This document shows positions 1-64,000 of a stretch of DNA of 64,000 nt, piece after piece. The notes beneath the pieces were generated by a model, which was not told the origin of the DNA, searched no databases, and saw only the letters and a program-made list of their open reading frames with translations. The DNA comes from Cordylochernes scorpioides (taxonomy: Eukaryota > Arthropoda > Arachnida > Pseudoscorpiones > Chernetidae). How positions within the stretch are numbered: position 1 is the stretch's first letter; each line of letters opens with the position of its first letter. The stretch spans positions 73,535,044 through 73,599,043 of the forward strand of contig CP092874.1 in assembly GCA_030710605.1 (NCBI GenBank). Direction: 5' to 3'. The position numbers and the translations under genes were made by a program.

Positions 1-860
1 TGTAAGTTTTCTTTAGTCCACGCCTGCTCTCTTGTAGCCTTCTCTAACCTCACACACTCTCCCTTGTAGGTCTTCTAATCAGAGGTCTTCTCAAGATTAG
101 GATTTTTTGGTTATTAGCTAGTCCATGCATGATCTGTAAGTTTCTCTAAACCTTACAATCATTACCTTATAGGTCTTCTAAAGCTTCTGATCTTATATAT
201 CTATCAAGAATATGATTTTGTAGGTTACTCTAGTCCGTCTGTAAGTTTCTCTAACCTCACTCTCTTTAACTTGTAGGTCTTCTCAAGCTGCCGATCTTGC
301 AAGTCTTCTCTAGCTATGCAAATGACCTGTGGGTTTTCTCTATACCCCATGCAAAGAGAGAATATAATTCTCTAACCCTATATTCTGTACCTTGTAGGAC
401 ATGTTCTTGTAGGTTTCATAATTATAATTTTTATAAGTTACTTTCTAGGTTCACTTTTTCTATTATACTCACTAACCTGTTTCAACCATTTATGTTTTCT
501 CAAGAATTATCGTGTGAATCCCAAAATCATTATTTAAAATATTTCCATAAATTATTTGTCTATTCTTTCTTCTTTATCTACCTCATAGATATTCTCTATA
601 TCAGAATCTTCAGTAGGTGTTCTCAAGTTGATTATCTTATAGACGCATTAACACACTACACGACCATGTAAGCTTTCTCTAATCTCTAACTATTAGTGGG
701 TGTTTCTTATCTCATACTCTAGAATGTCTTTGGATTCTTATAAAACTCATTTATTTAGTTTATATCTATCTCTCATTCTCTTGATGTATTTATCACCTTT
801 AACAACGACCAATATCTTGTAGATTATCACTTACATCTTCAATTCTCTAATACAGCTTTT
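1..860. repeat. Degenerate CT-rich minisatellite in Duox intron
   Basis: Loosely repeated blocks built from pieces such as TGTAAGTTTCTCTAACCT and CTTGTAGGTCTTCTCAAG recur every 50-110 bases, most clearly from 1 to about 700. The pieces resemble splice donors (GTAAGT) and acceptors (TTGTAG/GT). No convincing exon is seen before 928. The open frames here are low-complexity and unlike any family I know. Confidence 0.6.
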
Positions 861-927
861 TTGTCGATCAAAAATGATGTATGAATTCCTCTTTAAATTC
901 GATCTTTCTTCTAACTCTTTTCTGCAG

Positions 928-1113
928 GTTCTCCAATTCGACTCCTTGGCCACTCGCAAGAAATTCCTCAACAAGTTGGAAGCCTTCCTCGGGGCGCACA
1001 AGAAAGTCCTTGATGTCCTTCATACCTACAAAGAAGCCATGCTTGCCAATGCTGAGACCAAGGAAAAGCGACAACGACGACTGGAGCGTTTCTTCAGAGA
1101 AGCCTATGCTCTG
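928..1113 (+). CDS. Duox: Dual oxidase (Duox) exon: linker before the EF-hands
   Basis: This 186-base exon (62 codons, phase 0 at both ends) follows a TTTTCTGCAG acceptor and ends at a GTAGGA donor. It encodes the cytosolic stretch before the EF-hands, with FDSLATRKKFLNKLEAFL near its start and a basic helix ending RRLERFFREAYAL. The same block follows the PH-like linker in animal Duox proteins. Duox makes extracellular hydrogen peroxide from cytosolic NADPH, with calcium control through the EF-hands. The next plus-strand exon (2422) continues in phase. The preceding segment, from membrane segment 1 to this point, is not found in the window. The peroxidase-domain exons lie on the opposite strand beyond a gap, which suggests a misoriented contig. 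Confidence 0.9.
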
Positions 1114-1796
1114 GTAGGAAAGTCCTTTTCTATGTGCTTCTTCCCTCTTATTATTAATGTTCCCATAGTGGTCGTGACCGACGTTGAACACCAAATTGTT
1201 ACTAATGGTATTGGCGTGATTTCCTTCATCAACTTTGCACTTCTCTCTTTGTTATTTTGATATCATTTATAGTTTTAAATCTACTGAAATTGGCACCCTT
1301 CAGATAGTTAGGGGCTTTTTATTATTACTAGATATTTTCTGACACCTAGCTATTATCCTAGGTTCACCCTAGAATCATTAATAAAATGGTCTTAGTTTGA
1401 AATATTTGAAAGAATAACAATATGTGTGTATTTTAAACTATTGATTAATAGTAATTGTCTATTGTGAAATATATTTGTATAAAAAGGTTTTTATCTCTCT
1501 CTTTCCTCGTGGTTAAATCATTTATTTCTGTTATTTATGAATATAATAATTGATGGGTATTCTTGAAGTTTATTCACGTACACATTCCGGATATATTTCT
1601 TGCTCATTTCCAGGATTGCTTTAAATAAAACTTGTTTTTAAAACCCTTATTTACCGAAATGACAATTTCCTTACACATGCACTGAGGTGTAGTATGGGAA
1701 ACCGAGTTTTTAAAAAATATTTAACTTATTTAGTTTCTAAGATCATTTGTTGCCTTGAATTTTATTCAGAGAAAAACACAGACACATCAATCAATG

Positions 1797-1868
1797 GTTT
1801 AACTCCAGACATTTCAGTGATTTCAGGGGGATGATTACTTTGATTCCGTCGGGAGTTAAATAAAACCA
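1797..1868. repeat. Small foldback repeat, hammerhead-like family D (decayed)
   Basis: GGTTTAACTCC at the left and GGAGTTAAATAAAACC at the right form an inverted pair. The minus strand holds ATCCCC, CTGA, GAAA and TGTC in the order seen at 41768-41812, but helix II is deleted. It looks like a shrunken inverted dimer of that family. Confidence 0.4.
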
Positions 1869-2053
1869 TCAATCAAGCTTTCGTATCTTTACAATCCTTG
1901 CACATTTCACGAATAAAGAAACGCATTGCTACGCTTTATATTCTTATTTTATACTTTATAGCAATTTTCTCCTCTAAAGTGCATTTTCGTATAAAATATT
2001 TATTTTGTTCAGATCTATTCTCTAAATATTCTATTATATGAACAACTATTATG

Positions 2054-2380
2054 GTTGTTCTACAATCATAAGCCGCATTATATTGTATTATAAATTAACT
2101 TTATATAATATTTACGAACCGAAAAATATGTCCAGGGTAGCCTAGTGGACATGGCATCTGCCCGGTAAGCGGAGCACTGTGGGTTCGATTCCCATCCCTG
2201 GACACTTTATTTTTCCGTTTATCATTACTCTTCACAATTCATACTTTAGTAGTTCATCCCTAAGGATAGTGGTCGTTATTTATCCTTAAAATAAATTAGG
2301 ATTTTTCATTCAAAAGAAACATTTGCGGTAAAATTGTCATACGTCGTTCTACAATCATAAGCCGCATTATATTGTGTTAT
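2054..2380 (+). repeat. tRNA-headed interspersed repeat (SINE-like), copy 1
   Basis: Bases 2131-2203 fold as a tRNA: acceptor TCCAGGG/CCCTGGA, anticodon stem TCTGC/GCGGA, T-arm GTGGG-TTCGATT-CCCAT. The anticodon loop is CCGGTAA, so position 33 is C rather than the near-universal T, which argues against a working tRNA. A tail of about 150 bases follows and recurs at 5860-6290 and 7525-7750. A 38-base sequence containing CAATCATAAGCCGCATTA appears on both sides (2054 and 2343), so two copies may be arranged in tandem. The two Pol III promoter boxes are present. Confidence 0.7.
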
Positions 2381-2421
2381 TTATAATACATCAGAATATT
2401 GTGTCACGCGAATATGTGCAG

Positions 2422-2647
2422 GCGTTCGGTCTGAAGCCGAGTGAAAGGCGCAAGATGGACGAATCCAACGGCGGCGATGTGATCATGGTGATGCGGACGT
2501 CCCTGTCTAAGGCGGAGTTCGCAGAGGCTCTCGGCATGAAAACGGATTCTCTTTTCGTCAAGCAGATGTTCAACTGCGTCGACAAGGATAAAGATGGTCG
2601 AATCAGCTTCCAAGAATTCTTAGACACTGTGGACCTCTTCTCGCGTG
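2422..2647 (+). CDS. Duox: Duox exon: first EF-hand
   Basis: 226-base exon, phase 0 start, phase 1 end, acceptor TATGTGCAG, donor GTGAGT. It opens with AFGLKPSERRKMDESN, joining in frame to REAYAL of the previous exon. RTSLSKAEFAEALGMK then leads into a canonical calcium-binding EF loop, DKDKDGRISFQE, and the exon closes with FLDTVDLFSRG, the typical Duox end of this block. The EF-hands bind calcium and release the C-terminal oxidase half from inhibition. Base composition is clearly richer in GC than the surrounding intron, as expected for coding sequence. Confidence 0.95.
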
Positions 2648-2897
2648 GTGAGTACGCTGTGAAAACCTGATAACAATAATTAGAACCCTTGAAAGATATC
2701 ATACCACCGTTTCCTATTAAAAAAAAAAAGATTCCAAACCCTATTTTTTACATTATGATTCTTATAACCCAATTGACCATAAAATCAAAGTTGTAAAGAC
2801 TCTTACCAAAATACTTTATTAGAATTATAATCCTCTGTATCAATTAGATTAATCACAAATATAAATCTCCAAGGTTTCTTTATTATACTTTTAGCGA

Positions 2898-2943
2898 GTT
2901 TACAAGCTTTCGGGGTTTTAAAACGACCCTTCTACAAGTAAAA
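2898..2943 (-). ncRNA. Hammerhead-like motif, family E
   Basis: On the minus strand: helix I strand TTTAC, core TTGTAGA, a long hairpin (AGGGT...ACCCC), GAAA, GCTT, then GTAAA. Helix I strands TTTAC/GTAAA pair perfectly. The core deviates from CTGANGA at the first and fourth positions (the latter shared with other family E copies), so activity is doubtful. Confidence 0.45.
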
Positions 2944-2973
2944 GGTTTTTAGAAGAGGTATCTACAATTAACA

Positions 2974-3150
2974 TAATATAAATTATCAGTTTCCCAAAAG
3001 ATATTTGTTGCTATATAATTCAAAATATATCTGCAAAAGGTATTAAATTTAATATACGTTTCTTTACTGGAAATGAAAAAATACTTGGATCTGTTACTAT
3101 TAAATTATTGTCGATTCTATAGTTCTGAAAAACAGGACAATGTGAATACA
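2974..3150 (-). mobile_element. Non-LTR retrotransposon fragment
   Basis: Very similar (by eye over about 170 bases) to 56897-57073, the end of a LINE ORF2 on the minus strand encoding the region around the final Cys/His motif. Truncated at both ends and lying in a Duox intron in the antisense direction. Confidence 0.65.
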
Positions 3151-4374
3151 TGATGAGTGTTTCAAATAGATTTTAATATTTTGATTTACAATGGTCACTA
3201 TGCATGCCTGCGTCCAGGAAAACATTTGATTTTTAGAAAAGTGTCAGTCACCCTCTTACTTTGATTATCCAGCAGCAGAAAAGCGTCTTTGCTTGTAAGC
3301 TCGCTTTTTCACAATATAAAAGACACGTATTGTTAAATTTTTGATTTATTTTTGTATAAATATTAACAATTTACTTGATATTGTTACACCTTTAGATGTA
3401 GATGGTTTTGCTGTCGTTTTCATTGTACTGTAGAATAAACCAGAACGAGTTCTCATTAAAAAGCTGACGCTTTATTTTGGTAAGCTTACAAAGAAAGAGA
3501 AGAGCCGACGCGAGCGCGCGTGGCTGCACTAAATTAACAACAAAAAAAGAATAAACAAAACAATATTAATTTGTTTAATAAGTGAAAAATTAATGAAAAT
3601 ATTTACATGAGTCTATGTCGGCTGTGATAATATAATGGTCAGGAATTCCCATCAAGGTCTTCTTGCCACAGGACCTCTCTGAAGAGGCTTTATTTTATGT
3701 TAATGACAACATAATCTGGTGTTTTTTTTTTTCAACACGACACTGTGTTGCCTATTAGATGAAAACAAATGGTACTAAACTCATAGTTTAAATATATTTT
3801 TTGCATTTTTTACAATTTTTGATATTGTTTTCTAGAAAGAGAGAGTTATATTATTTGTAGGATGTCTCAATATCATTGGATGTTCGATGCATTAAAAAGG
3901 TGTGGCCTGAGAAATGATGTTATAAACAAAATTGACGAACATGTTAAAAGTATACCGCTCTTAGAAGTAACTGCTATTAGCAGGTTCTACTGTTCATACA
4001 TAAATTCTCTTATTTATCTCTCAATCTCTTTTAAAAAATATATAATTTGCTCTTGTTACGATATTATCGAAGATTTGACCAGTGCGTGTATGGATGTCAA
4101 TGAAGTTATTGCGCAGTGTTTGTATCTCGACTTCATAAGAATGTGAAATTTGGCCGTGTAATAAACGAATTAATAAAAACGTTAGGTAGGTGTGTTGAGA
4201 TTTTTATAAGTCGAGAAGTTTTTGCACAACCAGTGATATAAAAAAACTGTTCAAGGAGACCTAAGGTCAAGATATGTATCAGCTTAGATATGTAACAAGT
4301 GAAATAAAGAAAGCCTTAATTAGCTTGATGCCGAGATAAAGGGTATTTGTACATTCTGTGTATTGGATGTGTAG
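3151..4374. other. Duox intron interior, no recognised feature
   Basis: AT-rich. A short GC-rich block at about 3497-3525 and an open frame at 3862-4143 were inspected; neither resembles a known family. Confidence 0.5.
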
Positions 4375-4641
4375 GTAAACCTGAGAACAAGTTGCGCATC
4401 ATTTTCGACATGTGTGACGCCGAGGGCCGCGGTACCATCGAGAAACAAGAACTGACCCGTATTCTGCGGTCGCTAGTGGACATCGCCAAGACTGCCTCAC
4501 TGTCCGAGGATCAAGTTCAGGCACTCATTGGTGACATGTTCTCCGCCGCCGGCCTACAGGATAAGGAACGTCTCTCGTACGAGGACTTCACTCTGCTCAT
4601 GCAGGAGTACAAGGGAGACCTCATCGGCTTGGACTGCAAAG
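4375..4641 (+). CDS. Duox: Duox exon: second EF-hand
   Basis: 267-base exon, phase 1 at both ends; acceptor GATGTGTAG, donor GTACAT. The first two bases complete the Gly codon split from the previous exon. It reads GKPENKLRIIFDMCDAEG at the start, with a second EF loop DAEGRGTIEKQE, then RILRSLVDIAKTASL and the characteristic end FTLLMQEYKGDLIGLDCKG. In animal Duox this precedes the cytosolic linker before the six-helix oxidase domain. All Duox landmarks of this segment are present and no frame disruption is visible. Confidence 0.95.
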
Positions 4642-4968
4642 GTACATTCAACCCTACCTTGATTAATATCCCCCATTTTAAACTGTACATCAATAAAAAT
4701 ACTCCTTCTTTAATGTTCGAGAGCTAGACATATGAACAATGCCAATCTCCTCATTCTATTAAGCCATTTCTTTATAATAAATATCATTATTTACGCACAC
4801 TGGTACAAAGGCGGCGATAAATTTACAAAATTTTGAAATAACAACTAATAAATTAAGAAAAAATAAAGGAGCGACCCCGCCTCATTTGTATATTTTACAA
4901 AACAAAATTGAACTATAATGACGTTATGTGTGCTGAGAGTTTGTTTATACAAAATAAATACATTTTTA

Positions 4969-5011
4969 TGCTTTGACAAAGGTTGACGTTCAGCCAACCG
5001 AAATATTGTCA
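4969..5011 (+). ncRNA. Hammerhead-like motif, family G (decayed copy)
   Basis: Layout TGCT, TTGACAA, hairpin AGGTTGAC-GTTCA-GCCAACC, GAAA, TATT, GTCA. Same family as 11935, 26309 and 33149-33438, but helix I pairs poorly here. Confidence 0.35.
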
Positions 5012-5184
5012 AATAAATATATTTCTTTTTTCAATTCAATGATTCAAATAATGGATTGCTCCATTTAAAAGATATATATTATTCTTTAACCAGCGTGTCC
5101 TTGCATACACATGTTAGGATATTTTACAAAAATATATTATTTTCTTGTTTACATATTTATTATAACAACATTATATATTTTTGA

Positions 5185-5545
5185 TTGCTATGCTCTGAAA
5201 GAAGAAAGAAGAACCCTTATGCTCAAAACTGGGCAACTCTGTGCTTCACTTCCACCAATAATTGACAATATGACCCAGAATAAGTATATTGCTACGGCGT
5301 TTTATGGTTTCCACAAGTCCGTATCTCAGAAGAAGGCCAAGTGACACTCACTCCTCACTTTCTTACTGCTACTCTTTTTGTGTTGTTTTTCTTGCTTCCC
5401 TCTTTCTCTTTCTTGTTTTTTTTTTCTTTTTCTTCTGTATATATCGTTATTTCCTTTGTCTCACTTCTTTGTTCTTATGCATACCTCTGGTGAATCCTGT
5501 ATAGGGTCATTGACCCTGAATAAAGGCTTTTTGTTGTTGTTGTTG
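5185..5545 (+). mobile_element. Non-LTR retrotransposon 3' end, family B
   Basis: A decayed ORF2 tail ends AFYGFHKSVSQKKAK followed by TGA at 5341. The 3' UTR ends with a hairpin (AGGGTCA-TTGACCCT), then AATAAAGGCTTTTTG and a (GTT)n tail. The same tail-hairpin-AATAAAGGC arrangement occurs at 24545-24602 and 47130-47197. 5' truncated, so not mobile by itself. Confidence 0.65.
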
Positions 5546-5859
5546 TTGTATAACAACATTATATGCAATTATATTTTGAAAACTTCAAATGTTCAGATTC
5601 TTCAGATTCCCTGCTCTTTATAAGGTCCTGTGCAGGTCTCCCTTGGTTCTCTCTTCTTCGAGTTCTTCTCTTTATTCTTTCTTAGTTTCCCACCCAGTTC
5701 TTCAGCGATATATCTTCTTCTATTCTCCTCCCATGGCGCAAGCCATCAGCAAATTTTAGTTGCACGATCAGTAAATGCCCTTTTTCTCATATATATTTGT
5801 GTGTATCAAAAATGATGCCTCTCCCTTTATTAAGGAAGAATGTAAACCAATTTTCAGCG

Positions 5860-6290
5860 ATATATGACACTATATTGATAATGACCATATAAGGCTTTAT
5901 ATAAAACGACGTTTGAGACAAGTTTTGCAGCAAGTGTTTCTTTTGAACGAAAAATCGTAATTTATTATAAGGAGAAATAACGCCTATTTCTATCCTTAGG
6001 GATGAAGTATGAAATGATGAATTGTGAAGAGTAATGATAAACGGAAAAATAAAAGTGTCCAGGGATGGGAATCGAACCCACAGTGTTCCGTTTATCGGGC
6101 AGATGCCATGTCCACTAGGCTACCCTGAACATATTTCATCCTTTCATACTTCATCCCTAAGGATAGAAATAGTTGTTATTTCTCCTTAAAATAAATTACG
6201 AATTTTCGCTCAAAAGAAACATTTGCAGTAAAACTTGTCAAACGTCGTTTGCAATCATAAGCCGCATTATATTTATTGTATTATAAAAGA
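5860..6290 (-). repeat. tRNA-headed repeat copy 2 with inverted arms
   Basis: The tRNA-like head (6058-6128, minus) shares the head sequence of the 2054 copy, with loop CCGATAA. Arms containing CCTAAGGATAGAAATA and CTCAAAAGAAACATTTGC-type sequence lie on both sides in opposite orientation, so the unit folds back around the tRNA-like core. In a Duox intron, antisense. Confidence 0.65.
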
Positions 6291-6375
6291 TTATGTTGGT
6301 ATATATATGTTGGTAATCGATATAACACTGTGAAATATCATAACATCACTAAACGCCTATGTTCGTTTTTTCCAG

Positions 6376-6418
6376 GAGTGAAACAGAATTTCCTAGACAC
6401 CTCTTCCAATATTACAAG
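6376..6418 (+). CDS. Duox: Duox short exon after the EF-hands
   Basis: 43-base exon between TTTTTTCCAG and a perfect GTAAGT donor, phase 1 in and phase 0 remainder two out. It encodes G-VKQNFLDTSSNIT plus a split Arg/Ser codon. The CKG-(A/V)KQNFLDTS junction is characteristic of arthropod Duox. No further Duox exon is recognised between here and the gap at 11018, so the membrane, FAD and NADPH-binding half is absent from this contig portion. Confidence 0.88.
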
Positions 6419-6707
6419 GTAAGTGTCATGTAGTTTTTAATAAAATTATTTTTACATTTCGACAAACACATTTAAAATATTTTAAAATCCGAAAATATTT
6501 GAAGAATCGATATTTACACATTAAAATATTCCCTCTCTCTTATTATTCATTAATATTCTCTCTATATATAAATGTATTATTCACATGGCTTATATATAAA
6601 ACTGAATGTGAATACGAAATTTAAATACTTCTATGGGAGATCTGCCTCTCGTTCTTTAGTATAGCTGTAATCCATGAACCAACACTCTTCCATATATATA
6701 TATATAT

Positions 6708-6745
6708 ACTAGCCGAATGACCCGGGCAACGCCCGTGTTTTACCC
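6708..6745 (-). mobile_element. Helitron 3' terminus
   Basis: Minus strand ends with hairpin ACGGGCGTTGCCCGGGT, then CATTCGGCTAG and T. A subterminal hairpin followed by CTAG inserted before T is the Helitron 3' signature. The element is cut after about 38 bases, where a tRNA-Tyr fragment begins. Confidence 0.65.
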
Positions 6746-6804
6746 GACTGTAGATGTTACAACGGTGATCCTTAGGTCGCTGGTTCAAATCCGGCTCGAG
6801 GAAG
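6746..6804 (+). pseudogene. tRNA-Tyr(GTA) 3' portion with intron
   Basis: GACTGTAGAT (anticodon GTA), then a 12-base intron-like insert GTTACAACGGTG, then ATCCTTAGGTCGC and T-arm GCTGGTTCAAATCCGGC. Animal tRNA-Tyr genes carry an intron at just this place. The 5' half is replaced by the Helitron end. A T-rich run follows, as expected of a Pol III terminator. Confidence 0.75.
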
Positions 6805-7023
6805 TTTTTATTTTTTTTTTATTGGCTGCCGGCGAGCACGTGACCTCCCTGTGCGCGCGCATCCGTGACAGAGGCCGATGAGGAAAGACGGTCGTGACTA
6901 TATATAGGGATATTGTCATAACCAAAAATGTACATAGCGTGTAACTGTAAATAATACATCGGCAGCTCGGCCGTCTGGTGGCGCGCGCTAGACGGGAAGT
7001 TTGTAAACCAATTATTTTATTTC

Positions 7024-7165
7024 CAAAGCGCTATATCCCGCAAGGGATACTTGCGCCAAACAAGGAGAAAAGTTTATTTACATAAGTTATTTACATTATT
7101 CAACGCATGAAAACATTAGAGATCCAGATTTTGTAGAAAGTTTAGAATGTATTTACAAATTGTAA
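7024..7165 (-). mobile_element. Non-LTR retrotransposon 3' end (family A copy)
   Basis: Reverse complement of the tail seen at 52200-52345: hairpin GCGCAAG-TATCCC-TTGC-GGGATA-TAGCGC at 7024-7057, then matching upstream sequence for about 100 bases. Truncated. Confidence 0.65.
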
Positions 7166-7524
7166 ACAATAGTCTCCATCTTTAGGGCTGTAGCCGATCG
7201 CCAGCCGTTTGGGTCTTTGACATTACTTCCTTAATTTATCATTTATCCATTTAACTTAGTTTATCTCTTCTCCTTATTTATCCCTCAAACTATCTAAAGT
7301 CATCTAATAAATTATTATTCTATCCAAACGTCACCTTCATTAACTGTGACAATATAAATAACATACAATGTTACTCTTTGCAAACATTTAATTTTTTTTA
7401 TCGAATATGGCAAAATAGTCTCATGAGACATAAAGCTATGGGTCTTCTACATATTGACAGTCTCTTCAGAATGGTATCTTGGCCAAAGAAAAAGCTAATA
7501 TATATTATATAATATAATAGACTG

Positions 7525-7750
7525 CGGCCTGTGATTGTAAAATAAAACTTGAAGTTACACCGCATGAGTTTCTTTTCTACGAAAAATCAAATTTTTACTT
7601 CAAGGTGAAATATCGACTATTTCTAACCTTTTTGGATGAGGTATGAATGAATGAATTATGAAAAGTAATGATGAACGGAAAAATAAAAGTGTCCAGGGAT
7701 GGGAATCGAACCCACAATGTTCCGCTTACCGGGCAGATGCCATGTCCACA
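7525..7750 (-). repeat. tRNA-headed repeat copy 3, truncated
   Basis: The minus strand carries TGGACATGGCATCTGCCCGG, the T-arm and the tail of the same repeat as 2054-2380. The first part of the head is lost at about 7750. Confidence 0.6.
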
Positions 7751-8129
7751 TATATATTGTTTGGAAAATCCAGAATCTACAGCTGAAAGCCATGTTATCA
7801 GCATATGGTCCTCGATAGTTCTCGGCGGCTTCAATTTCATGAGGTTTAACAAGGTACTCGTTGAATCTCAATTGTCCAAAGAAGTGTTCTGCTGGCAATA
7901 TATAGTTCCTTTTTAAAAAATATACTCACAAATTAAGATATTTTAATTAAATATTGACATAATTTCGATAAAATAATCCCTTGAATCAATATTCTTGTTT
8001 TAACATACTTTCGATATTGTGTGTAAGTATATAATAAGTAAAGCCGAAGCCTTATATGCCTAAGATTTGTCAATTGGTCTCAACAAGTGCACCTATTCCG
8101 AGCAAAATATTGCCACATACCAACTATTG

Positions 8130-8465
8130 CCTGGAGAGATAGATTTTGTTCTTCTTCTTTCTTATCTCCTGGGTGAAGTAGAAAGCATCTGCTTTCGTTA
8201 TTAAGACTGGGAGCACTACTCAGTGGCAGGCCGACTTAGCTCCAAAATAAATGGCCGCCTCTGACATGAGGAACAGACGCCATATGCAGCTGCTCCTAAC
8301 ATGGAGTACAAACGCTGCTCATCCTGTATCCCTGGATTAGGAGCCCTTACAGGTTCTATCAGCTGGGCCAGCTGAGCCCAGGTTTTTTAGTGAGCTTGTT
8401 ACTGCTCCCCCTCCTCCTTTTAAATCCGGGCTTGGGACCGGCAAAGGCGGAGTTCCATAGCTCTA
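8130..8465 (+). repeat. Interspersed repeat shared with 57830-58185
   Basis: Contains CAGTGGCAGGCCGACTTAGC, TGTATCCCTGGATTAGGAGC and TTTTTTAGTGAGCTTGTTAC, all present in inverse orientation at 57830-58185. Diverged pieces also occur near 11600-11800, 30660 and 55430. The class is not recognised; both copies have stops in the open frames I checked. Confidence 0.6.
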
Positions 8466-11017
8466 TCTTTCAACATTATAGACATCTTCAAATGAGATAA
8501 ATTCAGATTACCAAACTATGAATATCCACGTTTTAAAATTCTGTCGTTTTATGTGATTAAGTTATATATATTAAAAAAAAAACATTCTAAATTCCATATT
8601 AGTACAATCGTCACTATGTAATTTTTAAAATCTTTTAAAACTAAGTATATAAAAAAAAACTAAATATGCGCGACTTATCTTTAAAACTGGCCATTTTTGA
8701 ATACTTGTAAAAGAAAAGGATTTAACAAAATCAAGTCCAAACTAAATACAGCGTACTTAACTCTTTAGAAATCATAATGGTTATTCTATCTTTTCAAAAT
8801 GCGTTATATATAAATGGAACTCCTATAAGAGACCTCCTCCATGATAGACCACCTCAATTATGTGAATTTAATAATAAATACTTCAAATCGGTTTTTTTTA
8901 AATTAGGAATTCACACTAGCGGGAGGTGAAGAAAAAAGTGGAATTGACTCAAAATAACTTATTGCAACGTGTAGTGTTTTTATTGTATTTTGCATGCAAA
9001 TTGAGAACATATTTCAAATTTTAATAATTTGTTCTATGTAATAGCCTGTACATTAAGGCCAAATTCGCAATATTCCATAAATTCCTTCTGGCTGCAAGGC
9101 TTTCTATTTCCACTATTTTTATGTCCAAGCAAGAGTTTCTGAAATCCTCTATGTTGTATTATGCAAATATGTTATAGAAAATCAAATAGTAAGTGAATCT
9201 TGATATTTTTTAGTTTTCTGATGACACACACACACACAGATTTTGAAAGATAGTGGCAAAAACTCCATCCTTTTCGGCTTTGGGTAATTTGTCTTATTTA
9301 GCAAAATGACCGAGTGTTTATTACAATGCCAATCTCCTTTGGGTTCACTTGAATGCTCTTCTTTTTATTGCGGTCACTGCACCTAATAGACCAGACCAAA
9401 GTAGAAACCGTTACTTTTATGTGTTTTATTCTTCAATAATAATTTTTATTTTTCCAATTTATTATATATATATTTTTTTATTTTAGAATTTATTCGATAG
9501 CAAAAGGCTGAATCGCCTAGATCAAACTTTTTCTTTTCAAAATAATAATATTTTGCTACTGAATCATCTTTGGAAAAAGCAGAGCAGGAATGGGCTTTAC
9601 GCACTGTCTCTTTGTTGATATTTTGGAGTCAAAACATTTTGTTCTAGAGAAAAAGAAATTTCTAACATATACTAAAAATATTGATAGAGCAATCAAGTGA
9701 AATAGGAATATCAAGTAAAAATAATGAATTCATCTCACTATAGCCACTAAAACAATCAAAATACTCATTTATGACTCAAGAATTCTCTTTTTTAATATCT
9801 CATTTCATATTTTGAAAATTATCCTTGTACAATAAAGGATATTCGTATTTTTTTCTCGAAGGTTGCTCAGAATAACTGTTGCTTGAAATGTGAGTTACGC
9901 GGAGATTAAAATAAAGATAACATGTCCCATAGCATTCTTTATTGTCTCCGACTATTGAAGGAAATACAAAATATTGGCAATTTCATCTTCTTATCCACGT
10001 AATACGTTAAGGTTTTACAAGCTTTTCTTTGATTCCTTGGGCGAAGTGCGCGTTTGGCTACATGTACTACCAGTACTTCAGTTTGGCAGAAAATATAAGA
10101 AAATCGATTTCTAAAAAATGAAATGGAAGATGGCTTGAGGACTCTCGGTCGTTGTCAAGACTCAATTATAAGACCGGGTATAGCTTATTACTTGTTTGTT
10201 TATCGGTGTGATTTTACCATTGTTAGACTTTCCCCCCTTCTCTTTGGAATTTGGAGCAAGTCTATTTAGGATGAGATGTCGTAATAAAAAGGCTTTATTG
10301 TTGACTGCGCCAGCTAGATATCCATTTTAACTAGAATTCCTTCATTAGAAATTGTAGATGTCTATTTCACCTTTTTTGTTCTTATCAGATTCACATTTCC
10401 ATTGCTTCGAATCTTCCAATATCATCCGTCCAATAGCAAGAGAGCCGATAGAACTTTTTTCTGCTGATGGAATTCGGACGAAAGTTGTAGGGCGAGTCTC
10501 ACAGGATATCTTCCACTTACATAATGTGCGTCTCCAGAATTGGTTATCGGGGGTTAATGAGGCGATCGCTCCGGAGCCAATTTACAGATTTGCATAATGG
10601 CTGTCTAGCAGAATATGCAGCTAGGGATTCTCTCTCTCTGTAATTAATCGGGCTTCCAGAGAGCAAAGTCGCTAATTAGAATAATGAGGGCAGCCTGAGG
10701 CAGTGGTGGTTGCGGCGCCAGGTGCATCTATTGGTTTAATGGCATTCTTTATAGTCTTGGTCTAGTAGTCCACTTCTATGGCTTACGGCATACCGGGAGC
10801 TATGTTAGAACTCGTTGCAGATTCTAATAAAATTGCTTCCACGTGTGTTCGGGTAACTGATTTCAAATATATCCAATCTCATTCAAAAATATTTTATCCA
10901 TGATTTATGATATTAAAATATTCAACTATCGGCGAAATATTCAATAGAGGCGACGTTTGAATTCGTGATTTCTCGAGATCTTTCGGCCCTATCTAGTCTA
11001 GCTTTAATTATATGTAG
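8466..11017. other. No gene recognised up to the assembly gap
   Basis: AT-rich with a short (CA)n run near 9228 and a GC-richer patch at about 10540-10760. An open frame at 10358-10594 has no recognisable family. The NADPH-oxidase exons of Duox expected downstream of 6418 were looked for and not seen. Confidence 0.5.
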
Positions 11018-11117
11018 NNNNNNNNNNNNNNNNNNNNNNNNNNNNNNNNNNNNNNNNNNNNNNNNNNNNNNNNNNNNNNNNNNNNNNNNNNNNNNNNNNN
11101 NNNNNNNNNNNNNNNNN
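11018..11117. other. Assembly gap (exactly 100 N)
   Basis: A run of exactly 100 N is a placeholder for an unknown distance between contigs. The Duox exons change strand across it. Confidence 0.97.
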
Positions 11118-11123
11118 ACTTAC

Positions 11124-11380
11124 AGAGGGGCACGAATAGTAATCCAATGCAAGCAAAGGTGAAGGCCACTTCGTTGCCTTGGAAGTAGTGAAACCCTCCT
11201 AGGATCATGCAGGGCTCCAGGTCAGCACCACGTAGCTGGAAGGGCTGAGGACAGGGGTCTCCCTCCTGCCACGCGAACACTTGCTTCTGCACGGCATCTG
11301 CAGGCACGTCCGTGCTGTTGACGATCACGTCCCACAGCGTGATGTTACGTATCTCCGCTACCTCCGCCTCCGTAAACAAC
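11124..11380 (-). CDS. Duox: Duox exon: end of peroxidase domain and start of membrane segment 1
   Basis: 257-base exon on the minus strand, with acceptor TGATGTGACAG upstream and donor GTAAGT at 11123-11118, directly beside the gap. The first base completes the Gly codon split from the 23322-23658 exon, giving ENTENG-LFTEAEVAEIRN. It continues TLWDVIVNSTDVPADAV, then the Duox signature WQEGDPCPQPFQLR and a hydrophobic stretch NEVAFTFACIGLLFVPLC, the start of the first membrane helix. The exon ends in phase 1, so the rest of the helix and the following cytosolic linker are in a missing exon. Confidence 0.93.
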
Positions 11381-11599
11381 CTGTCACATCACCTCAGCTT
11401 AGCCCCCAGATATAGAGATCAATATTTTGCAATTATTTTTGGCATTCGTGATTCTTCATGTATCTCTGCAGACCTTATTGCAATTTATAGAAATTAGTAT
11501 ATGAGAGAGCTTGACACATAAGTATGTTGAACCATCTCATATAATAATTTCTATCATGTTGTTATTGTTTCTTATCCCCTTGTGTAAAGATTACACGAA

Positions 11600-11815
11600 T
11601 TCGATGAGTTCATGATCTCATGGAATGGGGTATAGGGGTGCAGCTTTCGTTGATCATGGCACCATGATCCAGGCACACTTTGGTGAAAGTCTGACCTTGC
11701 CTGTAATTTGAAGCCGTTCCTAACATGGAAGCCTTTGCTGCCGACTCTAACATGAGCACAGACGCAGCTCCTCCGTATTCCTGGAGTGGACTTTCTATCA
11801 TTGTGCAGTAAAGTC
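11600..11815. repeat. Diverged copy of the 8130/57830 repeat
   Basis: Pieces such as CCTAACATGGAAGCC and TCCGTATTCCTGGAGTGG match the order of the 8270-8340 block but with many changes. Confidence 0.35.
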
Positions 11816-11934
11816 TGGAGATAAAGTTTGATAACATATCATAAGAGGCATAAATGTCAAAAGTAATTGAAAAATTCAATCGATAAATTAGATAATAAAA
11901 AGACATATCAATTGTATTGAATAAAATATTTATG

Positions 11935-11977
11935 TGCCAATATTTTGGTTGGCTGAACGCCAACCTTTATCAAGGCA
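11935..11977 (-). ncRNA. Hammerhead-like motif, family G
   Basis: Minus strand: TGCC, TTGATAA, hairpin AGGTTGGC-GTTCA-GCCAACC, AAAA, TATT, GGCA. Helix I TGCC/GGCA pairs fully. Core TTGATAA differs from CTGANGA at two conserved positions, and the GAAA box is AAAA. Confidence 0.45.
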
Positions 11978-12559
11978 TTACATTTTTGTATACACAAACT
12001 CAGCGCCGCATAGTGTTATAATATCACAGTTGAAATAATTTCAAAAATACAAAGTAGAGAGGGGGGGGGGGGATTTGTGCATAAATAGTATGTGATAGTT
12101 GATTTAGGATTCCATCTATTCATTTTTAAAGGCAAAAAAGAAATACAAATCTAAGTTTTCTATTGAACTCAATATTAAACAAATAATATCAGAGGAGAAA
12201 ATTTAAGAGTATTTGAATAAAGGGGAAATGAGGTATTTAGAATACAAAATAAAACTAGTAAAATATTTCGTAAATGGGTTGTAATGCGTCTCTATCATGC
12301 CATGTTAGTAAACAGAATAACACATAAGTAAGGTCAATTCCATCCCCACTATGCCATATACTCGGCCAGGGCCGAGAGAATGGCTTGTTAACGTAGTTAT
12401 ACACAAATATGAGACCTTGAGAAGGCATATTAATTAGGTACAATTGATAGAAATAATATTTAGTATGTAAAACTATGGATACCATTTCTAAGATTCCACC
12501 CGTCAGTGTAGCATATAAAAGCAGAATGATCCAATACAGTATTAGAGCTCTAAAGAAGC

Positions 12560-12640
12560 GGTCTGGTAGACTAGGATTTGGTGAAACCGCTGGGAGGGCT
12601 CACCACTGATGAGTCAAGTCCTCCCAATATTTTTTTCCAT
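12560..12640 (+). repeat. Repeat with CTGATGAG and GAAA in permuted order
   Basis: TTTGGTGAAACCGCTGGGAG is followed by GGCTCACCACTGATGAGTC and CCTCCC. The same block occurs as both arms of the palindrome at 43532-43853 and in pieces at 26520-26640 and 29270-29300. GGGAGG pairs with CCTCCC. Confidence 0.45.
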
Positions 12641-14891
12641 CGCAATAATGACAGCAGAATTTTGATTTATTTGTGAAAAGAAACATTCGCGTCTTAATGT
12701 ATCAATCTTTATATGAAACTATGTAAACATAATCAGAAAACATCTAACATTTTATTGCGCATGTGTATACAAGATTACACTTAAGTAGACTTTCTGACCA
12801 GAATATTGTAATCTTGACTGGAGTAGTTTGAATGGTCACATTACAGCCACAAGTGGAAGTCAACACCACATTAACATTCCCAGTAATATCACCATGATGG
12901 TGACGATACATCTAAATGACACAGTCATGAAAAAAAAACAGCAGAATATAGAAAAATGGGAAAATTATCACTAAAAGTATAAACGATGGACTTAAAATTC
13001 ACCATCAAATGATATCTGCACTTTGAAGACAATGGCCTTTATAGCTCATTCAAACTTTAACAGTTTCTTCCACAAACAGCAATATATCATTTCCAAATTA
13101 AAATGACCATAGGACAATCAAATAGAAGCAGAAGAATGTATTCTACTAAATACGGTTACAGTAAAACATAACTTTAAAATTCCAACTCTTCTTAAAATAA
13201 AACTCAGTACATGTATTTGAACCTGCCTTAGGAAACTACAACCTGTGGAATCCAACCATTTTTTTTATCGATCCCTTAAGTGCCCACTTAAGACAGGTTT
13301 TTACTGTACCGGCACAAACAGTTCTTTATTGGGAAAACATCTATGTATATAACCAAAAACAGAAATAGAAAATCTACAGAGTTTCTAGATGTATAGTGCT
13401 GAGGACAAATGATGAGACTACCATGGACTGACAAACTACGAAACGAATATGTCCTAAAAATGATGGAGGAGAGATATGGCTATCTGAAGACAATTGAAAG
13501 GAGAAGCATATTTTAACATCTTGTCCGACCCTCGGAGTGGATAGCGTTATTACTGGAGGGATGTATAGAAGGAAGACAAGGAATACGATGGCCTCCAATA
13601 ATGAAGTTCATGAACAATTTGGGAAGAAGATTCTACGGTACCATCAAAGTAATGGCTATAGAAAGGAAGATATAAGAGGACAGGAATATTGATCTCTGGC
13701 TTGAGGAGAAATAAGATTCATATAATTGAAAAATAACCCATTATTTATCGAGAGAGAGAGATCTTAGTAGGATCATACCACCTTGTGAACAGTAGCTAGG
13801 AGAGCACCATCCTCATGACTCAAGAACAATACACAGATGTGACAAGGTGACATGAAGGAAGGACACGTCACGAAGAAGGCTAGATGGTATCAGTTGAACG
13901 ACATATTGGGTCACACCCAAGACTTTAGTATCAACAACATTGCCAAATGGATCCGATACATTTTATTATTCGGGCTCCCTCTCAATCCAAATACTCTTCA
14001 TTCAATTATATCTTCAATCAACTTTACAGTTAAAAAAAAATATATTTTATTGTAAAACGAGGACTAAAGATTGTCCTTAGAATTGGGGGCATCTGAAATG
14101 GTCTGCAAGATATTTTGTATAATAAAGAGATAACCATTAAGGTACAGAATACAAATCTATTCGAGGAAAATTAAAAAGAAAACAAAATCTACAAATTTTG
14201 ACTCAAAATCTGTAAAGTTTACCACCGTGTATATTTTTACTTCAGCAAGTGGATTTCAATTAGCTCTACTCTTTTATACGAGTTGCGAATCAGCATTTTC
14301 ATATTTTTTTTAAATTTCAAACATTTCAAAAGTTGGATCCATTTTCTCAAATTAAAGGTATTCAATGCAAAATCAACTTTAAATTTTTCATTTTAATTCA
14401 CATCCCTATATAAGACGAAGCGTATACAGAAAAAAAAAGCGCCTGCACATTCATCCTCAATTTTTTACCATTGTTATTGGAAAAACCTGTTAATAGAATT
14501 CCTCTGATCGTAGAGGTAAGAAAGGATTAAATGAATGCGCACAGAAGTCTTCAGGACTCTCGACCCAGATTCTGCACCCTCCACAAACATTCTTCAATCT
14601 GTCAAAATCGCCGCCCCACCCCGACCTTGCCAGTACTTGCTACTTGAGGCATGCTCATGTGTAGGTTCTGGGAGTGGCGTACAGTAAGTTAGAACACCAT
14701 GCTTGCGATAGTATCGCCTTGAACGTCAGAACTAACAAATAGAAACTTCGGGGGACGATAATGGAATATTTATATACATGTTGAGATCAACTAACGCTTG
14801 CCTATAAACTACAAGTAGAATAACTTGGACAGCTCTTAAGACACTCTCTTGCACTTTACTTCCAACTGACCTGTCCTTTACTGCCATACAG

Positions 14892-15016
14892 GGATGGCCT
14901 AGACGATGACACTCTGGCCATCCTGGCGTCTGCCAAGACACATATCTATAAGTACTTCCTTGGCGTGGAACTGAGGAGTGTTCAAGATGACCTTGTCTGG
15001 AGGAGGACTCTCTCAA
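14892..15016 (+). other. Exon-like block, product unknown
   Basis: After a CTGCCATACAG acceptor-like site, one frame reads about 40 residues including DDDTLAILASAKTHIYKY and ELRSVQDDLVWRRTLSRW, with a possible GTGGGG donor at 15017. A related block with mostly conservative changes (ALAILASAKTRIYKY) occurs at 54428-54500. It could be an exon of a duplicated host gene, a pseudogene, or part of a repeat. The opposite strand is also open (YVSWQTPGWP). I do not recognise the family. Confidence 0.35.
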
Positions 15017-15861
15017 GGTGGGGAAGCCTTCCTTGTTGAAGTAATTTGTACACATACACAACTACATACATATTCCCCTACATTTTATATACCCTTTATT
15101 TACTATTTTATTATATATTTTTTTCCACCTTTGTAAAAATTTATTAGAAGAATCAATAAAATTGCTTAAATTGTCATGCGTCTACTGCCATACAACGAAG
15201 TAAGTAAAAGAAGCCCAAGAGTTCAATACTGACAATCAGATACAACCAAATACAATCATATCTCGATCCCCCTCCAGTTGTCCATGACAGAAAAAGATTA
15301 GAGTAACAACGTTCCTAACCAGGTTTCCAGATATATGCAGAATTATACTTTCCCTATCTTACACATATTATACAAATAAATCATGATGTGTTTTTATAAG
15401 GTGTCTCGTACCCAAATAAAAGACATCTATTCATATAAAAATGTTGATATACTCTCGGATCATAGAAAAAACGGATACCATCAAACATTTTAGAAGTCTG
15501 CTCCAATTGGAACTAAAATCAACAATTATTCACAACAGACTGACCAAAGAATGGCCTTTCCTCAAGCCCCCATATTTCAAAAGTGCTCTATATAAAAAAG
15601 AAGGCATTATTTATCTTAAATATCTATAAATCCCACGACGCCTCCTGAGATTAGGGGTATAATTGAAAAGAAATCCTTAATGCCGGCACAATAAGAAAAT
15701 GATAATTGAAGGCTGGGGAGATGAAAAATGACGTTGCTGATAAGTCAGCCCTTGGAGATCTTATCCCATAACAATGGGGATAATCTCCATGGGAGGGAAG
15801 GATCTAACATGGGCGGCTCGCTAGCCATAGGGAGCCTCTCCTCAGTTATAATAGAGTACTT

Positions 15862-16893
15862 ATTTTTCTGTGAAAGATAGACACTTCGGCCAGTTCCTGA
15901 AGATAGAAGTTGCCTGGCCGGCATTCATATTTCTGTGAAAGATAGACACTTCGGCCAGTTCCTGAAGATAGAAGTTGCCTGGCCGGCATTCATATTTCTG
16001 TGAAAGATAGACACTTCGGCCAGTTCCTGAAGATAGAGGTTGCCTGGCCGGCATTCATATTTCTGTGAAAGATAGACACTTCGGCCAGTTCCTGAAGATA
16101 GAGGTTGCCTGGCCGGCATTCATATTTCTGTGAAAGATAGACACTTCGGTCAGTTCCTGAAGATAGAGGTTGCCTGGCCGGCATTCATATTTCTGTGAAA
16201 GATAGATACTTCGGCCAGTTCCTGAAGATAGAGGTGGCCTGGCCGGCATTCATATTTCTGTGAAAGATAGATACTTCGGCCAGTTCCTGAAGATAGAGGT
16301 GGCCTGGCCGGCATTCATATTTCTGTGAAAGATAGATACTTCGGCCAGTTCCTGAAGATAGAGGTTGCCTGGCCGGCATTCATATTTCTGTGAAAGATAG
16401 ATACTTCGGCCAGTTCCTGAAGATAGAGGTTGCTTGGCCGGAATTCATATTTCTGTGAAAGATAGACACTTCGGCCAGTTCCTGAAGATAGAGGTTGCCT
16501 GGCCGGAATTCATATTTCTGTGAAGGATAGATACTTCGGCCAGTTCCTGAAGATAGAGGTTGCCTGGCCGGAATTCATATTTCTGTGAAAGATAGACTCT
16601 TCGGCCAGTTCCTGAAGATAGAGGTTGCCTGGCCGGAATTCATATTTCTGTGAAAGATAGACACTTCGGCCAGTTCCTGAAGATAGAGGTGGCCTGGCCG
16701 GCATTCATATTTCTGTGAAAGATAGACTCTTCGGCCAGTTCCTGAAGATAGAGGTTGCCTGGCCGGAATTCATATTTCTGTGAAAGATAGACACTTCGGC
16801 CAGTTCCTGAAGATAGAGGTGGCCTGGCCGGCATTCATATTTCTGTGAAAGATAGACACTTCGGCCAGTTCCTGAAGATAGAGGTGGCCTGGC
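15862..16893. repeat. 65-bp minisatellite, about 16 copies
   Basis: Near-identical 65-base units, each containing TTCTGTGAAAGATAGACAC, CGGCCAGTTCCTGAAGATAG and CTGGCCGG. CGGCCAG and CTGGCCG in each unit form a perfect 7-bp hairpin. Because 65 is not a multiple of three, all minus-strand frames stay open through the array and give the same cycling peptide. These frames are a product of the repeat, not genes. Variants cluster by position (GCATTC versus GAATTC junctions), as expected from local duplication. Confidence 0.95.
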
Positions 16894-17244
16894 TAGCAAA
16901 ATTGGAGAGGAGTGGACTTCAGGAATTGGTTTAACCATGGAGATAAGCATCACCACAACAATTATACCTAATAATTATACAAAATTGTTGTTTTATATTT
17001 TTTTTATATAGTAGCTAGTTGTGTTTTATATTTTCCCAAGCTACCAAGTGTCATGCCATCTTTCTTAACTTTGGATGAAAGCTATTCCTATGAAAACTCT
17101 GTTTTTTTTGTTCTTTTATAATAAAATAATTGGGATTCTCTGAATTCTGTCTATTATATATTTTATTCGATAAAATAATCCCTTGAATCAATATTAAAAT
17201 AAGAACATTAAACCTCCAGGGAAAGTTTATTTTTTATTTACAAA

Positions 17245-17287
17245 TCTCTCAAGCTTTCGGGCAAGAAAGCCCTTCTACGGGAGAAAA
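17245..17287 (-). ncRNA. Hammerhead-like motif, family E
   Basis: Minus strand: TTTCTC, CCGTAGA, hairpin AGGGC-TTTCT-TGCCC, GAAA, GCTT, GAGAGA. Helix I TTTCTC/GAGAGA pairs over six positions with one wobble. Confidence 0.5.
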
Positions 17288-17359
17288 TATTTTACATTAA
17301 AACGCCAATAAGATATGATTTAAAATTAAATAAAATGCTTTGGGTATTTACAGTTGTTT

Positions 17360-18370
17360 GAATGCAGAATCAACGCGGGCCTCTATTGCGCTTGCTTATC
17401 GAGTTTGTTATTCAGAGGCGATATCTTCATTTTGGGGTTATGGGGTGGGTTCAGGAAAAGTATATTATAAATTTCCGGAATGTCTATTCTTCTGTTAATG
17501 ATATTGTGCTTTCTGGATATGATGGATTCTATGATAAGTCTTTGTAGTCTATTGGGGATGGTGGAGTAATGGGTCTTTGGTTCTGATAAGGAGAAGGAAT
17601 GGCCTGTTTATCTTATATGTTGGTATACTAAAGATCTACTGTCTTGATTATCGATATTTCATTTATGTTCTGATACTCTTATATTTAAATGTCTGCCAGT
17701 TTCGCCTACCTACTTGGTTTTACATTCGTTGCATTCTATGGAGTATATGGCATTCTTAATATTGGAAGGATAATCAATGCTACTGTTCTTTGTTATGGGG
17801 TTTCTTAATAACGAATTTAAATTAAGTGAGTTGCTGAAAAAGGTTTTAATTACAAATTTCTTCAGATAACGGGCTATAGAAACAGATACTGGTGAATAGG
17901 GAATACTGCTAATAGATTTATAGATTGGGGAATTCCGAATTTCAGAGAGGCTTTGGAAAGTATTAAAATAAATTATAAAGGATATTGACAGGTCTTTAGA
18001 TTTCTTAAGATATTCTGAGTTTCTTCTGTTTTAAAGGTATGAAGTGAGCAGTGGCTATGGATACGTTTAGTTAAGGTCTTTACGGTATTGATTTTATGGC
18101 TGAGAGGGCAGTAGGAGGAAAAACGGATAAAGTCGGGTTGAAGGATGGCTTATAGTAACCAGATGTTTGGAATTGTTGTTGTATGTGAATGATTTTTATT
18201 TTTAGAAAAGGCAGGCTATTGTTTGTTTCTTTTTCAAAAGTGTAATTTAGGTTAGGATGGTAACTATTGAGTCTTTCTAGAATGTTCCTTGTTTGATTTT
18301 CGGGACAGATACAAAATATGTCATCAATATAACGACGCCATAAAACTATATCTCCCTCCTTCAACCTCAG
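17360..18370 (-). mobile_element. Penelope-like element, decayed
   Basis: Minus-strand frame at 18364-18080 encodes reverse-transcriptase motifs: LWRRYIDDIFCICPENQT (the YxDD box), then LNSYHPNLNYTFEKETNN and LPFLKIKI, typical of Penelope-like elements. Further 3' (about 17770-17640) another frame gives YSIECNECKTK-stop-VGETGRHLNIRVSEHK, matching the GIY-YIG endonuclease that follows the RT in this group, where a (Y)(I/V)GETGR motif is expected. Stop codons and frame changes interrupt both parts. The N-terminal half is missing. Penelope-like elements are known to carry hammerhead ribozymes in their terminal repeats, which is relevant to the motif at 17245. Confidence 0.8.
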
Positions 18371-18429
18371 TCGCCGAAATTGTCATGCGTCGCATAGACA
18401 GTTGGATAATTTCCCTATTGCATATATGT

Positions 18430-18590
18430 GCAGGATGGGATCACGTTGAGGCCACCAAAGAAGACATTAAAACACTTCAGGAGATGGCCCTACGTTGAAG
18501 TCACCAAAGACAATACAGCGCTGCAGGACAGCTACACTTTGAAGTTCATAAATAAGGCAATACAGCTCTGCAGGATGGCCCATGTGGGTA
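18430..18590. repeat. Short degenerate tandem repeat
   Basis: Three imperfect units of about 50-55 bases, recognisable by GCAGGATGG, GTTGAAGTCACCAAAGA and CAATACAGC. Function unknown. Confidence 0.45.
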
Positions 18591-19109
18591 TTTAAGAAAG
18601 ACTGAAGTGATCAAGCACAATAGAGGACGGAAGGAGGCCGGGCATTTATCGCCAAGCACACAACACGACGCTAATTGCGGCTGAACGAGGCAGATAATCT
18701 CCGATACAACAGCTAATGAACGGCCAACAATGAGCCGCGCATGAAAAATGGCAATGCCGATCAAACGCAGGGTTAATTTATTGCCGATATATCAGCACCG
18801 GGCGCTCTTCGTAGGCTGATTTTGGAGTATCTGGCTTGATATACTATCACATACTGGATCGATCATCTGGGCCTAGTCTCCTGAAAGTACAGAAGTCTAC
18901 AACTCTGGAATCATATACTACAGCATATTCAACCAACCAATTTAGTTTAGCATAGACAGCTGAAAAGTTCAAAAGTCCCCAATTGTCTGGCATTATATAT
19001 TCAATCGATCAATTTAGCATAAGCATGGAGCTGAAAAGTAAAAAAAAAAGGCTCCAATTGTGTCCGGCATTATATAATAAATATTCAAGGTAATAAGACC
19101 AAATCCAAA

Positions 19110-19165
19110 TAAATAATCGGTGACATTTAGGTAATGGCATTAGTTACCATCATCAGACAAAAGTA
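19110..19165 (-). ncRNA. Hammerhead-like motif, family P, canonical core
   Basis: Minus strand: TTTTGT, canonical CTGATGA, hairpin TGGTAAC...GGCATTACC, TAAA, TGTC, ACC. Matches the dimers at 29832 and 32417. The catalytic core is intact, but the GAAA box begins with T, which would be expected to weaken activity. Confidence 0.5.
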
Positions 19166-19194
19166 CTGTGAATCCGAAATTTTATCACACCATT

Positions 19195-19835
19195 TATTTA
19201 TTTATTATCATTTACAAAGCACGCGATATCCGTCTTGGATATTTGCATGCATACACAAGTTTGGGAGCTTATTTACAGTAATTATTAATATGATTTTAGT
19301 TATTATAAATAGAAATTATTAACGTATTTGTCAATTAATTAACGATTTAATTACCCTATAATGAATATTAGTGAACATCACAAATAAGAACAGAAATTTA
19401 GAGCTATTTACAGCATATAACTATATACCAGTTATTACAGCCCAGGCTATCTATTACTAAAAAACATTCTACAAAATCTTTTAAAATTTATATACATATA
19501 TCTATTATTAACTATTTGATTTACACTATTTATATTTATTTGATTTTTGACTCTCAAGTCCTCTACAAGTCGACAGTCCGTTAGAATATGTACAGGATTT
19601 TCTTCTTCTGCACCACATGAGCATTTAGGCGAATCCGTCTTTCTGACATTGTACAAATATGATCTAAAGTTACCGTGTCCAGTAAAAAATTGAACATTGT
19701 AAAAATTTGGCTTGACATATGCTTGACACACACCATGCTGTGATATATTGTCTCATTCAGTACTTTTGTTTGATGATGGTAACGACGCTGTGTTTTTAAT
19801 CTAAATTGTGCCTTACCATAATAAATATTCAATAG
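19195..19835 (-). mobile_element. Non-LTR retrotransposon ORF2 C-terminal part and 3' end
   Basis: Minus-strand frames read FFTGHGNFRSYLYNV, then the zinc-binding-like CSCGAEEENPVHILTDC, typical of the end of Jockey/CR1-type ORF2, then MYINFKRFCRMFFSNR before the stop. Upstream residues (YYGKAQFRLKTQRRYHH) are in another frame, so a frameshift is present. The 3' UTR ends in the hairpin at 19215-19250 (GATATCC-GTCTT-GGATATT inside CACGC...GCATG). 5' truncated. Confidence 0.75.
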
Positions 19836-22800
19836 ATCACCCTAGCCTCTTGGAGAGAACAGAAGTTTTCAACAGCTGACTTTAGTTGTGGACACCTAGT
19901 CGATGAGATACGGCCAAGCGACAATAGCTTTATAAACGTTTATTTCGATTTCTGGGACTTAACGAGAATATCATTGCGGCTTACCATTTAGGAAAATACT
20001 GGAGAAGGTTATTTTATTTTTAGATCTGATTCGGCAGAAAAGTTTATAAGATATCTTAATTCTATAATATATTGTAGAGTAGGAAATGATAGGTGATTCA
20101 AACTCTTGGAGAACAAACACTTTATTGTATCTCCGAAGAAATACCAAAATAACTCAATCATAAAAAAGAGCGATGTTGAAAATTTGTCTATTCTTTTATA
20201 ATGGCCAAAATTTACATACTCCTTATTTATATTTCACACTATTAAGTAATATCCGAAGATAATGTTTATCATTGTCAGCCGAATGTTGTATCTGCCTATG
20301 TTGTGTATGCAGAAAGCAGATAGATAATGTTTCATTGTAATATTCTTGATTACAGTTTGATAACTCGTCTTTGTCAGGAATGTTAAACCATGTGAAAAAG
20401 AGAGATTAATCAATGGGGTTGTGAACTTATCAAGTATTTTGGGCTGTTAGAAGCAATGACTTTGAGATCTAGATAAATCATCGTGTGAGAACTCAAGTTA
20501 CAAACTCTGGTTTGGAAATAACACACCTAAGTGGTTATCAGACTTATTACATAATGGAAGCTGTGTTTCGTACATTGAAGTCCATTTTCTATGGCATCAG
20601 GTGGATAGTGAGATCCCAGTAGTGTCGACGTTTGAATGGAAGGTGTGAGCTATCATCAACAACGCCCAATGGTGAAATAATCGCCCAGACAACCCTAATT
20701 GCCAGATGTGTTATCATGTGACAGGTGACATACCCAATGCCACCATTCTGCTGAATCCAGGAGGTCAATTTTTCTAATGGTACAAGATAACAATGTCGAG
20801 AATTAAGGGCGTGTCTGGCCTCCATTTGACCAAATGATAAACAATGACCCGATCAAGTTTATCCGTCATAAGAGGAAAAGTCGAGTTGTCAAGTTGCACC
20901 AGATGGTGCACGACAGAGTGTTTTAAATAGAGGCTGGCAACATTTGACCTCAAGGTTGAAACAATAATAATTGAGGTGTTGGAAATACTTTTGAGTTTAA
21001 AATATAGACATCCCTTTGGGACGCAAACTGTCTTTATCATCTTATATGGATTAATCCTTCCGAAGTCTTGTTATTAACCAATGGCCAACACATTCAGTGA
21101 GTCGTTTTCTTTATAATTCTCTTCGTATGAACTTCATGATTATACCATTTAATTTACATATTCTAATATGGTACTTCTTTAGAAAAAAGAAACCCAAAAA
21201 AATATTTATCTCTCTCATCAAAATGTCGTTTTTTTTTCTTGAAAATGATGTGTGCCGCCCAGTTATTCTGCAAGCTGTTAATCTGTACATTGGTTTAGAG
21301 GATGTATAACCGACTATTGAGTTGAAAACATCTGGCTTCTAAAAGAAAAAAAAGAAAGAAAATGATCCCTGAAAGCATAATATTTTAACTTCAATATTGT
21401 AACAAGATATTATTTTATTGAATAACTGATTATATTTAAAGATATGAATCGATAAATTCAGCTATATACACTAATGGACAAAACTTAAGGAATTTGTATC
21501 TTTTAGCATGTTTATCAGTATTCAGACAATAACACTTAAAAGATATTTGATACACAGTGACCTCTATTGAAAACACACGAGATAACCAAGTGTGAACAAA
21601 ATTGCCTTTGTCTCCTTAAAAACAAAAATAGACGACCAGCGCATCAGTTTGTCCATGAGTATACATGGCTCAATAAGAGTAGTACTCCCTATAATCTTCA
21701 GAGAGTTATGCATAATAGAATTACATTGTAACACAGCTCTATAAAGGTATTCTTAGTAAACGATACATAGCACACTCTATATGATTATAATGTTGAATTA
21801 TTCACAACATTTCTTTGTAATCATAAAGAACGAATTTCTACAATTTCTAGAGAAACATCTAGAAAGGTTTACCAATGATAAACTACAAGCCTTTCCAATA
21901 TCTTTAGTGTTGTTGTTGTTGCTTATTCCTCAAGTCTTAAACAATCTACATTAGGTTCCATTGTCTCAGCTTTTCTATTATAGTCCTGGGGTTTTCCCAG
22001 AGGTCTTTTTTGGAGGATTTGATAACATCATGGAGAAGGAAAGAGGGGTTCACCTGCTGTTGGTCTGAAGACCTGGAAGTACCATTCAGTGTGACTTTGC
22101 TTCTTTTGGTCTCCTGACATGGATTCTTTAGTAACTGTATAAATTCATCCTGTATCATTAAAAATAAATATCGCCGAATAAACCCATCCTCAAAATAAAG
22201 GTATATTAGTTCACCGCTACGTGCTCTAATCGACTACCCAATCAATCATTACCTTGTCTTCTGCCAGCACTGTACCAGTCTTTGGCAGGCGCGGCTTCCT
22301 TTTTACATCGTGTTCAATCAGCGATGCTATAATAAATCAAGTGGTCTTATCAGAACCATCGCATGAGGCCTAGGATTCAACCCACATCCATCAACAAAAT
22401 GATTTGGAATCTATTATCGCAATTATACTTTAGTTTCTTACCTGTCATGTTTATTAATTGTACAATTACTTATAAATATAATTTTAGAAATGGATGTAGT
22501 AAAATTTGATATAATATTGCACCAAGGTTCCAAGTTGAAGCTTAATAGCCTAAATTCCAAGGTATTTGCCTTGCGTAAAATAGAATTTCGTCATAAAATT
22601 CATTGACTTCCTTGCTTGGTCACTAACGAGTATGACATAAAGGTATTTGTTGTCTCCAAGTGGGCACTAATCAGGATTCAATTCAAGCGCTAGAATCCAT
22701 GGGGGATTCGAGACGATGGCCACAAGTCAAATGTTTCCCAAGAACGTGGTTCTCCATCTAGGCGGTGAAGATGCCTGAAGCCAGTCCTCCAGCCAGGATG

Positions 22801-23321
22801 CGGCTAGATGATCACCGAGTTGAAAAAGAAGATGGCTGTCGGCGCCCATTCACAATTTATTGCCCCATAAAACCCTTGCCCCACTCCAGCAATTGCTAAA
22901 TGCCGTCCATGGCTTCCTGCAATTTTTCATGTTGAACTGACCATGGACATATGGTATGGAATAATCATCTTTATCATAGAGTTAAATATAGGAATTGTCT
23001 TATTTTATAACACACCGCCGAAGAAGATGAACTGACCAAATTAGAATATTACAGGATTAGCCTTAGAAGAAACAATAATTAAGTCATCAGCGAGGTCAAG
23101 AACATGTAGTATAGGAAATAAAAGGAGAAAAACAACTATAATATACGTCCATATTGTGCGGAATTAGATAAAGTATTTGGTCTCTCGTATAGGGAGAGAG
23201 AGAGAGATGGGGCCGATATAGGAATATGTGGCCGTTTGGTGTATGGAATATAGAAAAAGATATTTCAAAGAGTTAAATGTGAGAAAGTGCATACAAGAAT
23301 CATATCTGAAGAGAGACTCAC

Positions 23322-23658
23322 CCATTTTCCGTGTTCTCAAACCAGAATCGGTCGGCGTCCCTCAGTCTCTCAAACTGCTCACGGATCACTCTACGAAAGA
23401 GCGGGCCGGGTCGACCATCGAGGTCTGTCTCAAGCATGCCGCCCACGTAGACGTCGACGTCGTTTATGGACGTGTACTGCTTGGACAGTGTGAGTCCCAT
23501 GGACTCGGACCCCGCCAGCTCGGTCCAGTTGGTGACTGGAGACAGCTGGTATGCCCTTCGTACCGAGTTATAGTCAGCCACGCCGTTGTCTCGGCCCCGC
23601 ATGATGTTCAGAGCGGCCAGATCCCTTCGTGTGAAGTCCATCGGCCCGAACAACTTAT
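23322..23658 (-). CDS. Duox: Duox exon: core of the peroxidase domain
   Basis: 337-base minus-strand exon, acceptor GAATTGCAG, donor GTGAGT. It encodes DKLFGPMDFTRRDLAALNI, then the invariant animal-peroxidase motif MRGRDNGVADYNSVRRAYQL. After that come VDVYVGGMLETDLDGRPGPL and REQFERLRDADRFWFENTENG. This is the C-terminal half of the haem peroxidase fold shared with peroxidasins and thyroid peroxidase; the combination DRFWFENTENG-LFTEAE is Duox-like. Phase 1 in and two bases out, both matching the neighbours (25681-25777 upstream, 11124-11380 downstream). Confidence 0.96.
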
Positions 23659-23931
23659 CTGCAATTCACCATGCATTAGATTCAACTAAATGATTGACCA
23701 AATGGCATCAAGTTCAATATTTATGTTATTTAACAGAAAACAATCCAATGAATAAAATAGTTCTCTAGGCACGAGATAAATTACAAGGTTTAAAACGCGG
23801 AACAAATTACAATTTTCGAAATATATTATCTGTTTGCAAGACCAAGTTAAATAATAAAAAAAGAGCTTAGCACAAAAGACAACATTATAGCGTTAAAAAC
23901 AGCATGCAAACAAGAGAGAATGTTTTTATGT

Positions 23932-23972
23932 GCTCCTGTAGAAGGGCAGAGATGCCCGAAAGTTCGGGATTA
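23932..23972 (+). ncRNA. Hammerhead-like motif, family E
   Basis: GCTC, CTGTAGA, hairpin AGGGC-AGAGA-TGCCC, GAAA, GTTC, GGGA. Helix II is perfect, helix I only about three pairs. Confidence 0.45.
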
Positions 23973-24077
23973 CGATTAGTAAAGCTAAAAAAACTCATCT
24001 TCAGAAACCTGTAGTATTTGTTTGAGAAAATCCTAATGTTTGAAATCAACTCATCAAAGAAAACAAAATTCTAATAT

Positions 24078-24602
24078 TTGAAATCAGATGATCGCCCCAG
24101 AATATTTAAAACAGACGGTTGGACATGCAATATTTGCGGGACAAGAATGGAGCCGGGGCTACATCACCATATACTCTCATGTATGGGGCTGAAAGACGAA
24201 CGAGAAGTGCTCCTCAGTGAAATAGGCCTTGAGGGACTCTCTTTGGAGCTCCTGTTGAATGAGGTGGTGAGAAACAGAGCTGGAGCGTTTGCGTTGTTCA
24301 AATTTTGGAAGACGGCTGTAGAGAAAAGAAAGCTATATACATAATCTAATTGATGTAAATAATTATATGTAAATAATCTTTGTCAGGACTAGAATGACGA
24401 ATCATGTATGGGACTTTGATTCCAGTAAAAGGTTTGTTGCTGCTGTTGTATATAGTCACAGTGTAGAAAATACTATACTATACCTACTACTTATAGGTTT
24501 CTCTCTGTATTCTTAGTTCTCTTATCTTCAATTACTCTGTAAACTGGCGAATCCTTTATAGGACGAGAGGTCCACAATAAAGGCTTTTGTTGTTGTTGTT
24601 AT
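24078..24602 (+). mobile_element. Non-LTR retrotransposon 3' end, family B
   Basis: ORF2 tail: WTCNICGTRMEPGLHHHILSC (Cys/His motif), then LLLNEVVRNRAGAFALFKF and KTAVEKRKLYT ending at 24344. The 3' UTR ends in a hairpin AGGAC-GAGA-GGTCC, AATAAAGGCTTTTG and (TTG)n at 24602. Same arrangement as 5185-5545 and 46411-47197. Sense is opposite to the host Duox intron. Confidence 0.75.
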
Positions 24603-25047
24603 ATTTGAAATCAACTCAGCGCACAAGACAAGGTCTGATGTCCAAATCTCTGTATTTGACATGACACGAGGTCTAAGATGCAGAGAAATTTGCCCGCACA
24701 AGATAACAATTCACAAATTAAAACAAACTTATTCTGATATTTAAACAACTAAAAAACTATTCTATAATTAAAAAATATATCTCTATTAACAAACTTTAGG
24801 TTCAGCACTTATATTAAATTATTGTATCTTGAAAATATAGATATTCTTAATAAAACTTTCTAAACACCGGAGAAATATTTAGGATATAAAAACGAATTTT
24901 TATTACTTCCAGTTTTCTATGAACAAACTTCCATCTTTATAACATTATCCTGCGACTACAACAATGGCCTCACACAAGGTGATTGGAAGCCCGTCGATTT
25001 AAAACCATCTTTGGATGGATGTCAAAAATATTTTTCTTTTATTTCAA

Positions 25048-25423
25048 TTTAAAGCGCTATGTCCTCCTAGGGACACTTGCGTTGACATACCCAAAATCTT
25101 TTGAAACGCTTTTATTTAGAAATTAACTCTGTTTAGCATAGTTTAAATTGAATAATTCTCTAATATATTGCATATTTTCATTCTAAAATAATCCTTAAAA
25201 CTATCTTCAATCTGTAAATTGTTTTCCTCGAATACACAAAATACTTTACAATTTGATTTCATTTAACTAAATTTGCATACCAACTTTGTACATATTTCAA
25301 TTGTGTTGATATATTTTCTCTTTTCATCTAACTTGCATACTAATTCTTGTACATTGTTCAAATATCTTTCTTTTCTTTTAATGTTTTGTTTATCTTTAAA
25401 GTGCAAGTGTCCCTAGGGGGACG
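25048..25423. mobile_element. Foldback made of two LINE 3' hairpins
   Basis: AAAGCGCTATGTCC at 25051 and its partner TGCAAGTGTCCCTAGGGGG near 25400 are opposite-facing copies of the 3' stem-loop described at 52291. AT-rich sequence lies between. The right copy is cut exactly where duplicated Duox exon sequence starts. Confidence 0.5.
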
Positions 25424-25610
25424 TCTGGCTTATACCCTGGGGATACATACGTGGATAAATTGGGAAAAAGAACCTAAGACCCTAATTTGATGGTATCCCT
25501 CAAATGCCTAGCCATATAAAGGAACCTCTGAGAAAACAGAAATTACTGGTCACCAAACCTATGTGTGTGGGGGGGCTGAGGAGAAATATAGATTTAGAAA
25601 TTTAATACAG
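25424..25610 (-). pseudogene. Duplicated 5' edge of a Duox exon with intron
   Basis: Bases 25424-25610 repeat 26056-26218: the first about 20 exon bases (GGTATAAGCCAGACGTCC on the minus strand), the CCCCAG acceptor and about 150 bases of intron, with roughly 85-90% identity by eye. The rest of the exon is missing. It lies between two true exons, so it is a possible decoy splice acceptor. Confidence 0.75.
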
Positions 25611-25680
25611 TTTCCTTTTTAAACGAAGCTAAATCCTGCTGCTCTATGTCGAAATAAAAGGGTTAAAGAATCTAACCAAC

Positions 25681-25777
25681 CTCTAACATCAGAGCAGAGT
25701 ACCGCATCTTCCCGTTCTGAGATTTGTGAGGCCAATCCTAGTAGAAGTTCTTCAATACCAGCTTCCATCAGTACCTC
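25681..25777 (-). CDS. Duox: Duox exon (peroxidase domain)
   Basis: 97-base exon, acceptor TTTGTTGCAG, donor GTTGGT (a weak but valid GT). It encodes EVLMEAGIEELLLGLASQ and ISEREDAVLCSDVR, then the first base of the Asp codon completed in the next exon (DKLFG). The LLxGLASQ...DVRDKLFG pattern is the region just before RGRDNG in Duox peroxidase domains. Separated by a 62-base intron from the exon upstream. Confidence 0.93.
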
Positions 25778-25839
25778 CTGCAACAAATGAACAAATCAAA
25801 CATTCATCTTTGTCAGAAAACAAGTGCTGGTGAACTTAC

Positions 25840-25918
25840 CTCAGCATTCCACCATGTAGTGCAGAGTCTGACGGCTGGGTAGCCACTGCGAGTCCTCCTG
25901 AAGTTACATTTCTTATCC
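25840..25918 (-). CDS. Duox: Duox exon (peroxidase domain)
   Basis: 79-base exon, acceptor TCTGCTTCCAG, donor GTAAGT. It encodes DKKCNFRRTRSGYPAVRL and CTTWWNAE. The TRSGYPAxRxCxxWW pattern is typical of arthropod Duox. The first base completes a CGG Arg codon from the upstream exon. Introns on both sides are only 59 and 62 bases. Confidence 0.93.
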
Positions 25919-25977
25919 CTGGAAGCAGATAGTTTTCTCAAGGCACCTGCCTATGGTCACGTCAGCGGGAAACCTAC

Positions 25978-26074
25978 CGGCGGTACAGACCAGGCGGGAT
26001 CATGGTGTGGCCGAAACGAAAAGCAGCCGATTGGAAGACATGGCTTACTCCGGGGTGGACGTCTGGCTTATACC
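25978..26074 (-). CDS. Duox: Duox exon with the proximal haem histidine
   Basis: 97-base exon, acceptor TGTCCCCAG, donor GTAGGT. It encodes G-YKPDVHPGVSHVFQSAAF followed by RFGHTMIPPGLYR. The His in FRFGHT matches the proximal haem ligand of animal haem peroxidases and is kept here. Phases fit both neighbours. A partial copy of its 5' edge lies at 25424-25610. Confidence 0.95.
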
Positions 26075-26308
26075 CTGGGGACACATGTGGATAAATTCGG
26101 CAGAAATACCCTAAGACCCTAATTTGATGGCATCCATCAAATTCCTAGCCATAAAGGAACCTCTGAGATAACAGGAATTACTGCCAACCAACCTATGGGC
26201 TGAGGAAAAATATAGATTCAAAAATTAGATAATAAAAAGGCATATATTAGATTGACTAAAAGTTACATAACACTATGCGGCGCTGAGTTTGTTTATACAA
26301 AAATGTAA

Positions 26309-26352
26309 TGCCTTGATAAAGGTTGGCGTTCAGCCCAACCGAAATATTGGCA
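26309..26352 (+). ncRNA. Hammerhead-like motif, family G
   Basis: TGCC, TTGATAA, hairpin AGGTTGGC-GTTCA-GCCCAACC, GAAA, TATT, GGCA. Helix I pairs fully and the GAAA box is intact; the core has T for C at its first position and A for the conserved G. Confidence 0.5.
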
Positions 26353-26519
26353 AATGAATCTTTTATTCAATCCAATATATACCTTTTTATTATCCAATGA
26401 TTTGAATATGGATTGCTCTATTTTCAGAAGATTTTAAAAATGTAAAACATTTTACCGATACAGTTTATTTTTTAAACAAAGCTATATCCTGCTGCTCTTA
26501 CTGCAATGAGAAAAATACT

Positions 26520-26715
26520 GGGTGAGTCTGACTCATCAGTGGTGAACACTCTTAGTTATTTCGATAGTGTAATTAAATCCAAACCTCTGGGAGGGTTCAC
26601 ACCACAGGCCCTCCCAATATTTTTGTCATTGCTGTAAGGTTCACAGTAGGTAACAATGCTGTTACCGAAACGTCACACACTATTTATTTGGATTTGGTCT
26701 TATTACCTTGTGTTT
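26520..26715 (+). repeat. Mosaic of two hammerhead-like repeat families
   Basis: 26520-26640 resembles the CTGATGAG repeat of 12560 in folded form. 26650-26715 is the 3' half of family P: GTTACC, GAAA, CGTC, ACACAC, then GGATTTGGTCTTATTACC. Here the GAAA box is canonical but the 5' core is lost. Confidence 0.45.
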
Positions 26716-26723
26716 ATAATCTA

Positions 26724-26995
26724 CTAGCCGAATGACCCGGGCAACGCCCGGGGTTTACCCGATTAAATGCTTTTATTCAAATACTATTCGTTACAATTAT
26801 AAATTGGCGCCGTGGATGTCATTCTTGTATAATATATAAATGAGTTTTAAAAATTGTAAAAAAAAAAAAAATGCATCGGCCGGGAATCGAACCCGGGGCG
26901 CCCGCGTGGCAAGCGAGCATTCTACCACTGAACCAAAAGCAAACGGTGACAGAATTAAGAACGCATGACGCTGATAATTGTATACATTAATAACC
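26724..26995 (-). mobile_element. Helitron, non-autonomous, carrying a tRNA-Gly
   Basis: 3' end (minus strand) at 26724: hairpin CCCGGGCGTTGCCCGGG, GGCTAG, then T. Internal sequence (AATTGGCGCC, CTGTCACCGTTTGC) matches the copies at 28176 and 45422. No coding sequence. Confidence 0.65.
26873..26940 (-). pseudogene. tRNA-Gly(GCC) inside a Helitron
   Basis: Minus strand: GGTTCAGTGGTAGAATGCTC, anticodon loop TTGCCAC, T-arm CCGGG-TTCGATT-CCCGG, 3' acceptor CCGATGC, then a T-run. The 5' acceptor strand is GCTTTTG, not GCATCGG, and two bases shorter, so the acceptor stem fails. A and B boxes are intact, so transcription may persist. Confidence 0.75.
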
Positions 26996-27614
26996 CAAAT
27001 TGTACCTTATTATATGGATGTCTATTAAGGCGTATATTAGAGAGATACATTAGGGTATAAATGTTGTCATATTCCTAAATGTTCTAAGAGGAAGTATAAA
27101 TAAATCAAACTAGACAGGAAGTCGCGTCTTGGACTTGACATGGTATGAGCGCTCATTATTGAAATAAGCAGAGAGCAGAAACGTAATAAGAAGACACACT
27201 GTTCTACAGTAGTTCATTAGTGAAAATTGGAGTCAGTCTACTGGTTAACAGTGGACATAATCACGTAGAGCAGTATCTACAGTTACAGATGAATTTACCC
27301 AGCTATAATGTCTACCTAATATTCCTTCTAACATTTCCTCTTCGGCTTAGATTCACTAATTTCTTTTTCTCGTGAGAACATCTTAGCATAGGAAACAAAT
27401 TAATTTACAATACATATCGAAGGCCGAAAATCAATGTTTAAATATTTATACAAAGAGTACAATGTCTAAAGCCAGAGCGCACACAAGAATATATTCTTGG
27501 ATACAATAGTTTGTATTTCTTAACGTAGTAACTAGATTGTGTTAAAAGGTGTCTTAGAAATAACGCAAAATAATTCGAAGGTCTTCAATAAAACATTACA
27601 TTGTTCTATTGAAT

Positions 27615-27739
27615 AAAATTAATCATTTCTCCAGGGAAAAGTGTCTTTTCATTTTTTTTTTTAGTTTTCGGGCACATTCGCCCTCCTACAGGAAAAAAAA
27701 CCTGAAAATACACTTTTTCCTGGAGGAATGATTAATTTT
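27615..27739. repeat. Foldback with hammerhead-like motif, family E
   Basis: Outer arms AAAATTAATCATT/AATGATTAATTTT and CTCCAGG/CCTGGAG. Inside on the minus strand (27655-27700): T-run, CTGTAGG, hairpin AGGGC-GAATG-TGCCC, GAAA, ACTA, A-run. Helix I is a T-run pairing with an A-run. Confidence 0.5.
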
Positions 27740-27899
27740 ACACAATATTGGTCCAAGAGGTTATTTTATAGACCTTGTTCTATGTCTAAAGCCATAGTAC
27801 TAAGGAATAGAGTCTAAAATACAGTAGCTTCTAATTCTCTACGTAGATAAAATAAATTGTGCTGCACAGGGTATCGTATTACGGGAGAGGTCTACTTAC

Positions 27900-27960
27900 C
27901 AGCATAAGGACTGACATCTTCTTTCAGCAACACAGGAAGGTATTCGTACAAGATGATGTT
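27900..27960 (-). CDS. Duox: Duox exon (peroxidase domain), most upstream found
   Basis: 61-base exon, acceptor TTTGTGGCAG, donor GTAAGT. It encodes NIILYEYLPVLLKEDVSPYA plus the first base of a Gly codon completed at 26074. The (Q)NIxLYEYLPxLL block precedes the haem-ligand region in Duox and related peroxidases. The exons before it (distal haem and calcium site, N-terminus, signal peptide) were looked for on the minus strand to 64000 and not recognised, so they may lie further right or in the second gap. Confidence 0.92.
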
Positions 27961-28175
27961 CTGCCACAAACATCGATAAACTGAGTTGGATGAAGAATTG
28001 TGAAGTAGGATTCAATGTTAATATAATCTAACACACAATCGACTATACCAATTCAAAAGCTTTCATACTCTTTACACGAACATGTAGAATTCCGAAGTTA
28101 TATCAAATTGACATGTTAACTATTAACGTACGTCTATATCGATCAGATATTTTGTAAATTGAGTATATAAGAACA

Positions 28176-28600
28176 CTAGCCGAATGACCCGGGCAACGCC
28201 CGTGTTTTACCCGATTGAATGTTTTGATTCAAATACTATTTGTTACAATTATAATTTGGCGCCTTAAATAAATGCATATATTAGTTAATAACTATAGCCT
28301 ATGTGCTTTATCTGTCTATGTACTGTTGGCTTCCGTAGGCGTCTCTTACTGGGAAAAAGAAAGAGAGGATTCCATTTAGTTATTAACTAATATATGCATT
28401 TATTTAAGGAGCGACCCGCTCTAACACAATAGTTACAAAAACCAAAAGCGAGTGGGGCAAAGTCAAAAACAAAGTGTCTCGCGCAGTGGCGGCGCCATCG
28501 TAGCGGACCAATAGGAGAGCGCCATTCCAAAAAAAAAAAAAAAAAAAAAGCAAACGGTGACAGAGATGAAGACATGACGCATGACGCTCGTAACTGTATA
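28176..28600 (-). mobile_element. Helitron, non-autonomous, with nested MITE
   Basis: 3' end at 28176 (CTAG before T, hairpin GGGCGTTGCCCGGG). Shares AATTGGCGCC and CTGTCACCGTTTGC with 26724. Where the 26724 copy holds the tRNA-Gly, this copy has only a long T-run (minus strand). Confidence 0.65.
28264..28407. mobile_element. MITE with 31-bp perfect inverted ends
   Basis: TTAAATAAATGCATATATTA... and its exact inverse bound a 144-base insert within the Helitron. The same insert is at 45513-45656 and absent from the 26724 copy. Confidence 0.65.
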
Positions 28601-28718
28601 TATAATGTTGACATTAATTCTGAAGAGATTCAAAAGAAATTTTAACCGAGACAAGCGACATCAAACTTGCAAAGCTCTCAGATTCCGTGCGAAGTCAGAT
28701 TAACAATAATTTCTATTA

Positions 28719-28831
28719 TGAAAAAGGCATTTCCTTATCGTGAAACTGAAAGTTTCTGATGGCTTGCGTCATCTATCGGAATAAAGCCATCAGCAACTTT
28801 CAGTTGCACGATAAGGAGATGCCTTTTTCAT
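28719..28831. repeat. Foldback of the GATGGC/GCAACT repeat
   Basis: Inverted arms carrying ATCTCCTTATCGTG and AACTGAAAGTT; the unit is the 3' part of the repeat at 48016-48215 (hairpins GATGGC-GCAA-GCCATC and GCAACT-TTC-AGTTGC). Confidence 0.6.
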
Positions 28832-29187
28832 AACTTATGCACCTTATCCCAGTACAATATCACATTTGTACTATTTTTTTCACAATATTTTTTATATTCG
28901 ACTCAAAAGAAACTTCATAAGAGTACAAACATCTATGACACTTGGTCAGCAAGAAGACGACTACACCAACTCACCAAACATTTACATTCAAACAAACGAC
29001 CTATTAATATTTTTCATTAAAACAACATTCCATTAATCTTGAATACATTTTGCTGAAGGAGAAGCATAAAAATAAATTAATTCAGTATTTGTTGATCTAC
29101 ATCATGTTTTCTACACGAAAAATGGGTAGATAATGATAAGAAAGAGAGTTTTGTAATTTAAGATGGTATAATTAAAGAGATCCATGT

Positions 29188-29356
29188 TTCGAAACTATTA
29201 TAGACGCGTATGATTCTTTTAAAAAAATAAACAATTTCTACTGCTCTTTTGCAATGGAAAAATTAATAGGAGGGCCTGGCTCATCAGTGGTGCAGTAAGG
29301 GCAGTAGAAATTGCTTGTTTTTAAAAAGAATCATACGCGTCTATAATAGTTTCGAA
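29188..29356. repeat. Foldback repeat
   Basis: Arms TTTCGAAACTATTATAGACG and their inverse, 50-60 bases each, around an inner block with GGCTCATCAGTGGTG, related to 12560 and 43532. Confidence 0.6.
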
Positions 29357-29638
29357 TTTTGATAACAGATGGCACGCTAATGCATCATAAGATTCATGTT
29401 TGGACCAGAGGTACCAGAATGCCTCTTTATGTACTGACTGTCAGGAAGGACTAAGGCTTTCAAGGATTTCCAATCTTATGCCATGAAGATGGATGTAAGG
29501 AAATTTTCCTAGAAATTCTTTGGTGGAAAATTTCCTGTTACCTACTTCTGTAGATGGGTGGTGACATCCCTGATATGTTTATAAATGTGGAAGATTTTAG
29601 TCTATTTATAGATGGTATAGGTACTCTTTAGATAGACA

Positions 29639-29750
29639 GTAGAAGTTGTATAATTCTAACGCCTTTAATTCCAATATTTATCTTGCTACCTAGAATTTCC
29701 TATAATTAGAATTTCCGATTTTAATTCGAATTTTTGGAGAATTCGTTTTT
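29639..29750. mobile_element. Possible pogo-type MITE fragment
   Basis: CAGTAGAAGTTGTATAATT... resembles 47522-47640 and the ends of pogo/Tigger elements. Only one end is seen. Confidence 0.35.
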
Positions 29751-29831
29751 TTTTTGGTCCCCCTTTTGAGCGTGCTATCTTCAAGAAAAATTTGTAAAAT
29801 TTTCCACATTCTTTTTTCATATATAAATTTC

Positions 29832-29990
29832 ATAAATAGTGTGTGGCGTTTAGGAAACAGTGTTATTACCATCTTCAGACAAAAGTGCTGAAGCATTCTG
29901 TGCTGCACATTCAACACTTTGTCTGAAGATGGTAAGCTGTTACCTAAACGTCACATACTATTTATTTGAATTTGGTCTTATTACCTTGTA
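29832..29990. repeat. Inverted dimer of family P hammerhead-like repeat
   Basis: The plus arm at 29918-29960 has TTTGT, CTGAAGA, hairpin TGGTAA-GCTG-TTACC, TAAA, CGTC, ACA. The minus arm (29836-29893) has the same parts inverted, with core CTGAAGA. The two arms share a short spacer. Confidence 0.6.
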
Positions 29991-30464
29991 TCTACAATTG
30001 TGTTTTTTTTTTTAAATACCCTCACACCATGGTTTTTCTCAATATTACCAGCTATATAAACTGTATAAGCCACATATACAATAATACAGCGGTCTGGTAG
30101 GTTCATCAAGAATGAACAAAAGTTTCCATAATATTTTAAATTGCAGAAACTGGCAGCATAAATTATTTTAGATGAGTAAACAAAATCGCGCGAAAACAAT
30201 TTCCAATCTCTCTATATAAGCTCAACTTGATCAACTTTCTCTCTCCACAATACTAATTATTACAGGTAACTTCATTAAATCAACTTCCATCATTGCTTAA
30301 CATACTGTTAATAACTACCTTGCGATTCATTCTATCTGCTTATGTTGTTGCTTATTTGTTTAATGTTTAATGTGGTATATGTTTATTCAATGCTCTTTTT
30401 CTTAATTGTTTATTTTCCTTTTGATAATTCTGTTACCTACTCTACTACAATATGAATTATTGTA

Positions 30465-30535
30465 AATAGTTTCACGCGCAATTATCCAGATCGGATATAG
30501 CGTGTCTTATTTGCATTGGTAATAATAATAATCTC
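30465..30535 (+). mobile_element. Non-LTR retrotransposon 3' stem-loop only
   Basis: ACGCGCAAT-TATCC-AGAT-CGGATA-TAGCGT at 30473-30507 matches the 52291 hairpin pattern with different stem bases. (AAT)n follows. No coding part found upstream. Confidence 0.5.
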
Positions 30536-30942
30536 TCTTTATATAGACAATTAAAAATAAAAAATTATTGACATTTTGGCAATTACATAGGTGCAGAGTA
30601 TGTAAAATTAATATAATGATTTGATGATGTGAGAAATCAACATATAGAGGTTATGTACAAGGTACCACTCTTAATGACAAAGGCATTCTACTTCACCCAG
30701 TCATGGTGGTTGTCTAACAGACACCATCAAGGGGTCACAACGTAATAAACGTAAATCACAAACATGGCCGATCATATGATGGCGTGGTCCTCGAGACCCA
30801 CCGAAAAGGTCCATTACTGCAGATTCAGCGGCTACCCTATTTATTTATTTATGCTTATGAGGTGATACAGCAGCGTATTTACAATTAGAGAGGAGACAAA
30901 ATGAATTAAATCTAGAAAAAAGAAGTGAGGACATATCGGTCA

Positions 30943-31392
30943 TTAAAGTCTGAGAGGCAAGGCCTTCAGCCAGTTCAGGGCTTCCGGGGTGACAGAATGG
31001 AGATTGGAGATTCCTCCATTGAATTTGTACAGCGGGCAGTCATCTAGTATATGGGACATTGATTGTGGGACGTTGCAGGCACAATTTGGATCTTTGGTGT
31101 TGCCCCATAACTTCATCAGCTCAGCACACCTTCCCTGACCTGTCCTAAAGCGGTTTAGAAGCACCCATTCTCGTCGAGGGAGGGAAAAACCTGGGATCTT
31201 GACACTTGGGCTTGTGATGAGGTTCTTGTTTGGGATATCGGAGCTGATCCAGGAATTTGTCCATGCTTCTGAGATATTAAAATTTTGGGAGAGAAGTTGG
31301 TTTCCTCTGGACCATATCGGCTTCCTTGATTTTAGTCTATGATTTGGGGGAGACTGTAGGATAGGGTTAATTTCGAGGTCGGGTGAATCCAA
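30943..31392 (-). mobile_element. Non-LTR retrotransposon ORF2 C-terminal fragment
   Basis: 149-residue open frame on the minus strand. It contains LPRREWVLLNRFRTGQGRC followed by CACNVPQSMSHILDDCPLY, the terminal Cys/His motif region of Jockey/I-type ORF2 proteins, and ends LNWLKALPLRL. The N-terminal endonuclease and RT are missing. This copy is the best-preserved LINE fragment in the window. Confidence 0.75.
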
Positions 31393-31751
31393 GAGTTTTG
31401 GCTACCCTATGATGGATAAATATAGATAGACTAAGGACTTGTTTAGTTAATTGTTAACAGACCTTCCTAGTTTCTTTCCTAGTTTAATCTACCAGGCTCT
31501 TCCTTTGCCCAATATGCTAACATTCTCAGAAACTTGAATGTAATTCTTGGGGATGATAGATCATGCAATTTTAAAGGAGGCTTTTGTGATTATAGGGTTG
31601 AAACACAATCTTTAGTTTCAATCGCAACTCTCAAGCTTAAAGTGGAATACTGAAAAGAGAGACAAAGGTCTGTGAGGTATAACTGGCTAAAGTTATCTAG
31701 GGATGGTACATTGCCTTGAAGAATTAACGAAGAAATAAGATGTTCTCACAG

Positions 31752-31950
31752 ATGTGGTCCATCACTTGGCACCTCGGGACCTTGGAGACAGTTGGAGCAT
31801 TGTGTGCGACACGAACGGCCGGCCACCTGGCGGTGCCGAGTCCGTCGCTCTCCATCTCTCTCTGGTTGCCTGGGTCCTTTCTCTTCCAATTTGTGGTGTG
31901 ATTATTTCTCTTTCCCCACATTATTATCATATTGCCACATTGAAAGTCGA
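31752..31950 (+). other. Possible exon with a hydrophobic C-terminus
   Basis: A GC-rich island after TGTTCTCACAG reads VVHHLAPRDLGDSWSIVCD and TNGRPPGGAESVALHLSLVA, then a hydrophobic stretch WVLSLPICGVIISL. This could be the end of a membrane or GPI-anchored protein. The minus strand is also open. No family recognised. It lies in AT-rich DNA, so its composition is unusual. Confidence 0.3.
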
Positions 31951-32416
31951 CAGGATCTTATCACATTGAAAGTCGACAGGATCATATCACATATATGTAA
32001 CAATGCACCGACAATACTAAAATACATACCAGAAACTCCCCATCTAGTGTGTAGAAGACGGTACAGATCCTTGAAGACATCAACAAAAAATAACTCCACC
32101 ATATTTCGTTCTTTCAGCTGAATAGTCAGTAAATGGTGATGAGCGTTTCGAAAAATGTCAAAGATTATCCATTAATCAGCATAGTTTTTGAAAAAGGTAC
32201 AAAACTTTGAAAACCTAAAAACAGCAAGATATACCAGAAATCATCTACCAAGCACTATGATATTCAGAAATAGTACCGAGCTTCGAAGACACAAAACACA
32301 ACAGAAAGAGAGAATACCATATGTTCTATAGAAGAATAAATTCCAGAAATGGTACTGAGCCTTGAAGGCATCACCACAATAGAGTGATAAGGCACAATTT
32401 GGATTATAGATTATAA

Positions 32417-32607
32417 ACACAAGGTAATAAGACCAAATCCAAAAAAATAAATAGTGTGTGGTGTTTAGGTAACAGTGTTATTACCATCTTCAGACAAAAG
32501 TGCTGAAGCATTCTGTGCTGCACATTCAACACTTTTGTCTGAAGATGGTAAGCTGTTACCTAAACGTCACATACTATTTATTTGAATTTGGTCTTTTTAC
32601 CTTGTAT
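32417..32607. repeat. Inverted dimer of family P hammerhead-like repeat
   Basis: Near-identical to 29832-29990 but with full outer arms (AAGGTAATAAGACCAAAT and its inverse). Plus core CTGAAGA at 32539-32545; minus core CTGAAGA at 32493-32487. Both GAAA boxes read TAAA. Confidence 0.65.
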
Positions 32608-33148
32608 TTACAATAGAAAGAAATATATCCTAGATTATTCATTCATCTGCTAAATCCAGAGGTGGTACAGAATAGTGAAGACCTGAGCAAATAGTCAACG
32701 TTCTTCAAAAGTCATTTATATTCAGATCCAGGTCTCAGTTGTCATAGATTCCAGGATCTGTCCAAGATGGATCACCAACCATTTAGGAAATATAATCCCT
32801 CCCTATGTAATTAAATAAGTTACTGCATTCAGAATAGGTAAATAGAAGCTTTGAAGTCTTCTAATTCATGTATTCTGTGGACTACAATGGCGGATAATCC
32901 CACCACTTAACCCTCTTTTTCTACACTTCAAGATTCCTTTCTATTGGCTATTGATCGTAGACACTCAGACGAAAAGATTTCATTTGAAAGAATTATTAAA
33001 GTTCTATCGATAGTTAAAAGTTTGACCAATATCGGGATTTTTGTTCATAATCCCCTATATTCTTTTATACTTAGTCTAATAATTTTTAAATTATTGAATA
33101 TACAGGTTTTTCTAATCTCTATCATGGATATATATATATATATCAATT

Positions 33149-33438
33149 AAAAAGACATATATTGGATCAAAATATAATTTATTTTACCAATATTTCAGTT
33201 GGCTGAACGCGAACCTTTTTCAAGGTATTATAACATATTAATGTGTGTTAACAACAAACTCTCTATAGTAATTAATAATAAATATAATAACTCAATAATA
33301 ATTCTATTGACGTTATCTGGCGCTGAGTTTGTTGTTGACACACATTAATATGTTATAATACCTAGATAAAGGTTGGCTTTCAGCCAATTGAAATATTGGT
33401 AAAATAAATTATATTTTGACCCAATATAGGCGTTTTAA
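33149..33438. repeat. Inverted dimer of family G hammerhead-like repeat
   Basis: Plus arm 33359-33401: TACC, TAGATAA, hairpin AGGTTGGC-TTTCA-GCCAATT, GAAA, TATT, GGTA. Minus arm 33227-33185: TACC, TTGAAAA, hairpin, GAAA, TATT, GGTA. Helix I is TACC/GGTA, in place of TGCC/GGCA at 11935 and 26309: a compensatory change. Confidence 0.6.
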
Positions 33439-33912
33439 TTGAAGACTGATGGATTGCTCTATTTCCAATATATATATATGTTATATAAAGATATTATTTA
33501 AAATGTTATATTAAGATATTATTTTATTTAAAATTATATTTCATCGATTCAAATACTCTGTTTAAATCGACCGCCAGAGGTCACGCTTTCTCTATAAATA
33601 CTCATTGTTGTTGTTCCCCGTTGGCCGGCTCAACCTTTTGTACATTATGTAAATAAGCTTTTCATTTTTATTCTTACGCCTTAAGCCAGGCAGTACTTTT
33701 ACCAATTTATGTTTATCCTATAGCTCAATTAAAACAATCTCTTATCAAAACTATTTTTGTTATTATACTTTCAAGATTCTGGCCAATACCATTTAGTCCT
33801 AAAAAAGAACCAGCAAATAACTCCATGGCATAATCCTCAACATGATCTAAATTCACGCAGAAAATCTCTTTTTTCATATTAGAATCTCTTTCTTTATAAA
33901 ATATATACATAT

Positions 33913-34490
33913 ACTAGCGGATGTGTACCCGGCTTCGCCCGGGTTTTATCCGAGTGAAAGTTTGCCTAACGAATATTATTGATAATAATATTCGTTATAT
34001 CATATATTTATATAATATATAAAATATATTTTTCGAGCAAATATATCCTCTCTCTCTACTGATTAGATTTTTAAAAAGATATATATATAAATAAAAATAT
34101 ATAGTTATATACTACATGATCTTAGCCAAAAGGCGAGAAAGATATTTTATATATAGAAATGACCTGGCTTCTTGTGTCTTCTGCTCGAGTGAATGTTTCG
34201 CTGGTAGATTTTGTTCCTGCATACTAAATATTAGTATCTGGCTTCGCCTGTGGTCTGCCTTAGTGAATATTCCCCTAAAGAATTTTGATTATGTCAATCA
34301 AGCATGATACAGCAATATTGTCATAATCATTAATGACTAAAAAAATATTGTTGCTCAGTACTTTAATTATTTTATAATTTTTCTTGGTTAAAAATGCGAC
34401 AAAAAAACTCTTCCAGATTTAACTCTCTGTCCTGTTCAAATTTCAGCGAGATTAGTTACATATTGAGGGCGTGCATAGCCGACAAACATA
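33913..34490 (-). mobile_element. Helitron 3' end and body
   Basis: CTAG at 33913 with hairpin CCCGGGCGAAGCCGGGT on the minus strand. AT-rich body; contains a U2 snRNA fragment and ends at the Tc1 insertion. Confidence 0.55.
34108..34143 (-). pseudogene. U2 snRNA 5' fragment
   Basis: Minus strand TTTCTCGCCTTTTGGCTAAG followed by ATCATGTAGTAT matches the start of U2 (CTTCTCGGCCTTTTGGCTAA, GATCAAGTGTAGTAT). Only about 36 bases, AT-rich sequence after. A retrocopied or captured fragment, not a gene. Confidence 0.65.
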
Positions 34491-34492
34491 TA

Positions 34493-35982
34493 CATTGGTG
34501 TCCAAAAAATAAGAAACCTTTGTTTTTTAATGATATGTTTTAAAATATACAACGCTAAAAGCTAAAAAGTAATTTAATTAGGTATTTTAAGTCGTAGAAT
34601 TTATTTATCGCAACCATTCGATTCGGTAAAATTGAAAATATGCAAATTTTTGCTTGTCTTTATAAGTGTGTTATTTGGCGTGTCGTTTACCCCATCTAAG
34701 AATTGTCCAATTATAATTTTATTTAATCCTTAGTTAATTATGAGTTTACGAAAAATTTAGCAGATGATTTAAAATGGAGAGCTGTTGGAAGAATGGAGGC
34801 AGGGCAATCACAAGTTGAAGTAGCAAAATGGCTAAATGTGAATAAATCTGTGGTCAGCAAAATATGGAAACAGTTCATTGAGACAGGAACCATCGAAAGA
34901 AAAGAAGGTTCTGGTAGAAAAGAAAAACAGCTACCTCTGAAAACCGTTATCTGGTCGTAACTGCCAAGCGCCATAGGGAGATGACAGCTATTCAACTCTC
35001 TAATGAACTCTCAAGTGCTACTGGAACGAGATTTTCAAGACAAACTGTTTACCGAAGGCTTCACGAATGTGCTCTTTATGCAAGACGACCAATGGTCTGT
35101 ATCCCTTTAACCTCTGCTCATAGGAGAGCCCGCTTGAATTGGTGCTTGGAACAACACGCCTGGACTCATGATCAGTGGGCCAATGTTCTCTTCAGTGACG
35201 AGTCAAGATTTAGTTTAAACACAGATTCTCGACGAGTTTTCATCTGGAGGGAGCCTGGAACCCGCTATCATCCCAGTAATATCAGGGAAATAGACAGTTT
35301 TAGAGGGGGCAGTCTCTTAGTCTGGGCTGGCATCAGTTCTAGCAGACGCACACCCCTCCACATTTTTCTGGGGGCACTTTAACTGCCCAAAGGTACAGGG
35401 ACGAGATCCTTGAGCCCTATCTAAGACCTTATAGAGATCAAATTGGTCACAATTTAATTTTTATGGACGATAATGCTCGTCCGCATAGGGCTAGGCTAGT
35501 CAATGAATATCTCCAGAGTGAGAATATTCGAAGGATGGATTGGCCAGCCAGATCCCCGGACCTGAATCCAATAGAGCATGTGTGGGATGCTCTAGGGAGG
35601 CGTATTGGAGCTCGTCACCCCTCTCCCAGAACCCTCGTTGAGCTAAGAACTGCTCTATTGGAGAAGTGGGGTTTACTACCCCTGGACCTCCCCCAAAGCC
35701 TGGTAAACAGTATGAGGGCTCGCTGTGAGACCTTGATAGCTGTTAGAGGTGATCATACTCCCTATTTATATCTAATTTCTTTAAGATCTGGAACCTTAGC
35801 TTTGGGTATGTTGGTAATAATTTGCATATTTCATAAATACAAATATATTTTTTAATTTTCATATAGCTAGTCAAATTCTCCATAGTTTAAACTATTTGTA
35901 TACAAAATTTTATATTTGTTAATAAATTAGATTTTGAGAAATTTCAATATTGGTTAAGTTTCTTATTTTTTGGACACCAGTG
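34493..35982 (+). mobile_element. Tc1-like transposon (dead copy)
   Basis: Terminal inverted repeats CATTGGTGTCCAAAAAATAA and TTATTTTTTGGACACCAGTG, flanked by TA on both sides, bound a 1490-base element containing one transposase gene. TA duplication is typical of Tc1/mariner. Confidence 0.92.
34740..35862 (+). pseudogene. Tc1-like transposase with two frameshifts
   Basis: Helix-turn-helix region: LKWRAVGRMEAGQSQVEVAK, then NVNKSVVSKIWKQF. After a frameshift at about 34922-34930 (run of A) the frame resumes REMTAIQLSNELSSATG and FSRQTVYRRLHE, with the first catalytic Asp in FSDESRF. A second frameshift in a G-run (about 35370-35374) leads to MDDNARPHRARLVNEYL (second Asp) and PDLNPIEHVWD (Glu). 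The spacing of 34 residues gives DD34E, the Tc1 signature. The triad is intact, so only the two small indels disable it, implying a fairly recent loss of function. Confidence 0.9.
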
Positions 35983-35984
35983 TA

Positions 35985-37309
35985 TATATATATATTCCCG
36001 GCTTCTCCCGATTTTTACCCGAGTAAAAGTTTGCCTTACAAACTTTTGTTAAAACGATTCTAGCAAACATCCAATCCCTACTGAATCTATACTTGTCCAT
36101 ACTCTCGATAATTTGAAAATTTTCCTGGTCCCTTGAAAAATACTCGATAAGTTGAAAAAATTCAGTATTAATTGATCCACTCGGTATTTTGAAGTTGAAG
36201 GAATAGTATCTTGCCAAAAACGAAGATTTGTAAATAGCTGTATTTAGCGAATGTACCCGGCTTCGCCCGGTTTTTCCAAGCAAAAGTTTGCCTAACGAAC
36301 CTTTGTTAAACGATTCTAGAAAACATCCAATCCACCGATATATTGATTTATACGGTATATAAATATTGTTATATACGCTCAAATATATTTTTGAAACACA
36401 TAATTTTGTGAAAACATTTATTATATTTTAAATAAGATATTGTCACTTTTGTGAATTTGATACTTAATTATTTCTTTTTTTCCTCAATGAATTATATATA
36501 TTAATTTAAAAATTCATTTTTGTTATCATCATCACATACAATGTAATTTTTTATATAAACAATCGATAATAAACAACAACAACAATGTAATTTGCATTTT
36601 CATCATTATAAAGAACAACAAATTAAATTAACAATATAAAAATATATTTTAACATCACATTTTAACATTTAACACAAAAACGTTACAATATTTTCTTTAA
36701 ATATATATTAATATTAAAATGCTAAGTTTTTTTATATCATTGGAATATTATATTACTAAATTCACAAATTAAAAATATTATACTTGGAACACATTTTAAG
36801 CATCGTTACAATTTATAAATGTAATTTCACCAGATACCGCGAGAGGCGCTGCTTGCGAGTGAAAGTAGAAAATTTGCAAATAAAATTACAACGAATATTT
36901 ATTTCAAATCAAATTCAAACTAGAAACCTTCCCAGTAGTATAGTAAATAACTTCCTAAAGTTTCACGGCGATTGGATTATCTTACCTTTTAAAAACATTC
37001 ATCGTGTAAAAACACTAACATTCATCGTGTAAACAAACCACGTGTAAATTATTAACCAATCAAATTAATTTATCGTCGCGACCAGTGCTGCGCCCAAGCG
37101 GTAAAAGGCTGGAACTAACGCTTTTTGGTTTTATATATTTTTTAAAAAGCACATTAACCTTTTTAGTTTTTTGAATAGCCTATATGTTAAACGAAATCTT
37201 CCGCTACCTACACGCGAAATTTCATAATGATTCATTCTGTAGATTTTGCGCAACGCGATAACAAACATCGATTTTGGATTTCATTTTTATAGATATAAAC
37301 TAGAAGAGC
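35985..37309. mobile_element. Helitron-derived sequence, several decayed ends
   Basis: Hairpin remnants CCCGGCTTCTCCCG (35998) and CCCGGCTTCGCCCGG (36257) precede ...GTTTGCCTAACGAAC. Blocks GGTCCCTTGAAAAATACTCG (36129) and CCTTCCCAGTAGTATAGTAA (36929) recur at 62190-62220 and 62640-62660, so this is the same family. Spacer of (AAC)n near 36570. Confidence 0.5.
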
Positions 37310-39335
37310 GACCCGGCTTCGCCCGAGAATTCCCACGAGCCAAATTTGTAAAAAAAAAAAAAAAAGACGAAATCTGACATATTTTCTTTTATTTATTAAA
37401 TAAAAATATTAATATTAAAATGATGTATTTTCAAATGTAAAAATATTGAATTCATTACTAATTTAAATCAAAATGTATGAAACAAAATATATACCTATAT
37501 GTTGAGATTAGTAAACAAATCTGTGGAATATGTTATGTTTTGACCAAGTAGTTGTTTGTTTTTAAAAGGGTAATGGCTTAAAGTAAAGGCTAAACTTTTA
37601 TCGCATTTTTATTTAGTTTATTTTAACCTCTCTCATTCTATTTGAATAATAAATTTGTTTAAATTAATAAAGCTGCATTAATGTAAGATGGAATTTTCCT
37701 ACAACACTATAAATATTTTAAATAACAGATATAAAATTAATCATGTTTAATAGTTAATAAAAAGACGAGGCGCTATTTTTGAAACCGTTGGCGCCAAAAA
37801 AGAAATTCATCTTCTGTTCTAATTGGGTAACAAATGACGTGACGGCGTTATCAGATCTGATTTGGCCACTCTTGGAATTGATCGTTTGGTTCGCTATTGT
37901 CATGATAATCTTCTGCCAGTTCATTAGAAGTCCCGCACACAGGCTATCATTATCTACTTCTTTTTCTTTTTGTTCAAGAGGATCTGTCAGAACTGACGAA
38001 AACCACATATTAGTCTCTTTATCAGATGGATGTATTTTGTTTGTTTGAAGGGGTAACAATGCTGAGAATATTGTTAAGAAAGCATACAGACATGCGTTTC
38101 GTCCTCTCCCATTTAGAACAATAAACAATACTGTTTAGATATGTCAAATCTTGTCACGGTAATATAGGGCAGGGTTGTGCTATTTCGCTATACCATTTAC
38201 AATTTGGCTGGCTGCATTCAACTATCCAGCTTTAATTTTGAGTTTAAAATATTCTATTGCGCCATTGAGGATGCAATATTGCATATTGCGTAGATGATCA
38301 AAAATACTCGTTTATTTCAACAAGTAATCGAGGATTATCTCGATCACAACTCTTGAATAGGTAAAAATTCTATATGTGCATCCTTTTGTCGAGGTACTAA
38401 GACAGATCCTTTGCGTTTAGATGATTCTGAAAATCCAATACTGGAATCGGAAAGGGCTTTGACAGAGGATGAAGACTTTAATAATGATCTTTGACGATTA
38501 TTTAACGTGATCGATTCAAACATGAACCACATTATTCAAAATTAGAATACTTTTATAAGTGATACTATAATAATAACGGATTATTACGAGATATAACGAT
38601 TTTATGACAAATTTAATCATAGATGTAAGATTGGGATCAAAATATTTTTCGAATATCAAGCCTAGTTCTCAAATTATTCAACATTCTGCATCTACGAATT
38701 CCTGATTTGTAGATTAAACAACTGTGACGCAGCACAACGTTGACCTTCTCTAAGCCTCACGTAAATCTTCTGCTTCTACGATTTATTCGGAACGTTAAAT
38801 AACAAGTCTTTTGTTTACTTTTATCCAGGAGCTTTCTGCAGTGATCGACGGTATGAGATGGGATGCGGGGGAGATGAGAGGTAATATCAGCAAACGTGTT
38901 TTAACAAGACAGAGAGAAAAATCTGGAATGATATTTTTCGCATTTTTTAGCCAAGAAAAATTGAAATTGACAGGGTCTGGTCAAAAATAGTTGTTTTTTA
39001 TTTAGAAAATGATGATGACAATATTGCTGTATCATGTTTGATTATCAGATACAAAATTATATCGGGGAAAAATCTAGAAAACAGAGACCATGGGTGAAGT
39101 CAGTTCATTTTTAGTATGCAGGAACAAATTTCAAACAGAAAAACATTCATTCGAGCAAAAGACACAAAGCCAGATAATCTTTCTATAAAAATATCGCTTC
39201 TCAGACACAAAGTTTGGAGCGGGACGTTTCACAAGAGTGACATCCACGGCGCCAATTTATAATTTTAACGAATAGTATTTGAATAAAAACATTTAATCGG
39301 GTAAAACCCGGGCGTTGCCCGGGTCGTTCGGCTAG
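37310..39335. mobile_element. Region between two outward-facing Helitron ends
   Basis: CTAG plus hairpin CCCGGCTTCGCCCG at 37310 faces left. Hairpin CCCGGGCGTTGCCCGGG plus GGCTAG at 39317-39335 faces right. Between them are AT-rich sequence and minus-strand open frames (37754-38128; 38344-38532) with no family I recognise, possibly captured gene pieces. Confidence 0.45.
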
Positions 39336-40985
39336 TACTCTATAAAGCTCACTATATAAGCTTAGATTTTTTTGGAAGAAAGGTATTAATTTTTGTCACA
39401 ATTCAAGTTGTTCATCGTTAGCAATTCTGTACGCGATCCTGACCACGACAATAGATTTTGTCGAAATATCGATAAAAATAAATATCTTATTAACTCTCTG
39501 AGATGTTTTTTTTTTACGATGTATTTCCTAAACCGGGTGACAATACCAGCTATTTGCGCCAAAGTTAATTTTATTTCTAAAAATATAATTTTCCTTAAAT
39601 ATCATTTAATTAAGGATTCAAAATATAAAAAAAAAACTGTTCCTCATGCAAAAATCAAATTCAAAGCAAATTGATTCCATTTGTTTTCCATTGTCCATCT
39701 TTTCATTAAAAAAAAAAAGGATGGAGAAAATTCTAATATATACACATTAATATAGTAATTGATATATTTAAAATCATTCTTACCATTTTAATTAATCTCA
39801 TGCTATTTCCTATTTAAATCGCTGAGAGAATTCTTACGTTGAAATTGTATTTAGAATCAACTACTAATGGGCAAATTGCGACTGCTGTGATAGAGATGCA
39901 TGTAGACCTCTGAGGCTCTTCATTGGACACGACAACAACAACATCACCTACTAATATATTGTAACAAAATATATTATTTTATTAGCAGAGTATTATTTTT
40001 TATGTTTATATTTTGCTATACTCTGTACACTTCCCTCTTTTGTTTATCTTTTGTTTTATGACTCATAGTTTGTTCTTGCCTGAAATAAATTGTTATCTCA
40101 TCCCGAAGTTGGTCTTCCCTAATTTTCCATGTGTGGCAATATTATAGAATACAGAACTTCCATTATCTCTGTTTATATTTTCATTTTATTTCTATTTTAT
40201 TCATTGCTTTTGGATACTGGATGGAGAATCTGTATAAGACTAAGTTATTGATAAAAATGCTCTCTATGTGTTTCAATTTGAAGATTGCTATTGTTGAGTA
40301 TATGATCTATCCTTATATCAGTGCGGTATTTTTGGTAGAGGATGATATGGGGCCTTCTTTCCTCAGTATACAAGAATGGCTATGGTTTTGAGAAAATCGT
40401 CTTGGAAGAGCCTGGTTGAGGAGGGGCCTAGTCTTAGAGAACGATTTATCTAAAAATATGACAGAGTATATGAGTAGATGAGAAACAGGTTTTGTTTAGC
40501 ATTTTTCTATATCTTTATAATTAATTATATCAGAATAGCAGTATATTATCAAGGTTTAATATTTGGAACAGAGTCCTGATAGGTCTTATTCATTTATATA
40601 CCGTGTACTGTATGTGTGAATCTATATGGAAAATGATTTCCTAAGTTGTCTCTATAATGGGTTTTGTGATGCGTGGATTTTCCTAAGATAGATAAACTAC
40701 AAAGAGGAAGAAAGCCCTGGAAACATCAGGAATTGTCTCGTTTTTTTTTTAAATCCAGATTCAGGTATACCACTTTTTTATTTTCCCAGATTTAACTATA
40801 TTATTTGTTTAACACAATCTTAGTTAATATCTCCGCATTTTAGTGATTTTGAAGATTGTTGAAGGCCCCCAAGGAAATTACAATAAATTATAATTGATTA
40901 TTTGATTAATTGAATAATTATTAAATGGACCGTTTAAAATAAATTTCAATTGTATATTGGAATTATTTTTTAAAGTTACAAAATA
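39336..40985. other. AT-rich, nothing recognised
   Basis: Only a LINE-like 3' tail at about 39910-39955 (CTCTTCATTGGACACGACAA, then CAACAACAAC), which recurs at 60745-60780. Confidence 0.5.
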
Positions 40986-40987
40986 TT

Positions 40988-41560
40988 TTCACACAATGAG
41001 TTTCTTTTTATTACAAAACGATAGCTTTCAAGCGATAATCGCTCTTCAACGGGCTTAAATAAAACATTGACTATATAATTATTTATTTAAGTAACCCAGG
41101 TTCCTGGAGCGTACAGAAGTCGCCAACTACCCGGGATGTCCTTCTGACCTAAGTCTTCTTGGATTTATATACAATGCCAGTGGAGGTCCAATTAATGAGG
41201 TGTCGCCAGGCAGATTTCTTTCTTGGGAGATTTTCTAGGGATGCTGGACATATGTTGGTGATACCTAGGAGAGTGGCGGTCTGGAATCTTTGGTATTGGA
41301 AGGTTGGGCAAGTGAAGAGGAGGTGGTCTACGGTTTGGTCTTCATCTTGGCAGTGGGGGCAAATTGGGTCTTCTTTCGATACCGTTGCAAGGTCTGCCTG
41401 AATGTAACCATGGCCGGTCAAACATCGACTATATCCTGCAAGAAATATTTACAAAAACAAACGCGCGCAGCGTGGATATTTACAACTGAATTTTTTAAAT
41501 TGGTATGTAATCGCTTGAAAGCTAGCATTTTGTAATAAAAATAAACTCATTGTGAGATAA
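40988..41560. repeat. Foldback of a family E-like repeat with LINE insert
   Basis: Arms CACAATGAGTTTCTTTTTAT and TAATAAAAATAAACTCATTG with TAGCTTTCAAGCGA/TCGCTTGAAAGCTA. The minus arm shows CCGTTGA, hairpin AGAGCG-ATTAT-CGCTT, GAAA, GCTA. The LINE fragment 41149-41421 sits between the arms. Confidence 0.5.
41149..41421 (-). mobile_element. Non-LTR retrotransposon ORF2 C-terminal fragment
   Basis: Minus frame: TGHGYIQADLATVSKED, then CPHCQDEDQTVDHLLFTCP, the canonical end motif of Jockey/CR1-type ORF2, and LENLPRKKSAWRHLINWT. Truncated at both ends. Confidence 0.8.
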
Positions 41561-41767
41561 TATTTTGTAATTTTAAAACGTTTTTCACAATTTTATCATG
41601 AATAGAGATTGGAATTAATATACTTTATAAATGTTCGAGATTAACCTTTGAATTTTAAAGAGTTTTTAGTGAAATTTCTATTTTATCTTTTAAGTTGGAT
41701 AAAGTGTGCTTTGAAAGCCATTTTAGAATTTCAGAAAAAATAGCTACATCAACCAATGATTTATTCA

Positions 41768-41812
41768 ACTCCCGACGTTTCAGTAACCTGCTGTCACTCT
41801 CCTTAGGGGGAT
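41768..41812 (-). ncRNA. Hammerhead-like motif, family D
   Basis: Minus strand: ATCCCC, CTAAGGA, hairpin AGTGAC-AGCAG-GTTACT, GAAA, CGTC, GGGAGT. The core differs from CTGANGA by one base (G5 to A). Helix I pairs at five of six positions with wobble. Confidence 0.5.
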
Positions 41813-42459
41813 GGTTGATCATTGGTTGTGTAGCTAAATATTTTTTCTGAATCAACTTTCATCCAACAAATGACCTTCGGATTTTGGAATTGGTTGCACT
41901 ATAATAAAATTTACATTAATTACATATTATCATCAAAAAAGTACTTTTTTTGATATTGTTGCATCATGGCTAATGCACCTATTTTATTTTAATTTGTAAT
42001 ATTACTTTTCATATATTTTAAATTCAAATTTATATTTTAAATTTATTTTATTTTTATTGAACAGAATATATATATATATATTATAAACATATTTATGTAT
42101 TATAAAATCACCATTTGTATTTTGGTACACTGTGTGACTTCACTGCTCTCTTTGATGCGAGAAATAAATAAATTATTCTGGAGGCTATTTAAAGTAGAGT
42201 TATCTCATTATTCCCTTATATAAATTTTTAGGATGGTTGAAACACGTTCTGGTAAGATGTAAGACCCAACACAGGAGAGAATCAAGGTTGAAGAGTCTGC
42301 CAAGCCGCAACCTGGTGCAACAATATGATATTGAGAATTAAAAGTTTGTTTCCAAGAAGGTTTACTAAACTGGTGTAAATCGGTGAGTGTAAATCCAAAA
42401 AGAACCGAGGGGAATATTGTGAAGGTTGGCATGAATGTGTAGACCCTAGATCAAATGGT

Positions 42460-42962
42460 TACCTAGAACACATGATTGAAAAATGTGCACTTTGTTTTAA
42501 TTATTTAAGACTTTTGTGTCATCAAAATCTTTCACTTTCTCAATCTAATGAACTGTTCAAGAAATTCTTTCCAATTGCTGTCCCAAATTTCATCTCTTCT
42601 GATAAATTCACTACTCTATTCTTAACAGGCAAAGGACCCTTTCTTAAGTTTCCTATTCAAACTGAATGTTATCAATGATCCAACATGTGAATGCCGCTTA
42701 GATTTTGAATCACCAGAGCATCTTCTTTTGACTTGCCCTCTGACTAATCAAATTGTATGTAGATACTTTGAAACATCACCAAATTCTCTTTGTGTATATA
42801 CTCTATCTTATGAGAACTTTGTTAAGTTTAGAACTATTTGTACAATAATTTACAAAACACTACTAATCCATCGTGTAAATATTTAATCATATATATGTAA
42901 ATAATACTAGCACAGCACAATAGTCCTTTGGACTTCGTGCTTTTGTAACAATAAATAAAATA
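42460..42962 (+). mobile_element. Non-LTR retrotransposon 3' end, frameshifted
   Basis: FKKFFPIAVPNFISSDKFTT in one frame, then CECRLDFESPEHLLLTCPL and FVKFRTICTIIYKTLLIH in another. The 3' hairpin GCACAAT-AGTCC-TTT-GGACT-TCGTGC (42912-42944) precedes (AATAA)n. Same architecture as 52020-52345. Confidence 0.75.
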
Positions 42963-43266
42963 AATAAGTGTCATCAAAAATTTACAATTTACACGTCATA
43001 AGAAAGTTGTTGATAATCCATCAGCAACTTTCAGTTGCATGATAAGGAGATGCCTTTTATTTCTTAATTTATGCACCTAATCCCAGTGCAATATCCATTT
43101 GTAATATTTTTTCACGTCATAAGAAATCAATTTGAACCAAATTCCATGTTTTCTTTCTTTAATTCTTTGGTGCAACACATTCTATTTTTACTAGTATATA
43201 TAAATTGAATATAAGCCAAACAATCTTCAAACAAGAGAAAATATACTAATATATTATTTTAAAATT

Positions 43267-43478
43267 CTTATTTTGGATCATATATATTTTTATTTTCCAA
43301 TATTTCGTATGGAAACTCGCCAAAACTTCTTCGGGGAACAAGATTGTTTTGAGATGATCGCGTATCAATTCACGAGTATGTACAACTTAACAAAATTGAT
43401 ACGCGAGTATCTCAAAACAATCTTGTTCCCCGAAGAAGTTTGGCGAGTTTGGAGGAAAAAATGATCCAAAATAAGCAT
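43267..43478. repeat. Palindrome 1: inverted dimer, hammerhead-like
   Basis: Arms of about 85-110 bases. Minus strand of the left arm: GTTCC, CCGAAGA, imperfect hairpin, GAAA, TATT, GGAAAA, with helix I TTCC/GGAA. The right arm has lost the GAAA box. Confidence 0.6.
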
Positions 43479-43531
43479 TTTTAAATAATTTAATATATTG
43501 ATTGCTCAATTTTCAAACATACCAATATATT

Positions 43532-43853
43532 TAAAATTTTACACAAATAAATTTACTGGCAATGCGTTTCTTTTAAATGTCACCAAATATTATCTCTACA
43601 GACCTTACTGCAATGATGTGAGTTATTGAATGAGAGGGCTTGGCTCATCAGTAGTGAACCCTCTCAGCGGTTTCGCCAAATAATAAATAAAAATAGAGAT
43701 TAATTTGGCGAAACCGCTGAGAGGGTTCACTACTGATGAGCCAAGCCCTCTCATTCAATAACTCACATCATTGCAGTAAGGTCTGTAGAGATAATATTTG
43801 GTGACATTTAAAAGAAACGCATTGCCAGTAAATTTATTTGTGTAAAATTTTAA
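43532..43853. repeat. Palindrome 2: about 145-bp arms
   Basis: Nearly perfect inverted repeat around an AT-rich loop (43679-43702). The unit contains TTGGCGAAACCGCTGAGAGG and TTCACTACTGATGAGCCAAG, related to 12560. GAGAGGG pairs with CCCTCTC, and TTGGC (before GAAA) with GCCAA (after CTGATGA). Confidence 0.75.
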
Positions 43854-43888
43854 CGATAGATGGCAATAAAATTTAATATACCAATATA

Positions 43889-44099
43889 TTATAAAATAAA
43901 TGAAGCTTCCAGGGTTATGTTTCTTGTGCAACTTTTTATTTTCAAGCTTTCGTACTTTTCAGTCCTTCAACAGGATTATCACGTTAACAACTTAATAATA
44001 TTAACGTGATAATCCTGTTGAAGGACTGAAAAGTCCGAAAGCTTGAAAATAAAAAGTTGCACAAGAAACTTAACCCTGGAAGCTTCATTTATTTTATAA
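43889..44099. repeat. Palindrome 3: inverted dimer, hammerhead-like family E
   Basis: Arms of about 100 bases, loop of about 10. Plus arm: CTGTTGA (44015), hairpin AGGACT-GAA-AAGTCC, GAAA, GCTT. The left arm is the inverse with one change in the hairpin. Confidence 0.7.
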
Positions 44100-45420
44100 A
44101 TCAGGGAAGAATGTTTATTTATACCAATATATACAATTAAATACTAGATGGATTCTGATATTCAGTAGACCACCTGACTACACATGGGGAGAACTAACGG
44201 GTGATTATAGTAGGTAAAAAAACTGCCCACAGTAAAGAGAGGAGTTCGTCTACAACTATTCCTGTATCATCTACATGAATTATAATAAATTAAGTGACAA
44301 TCTACAAATTAGTTCTCTATACATATTTTTTCTTAGAAGAAAGGATATAGTAATAAAATAAACATGTTCAAAAGGGTAAAAACAAACCATTACTTAGGAC
44401 TTCGACTTTCACTACAAAACTATTTGATATTCTGTGAATATATTAATAAATCTGTTTTAATGTATAGATTGAATGTACAACAGACCACTTTTTTTTTTTG
44501 TTTTGAATCGGGATAATCTATTCTTTTTATCAAATATAATAATTTGTAATATTACAACAGAGGAGGCTATTTGTGTGTACATGGCATAACCAGAGCATCC
44601 AACTCTCTCGAGATGACTCGGCCGAGCTAATGGTCCAGGCCCTGCCAGGAACTGGTCTGCCGATGCTATGGACTCCGTCTCAAGAGTCGGAGGAGAGGAA
44701 AACAAAGCCTCAATATCTTTATGTTTACATGAAGAGAACCATTCTATTCTTAAAGAAAGAAGAAACAACATCAGATTCCATTTGAATAGCGCGAGATACA
44801 GATTAGTTAGAGTGTCACCAGCCTTAGAAATTTCGAAGACCAATAAAGCCAACCATAGTGTCAGGTTATAACCCTCTAATCAGTATATGGGCAGCTATGA
44901 TTTAGTGACATTCTAAGAAAAAAATTGTGAAATAAGCTGAATCTGTGTGTGAAAAGCAATATATAATCTAAAAATTTAAATATTTCATAAATAAAAAAAT
45001 ATATATATTTTCATTCATTGATAATTCTACATTTTTTTACTATAGTTTCAGAATATGCAACTTTTAATTTTTGTTGTAAATATGTATAGTTAACTCATCT
45101 ATTTTTATATAAAAATTCACTAATATAGAATTAATTTATAAATTCTATATAACTGTGAAAATGTTTTATTGTAATTTTTTTCAAGTAATTCAAAATAGTG
45201 AAACAGTATAATGATAGTAAATGATTATTCTTCTGCTTTTCTTTTAACACGACACACTGCACCTTCAAATCTTACATCAAAAATATATCATAACAGTGAG
45301 CCGACAAATTTTATTATAACATATATTACGAAATAGAAACCGACTCTTTGCTGAAATGAGTCATAGTCCGAAACCACGGTATACAGATTCGCTTTTATCC
45401 AATTTTCTGAAATCTGGTAT
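44100..45420. other. No gene recognised
   Basis: AT-rich apart from a GC-richer block at 44570-44720 that is open on both strands but unlike any family I know. Confidence 0.5.
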
Positions 45421-45421
45421 T

Positions 45422-45855
45422 ACAAGCCGAATAACCCGGGCAACGCCCGTGTTTTACCCGATTGAATGTTTTGATTCAAATACTATTTGTTACACAATTA
45501 TAAATTGGCGCCTTAAATAAATGCATATGTCAGTTAATAACTATAGCCTATGTGCTTTATCTGTCTATGTACTGTTGGCTTCCGTAGGCGTCTCTTACTG
45601 GGAAAAAGAAAGAGAGGATTCCATTTGGTTATTAACTAATATATGCATTTATTTAAGGAGCGACCCGCTCCAACACAATGGTTACAAAAACGAAAAAGCG
45701 AGTGGGGGGGGGGGGGGGTGCATGATGGGGGGGGGGGGGGGGGGCGAAGGTGGCGTGATCGTAGCCGACCAATAGCAGGGCGCCATTCCAAAAAAAAAAG
45801 CAAACGGTGACAGAGACGACTGATGAAGAATGACGCTCGTAACTGTATATAGAAT
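45422..45855 (-). mobile_element. Helitron copy with nested MITE and G-runs
   Basis: Same internal order as 28176-28600, with the nested MITE at 45513-45656. The terminal CTAG is mutated. G-runs of about 12 and 19 bases at 45703-45745 replace GGGG of the other copy. Confidence 0.65.
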
Positions 45856-46214
45856 GGCAAATTCGACAAAACGATTTAAGGTGCTCTGCATAAAGAGAAT
45901 ACATAACAATGAATACATATAAAATCTTTTGAATATCTTTATTTTCTCTAATCGCTTAGTTAATATGAATATATTACCACATATATATATATATATAAAC
46001 GTTTAGTTTATTTTTGCTCCACTAGATGGCGCTCTGCCATCTAAAAAGCACATGTGCTCGTGGTCAGGAGATTCTTTCTTTATTTTTGATATATATATCT
46101 ATTATCAAAATAAATCGCAATTCTAGTTAATCAAATGGTCGAAGATCAAATATTAAAATGCAACTTGAAGCGGTAAGTTTCCTGGTTGAATTATGCTTGG
46201 CTAGTTTTTGGGTC

Positions 46215-47470
46215 CGTCAACACACAAAACGCGATATCCCGGCTAGGGATAATTGCGTCGATTTACTTTTTTTTTAAAACGGTAACAGTTATAAACATAT
46301 TATACAAGTAAAAGTAATCAAAAAAATAAAATAGAGAAACAATAATATATATTAGGAACTTGAACCTTTCAGGTTAGAAAGATAATCAAAAATATGTATA
46401 TCAAAAAATAGCTAAACGCCTCATTGCGCAATTGAGAATTCTATTTGTTTTATATCGAGAAGACCATATAAAATATCTAAGGACAGAAGACTTGTATTGC
46501 CAACTATGCAAAAATAGAACCGAAAATGAATTAGAACATTATATATTTGAATGCATGCCTCTTGACACGGAAAGAAAAATACTCTTCTCTAAGATAGGCC
46601 ATACACACTTCACATTATATTCTTTATTATCCAACTTTATAGACAATAGTTCAGTAGCTCTAAATCTATATAACTTCCATAAAAATGCTGTAAAAAAGAA
46701 AGACTTAACCGAACATTCAAACATACCAAAAATTTCTGTTTGATGAGAAAGACAGAACCAACATCCAATTATTTGTTTAGGCAGATACGATAAGTTAACA
46801 ATGATAAAACGGTGTTTACCTTACAACCCTGAACACGAGGATTTCCTGGGAAATCTCTTAAAGATTTCTTAAAAAATACATGGCCCACCTGTGCTGTGTG
46901 AGAGCTTAAATGGTCTTGTTCCATATGTAAATACCTGTTTTCTTTCCTCTTTTCGCTCTCCACTTCTCCCATCCATATTTCCAAAATTTTTTTTTTTTTC
47001 TCTTTTTTTGATTTTTTTTATTCTTCTTATTTTTTATTCTTTCTTATAATCTGTATATATTTACCAAATGTATATAATCTTTCTCCATTTTTTATTTCCC
47101 ACTTTCATAGGTTTCTCCGTTTTGTAACCCCAAGGAGAATCCTCTGTAAGACCTGTGTGTCTTAATAAAGGCTTTTGTGTGTGTGTGTGTGTGTGTGTAT
47201 ATCAAAAAATAAAAAAATCAATGTAATCAAAAAATCTGTATATCTACAAAAATAGTTAAACTTATGATAATTCTCTCTGCTATTTACAAATTGATATAGA
47301 TCTACAACATTATTTATTGTCTGTTGTTTAGCGGTGAAGAAGAGTGGGCATTTCAGCAGGAGGTAGCTTTTGGATGTTAAGTGCCCTTCAACAGGCCGTA
47401 AAATAAGGAACAATATCTCCAACAACCTCTCATAATAGAATCCTATTTTGATAAAGACAAACGTATTTTT
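46215..47470 (-). mobile_element. Non-LTR retrotransposon 3' part, split by insertion
   Basis: 3' hairpin (ACGCAAT-TATCCC-TAGCC-GGGATA-TCGCGT, inverse, 46226-46260) and sequence to 46410, then again from 47198 (minus-strand residues include DLYQFVNSRENY and NYFCRY). Same family as 53160-53672. Interrupted by the plus-strand element 46411-47197. Confidence 0.7.
46411..47197 (+). mobile_element. Non-LTR retrotransposon, family B, nested
   Basis: ORF2 tail 46432-46743: CQLCKNRTENELEHYIFEC (Cys/His motif), then LNLYNFHKNAVKKKDL. 3' UTR ends in hairpin AAGAC-CTGTGT-GTCTT, AATAAAGGCTTTTG and (TG)n. Flanked by the duplication TATATCAAAAAATA (46397-46410 and 47198-47211). 5' truncated. Confidence 0.85.
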
Positions 47471-47652
47471 CATCAAAATATCATAATTAATTAATACAGT
47501 TCTTGTATACAGTATATATACAGTAGAAATTGTATAATTATAACGTCTTAATTCGAAAACGTATTTAATTCGAATTTTATCTTGGTCCCTAGACTTTTAA
47601 GCCTTTTATTCAAATTTTTTAATTGAAATTTTTGGATAAATGATATACCAGG

Positions 47653-47696
47653 TTTTCTCCTGTAGAAGGGCGTCCGTGCCCAAAAGCTAGAGAATA
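47653..47696 (+). ncRNA. Hammerhead-like motif, family E
   Basis: TTCTC, CTGTAGA, hairpin AGGGC-GTCCG-TGCCC, AAAA, GCTA, GAGAA. Helix I TTCTC/GAGAA is perfect; the GAAA box is AAAA. Confidence 0.5.
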
Positions 47697-48015
47697 AAAA
47701 TGTTTTGAAAAGAAACTTTCCCCTGGAGGAATGTTTTACTCAATATTGATGTAAGGGAATATTTTATAGAATTGTATCAAATCTTCTATTTTTCTGTAGA
47801 AAATTATTTTCAGTGTTTTTAGTTCTAGTACTTATAGATATAATATGTTTTAGAAAAACAAGTTTCTCAAACAGAAGATATATTTTTGCTATTACCTTAC
47901 AAAATACATTCGCGATTTACAATATGAATTACCAAAGAATTATCAGAAACTCCAATTATTTTGAAAAAATAGTACAAATGTGATTTTGTATACTTGATAT
48001 ATACATGATGCTTGC

Positions 48016-48215
48016 ACCACGCTGATAAGTGCCAACAGCCCAAAACGCGTCCGTGGTTAGCTTTTCTTGATTAATCAAGAATGGGTATTTGGCCAATTCT
48101 GGAATAATTAAAAATCAACGAGAATAGTTGATATTTATTCCGATAGATGGCGCAAGCCATCAGCAACTTTCAGTTGCACTATAAGGAGATGCCATTTTCC
48201 AATTATTTTGTTGGC
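48016..48215 (+). repeat. Hammerhead-bearing repeat, family A, copy 1
   Basis: 48016-48057: ACCACG, CTGATAA, GTGCC-AACA-GCCC, AAAA, CGCGTC, CGTGGT. Followed by an inverted repeat CTTGATTAATCAAG and two hairpins (GATGGC-GCAA-GCCATC, GCAACT-TTC-AGTTGC). Copy 2 at 51665-51870 has the better core. Confidence 0.6.
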
Positions 48216-48454
48216 ACAAAGCACCACTTTAATTTTGAGCGTTCCCCGTCTATTAATAAAGTAACAGGCGTTAAAAAAGTGGGTGAAATAGTTTGTTCAC
48301 GGTATTACTTCAGATCCGGGTCAATCTTGGGTACTTTTTTTCCTTATTGGAATCCCCTTAGCTCTCTTGTCATAGACCTTGTCACAAATCAGCAGATGTA
48401 TGCGATCTTCGCTGAATTTTGACAGAATCAACTATGTCGATGTAATTGCCTTAG

Positions 48455-48650
48455 AAAATGAGGGGTCGTTGGAAGGATGGTCTAAACCGTTGGTTTTCGA
48501 CTGCTAATACCTGGGTTCAATTTCCGTATTGGGCATTTTTTTCTGATTGAAAAAATAAAATGCTCTAATGGCCCCCGATTCTTGTAAAATTCCAATCCCA
48601 CCAGCGAGTGCAAGTAACCAAACGAGACTCTGACATATTTGTAAGTGTAA
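48455..48650 (+). repeat. tRNA-derived SINE, second family, copy 1
   Basis: GGAAGGATGGTCTAAACC, TTGGTTTTCGA, GGGTTCAATTTCC, GGGCA and a T-run, then TGGCCCCCGATTCTTG and CACCAGCGAG. A tRNA-like head followed by an unrelated tail shared with 56680-56860. Confidence 0.65.
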
Positions 48651-49589
48651 AATCGAACTGCTTTTCACATGTGTAGACATGTGGTGCCCTTACAGTAAAA
48701 TCAGTCGCCTACTTTTACCAACCATGACTATCATGGCCTGTACCACATGTACTAGGGATAAGCAAAAAAAAAACCTAAAGAAATTATAACAAACATTTTA
48801 ACGGTACTTCTTATGTATATATAAATATTTAAAACATATTTTAGCAGAAATTCTACTGTAATGAATAAAATTTGAAAAGTGGGGAAGAACATGATTCCTC
48901 TTTTCAGCGATAGAAAACGCTATAATGATAATGTGTTTTTCAAGAATTGAGAAGTTTGTTTAGTAAGACGTAAAATTACTATAGGTGACTTTATGCATAA
49001 TTTAATTGTGAAAAATAGTTGATGTCTTTTGACAAGGGCATAACCGTCTGTTATGTTTTTTTTTTTTTGGTTATTCTTGATAAGCATTGTATGCATGGTA
49101 CTGGATTACTTTCTACATAGCCCTAAGAAATATAGAATTGAAGTCAAGTTGAAATAAATAAGATGAAACTCTATGTTTGGTAACTTTCGAATTGAAGATG
49201 GCACATGGTAAAATATGGATTTTTGGAATGTGAGTGCGCAAGAAGTTAATATTTTATAGAGGCTAGGTATTAGATTTGTGGTTGGATTAAAGGCATATTC
49301 TGATAAGAAACAAGCATACTGCCGCCATCTTAGATCCTGTTTCTTAACAGGATTCCTGCCTCATCTATCTTCTGTTTATCAGAGGCACCGGTGTGTGAGA
49401 TCGTCTGCCGAGATATCCAGGTCCTATCCATCATAGGGGGTCACGAGTGCCCTTGTTTACTTGCCTTATTGGGGATATGCACAGAGGTGAAATCTTGGTG
49501 CTTTCAGTATTGCTCTATTTCTTCCATTCTTTATTTAGATTCTTATAATTAGAAGATTTTCTAATAGAATCAGACGTTTAAATATTATA

Positions 49590-50440
49590 GTCCGAGTATC
49601 GCGTCGAGATTCTGGGTTGGACATTTTGGAAACCTGTGTAGCACGTTGGAAATCTGGGTTGAATGTTGTGAAAACCTGTGTTGGACCTTATGGAAATCCG
49701 TATTGCATTTTGGAAGTCAACGTTGTAGAAACCCGTGATTGACTTTAAGTCTTTGTTAGATGTTGTGGAAACACGTGTTGCACTTTGGACGTCTGGTTTT
49801 GACATTGTTTAAACCCGTATTGCACTTTGGGCGTCTGGTTTGGACATGGTGGAGACCCGTGTTGTACTTTGGGCGTCTGGGTTGGATGTTGTTGAAACAC
49901 GTGTTGTACTTTGGGCGTCTGGGTTGGATGTTGTTGAAACACGTGTTGTACTTTGGGCGTCTGGGTTGGACATTGTTAAAAGCCGTGTTGCACTTTGGAC
50001 GTCTGGTTCTGATATTGTGAAAACCCGTGTTGTACTTTGGGCGTCTGGTTTTGACATTGTGAAGACCCGTGCTGCACTTTGAGCGTCTGGGTTGGATGTT
50101 GTGGAAATACGTGTTGCACTTTGGGCATCTGGTTTTGATATTGTGAAAGCCCGTGTTGTACTTTGGACGTCTGATTTTGATATTGTGAAAACCCGTGTTG
50201 TACTTTGGGCGTCTGGTTTTGACATTGTGAAAACCCGTGTTGTACTTTGGGCATCTGGTTTTGACATTGTGAAAACCCGGGTTGCACTTTGGGTGTCTGG
50301 TTTGGATATTGTTAAAACCGGTGTTGCACTTTGGACGTCTGGGTCGGAGGTTGTAACCCGTGTTGCACTTTGGACGTCTGGGTCGGAGGTTGTAACCCGT
50401 GCTGAAATTTGGAAGTTTGTATTTGAGGTTTAAAGCCAGT
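49590..50440. repeat. 42-bp minisatellite, about 20 units
   Basis: Units with GTACTTTGGGCGTCTGG, TTGACATTGTGAAAACCCG and variants. Because 42 is divisible by three, several frames on both strands remain open (minus: a 14-residue repeat such as RRPKYNTGFHNIKT, up to 272 residues). No start context, exon signals or domain supports a gene. Confidence 0.9.
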
Positions 50441-51660
50441 GTTACAAGTTGGAAGTTTGGGTGAAGTTTGAAACCTAGGTTGCACAATGTGGAAGTTAAT
50501 GGGTTGTAGGTAGAGATTGTGTTACATGTTGGAAATACGATTTTCAAGTAGAAAATTTGTGATGCACTTTTCAAATCTTCTTTTGCATGATTGAATGTCT
50601 ATTATATAGCATATGTTACACATCTGTGCTATACCCACTGTCGTAGATTGCATTAACTGTAGACATCCATTCATCGCCCTGAAATTGAAATTACTAAACA
50701 CCGACAATGCCGCCGACTTTCTCAGACCCCATGGCTGTTACCTACACCCAGAGCACTGGGCAAGGTGATCAAGTCAGCAACATCGCCGCAAACTACAAAT
50801 CAATAAGTTGAATGCTCTATCAGAAAGCCAACAACTGAGATTGTTGGCTGAAGAATGTGGAAGCATATGGGCAACCTCTACCCCTAGTTGAGTAACAAAA
50901 GCAGCTGCGACCTCAATTATGGACTCGAACCTTTACCAGTGGGTGGCCTTAATCCCGCGACCATTGTCCTACCGTAGGTGCAGAGATTCCATCACAGCTA
51001 CCATAGCTCCACGGCCTTGGGAACTGTCGAGGACAGTAGTCGCTAACCTTCGATTGGCGACCTTACACAAATTAACTCCAATCTAATCTGAAAGCCACCG
51101 TTTTATCCATGTGCGCATCCCTAGGTTTATAGCCACGGCGTCATAAATCCTCCAGAACTCTGTCACTTTTTAATGACCTCGATAATTAGGTTATCAGAGA
51201 AATAAATTATTTTAATCCACATTCCTTACAGGCAAGCAAGCGATGGGTGGTGGATCATTTGGGAAATAATAGCGCGAGAGAAGAATTTAAAATATTGGGA
51301 AGATAGAATGATGATATAAGAAATGAAAAGAAAGAGAAAACATGATTAACCAAGTTTTGTGGCTAATTGTTGTGAATTTGTCTAGTCCTTAAAAAATTGC
51401 ACACAATGAAGTATACATTTTATAATGAATTCTCTAGCCATTATTTTAATCCCCAGAGCAAAATATTCAGAACATATTATGGAAATGGATATATATATAA
51501 TGAAGAAAATTCTTAAAATGTTGTTTATCGTGTAGATTATATGTTAAGGGATGTCATTGGAGTAAGTAAATATTGGGAAAATATGGCACTCTCTACATGC
51601 TATCTATACTTAAGCACACCTAATCGAACTTTAACATTCGAATTCCTTTTTAACACACTT
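50441..51660. other. No gene recognised
   Basis: A GC-richer patch at 50700-51110 has stops in every frame I followed. A sequence near 50930 resembles a tRNA T-arm but no cloverleaf forms. Confidence 0.5.
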
Positions 51661-51664
51661 GATA

Positions 51665-51870
51665 ATTTATGAAAAAAGGCATTCCTTATCGTGCAACTGG
51701 AAGTTGCTGATGGCTTGCGCCATCTATCGGAATAAATATCAACTATTCTCGTTGATTTTTAATTATTCAAGAATTGGCCAAATACCCATTCTTGATTAAT
51801 CAAGAAAATCTAACCACGTACGCTTTCGGGCTGTTGGCCCTCATCAGCGTGGTGCAAGCTGTACCTCAAC
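51665..51870 (-). repeat. Hammerhead-bearing repeat, family A, copy 2 (canonical)
   Basis: Minus strand 51853-51813: ACCACG, CTGATGA, hairpin GGGCC-AAC-AGCCC, GAAA, GCGTA, CGTGGT. Core CTGATGA and GAAA are canonical, helix I is six perfect pairs, helix III would be one A-T pair. Cleavage would be expected after the A of GTA. The tail matches 48016-48215. Confidence 0.65.
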
Positions 51871-52019
51871 GACCAAAAAATTGGTCATTCAGGCATCCTG
51901 AAAAATCATGAAACGGGTAGTTAAGGCCAGAATTGCGAGAGACCGCGACACAATGTGAAAATATTTTTTCACACTTGATAATGTTAGCATCATTTTTCTC
52001 AAATACAGACAAAGATGAA

Positions 52020-52345
52020 ATTTTATTAAACATATATAAAAATGAAGAAAATCATTAAAATATTTTCTGAAAACTATGACACTATATTCACTCAAGCATT
52101 TCAAGATTATAGAATGAAGAATGAACTAGTTGTTTGTGAACTTAACGATTTGATTTCCGATAAAAAATCATATTTAAAGTTCAATTCATTTTGTAAATAC
52201 ATTCTAAACTTTCTACAAAATCTGGATCTCTAATGTGTTTCATGCGTTGAATAATGTAAATAACTTATGTAAATAAACTTTTCTCCTTGTTTGGCGCAAG
52301 TATCCCTTGCGGGATATAGCGCTTTGGAAATAAAATAATTGTAAT
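52020..52345 (+). mobile_element. Non-LTR retrotransposon 3' end
   Basis: ORF2 end KKSYLKFNSFCKYILNFLQN (stop near 52231), 3' hairpin GCGCAAG-TATCCC-TTGC-GGGATA-TAGCGC at 52291-52326, and the tail AATTGTAATTGTAATG, the kind of short terminal repeat seen in CR1/L2-like elements. Confidence 0.75.
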
Positions 52346-53159
52346 TGTAATGACACTATATTCAGATCTGTACACAAAAAGTTCCAAAATGTTAATCATT
52401 GTTCAGATACCACATTACTCTTTTTTATTCAAACGTTGGAATGTGCTACGGATGGATTAAGCAAGTCGGATACTTAATGAAATAGGTAGGATTATCACAT
52501 AAATATATTATAAAATCTGTATTTTTCTTTTATTCGAACACGGAACACAACCACATTACAACATGACTTGGTCACGATGCCGACTGGAACTGATCTCTTA
52601 GAAAAAAATTACAATTGAAACGTCTAGAACATGGATCGGCAACCTTTTGAATAGGAAGAGTCAAAAATTACAATTTAAAAAATTTAAAAGTTTTTAAAGA
52701 GTCACAAAATAGTTTCTTGCCAACAATAAATAGTACTCACATAAATAATATTTACGTATGGAACTATATAAAGAGCTTCACATCTAAAGAGCCGCAGTTT
52801 GCCGATCTCTGGTAATTAATTTTAATAGGTTTGGTGATCATAACTTCAAGGAGGTCTTGTGAACTCTTGAATAACAGTCTTCCTTGAGGTCCTATACAAT
52901 TCCTCTAGGAATTAAATCTAGACTTCCAACAGGCTCCGATCTGAAATCGCTTCATTGGTCCTTGTCATTAATTTATAAAATATTTTAAATATCAACTTAG
53001 CCCTCTCTATCGCAGAAAAAAAAATAGTAATAAAATATTATATTATCCTTCTAGCGATTTAAATATTTATATACAAATATAGACTCCTTCTACTTTAATA
53101 AATCAATAACAGCGACAATGGTTGATAAGAATTTGCTCTTTTTCTTTTGGAATACAGGC

Positions 53160-53672
53160 CATTTACTCTCATTATTATTTTATTTATTTCAACACACAAA
53201 ACGCGATATCCCGGCTAGGGATAATTGTATCGATTTACATTTTTAAACAGAAACAGTTCTAAAAACATCTTATACAAGAAAAAAAGAAACAATAATATAT
53301 ATTAGGAACCTAAACCTTTCAGGTTAGAAAGATAATCATAAATATGTTTACAAAAATAGTTAAATCTGTGATAATTATCTCTAGTATTTACAAATTGATA
53401 TAGATCTACAACATTGTCTGTTGTCTAGCGATAAAGAAGAGTGGGCATTCCAGCAGTAGGTGTCTCGAGTCCTGGAATTCGTTGCCACAATGACAGCTAG
53501 AGTCTTCAACCGTTCCAATTTTTGATAAAAATCCCTTCAAATTTCCAGGGTTCATTGTAAACTGGGTATTATAAAAATTAGAACGGAAAAATGTTGGAAT
53601 TCCAAACGGGAAAAAGCTTTGGAATGCTTCATTTTTTATGCTAGTTGTGAAATCTTCTATAGAAATTTTCAC
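53160..53672 (-). mobile_element. Non-LTR retrotransposon 3' end
   Basis: Minus frame: FRSNFYNTQFTMNPGNLKGF, then CHCGNEFQDSRHLLLECPLF. 3' hairpin at 53196-53231. Closely related to 46215-47470. Confidence 0.8.
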
Positions 53673-54427
53673 TATACATATATAAATACAGGTAAATTTT
53701 ATTTAATTAAGAAACTGAAAAGGTCTTGTAATTTTAATATTAAATGAAATTTTCGGTAAACTATCTAATTAACATATAAGTAGAGCAATTTCCTTCCAGC
53801 CTTAATATTCTTGGCGGCGTTCTTCCCCAAACAAAGCCCCATAGAATCTCAATAGACTTCATTATTCTTGCCATTTCTTAGAGTCCATCAAATTTCTCAA
53901 GATTGGAATAGCAAGCTTTAGGCTCATAAAAAAGTATTCCATAGCCTTGTTGCCATAATCTAACAATGGAATCCATTGTTGATCTCTTGGACAGAACCAG
54001 ACAGGTTCTTTATAGTCTTGAAGGACAAAGCCTTAGCCTTTTTTTCAATCATTTTTGCTATACTTCTAGGGTGGAGTCCCCATAGTTAGCACAATCCTGA
54101 AAGCCATTGTTCCTCTATGGTTCCCCACCTTTATCCCTTATTCATGATTCCCCTTCCATTACCGAGAAAAAGGCAATCAGGATTTAATACCCCCATAAAC
54201 ATTCAGAATGGTGTTCATAACAAGCGGACTTCAACACTTTCCAAATAATGGTGGAGAAAAAGAATTATGAGCAGACGAGATTAACGATCTTTTATTAAAG
54301 AATATTTCAGGGAAAAAATGATTTCCTTTTTTAGATGAACCATCAAGTAAAAGGTTTCTCGAGACAATCTAACCCTAGCAACAACGACAGACTACTTCTG
54401 AAAGTCCTGAATCTTTCTAAATGTTTT

Positions 54428-54500
54428 ATATGACGCCCTGGCCATCCTGGCGTCTGCCAAGACACGCATCTATAAGTACATCCTCGTCGTAGAACTCCAT
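54428..54500 (+). other. Copy of the exon-like block at 14892
   Basis: Reads DALAILASAKTRIYKYI. About 60 bases match the 14.9 kb block, then the sequence runs into the foldback at 54497. Confidence 0.35.
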
Positions 54501-54674
54501 CTAGTGGAACAAAAAAATACACTAAACGTTTATTTAACTTGTTCCGTGATATTTGGCCAAGCCAAACCCACGCGTTCGTGGTTGACTTTTCTTGATTTAT
54601 TAAGAAATTGGGTTGGCCAAATATCACGGAACAAGTTAAATAAACGTCTAGTTTATTTTTGTTCCACTAGATGG
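54497..54674. repeat. Foldback repeat
   Basis: CCATCTAGTGGAAC and CGTTTATTTAACTTGTTCCG are mirrored at the right. The centre has ACCCACGCGTTCGTGGTTGA, a remnant of family A. A relative of its right end is at 46010-46080. Confidence 0.65.
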
Positions 54675-54776
54675 CGCTCTGCCATCTAGAAATGTTCATG
54701 TGAGCCTGGTCAGGATATGCCTTTTTATTTTTAATTACAAATTATACAGATGGAAATTTTGCCGGGAGGATATTTA

Positions 54777-55029
54777 TCTAAAGAGACAAAGGTCGCCTCT
54801 CCCGTCAAAATAGACGTCAAAATCAGACGCCATCTATTGACCGTCGCCGCAAACTAGCGGCCTCAGGTCGGTGACAAAGCCCCAACACCAGCTTTGGCAA
54901 ACTGAAAAGCAAAGCTGATGTTGTGGCTTTGTCACGGACCCGAGACCGCTAGTTGCGGCGACGGTCAATAGATGGCGTATGGTTTTGACGTCTATTTTGA
55001 CGGGAGAGGCGACCTTTGTCTCTTTAGAT
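54777..55029. repeat. Large GC-rich palindrome, about 115-bp arms
   Basis: ATCTAAAGAGACAAAGGTCG to its inverse at 55029, with a short loop near 54900. Arms contain CCGTCGCCGCAAACTAGCGG and GTGACAAAGCC. GC-rich unlike its surroundings. Confidence 0.75.
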
Positions 55030-56004
55030 TACAAATTACATATTAAAATGAAAAAGCAATTTTCACCATTATATTTCGAGAGAGGTTCTTTATAATGTAC
55101 TAGGTTCTTTGATATTCGTGCTTTAATATAACTTCTTGTTTAATTAATGGCCGATATAGTTGAATGATGGTAATATTAGTGGGATAATAATACACAAAAG
55201 TGACATTCTTTGAATTCTTTCGTCTTTACCCAATGCGTCTACGGCTATTCCTGCCTGCCTGCTGCAACTTTGATTGCGACTTTTTTCCCTGTCATCGCTT
55301 ATCCTCCTAAATTTGAATACCGAGTATTCATTATTAAAACCAGAAAAATTCTAATAAATAAACCCGTTTTATTTCGCGAAGCATTTTTTAAATTTACATA
55401 TTTAAACTGATCATTCACAAATTTATGGCAGACACATTCTACTTCACCCAGTCATGATGGTTGTTAAGTCTCAAAAGCTTTATAAGCTTGATACCCTAAT
55501 ATGATTGAGTGGAGATAAGAAAGAAGACATGTTTAAACTTGTATATAAACACGCTAAATAGTTCTTATATATTCCGGCTCGCTATTGCTTTATAAATAAA
55601 ATTGTATTTTCTCTCTTCAAATTCTCATTTTAAAAAACCCTGTATTATAATAAATAGACTATTTATTCATTTAAAATCATGTTTTATTAAAATAAAATAT
55701 TTGTCGAGTGGTTATGGGTATTGCGAATTATAATACGATAATTGATTAGTGCTTCATTTAAGAGCACATCCTCATGAAAGACCACTTACTCGAAGCAGCC
55801 AGCAGTCATTAGAAGTTTTACATATTACTTTCGAAAAAGAACAAAGAAGATAATGGTTGTGTTCTGTGGAGATCTTTATTCTTTTTACCTATCTCATATC
55901 CATAAATAATCATTTATAACTCTCTATTATATAACCAACCTGGAAAAAAATGGAATTTTACATTTGAAAGAAATTATGCTTCATCATTGACCATCTTCTA
56001 TATA

Positions 56005-56181
56005 CAGTTGAACCTGTCTATAGCGCCCCCTCTAAATAGCGCCTCCCTCTCTATAGCGCCCGATTTTAAATACGTAGTACGATGCGATTTACATTAAAAG
56101 TGACCTGTCTATAGCACCCCCTCTCTATAGCACCCTATTTTGGTGAGTCCCGAGAGGGGGCGCTATAGACAGGCTTAACTG
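56005..56181. mobile_element. pogo/Tigger-like MITE
   Basis: CAGTTGAACCTGTCTATAGC and its imperfect inverse end at 56181, flanked by TA. 177 bases, no coding capacity. CTATAGCRCCCCCTCT repeats inside. Confidence 0.8.
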
Positions 56182-56481
56182 TACTTAGATCGTATTAGAG
56201 TACTTGATATTTTATCGTTTGTCTGACATTTGGCTAAGATAATGTACTTGACCGGACACTTTGGCGAATTCTTTGAGCTTTAGGAGTCTGATTACGGTAA
56301 ATATCTTTATTTATGGGGCTGTTAACCAGAATGGATGATTTTTGAGCCCCGATGGACGCATAAAGCGGAATATATACAAAGCACTATATACATTGCACTG
56401 TTGGAGGGGGGGGGGGGGTGAGTGGCCAGGGGATTATCGCCGAGTGAGGCCAGGAGAGCCGGGATGTAGAGAAAAAAAAAA

Positions 56482-56552
56482 TTCCACGCCGGGAATCGAA
56501 CCCGGGCTTCCTGGGTGAGAGCCAGGTATCCTAGCCACTAGACCACGTGGGA
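56482..56552 (-). tRNA. tRNA-Glu(CTC)
   Basis: Minus strand: acceptor TCCCACG/CGTGGAA with one mismatch at the second pair, D-arm with GTCTAGTGGCTAGGAT, anticodon stem CCTGG/CCAGG with loop CTCTCAC, T-arm CCGGG-TTCGATT-CCCGG. A T-run follows immediately, as a Pol III terminator. Probably functional, but in a genome with many tRNA-derived repeats the mismatch leaves some doubt. Confidence 0.78.
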
Positions 56553-56679
56553 AAGTTCAATTACGTCTAGATGATAATGAATATGTATATGGATCTCGCG
56601 ACTGCGAGTTCTTGGAGAGAAAAGTTTTTTTCTTATTAGAATTTATAGAAAATCGCTTTAGTTCTTTACTATTTATATG

Positions 56680-56860
56680 GGGGGTCGGTGGAAGGATGGT
56701 CTAAACCCTTGGTTTTCGATCGCTACGACGCAGGTTCGATTCCAGCATTGGGCACTTTTTTCTGATAAAAAAAAAATTATACGCCAATGGCCCCCGATTC
56801 TTGCAAAATTACAACCCCACCAGCGAACGCAAGTAACCAAAAACGAGAAAAAAGAACTGT
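56680..56860 (+). repeat. tRNA-derived SINE, second family, copy 2
   Basis: Same head and tail as 48455-48650, with a better T-arm (CAGGTTCGATTCC). Confidence 0.7.
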
Positions 56861-56896
56861 GTACAAAAGAAAGAAGTGTCTGGCAATATGTACAAT

Positions 56897-57450
56897 CAGT
56901 ATAATATAAATTATCAGTTTCTTAAAAGATATTTGTTGCTATATAATTTAGAATATATCTACAAAAGGTATTAAATTTAATATACATTTCTTTACTGGAA
57001 ATAAAAATACTTGGATCTGTTACTATTAAAATATTGTCGATACTGTAGTCTTGAAAAATAGGACAATCCAGTAAAAGATATATTGAGGTTTGTTCCTCAT
57101 GTCCACAAAAACAACTCGAGTCTTCCAACGCTTTAATTATTTTTAAAAAAGCTTTTGAAATTTCCATGATTATAAATGAATTGAGAATTATGAAAGTTTG
57201 GTCGGAAATATTTTGGTATGTTGTTAGGGAAAAAGCTTTGAAAAGTTTCATTTGTGTTTTTCTTTAAAGTAGCCATTTTAAATTCAATAAATTCCGTTAT
57301 TATGCTTGGGATATCTAAATTGTATTTTTGTTTTTCTTCTAAATTTATATTATTTAATTCATATTTAATTTCTTTGGATTCAATGAAATCGTTAAGCAAA
57401 TGATGATATTTCATTTTCTTCATTGGAACTTGGCCATAGATAAGAATCAT
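56897..57450 (-). mobile_element. Non-LTR retrotransposon ORF2 C-terminal fragment
   Basis: Two minus frames: FQSFFPNNIPKYFRPNFHNS then, after a frameshift, ALEDSSCFCGHEEQTSIYLL with LLDCPIF, and MYIKFNTFCRYILNYIATN. 3' portion shared with 2974-3150. Confidence 0.8.
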
Positions 57451-57829
57451 AGTTGAAGGTGGTTGATAAGTTATTAATCTGTTCTAGAAAAACATTCCTG
57501 GGTCCATTTGAATGAAAGCACTAGTTCTTATCATAAGAGATCGACTGTAAAACATGACTACTACTGGATATGATCTTTAATGTTAAGTTAGTCCATGTCA
57601 GATCTTTTTGATTTTACAGATGTGGCAATGCAAGATGAGTCTCATGGTTGGTATGTCTGGTTATCTATTACATTGCTACGATGAAACAGTACAAGCCATG
57701 ATGCATTGTGTTTGTTTCTACTGTAAGTGTTTCTAATATTGAATATTCACCTTAAACGGTGCCGTGGCATTGCATTGTTGCATTATATCACTGAATGGTT
57801 AATTTTACTATTTGAACCTTTTAAAAGTA

Positions 57830-58185
57830 CCATCTTCGCCTTTGCCGGCCCCAAGCCCGGATGAAAAAGGAAGAGGGGGAGCAGTAACAAGCTCACTAAA
57901 AAACCTGGGCTCAGCTGACCCGGCTGATAGTACCCTGTAAGGGCTCCTAATCCAGGGATACAGGATGAGCAGCGTTTGTACTCCATGTTAGGAGCGGCTG
58001 CACATGGCGTCTGTTCCTCATGTCAGAGGCGACCATTTCTTTTGGAGCTAAGTCGGCCTGCCACTGAGTAGTGCTCCCAGTCTTAATGACAAAGGCAGAC
58101 TCATTATACTTCACCCAATCATGATGGTTTCAAGCTTTACAAGCTTGATACCCTAATATGATTGAGTGGAGATAAGAAAGAAGAA
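57830..58185 (-). repeat. Interspersed repeat shared with 8130-8465
   Basis: Inverse orientation of the 8130 copy, longer. The end ATATGATTGAGTGGAGATAA also occurs at 55500. Confidence 0.6.
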
Positions 58186-59039
58186 GAAGAAAAGTACGAT
58201 CACTTTCCTTTTAGTAAAATTCCAAGTTGGAGTTAAATGCCTCTTTATATCTTTTCACAATTTTCTTATGATAGGTAGAGATCAAGATGACTGAAGGAAT
58301 GTTCCAATGATGTAAACGTCCATTCTTCCGGACAAGCCTTGTTACCAAACTCTATGGTTCTTTAACGACCTCTAGTCCCTCTATAAATTCCATTGTAAGT
58401 TTACTAAAGCGTTTTTAAACGGGTTCTCGCTGGTGGGTGTTGCAGATTGAAGGTTACGCTATCCTCGTTAGTAACTCCATTGTGACTTCAGGGTTGGCAT
58501 ATCAATCAACGGACGTCCAGACACCCAATGTGGTCAGATAGGGGCGTATGCTATCATTTCATCACAATGTCTTCACAGATGCTCATGTCCCCATTACTAA
58601 GTACATACTTCTAATTCTATAGGAATAAATTAAATACTCAATTTTTATTACCTTTGACTGGGAAAATAAAACCAGTAGTACCAATTATTATAGGTCCCAA
58701 TTAACCAATAGTATTTAAATTAGAGTGAAATCTCTAAATGTGCAAAGGCATAAAAACATTCATAATCTTGATATATTTTTGAAGTATTTGATTATAATCA
58801 AATCAGTTTGATAATTATCAATAAGTTTAGTTAGATTTGCCCCAGTTTGTATAACTTGGGGTTGGTAGACTACGAGAAAAAACTCTCCCGTTAGGCGCCA
58901 TCTGTCGAGATCTTCTGTAATTGGAGGTTAAATTAGTTCTCAGTTTAAGACATTTTTTATTTTACAAAGGTGGTCATTCAGGGAGGTAATCTTTCAGGAA
59001 ACTGATTGTTCAGGGAATTGTAAAATGAAAATGATAGTC

Positions 59040-59640
59040 TTTCAGAAAAGTGTGATGGTTCAGGGAGGTTGTCCCTTATGAAAGTGGTCTTTCGGGAAGG
59101 TTGGAGTGAAGGAAGGGGTGTCATAAACGAAAGTACTCATTCAGGGAGGTGGTCGTTCAGAGAGGTGGTCGTTCAGGGAGGTGGTCCCGTATGAAAGTGG
59201 TCTTTCAGGAAGGTTGGAGTGAACGAAGGGGTGTCATAAACAAAAGTACTCATTCAGGGAGGTGGTCGTTCAGGGAGGTGGTCGTTCAGAGAGGTAGCCG
59301 TTCAGAGAGGTATTCGTTCAGGGAGGTGGTCGTTCAAGGAGGTGGTTCCGTATGAAAGTGGTCTTTCAGGAAGGTTGGAGTGAAGGAAGTGGGTCGTGAA
59401 CGAAATTATTCATTCAGGGAGGTGGTCGTTCAGGGAGGTGGTCGTTCAGAGAGGTGGCCGTTCAGGGAGGTGGTCCCGTATGAAAGTGGTCTTTCAGGAA
59501 GGTTGGAGTGAAGGAAGGGGTGTCATAAACGAAAGTACTCATTCAGGGAGGTGGTCGTTCAGGGAGGTGGTCGTTCAGGGAGGTGGTCGTTCAGAGAGGT
59601 GGCCGTTCAGGGAGGTGGTCGTTCAGAAAAGTGGCCGTAA
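59040..59640. repeat. 16-bp minisatellite with higher-order structure
   Basis: Basic unit GTTCAGGGAGGTGGTC. A longer marker (GTGGTCTTTCAGGAAGG) recurs at 59084, 59197, 59358 and 59486: spacings 113, 161 and 128, close to 7, 10 and 8 units. Confidence 0.85.
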
Positions 59641-59885
59641 TGAGGAGTTTTTTTACTTATCATCTTATTTCACACACTCACATTAAAACAAACAAACTTC
59701 CGTTAATTGAGAAAAATTTTGTTTTCTCGAAGAGAATTACTATATTGTGAAAATCATTAAATATTATTCAAGTATAGTTATTATAAAGGCTTTTTTACTT
59801 TTAAGGCTACTATTAGGCTATTCTCGGATTTTATAACGTATTTACTATGGACTTCTACTTTTTGACGAAAGTAAGTGTTAAACAG

Positions 59886-59985
59886 NNNNNNNNNNNNNNN
59901 NNNNNNNNNNNNNNNNNNNNNNNNNNNNNNNNNNNNNNNNNNNNNNNNNNNNNNNNNNNNNNNNNNNNNNNNNNNNNNNNNNNNN
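59886..59985. other. Assembly gap (exactly 100 N)
   Basis: 100 N. Flanking sequence is AT-rich with no gene crossing it that I can see. Confidence 0.97.
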
Positions 59986-60296
59986 AAAGTAATGGTATGT
60001 ACTTTTTTTATTGTAATCTTTGTAGTTTTTGTTTCTATTTTCAAAAAAAAAAAAAATCTATTAATGAAATTGATTGAAAATCCATCAAAGCTTTTTTTTT
60101 TCTACAGCTAACGAACATGGAACGTGGAGGCTTGCTCAAGATGCAATACTTGATTTAATTTCAGATTGTTGAGATGGAAGAAAACATTTAATAATTATGA
60201 AAAAGATCTTTATAAGAGAGGATTCGTCGCCACATTCAAGATTTGATATTCAGTACTAGCCTGGCTGGGTAGGCAGCATTTCTAGCACTATCCTTT

Positions 60297-60401
60297 TATG
60301 GAACGCTTCACGATTTTGCGTGTCATCCTTGCGCAGGGGCCATGCTAATCATCTCTGTGTCGTTCCAATTTTAGTATATGTACCGCCGAACAAGCGTGCA
60401 C
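60297..60401 (-). ncRNA. U6 snRNA copy, probably a pseudogene
   Basis: Minus strand holds ACATATACTAAAATTGGAAC, ACAGAGA, GATTAGCATGG, CCCCTGCGCAAGGATGACAC and GTGAAGCGTTCCATA. The 5' stem-loop is altered (CGC...GCG inner stem) and one base after ACAGAGA differs (T for A). The 3' end reads AAAAGG in place of the T-run, so no Pol III terminator: most likely a retro-derived copy. Confidence 0.8.
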
Positions 60402-61779
60402 TTCCTTTTATGAAGTTGAACGTTCTCAAATTGCATAAGTATTTTCCCTACAGGTTTTCTACATTCTTTTTTCGATAAAAATATTTCTACAATACAAAAT
60501 TTAGCAGTGAAAACTCCCCATCTCTATAGGCCTGACCGAGATATATGTGATGGTATGTGTATTTCTATGTAAAATGTACTACAATTACTTTCTAATTTTA
60601 TATCTCTGCAAAGTCTCATCCAAATACGACAAATTGTAGAAACGTACATAGTCAAACACAAAATTAAAATTTTATTGTCTTTAGTAATTTACACCATTAA
60701 TTAGAGGCTCTAGAGAAATTAGAGGCATTATATATATAATAGGAGCTCTTCATTGGACACGACAAACAACAACAACCATTAATTTAGTATCACCATTATC
60801 CTTTATTTAATTATCTCTGTTCTTTTATGCAAATAAGATCTGATCGGATTTTAATGAAAGTTAAATTTCCATGTCATCCTAATATACCTGTTTTCCTTCA
60901 TAATTCTACGAAGCCAATAGTGCTGCCAGGTTGTATAAGTGGTCTTGAAAGTTTTGCCCTTCTCTTTCTTGCTCAGCCGCTACTGTTGCGAAATGAGTCA
61001 AGTTGCGATGCCCTAAGACATGGTATCTCTTCATCAGCCATATGAAGATTTTCCCTTTAGATGCCATTTTGTGTTCAAGGAAAGGTCTCCATACTTAAGA
61101 TGATTTACTCTACTTTGCATATCAGCTATGAAGGTCTAGTTTGCATAAGTAGGCAGGACATATTTCATTCTCGTCTGCTAATTACCACAATCGTCTGCGG
61201 GGAAATAGAAACTGACAGAACAATGGAGCCACATCCAATATTTCACTGAGGCAACGTGGTGAAATATGGTTCCTTTGTCGATTTCTGAAATTGAAGGATA
61301 TCTTTTAACCTTTTTTTCCCTTCTTCTTGAAAGGTTTTGAAGATTTTTTCCTCCTTTGTGTTCTGTGCTACAAAAAAAAATGACATCTCATTTTATGAAA
61401 AATATAAGCCTAATTCAAAGTGAAATTTCCAATATTTAACAACAAAGATTTCATAATCTTGACTGATTGACATCCTTGATGATGATATGTCACATCGATA
61501 ATATCGGCTTGCGTTAATATCATGTATAGAGGTTTGAATATATGTTAATAGGGTAGTTTCCCCATTTTACCTTCTACATCACAATATTGTAAATTCTCAA
61601 TATATCAGTATTCAATTATAATCCATACAGATACAGGGTGTTGAAAAAGGTATTGCTCAGTTAAAAATAACAACTAGAACCATTTTAAAAATATCTGTAT
61701 TAAAAAAAAGTCTTTAACAATATGTAGTGTCCTATGTCCTAATTTCTCTGGGAGACATTGTATTGCATAGGCTCTCTAA

Positions 61780-62031
61780 TCTATATATATATAAAATTGA
61801 ATGTCTGTCTGTCTGTACTCTATAGATTCAAAACCATACATCCCAATCGCCGTGAAATTTTGGGATATTATTAGGTATATCCCAGGGAGGGTTTTTGAAA
61901 AATAATATTTTGAATATCTTGAATATCCTTAGTTATTTGCAGATTTGTTGATTTAACTAAATGATGATGATTATTTATGTTACATATGTTATATTCAAAT
62001 GACATTTATGTAGGGATAATTTTATTGTTAA
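61780..62031 (+). mobile_element. Helitron 5' end
   Basis: TCTATATATATATAAAATTG followed by TGTCTGTCTGTCTG is a 5' terminus that recurs inverted near 62700-62750. Interrupted at 62031 by another copy. Confidence 0.5.
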
Positions 62032-62750
62032 CTAGCGGATGTACCCGGCTTCGCCCGGGTTTTACCCGAGTAAAGGTTTGTCTAACGAACATTTGTTAGA
62101 ACCAATTCTCTATAAACTTTTAAAAAAATAATAGATATATTTTGATAATTTGAAACTCTTAAATTTGAATATCTCGATAAAGTGAACATTTTTTCCCGGT
62201 CCCTTGAAAAATACTCGATATAAGTTGAATAAAATCAATATTAATTCGTTCCCTCGGTAATTGGAAGTTAAAGGAATAGTATCCTGCCTTGGAATTTTAT
62301 CATTATTCTTGTCTCAAATAAATTGCCGTGTCATCCTGAATTTTGTCTTTCCTAATTTTCTACATTACAAAATCATCGTTTTATCTAGTGAACATTTTTT
62401 ACCGGTCCCTTGAAAAATACTCGATAACTAACTTTGACTTGTGCGCAATTAATAGGTAGAAAATCTTACTTTTGATAAATAATCTTTAAGATAATAAACT
62501 TAGTGGGTAATAAAACTTATAGATAAAAAAAAAACTTGTAACATCGTCGCAATGGGGGCGCTGCTTGTGAGTTAAATCTACAAATCTGCAAATAACTCTA
62601 AGGATATTCAAGATATTCAAGAAATTATTTTTCAGAAACCTTCCCAGTACTATACTAAATAACTTCCCAAAGTTTCATGGCGTTCCAATGAGTGGTTTGG
62701 TCAGGCATAAAGGACAGACACACACACACATACATTCATTTTTATTTTAT
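62032..62750 (-). mobile_element. Helitron, non-autonomous, near complete
   Basis: 3' end at 62032 (CTAG, hairpin CCCGGGCGAAGCCGGGT on the minus strand). The 5' end near 62750 is marked by the inverse of AATGTATGTGTGTGTGTGTC. Internal blocks are shared with 35985-37309. No protein. Confidence 0.6.
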
Positions 62751-62879
62751 TGTTAATTTTCATTTTGATGTATTGTATACATTTGATCATTAATACATTA
62801 TTATTTAGGTATTAAAACTGTCTTTTTGTTCAAAGACAGCAACGTTTGAAGGGTACAGCTAGGTGGAGCAGATAATCAA

Positions 62880-63083
62880 ACATAAAGTTATTTTGCCAAA
62901 CGGGTAACCTTTACTCGGGTAAAAACCTGAATATTATTATCATTAATATCATAATATCATGTGTGTTCCGGAATATTATTATCATTAAAATCATAATATT
63001 ATGTTCCGGAATATTATCAATAATATTCGTTAGGCAAACTTTCTCTCGGATAAAACCCGGGCGAAGCCGGGTACATCCGCTAG
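62880..63083 (+). mobile_element. Helitron 3' end
   Basis: Hairpin ACCCGGGCGAAGCCGGGT at 63055, then ACATCCGCTAG and T. Confidence 0.65.
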
Positions 63084-63426
63084 TATCTTTATATTTAATA
63101 AAAAAATAAAGGTTCTCTGGTAATTTTGACATCACACACATACACTAATTTTTCTGGCGACCTCTATATATAACTCAAGACTTATCTACCTTAAAACTGG
63201 ACTTAGAGTCTTTGTTACGCAAAAGATAGCGTCTTTCTAGTTTTTCACTAGCAGTGACTTCTACTGCATATTCGAAAGGATGATTTAAGCTACTATTAGT
63301 AGTATGAGAATAGGGTTTCATTGTAGTTTTATGGAAAATTAACGAATTGAGCTACGTGACATCGGGATATAAACTGGGATATTTGAATCTTTAGTAGAAA
63401 TTATAAAGATCGGCAGTTAAAGAAGA

Positions 63427-64000
63427 CACCTGCCAAATATTTCCTAAAATGCTGACTTCGAACAGAAAAATAATCGTGTTGATACCTAAAGAAACATGCT
63501 TGAAATGATCGAACAAAACCCTAATTGGAAGAAAAACATACTAAATGGAGGCGAAACTTTGGTTTATGATCCCGAAACTAAACTCCAATCCTTGGAATGG
63601 AAAGGTAAAATTAAGCCAAAAGAACGAAGAATTCTCGTCTTTGCAAGTTAAAAGCTAAGGTTTATTAGTGTCATTCTCCGACATAAAAGGAATTGTACAC
63701 TATGAATACCTTCAGGAAGGGCAAACAATAAATAAGGAAGTTTATTTAAACATTTTGAGATTTCTACGGGAATCAATTCGCCTTAAAAGAAAGGAAATGT
63801 GGAAATTCAAAAATTGGTTTCTCCATCACGACAACGCTCGACCACACATCTGTGCTAAATTTTTCAGCCAAGAACGGCACCCCAATACTTCACCAACCTG
63901 CTTATTCTACAGATTTAGCTCCCAATGACTTTTTCCTATTCCCAATAATCAATATGGCATTGAAAAAGAGGATTTTTGACACTGGAGAAACCACACCATT
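63427..64000 (+). pseudogene. mariner transposase, decayed, cut by window end
   Basis: Order of motifs fits mariner: MLEMIEQNPNWKKNILNGGE, DPETKLQSLEWK, VIFSDIKGIVHYEYLQEGQT, LRESIRLKRKEMWKFKNW and FLHHDNARPHICAKFF, then (other frame) an FSSQ/LAPNDFFLF-like segment. The first catalytic Asp of the usual GDET is Gly (NGGE), and stops and frameshifts are present, so it cannot be active. The second Asp (HHDN) is kept. The 3' part and right terminal repeat lie beyond 64000. Confidence 0.85.

Follow-up and report, generated by a model that had tools for sequence, protein, structure and literature searches.

The window analysed here, a stretch of 64,000 nucleotides from the pseudoscorpion Cordylochernes scorpioides, probably (at roughly three chances in four) reflects a genome crowded with retroelements that carry hammerheads, in which family A is a retrozyme, family E a motif of Penelope-like elements (PLEs) and family G a short element, all inserted by PLEs, and in which families P and D and a palindrome at 43267 have decayed. 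This reading is built on directly observed copy numbers, layout, covariation, a rule at position 17, the linkage of E to PLEs and the orientation of paired copies, from which we infer cleavage, the help of dimers or protein, and mobilisation in trans. Hammerheads in PLEs and retrozymes are already known, and minimal type I hammerheads of PLEs were reportedly described by Cervera and De la Pena in 2014 and by Lunse et al. in 2017. By pattern matches, hammerhead-like motifs in retroelements number in the tens of thousands in this animal genome; the features of the window are collected in Table 1.

Table 1. Hammerhead-like motifs and associated features in the window
Positions	Strand	Feature	Details	Basis
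2899..2942	-	Family E	core TTGTAGAA; helix I TTTAC/GTAAA	motif search
4969..5011	+	Family G	core TTGACAAA; mismatch in helix I	
5733..5779	+	Family A element	3' end fragment, no ribozyme	BLAST
11935..11977	-	Family G	core TTGATAAA; AAAA for GAAA	
17245..17286	-	Family E	core CCGTAGAA; ~430 nt downstream of PLE coding remnant	
17710..18382	-	PLE coding remnant	two ORF pieces	identity to L039 PLE ORF: 46/74 and 30/56 residues
23933..23968	+	Family E	core CTGTAGAA; helix I CTC/GGG; best-preserved E core in the window	
26309..26352	+	Family G	core TTGATAAA; helix I TGCC/GGCA; layout intact	
27655..27698	-	Family E	core CTGTAGGA; within ~120 bp foldback	
28726..28772	-	Family A element	3' end fragment, head-to-head with 28784..28823	BLAST
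28784..28823	+	Family A element	3' end fragment	BLAST
29832..29998	.	Family P	head-to-head pair; TAAA for GAAA; degenerate	
32417..32614	.	Family P	head-to-head pair; TAAA for GAAA; degenerate	
33185..33227	-	Family G	core TTGAAAAA; helix I TACC/GGTA	
33359..33401	+	Family G	core TAGATAAA; helix I TACC/GGTA	
39435..39474	+	Family H	core CTGACCAC; GAAA TA TC	relaxed score
41768..41812	-	Family D	core CTAAGGA; degenerate; within foldback	
43015..43054	+	Family A element	3' end fragment	BLAST
43936..43981	-	Family E	core CTGTTGAA; head-to-head pair, left half	
44007..44052	+	Family E	core CTGTTGAA; head-to-head pair, right half	
47652..47697	+	Family E	core CTGTAGAA; AAAA for GAAA; helix I TTCTC/GAGAA	
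48016..48057	+	Family A	core changes CTGATAA and AAAA (G8A, G12A)	motif comparison
51813..51853	-	Family A	intact canonical minimal type I hammerhead	ACCACG CTGATGA GGGC-CAACA-GCCC GAAA GCG TA CGTGGT

Detection and the canonical family A

A strict canonical descriptor (helix I of at least 4 bp, CTGANGA, helix II of at least 3 bp, GAAA, 2-5 nt, T, a non-G base and helix I') found 11 sites in 264 kb, one of them in the window (51813-51853, minus strand), against a mean of 0.025 and a maximum of 1 in 40 dinucleotide shuffles of the 264 kb; since the descriptor itself fixes the core and the non-G base at position 17, the shuffles are its control. A TTGANAA form with one extra base occurred at nine sites (two in the window) against 0.075 in shuffled sequence, and the CTGTNGA form of family E, with helix I of at least 4 bp and GAAA, occurred at none in 264 kb, which leaves the local copies of E outside the strict set. 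Relaxed scoring returned 28 sites at a score of at least 24 (three in the window; 0.17 in six shuffles) and 41 at a score of at least 22 (eight in the window; 2.2 shuffled). The window copies of E scored 20.2-22.3, a range with 2-11 background sites per 264 kb, and their weight therefore rests on the genome-wide family rather than on their own score. In all 11 genome pattern searches the reversed-pattern control was zero.

Rfam as scanned here was blind both to an intact canonical copy and to an E copy: the scan of the window at E ≤ 5 returned no hammerhead and missed the intact copy of family A, which reached 14.1 bits to HH9 at best when scanned alone, one E copy scanned alone was not recognised, and five loci gave no hammerhead above cut-off. 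Because the intact copy is missed, these negatives are uninformative; a genome search with RF00163 gave 0 matches, its control was without signal too, and the result was set aside. The preliminary description had looked to enrichment over shuffles, helix covariation and an Rfam covariance search for its confirmation, and the first two were borne out (the covariation values are given below for the canonical families and for E), the third yielding nothing that bears on the matter.

Judged from its sequence, family A is a non-autonomous animal retrozyme. It has 31,939 exact matches genome-wide by pattern search, a set that does not include the intact window copy owing to the 3-nt loop of the latter. 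Families A and B carry the canonical type I features (open-ended helix I, CUGANGA, helix II, GAAA, A15.1-U16.1, H17), and G occupies position 17 in only 106 of 32,045 family A matches (0.33%). Across 14 distinct copies of the canonical families, 97.9% of pair cells were formed and covariation was 0.562 against 0.202 ± 0.035 shuffled, a value that 0 of 500 shuffles reached. Among the 100 matches listed, direct neighbours within 1.5 kb were spaced 338-352 bp apart in 18 of 18 cases, and family A shows the type I hammerhead in units of ~170-400 bp, from dimers to multimers, by which animal retrozymes are recognised. The element consists of units of ~340-350 bp, single or in tandem, each with one minimal type I hammerhead that, we propose, would cut tandem transcripts into unit RNAs and give rise to circles. 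Like animal non-LTR retrozymes, family A forms single to multimeric type I hammerhead repeats in a genome that also harbours PLEs; mussel retrozyme repeats measure ~350-390 bp, and the helix III of one pair with a self-complementary tetraloop is as in the axolotl HHR_Amex1 (PMC7229834). Its ~32,000 exact matches compare with ~5000 copies quoted for the mussel retrozyme (PMC7229834), and, in contrast to the animal retrozymes, family A is known here from DNA alone.

Family G and the degenerate families

Family G, with 16,366 genome-wide matches by pattern search, has a core that in sequence is the known U3-A8 type: TTGATAA is a natural compensatory hammerhead core (Perreault et al. 2011, PMC3088659), and the U3-A8 pair is common to those natural variants and to G, which would be a short element with a compensated core. 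In the subfamily of copy 4969 an extended helix (TTGACAA/TTGTCAA) suits the sequence better than helix I, so that for helix I of G a single compensatory change remains as support (TGCC/GGCA to TACC/GGTA), and G is the weakest among the amplified families.

Seven places in the window matched family P, five with TAAA, one (26641) with GAAA and no core, and one (19772) with neither. The family D copy at 1797 has lost helix II, and of the 43267 palindrome nothing more than a GAAA-TA-TT-GG half survives, on the minus strand. An intact core with G12 was found in none of these three in the window and its 200 kb flanks, and they are probably decayed relatives.

Dispersed repeats with a hammerhead layout had been announced in the preliminary description, and they lie at or near the places it gave; family H is an addition. 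Its six families stand for A, intact at 51813, and for G as a layout in five window copies; E is a mixed case, with T at core position 6 in seven of seven window copies and a further lesion or a 2-bp helix I in six of them. The stronger claim that all six are ribozymes is not supported for P, D and the palindrome, whose window copies are missing essential core bases. The tie of the minimal type I layout, with almost no helix III, to PLEs and small retrozymes was upheld by the open reading frames (ORFs) beside E and the tandem spacing of A, and the consistent change of some cores by the genome-wide matches of E and G. As for the undescribed variants it suspected, TTGATAA had already been reported (PMC3088659), and CTGTAGA is unusual.

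Family E, its core and its Penelope-like elements

Counted with these patterns, family E roughly equals canonical family A in abundance genome-wide (28,842 against 31,939 exact matches), and by the coding sequence beside it belongs to PLEs. PLE ORFs were present in 10 of 30 E loci, with E then ~145-270 nt 3' of the coding sequence, and the other 20 held no PLE-like ORF of at least 130 aa; the calls were made with Pfam for tested loci and by eye for the remainder. RVT_1 was found at E ~1e-10 in the three loci tested with Pfam (L039, L021 and L036), GIY-YIG scored 23.4 bits in L037 (above the cut-off of 22.6) and 21.7 (below it) in L021, and a third candidate, L040, had no GIY-YIG match in Pfam; on the ORF pieces of the window's own coding remnant, Pfam alone found nothing. 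E-carrying elements have the RT followed by a GIY-YIG endonuclease and the repeated, often inverted flanks (pLTRs) of PLEs. In our reading this hammerhead-like motif lies close to the 3' end both of autonomous PLEs and of many short copies lacking ORFs. There it would serve to cut tandem transcripts of the PLE, possibly no more than as a dimer or when bound by the PLE protein.

The dominant core of E, with the 8-nt strand CUGUNGAA, departs from the type I hammerhead in that U replaces the supposedly essential A6 and in that an extra A separates A9 from helix II, which should follow it directly. Search patterns fixed C3, U4, G5, G8, A9, A13, A14 and U16.1; U at position 6 with A at N7 alone gave 18,562 matches, A, C or G at position 6 with any N7 gave 1,257, and the extra A was present in all but 193 of 29,035 U6 matches. 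G12 is kept (587 matches with it changed against 17,616 for CTGTAGAA...GAAAGCTH), and N7 is free (17,616 with A against 11,226 with C, G or T, CTGTBGAA...GAAAGCTH). G at position 17 (...GAAAGCTG) was found in 114 of 17,730 matches (0.64%), which are related, non-independent and without a neutral baseline for G17, and 32 of the 100 G17 matches listed sit in two arrays on contig 10. Among 32 distinct sequences it was found in none (A, C and U in 6, 9 and 17), and their cores were CTGTAGAA in 26, CTGTTGAA in four, and CCGTAGAA and CTGTGGAA in one each. By these frequencies E keeps to the cleavage-site rule, and its variant core would share that constraint with canonical hammerheads.

Helices I and II of E covary: in an alignment of 36 of the 42 distinct copies, 85.5% of helix cells were paired and covariation was 0.315 against 0.165 ± 0.019 shuffled (reached by 0 of 500) and at most 0.144 in slid versions; the six copies left out as near relatives include L022:681, in which helix I has lost its first pair. 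Past the first 3-4 bp, helix I is weak. Known minimal type I hammerheads of PLEs are like E in being tied to PLEs, in having helix III absent or nearly so, in the order helix I, core, helix II, GAAA, UH, and in a suspected action as dimers (PMC6155905, PMC7761336). Unlike them as described in those papers, nearly all E copies have U6 and the extra A after A9, and our literature search returned no paper joining a hammerhead with A6U; we make no claim of absence from print, the core lists of PLE hammerheads lying outside this comparison.

The U6 class may be a new hammerhead variant. At somewhat less than even odds, we propose a natural, actively spreading class in which U6 and the A inserted before helix II act together and which cuts RNA in dimeric form or together with the PLE protein; for the PLE protein PAc, hammerhead cleavage has been reported only with protein present (PMC11167929). 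Among natural core variants, a changed A6 and an insertion after A6 appear as rare single examples of low activity (PMC3088659), whereas in this genome the U6 core and its linked insertion ahead of helix II have been amplified to 28,842 exact matches. Changes at A6 are, however, reported to lower activity, A6C to below 0.1 per min (PMC3088659), so that the class could be dead. E and G might accordingly be former hammerheads that no longer cut and are kept as a folded hairpin for recognition by the PLE protein in reverse transcription, an explanation we take seriously without giving it an even chance. PAc inserts RNA in vitro with no need of hammerhead cleavage (PMC11167929), E folded alone is a rod with internal loops, and the position-17 rule would persist in such a hairpin because the internal loop would be closed by a pair between G17 and C3. 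Yet N7 is free, G12 is rarely changed, and G17 stands at a decay level comparable with canonical A, with A, C and U all occurring as family states, which is less readily expected of a dead hairpin than of a motif under the cleavage-site constraint.

Orientation of neighbouring copies and mobilisation

Head-to-head inverted neighbours are a known signature of PLEs. This orientation was found among neighbours within 6 kb in 22 of 28 cases for E, 16 of 19 for G and 23 of 24 for the set with A, C or G at position 6, and in 12 of 14 inverted pairs of family A within 1.5 kb (among the 100 matches listed); that retrozyme A shares it supports its movement by PLEs. Pair arms ended at the identical 3' place in 11 of 17 pairs and within one base in 13, and the paired motifs, with a shared outward 3' end, lay from tens of bases to more than 5 kb apart. 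No convincing target-site duplication was seen in the 17 pairs; in PLEs it measures 8-10 bp in some and is missing in others (PMC3846280).

We propose that a PLE protein (RT and GIY-YIG) most likely inserted families A, E and G, acting in trans, and that it would cut both target strands and start reverse transcription from each, which would produce head-to-head pairs with fixed outward 3' ends; PAc is reported to cut and extend both strands (PMC11167929). Self-priming (snap-back) on one template, as rotifer PLEs have been read (PMC3846280), or descent from DNA-transposon TIRs could also yield such pairs, and the near-symmetrical arms suit either, but the common outward 3' end at such variable motif distances does not, nor does the initiation of PAc on both strands, and we regard this origin as possible though on balance improbable. 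The TIR reading of E in particular was put aside once the three long pairs that were inspected proved to carry PLE ORFs between their arms. That foldback (inverted repeat) elements generate the layout of the variant families as a side effect, with a chance resemblance to hammerheads, is very improbable: several window copies do lie within long palindromes and the strict descriptor finds one site in the window and no U6 site in 264 kb, but the reversed-pattern control is empty and the position-17 and N7 rules are unexpected of foldbacks.

Homodimer folding gave, for eight of eight motifs, an energy below that of two monomers (gain 1.0-7.2 kcal/mol, smallest for E at -3.4 and -1.0 kcal/mol), and was dropped as proof of dimer action, several of the structures being swapped stems. 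Among helix III loops, CGCG, CCATGG, CG, TA and GC are self-complementary and fit dimer use; GT, AC, CAAG, CCTAG and CTTAG were found as well, and in 900 E matches the loop begins with a base that is not G.

The E class, with its thousands of natural copies, allows the invariance of A6 to be tested directly and supplies naturally paired changes, U6 with the extra A. Retrozyme A and PLEs share the head-to-head signature, which makes the mobilisation of animal retrozymes testable by sequence.

Canonical and U3-A8 hammerhead layouts

The genome searched comprises 2.62 Gb in 24 contigs, with the window on contig 12 (73,535,044-73,599,043), to which we added 200-kb flanks (264 kb in total), 30 loci, and 20 small stretches. 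The window itself also holds an EF-hand coding stretch, tRNAs, and U6; its genes and repeat types suggest an animal genome. Across the 264 kb, a strict hammerhead descriptor returned 11 matches (1 in the window), against an average of 0.025 over 40 dinucleotide-shuffled versions, and the U3-A8 form carrying an additional base returned 9 versus 0.075; five control cores with one base altered each gave none. The preliminary description had proposed that many unrelated repeats here share a hammerhead layout, and this held above shuffled background for the canonical and U3-A8 cores, but not for the U6 form (U at core position 6), which had no strict match in the 264 kb. Relaxed scores of at least 24 were reached by 28 matches (3 in the window) versus 0.17 over six shuffles, and scores of at least 20 by 65 versus 10.8. 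Local matches sorted into families A, B (helix I TCTGGA/TCCAGA and relatives), H (core CTGACGA-A, then GAAA-CG-TT), G (TTGATAA-A), and E (CTGTNGA-A), with every local copy of E scoring 20 to 22, so that single copies lie within the chance range.

By sequence layout, families A and B are minimal type I hammerheads of the canonical form. Among 14 distinct copies, standard pairs filled 97.9% of pair cells, both sides had changed in six pairs, and covariation was 0.562 versus 0.202±0.035 when shuffled, bearing out the proposed helices. The family A pattern has 31,939 exact matches genome-wide; among the first 100 places listed, direct neighbors within 1.5 kb were spaced 338 to 352 bp apart in 18/18 cases, and 12 of 14 inverted neighbors were head-to-head (3' ends outward). 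Local copies vary in their 5' ends, which lie between ~170 nt before the core and a point within helix I; their 3' ends group by subfamily. Family A repeats match the anatomy described for animal retrozymes (PMC7229834). Family G has 16,366 exact matches to a pattern of ~39 nt, a single compensatory change in helix I, and head-to-head orientation in 16/19 neighbors within 6 kb, a bias as in E; its U3-A8 core has been reported before as a natural, active compensatory change (PMC3088659).

Three further candidates lack essential core bases in the window. Family P has T for G12 (the G of GAAA) in 5/7 places, and neither of the remaining two combines GAAA with an intact core. Family D has lost either the core or its second helix (helix II), and the 43267 palindrome retains one half; all may be relics. 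The 65-bp array contains CTGANGA at 16 places, 65 bp apart, and showed no hammerhead layout by strict descriptor or relaxed score. For the type P1 twister candidate, the word GTCCCAAGCC was counted 8 times across the 264 kb; its 3' flank is conserved, and its 5' flanks belong to several unrelated types, as if a repeat had a twister at its 5' terminus.

Other features of the window and family E loci elsewhere in the genome
Feature	Position	Strand	Detail
Type P1 twister ribozyme candidate	8405-8459	-	39 bits, E 5.4e-5, under curated cut-off 67.2
Second, weak twister-P1 match	57827-57878	+	25.8 bits, E 0.33
Tandem array	15732-17006		65 bp period
Tandem array	49623-50462		42 bp period
Tc3-like transposase fragment	34918-35382	+	HTH_Tnp_Tc3_2, E 9.6e-17
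E loci with PLE-like ORF	L021, L023, L028, L034, L036, L037, L039, L040, L049, L050		

Core rules and helix covariation in family E

Genome-wide, the family E pattern CTGTAGAAGGG-N5-14-CCCGAAAG has 18,562 exact matches and its reversed control none. Extended by CT and a non-G base it has 17,616, and with G at position 17, the predicted cleavage site, 114; this rate of 0.64% is read against canonical family A (0.33%, 106/32,045) and against altered G12 in E (587, 3.2%, three other bases pooled), the two comparisons drawn. Over 32 distinct helix II/loop sequences, drawn from 62 local E rows (42 distinct), position 17 was U in 17, C in 9, A in 6, and G in 0. Position 7 is free, with C, G, or T in a further 11,226 matches. 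Position 6 is U; A, C, and G there sum to 1,257, of which the first 100 listed comprise a few recurring A6 families and scattered C and G, and U6 without the extra A before helix II totals 193. Two E-motif tandem arrays (~51 bp period, opposite strands) lie on contig 10 near 71.26 and 71.35 Mb; they hold 32 of the 100 listed G17 places, with G17 in many copies, and may be a dead satellite that arose from E.

The proposed helices also covaried in family E. We aligned 36 of the 42 distinct copies, the six omitted being near relatives of retained ones (in one, L022:681, the first helix I pair is broken). The two helices were 85.5% paired, and covariation was 0.315 versus 0.165±0.019 (0/500 shuffles as high; at most 0.144 in slid alignments), figures inflated by kinship among copies, though the second (UA 23, AU 5, GC 4) and third (CG 13, UA 11) helix I pairs nonetheless take several types each. 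Two further measures were unexceptional: both-side pair changes (40/500 shuffles) and further pair types (94/500).

Penelope-like elements and head-to-head pairs

The suggested tie to Penelope-like elements (PLEs) and retrozymes was upheld, with E in PLEs and A retrozyme-like. PLE-like ORFs of at least 130 aa occur in 10/30 E loci, assigned by eye except where loci were run in Pfam, and these loci are Penelope-like elements; in the remaining 20, the copies appear short or truncated. Pfam found RVT_1 in 3/3 loci searched (L039, L021, and L036; E ~1e-10) and GIY-YIG above cut-off in L037, just below it in L021, and not in L040. Motifs on the same strand as the ORF begin ~145 to 270 nt downstream of the last ORF. 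Within the window, two PLE-type ORF pieces sharing 46/74 and 30/56 identical residues with the L039 PLE ORF precede the E copy at 17245-17286 by ~430 nt. On contig 1 (9202235-9210436), four E motifs with a single loop type, all pointing the same way and spaced ~2.7 kb, look like a PLE tandem.

Among the first 100 E places listed, 22 of 28 neighbors within 6 kb were head-to-head. In 17 such pairs from several families, the arms share an exact 3' end in 11 and differ by at most one base in 13; E arms reach 82 to 97 nt from the core start. Head-to-head pairs of pLTRs, the repeats flanking PLEs, are known from rotifers (PMC3846280). A purified PLE protein is described as cutting and extending both target strands, with the PLE hammerhead cleaved only when the protein was present (PMC11167929). 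Such action on both strands would account for the head-to-head pairs, and protein-dependent cleavage would permit a weak hammerhead in PLEs.

PLEs and retrozymes are already known to carry hammerheads, so most of this picture is familiar, here in another genome. Within the literature consulted, the class with U6 and the extra A is an apparently new hammerhead variant that, judged from its sequence conservation, follows the same rule at the predicted cleavage site as working hammerheads do and breaks a base thought essential.
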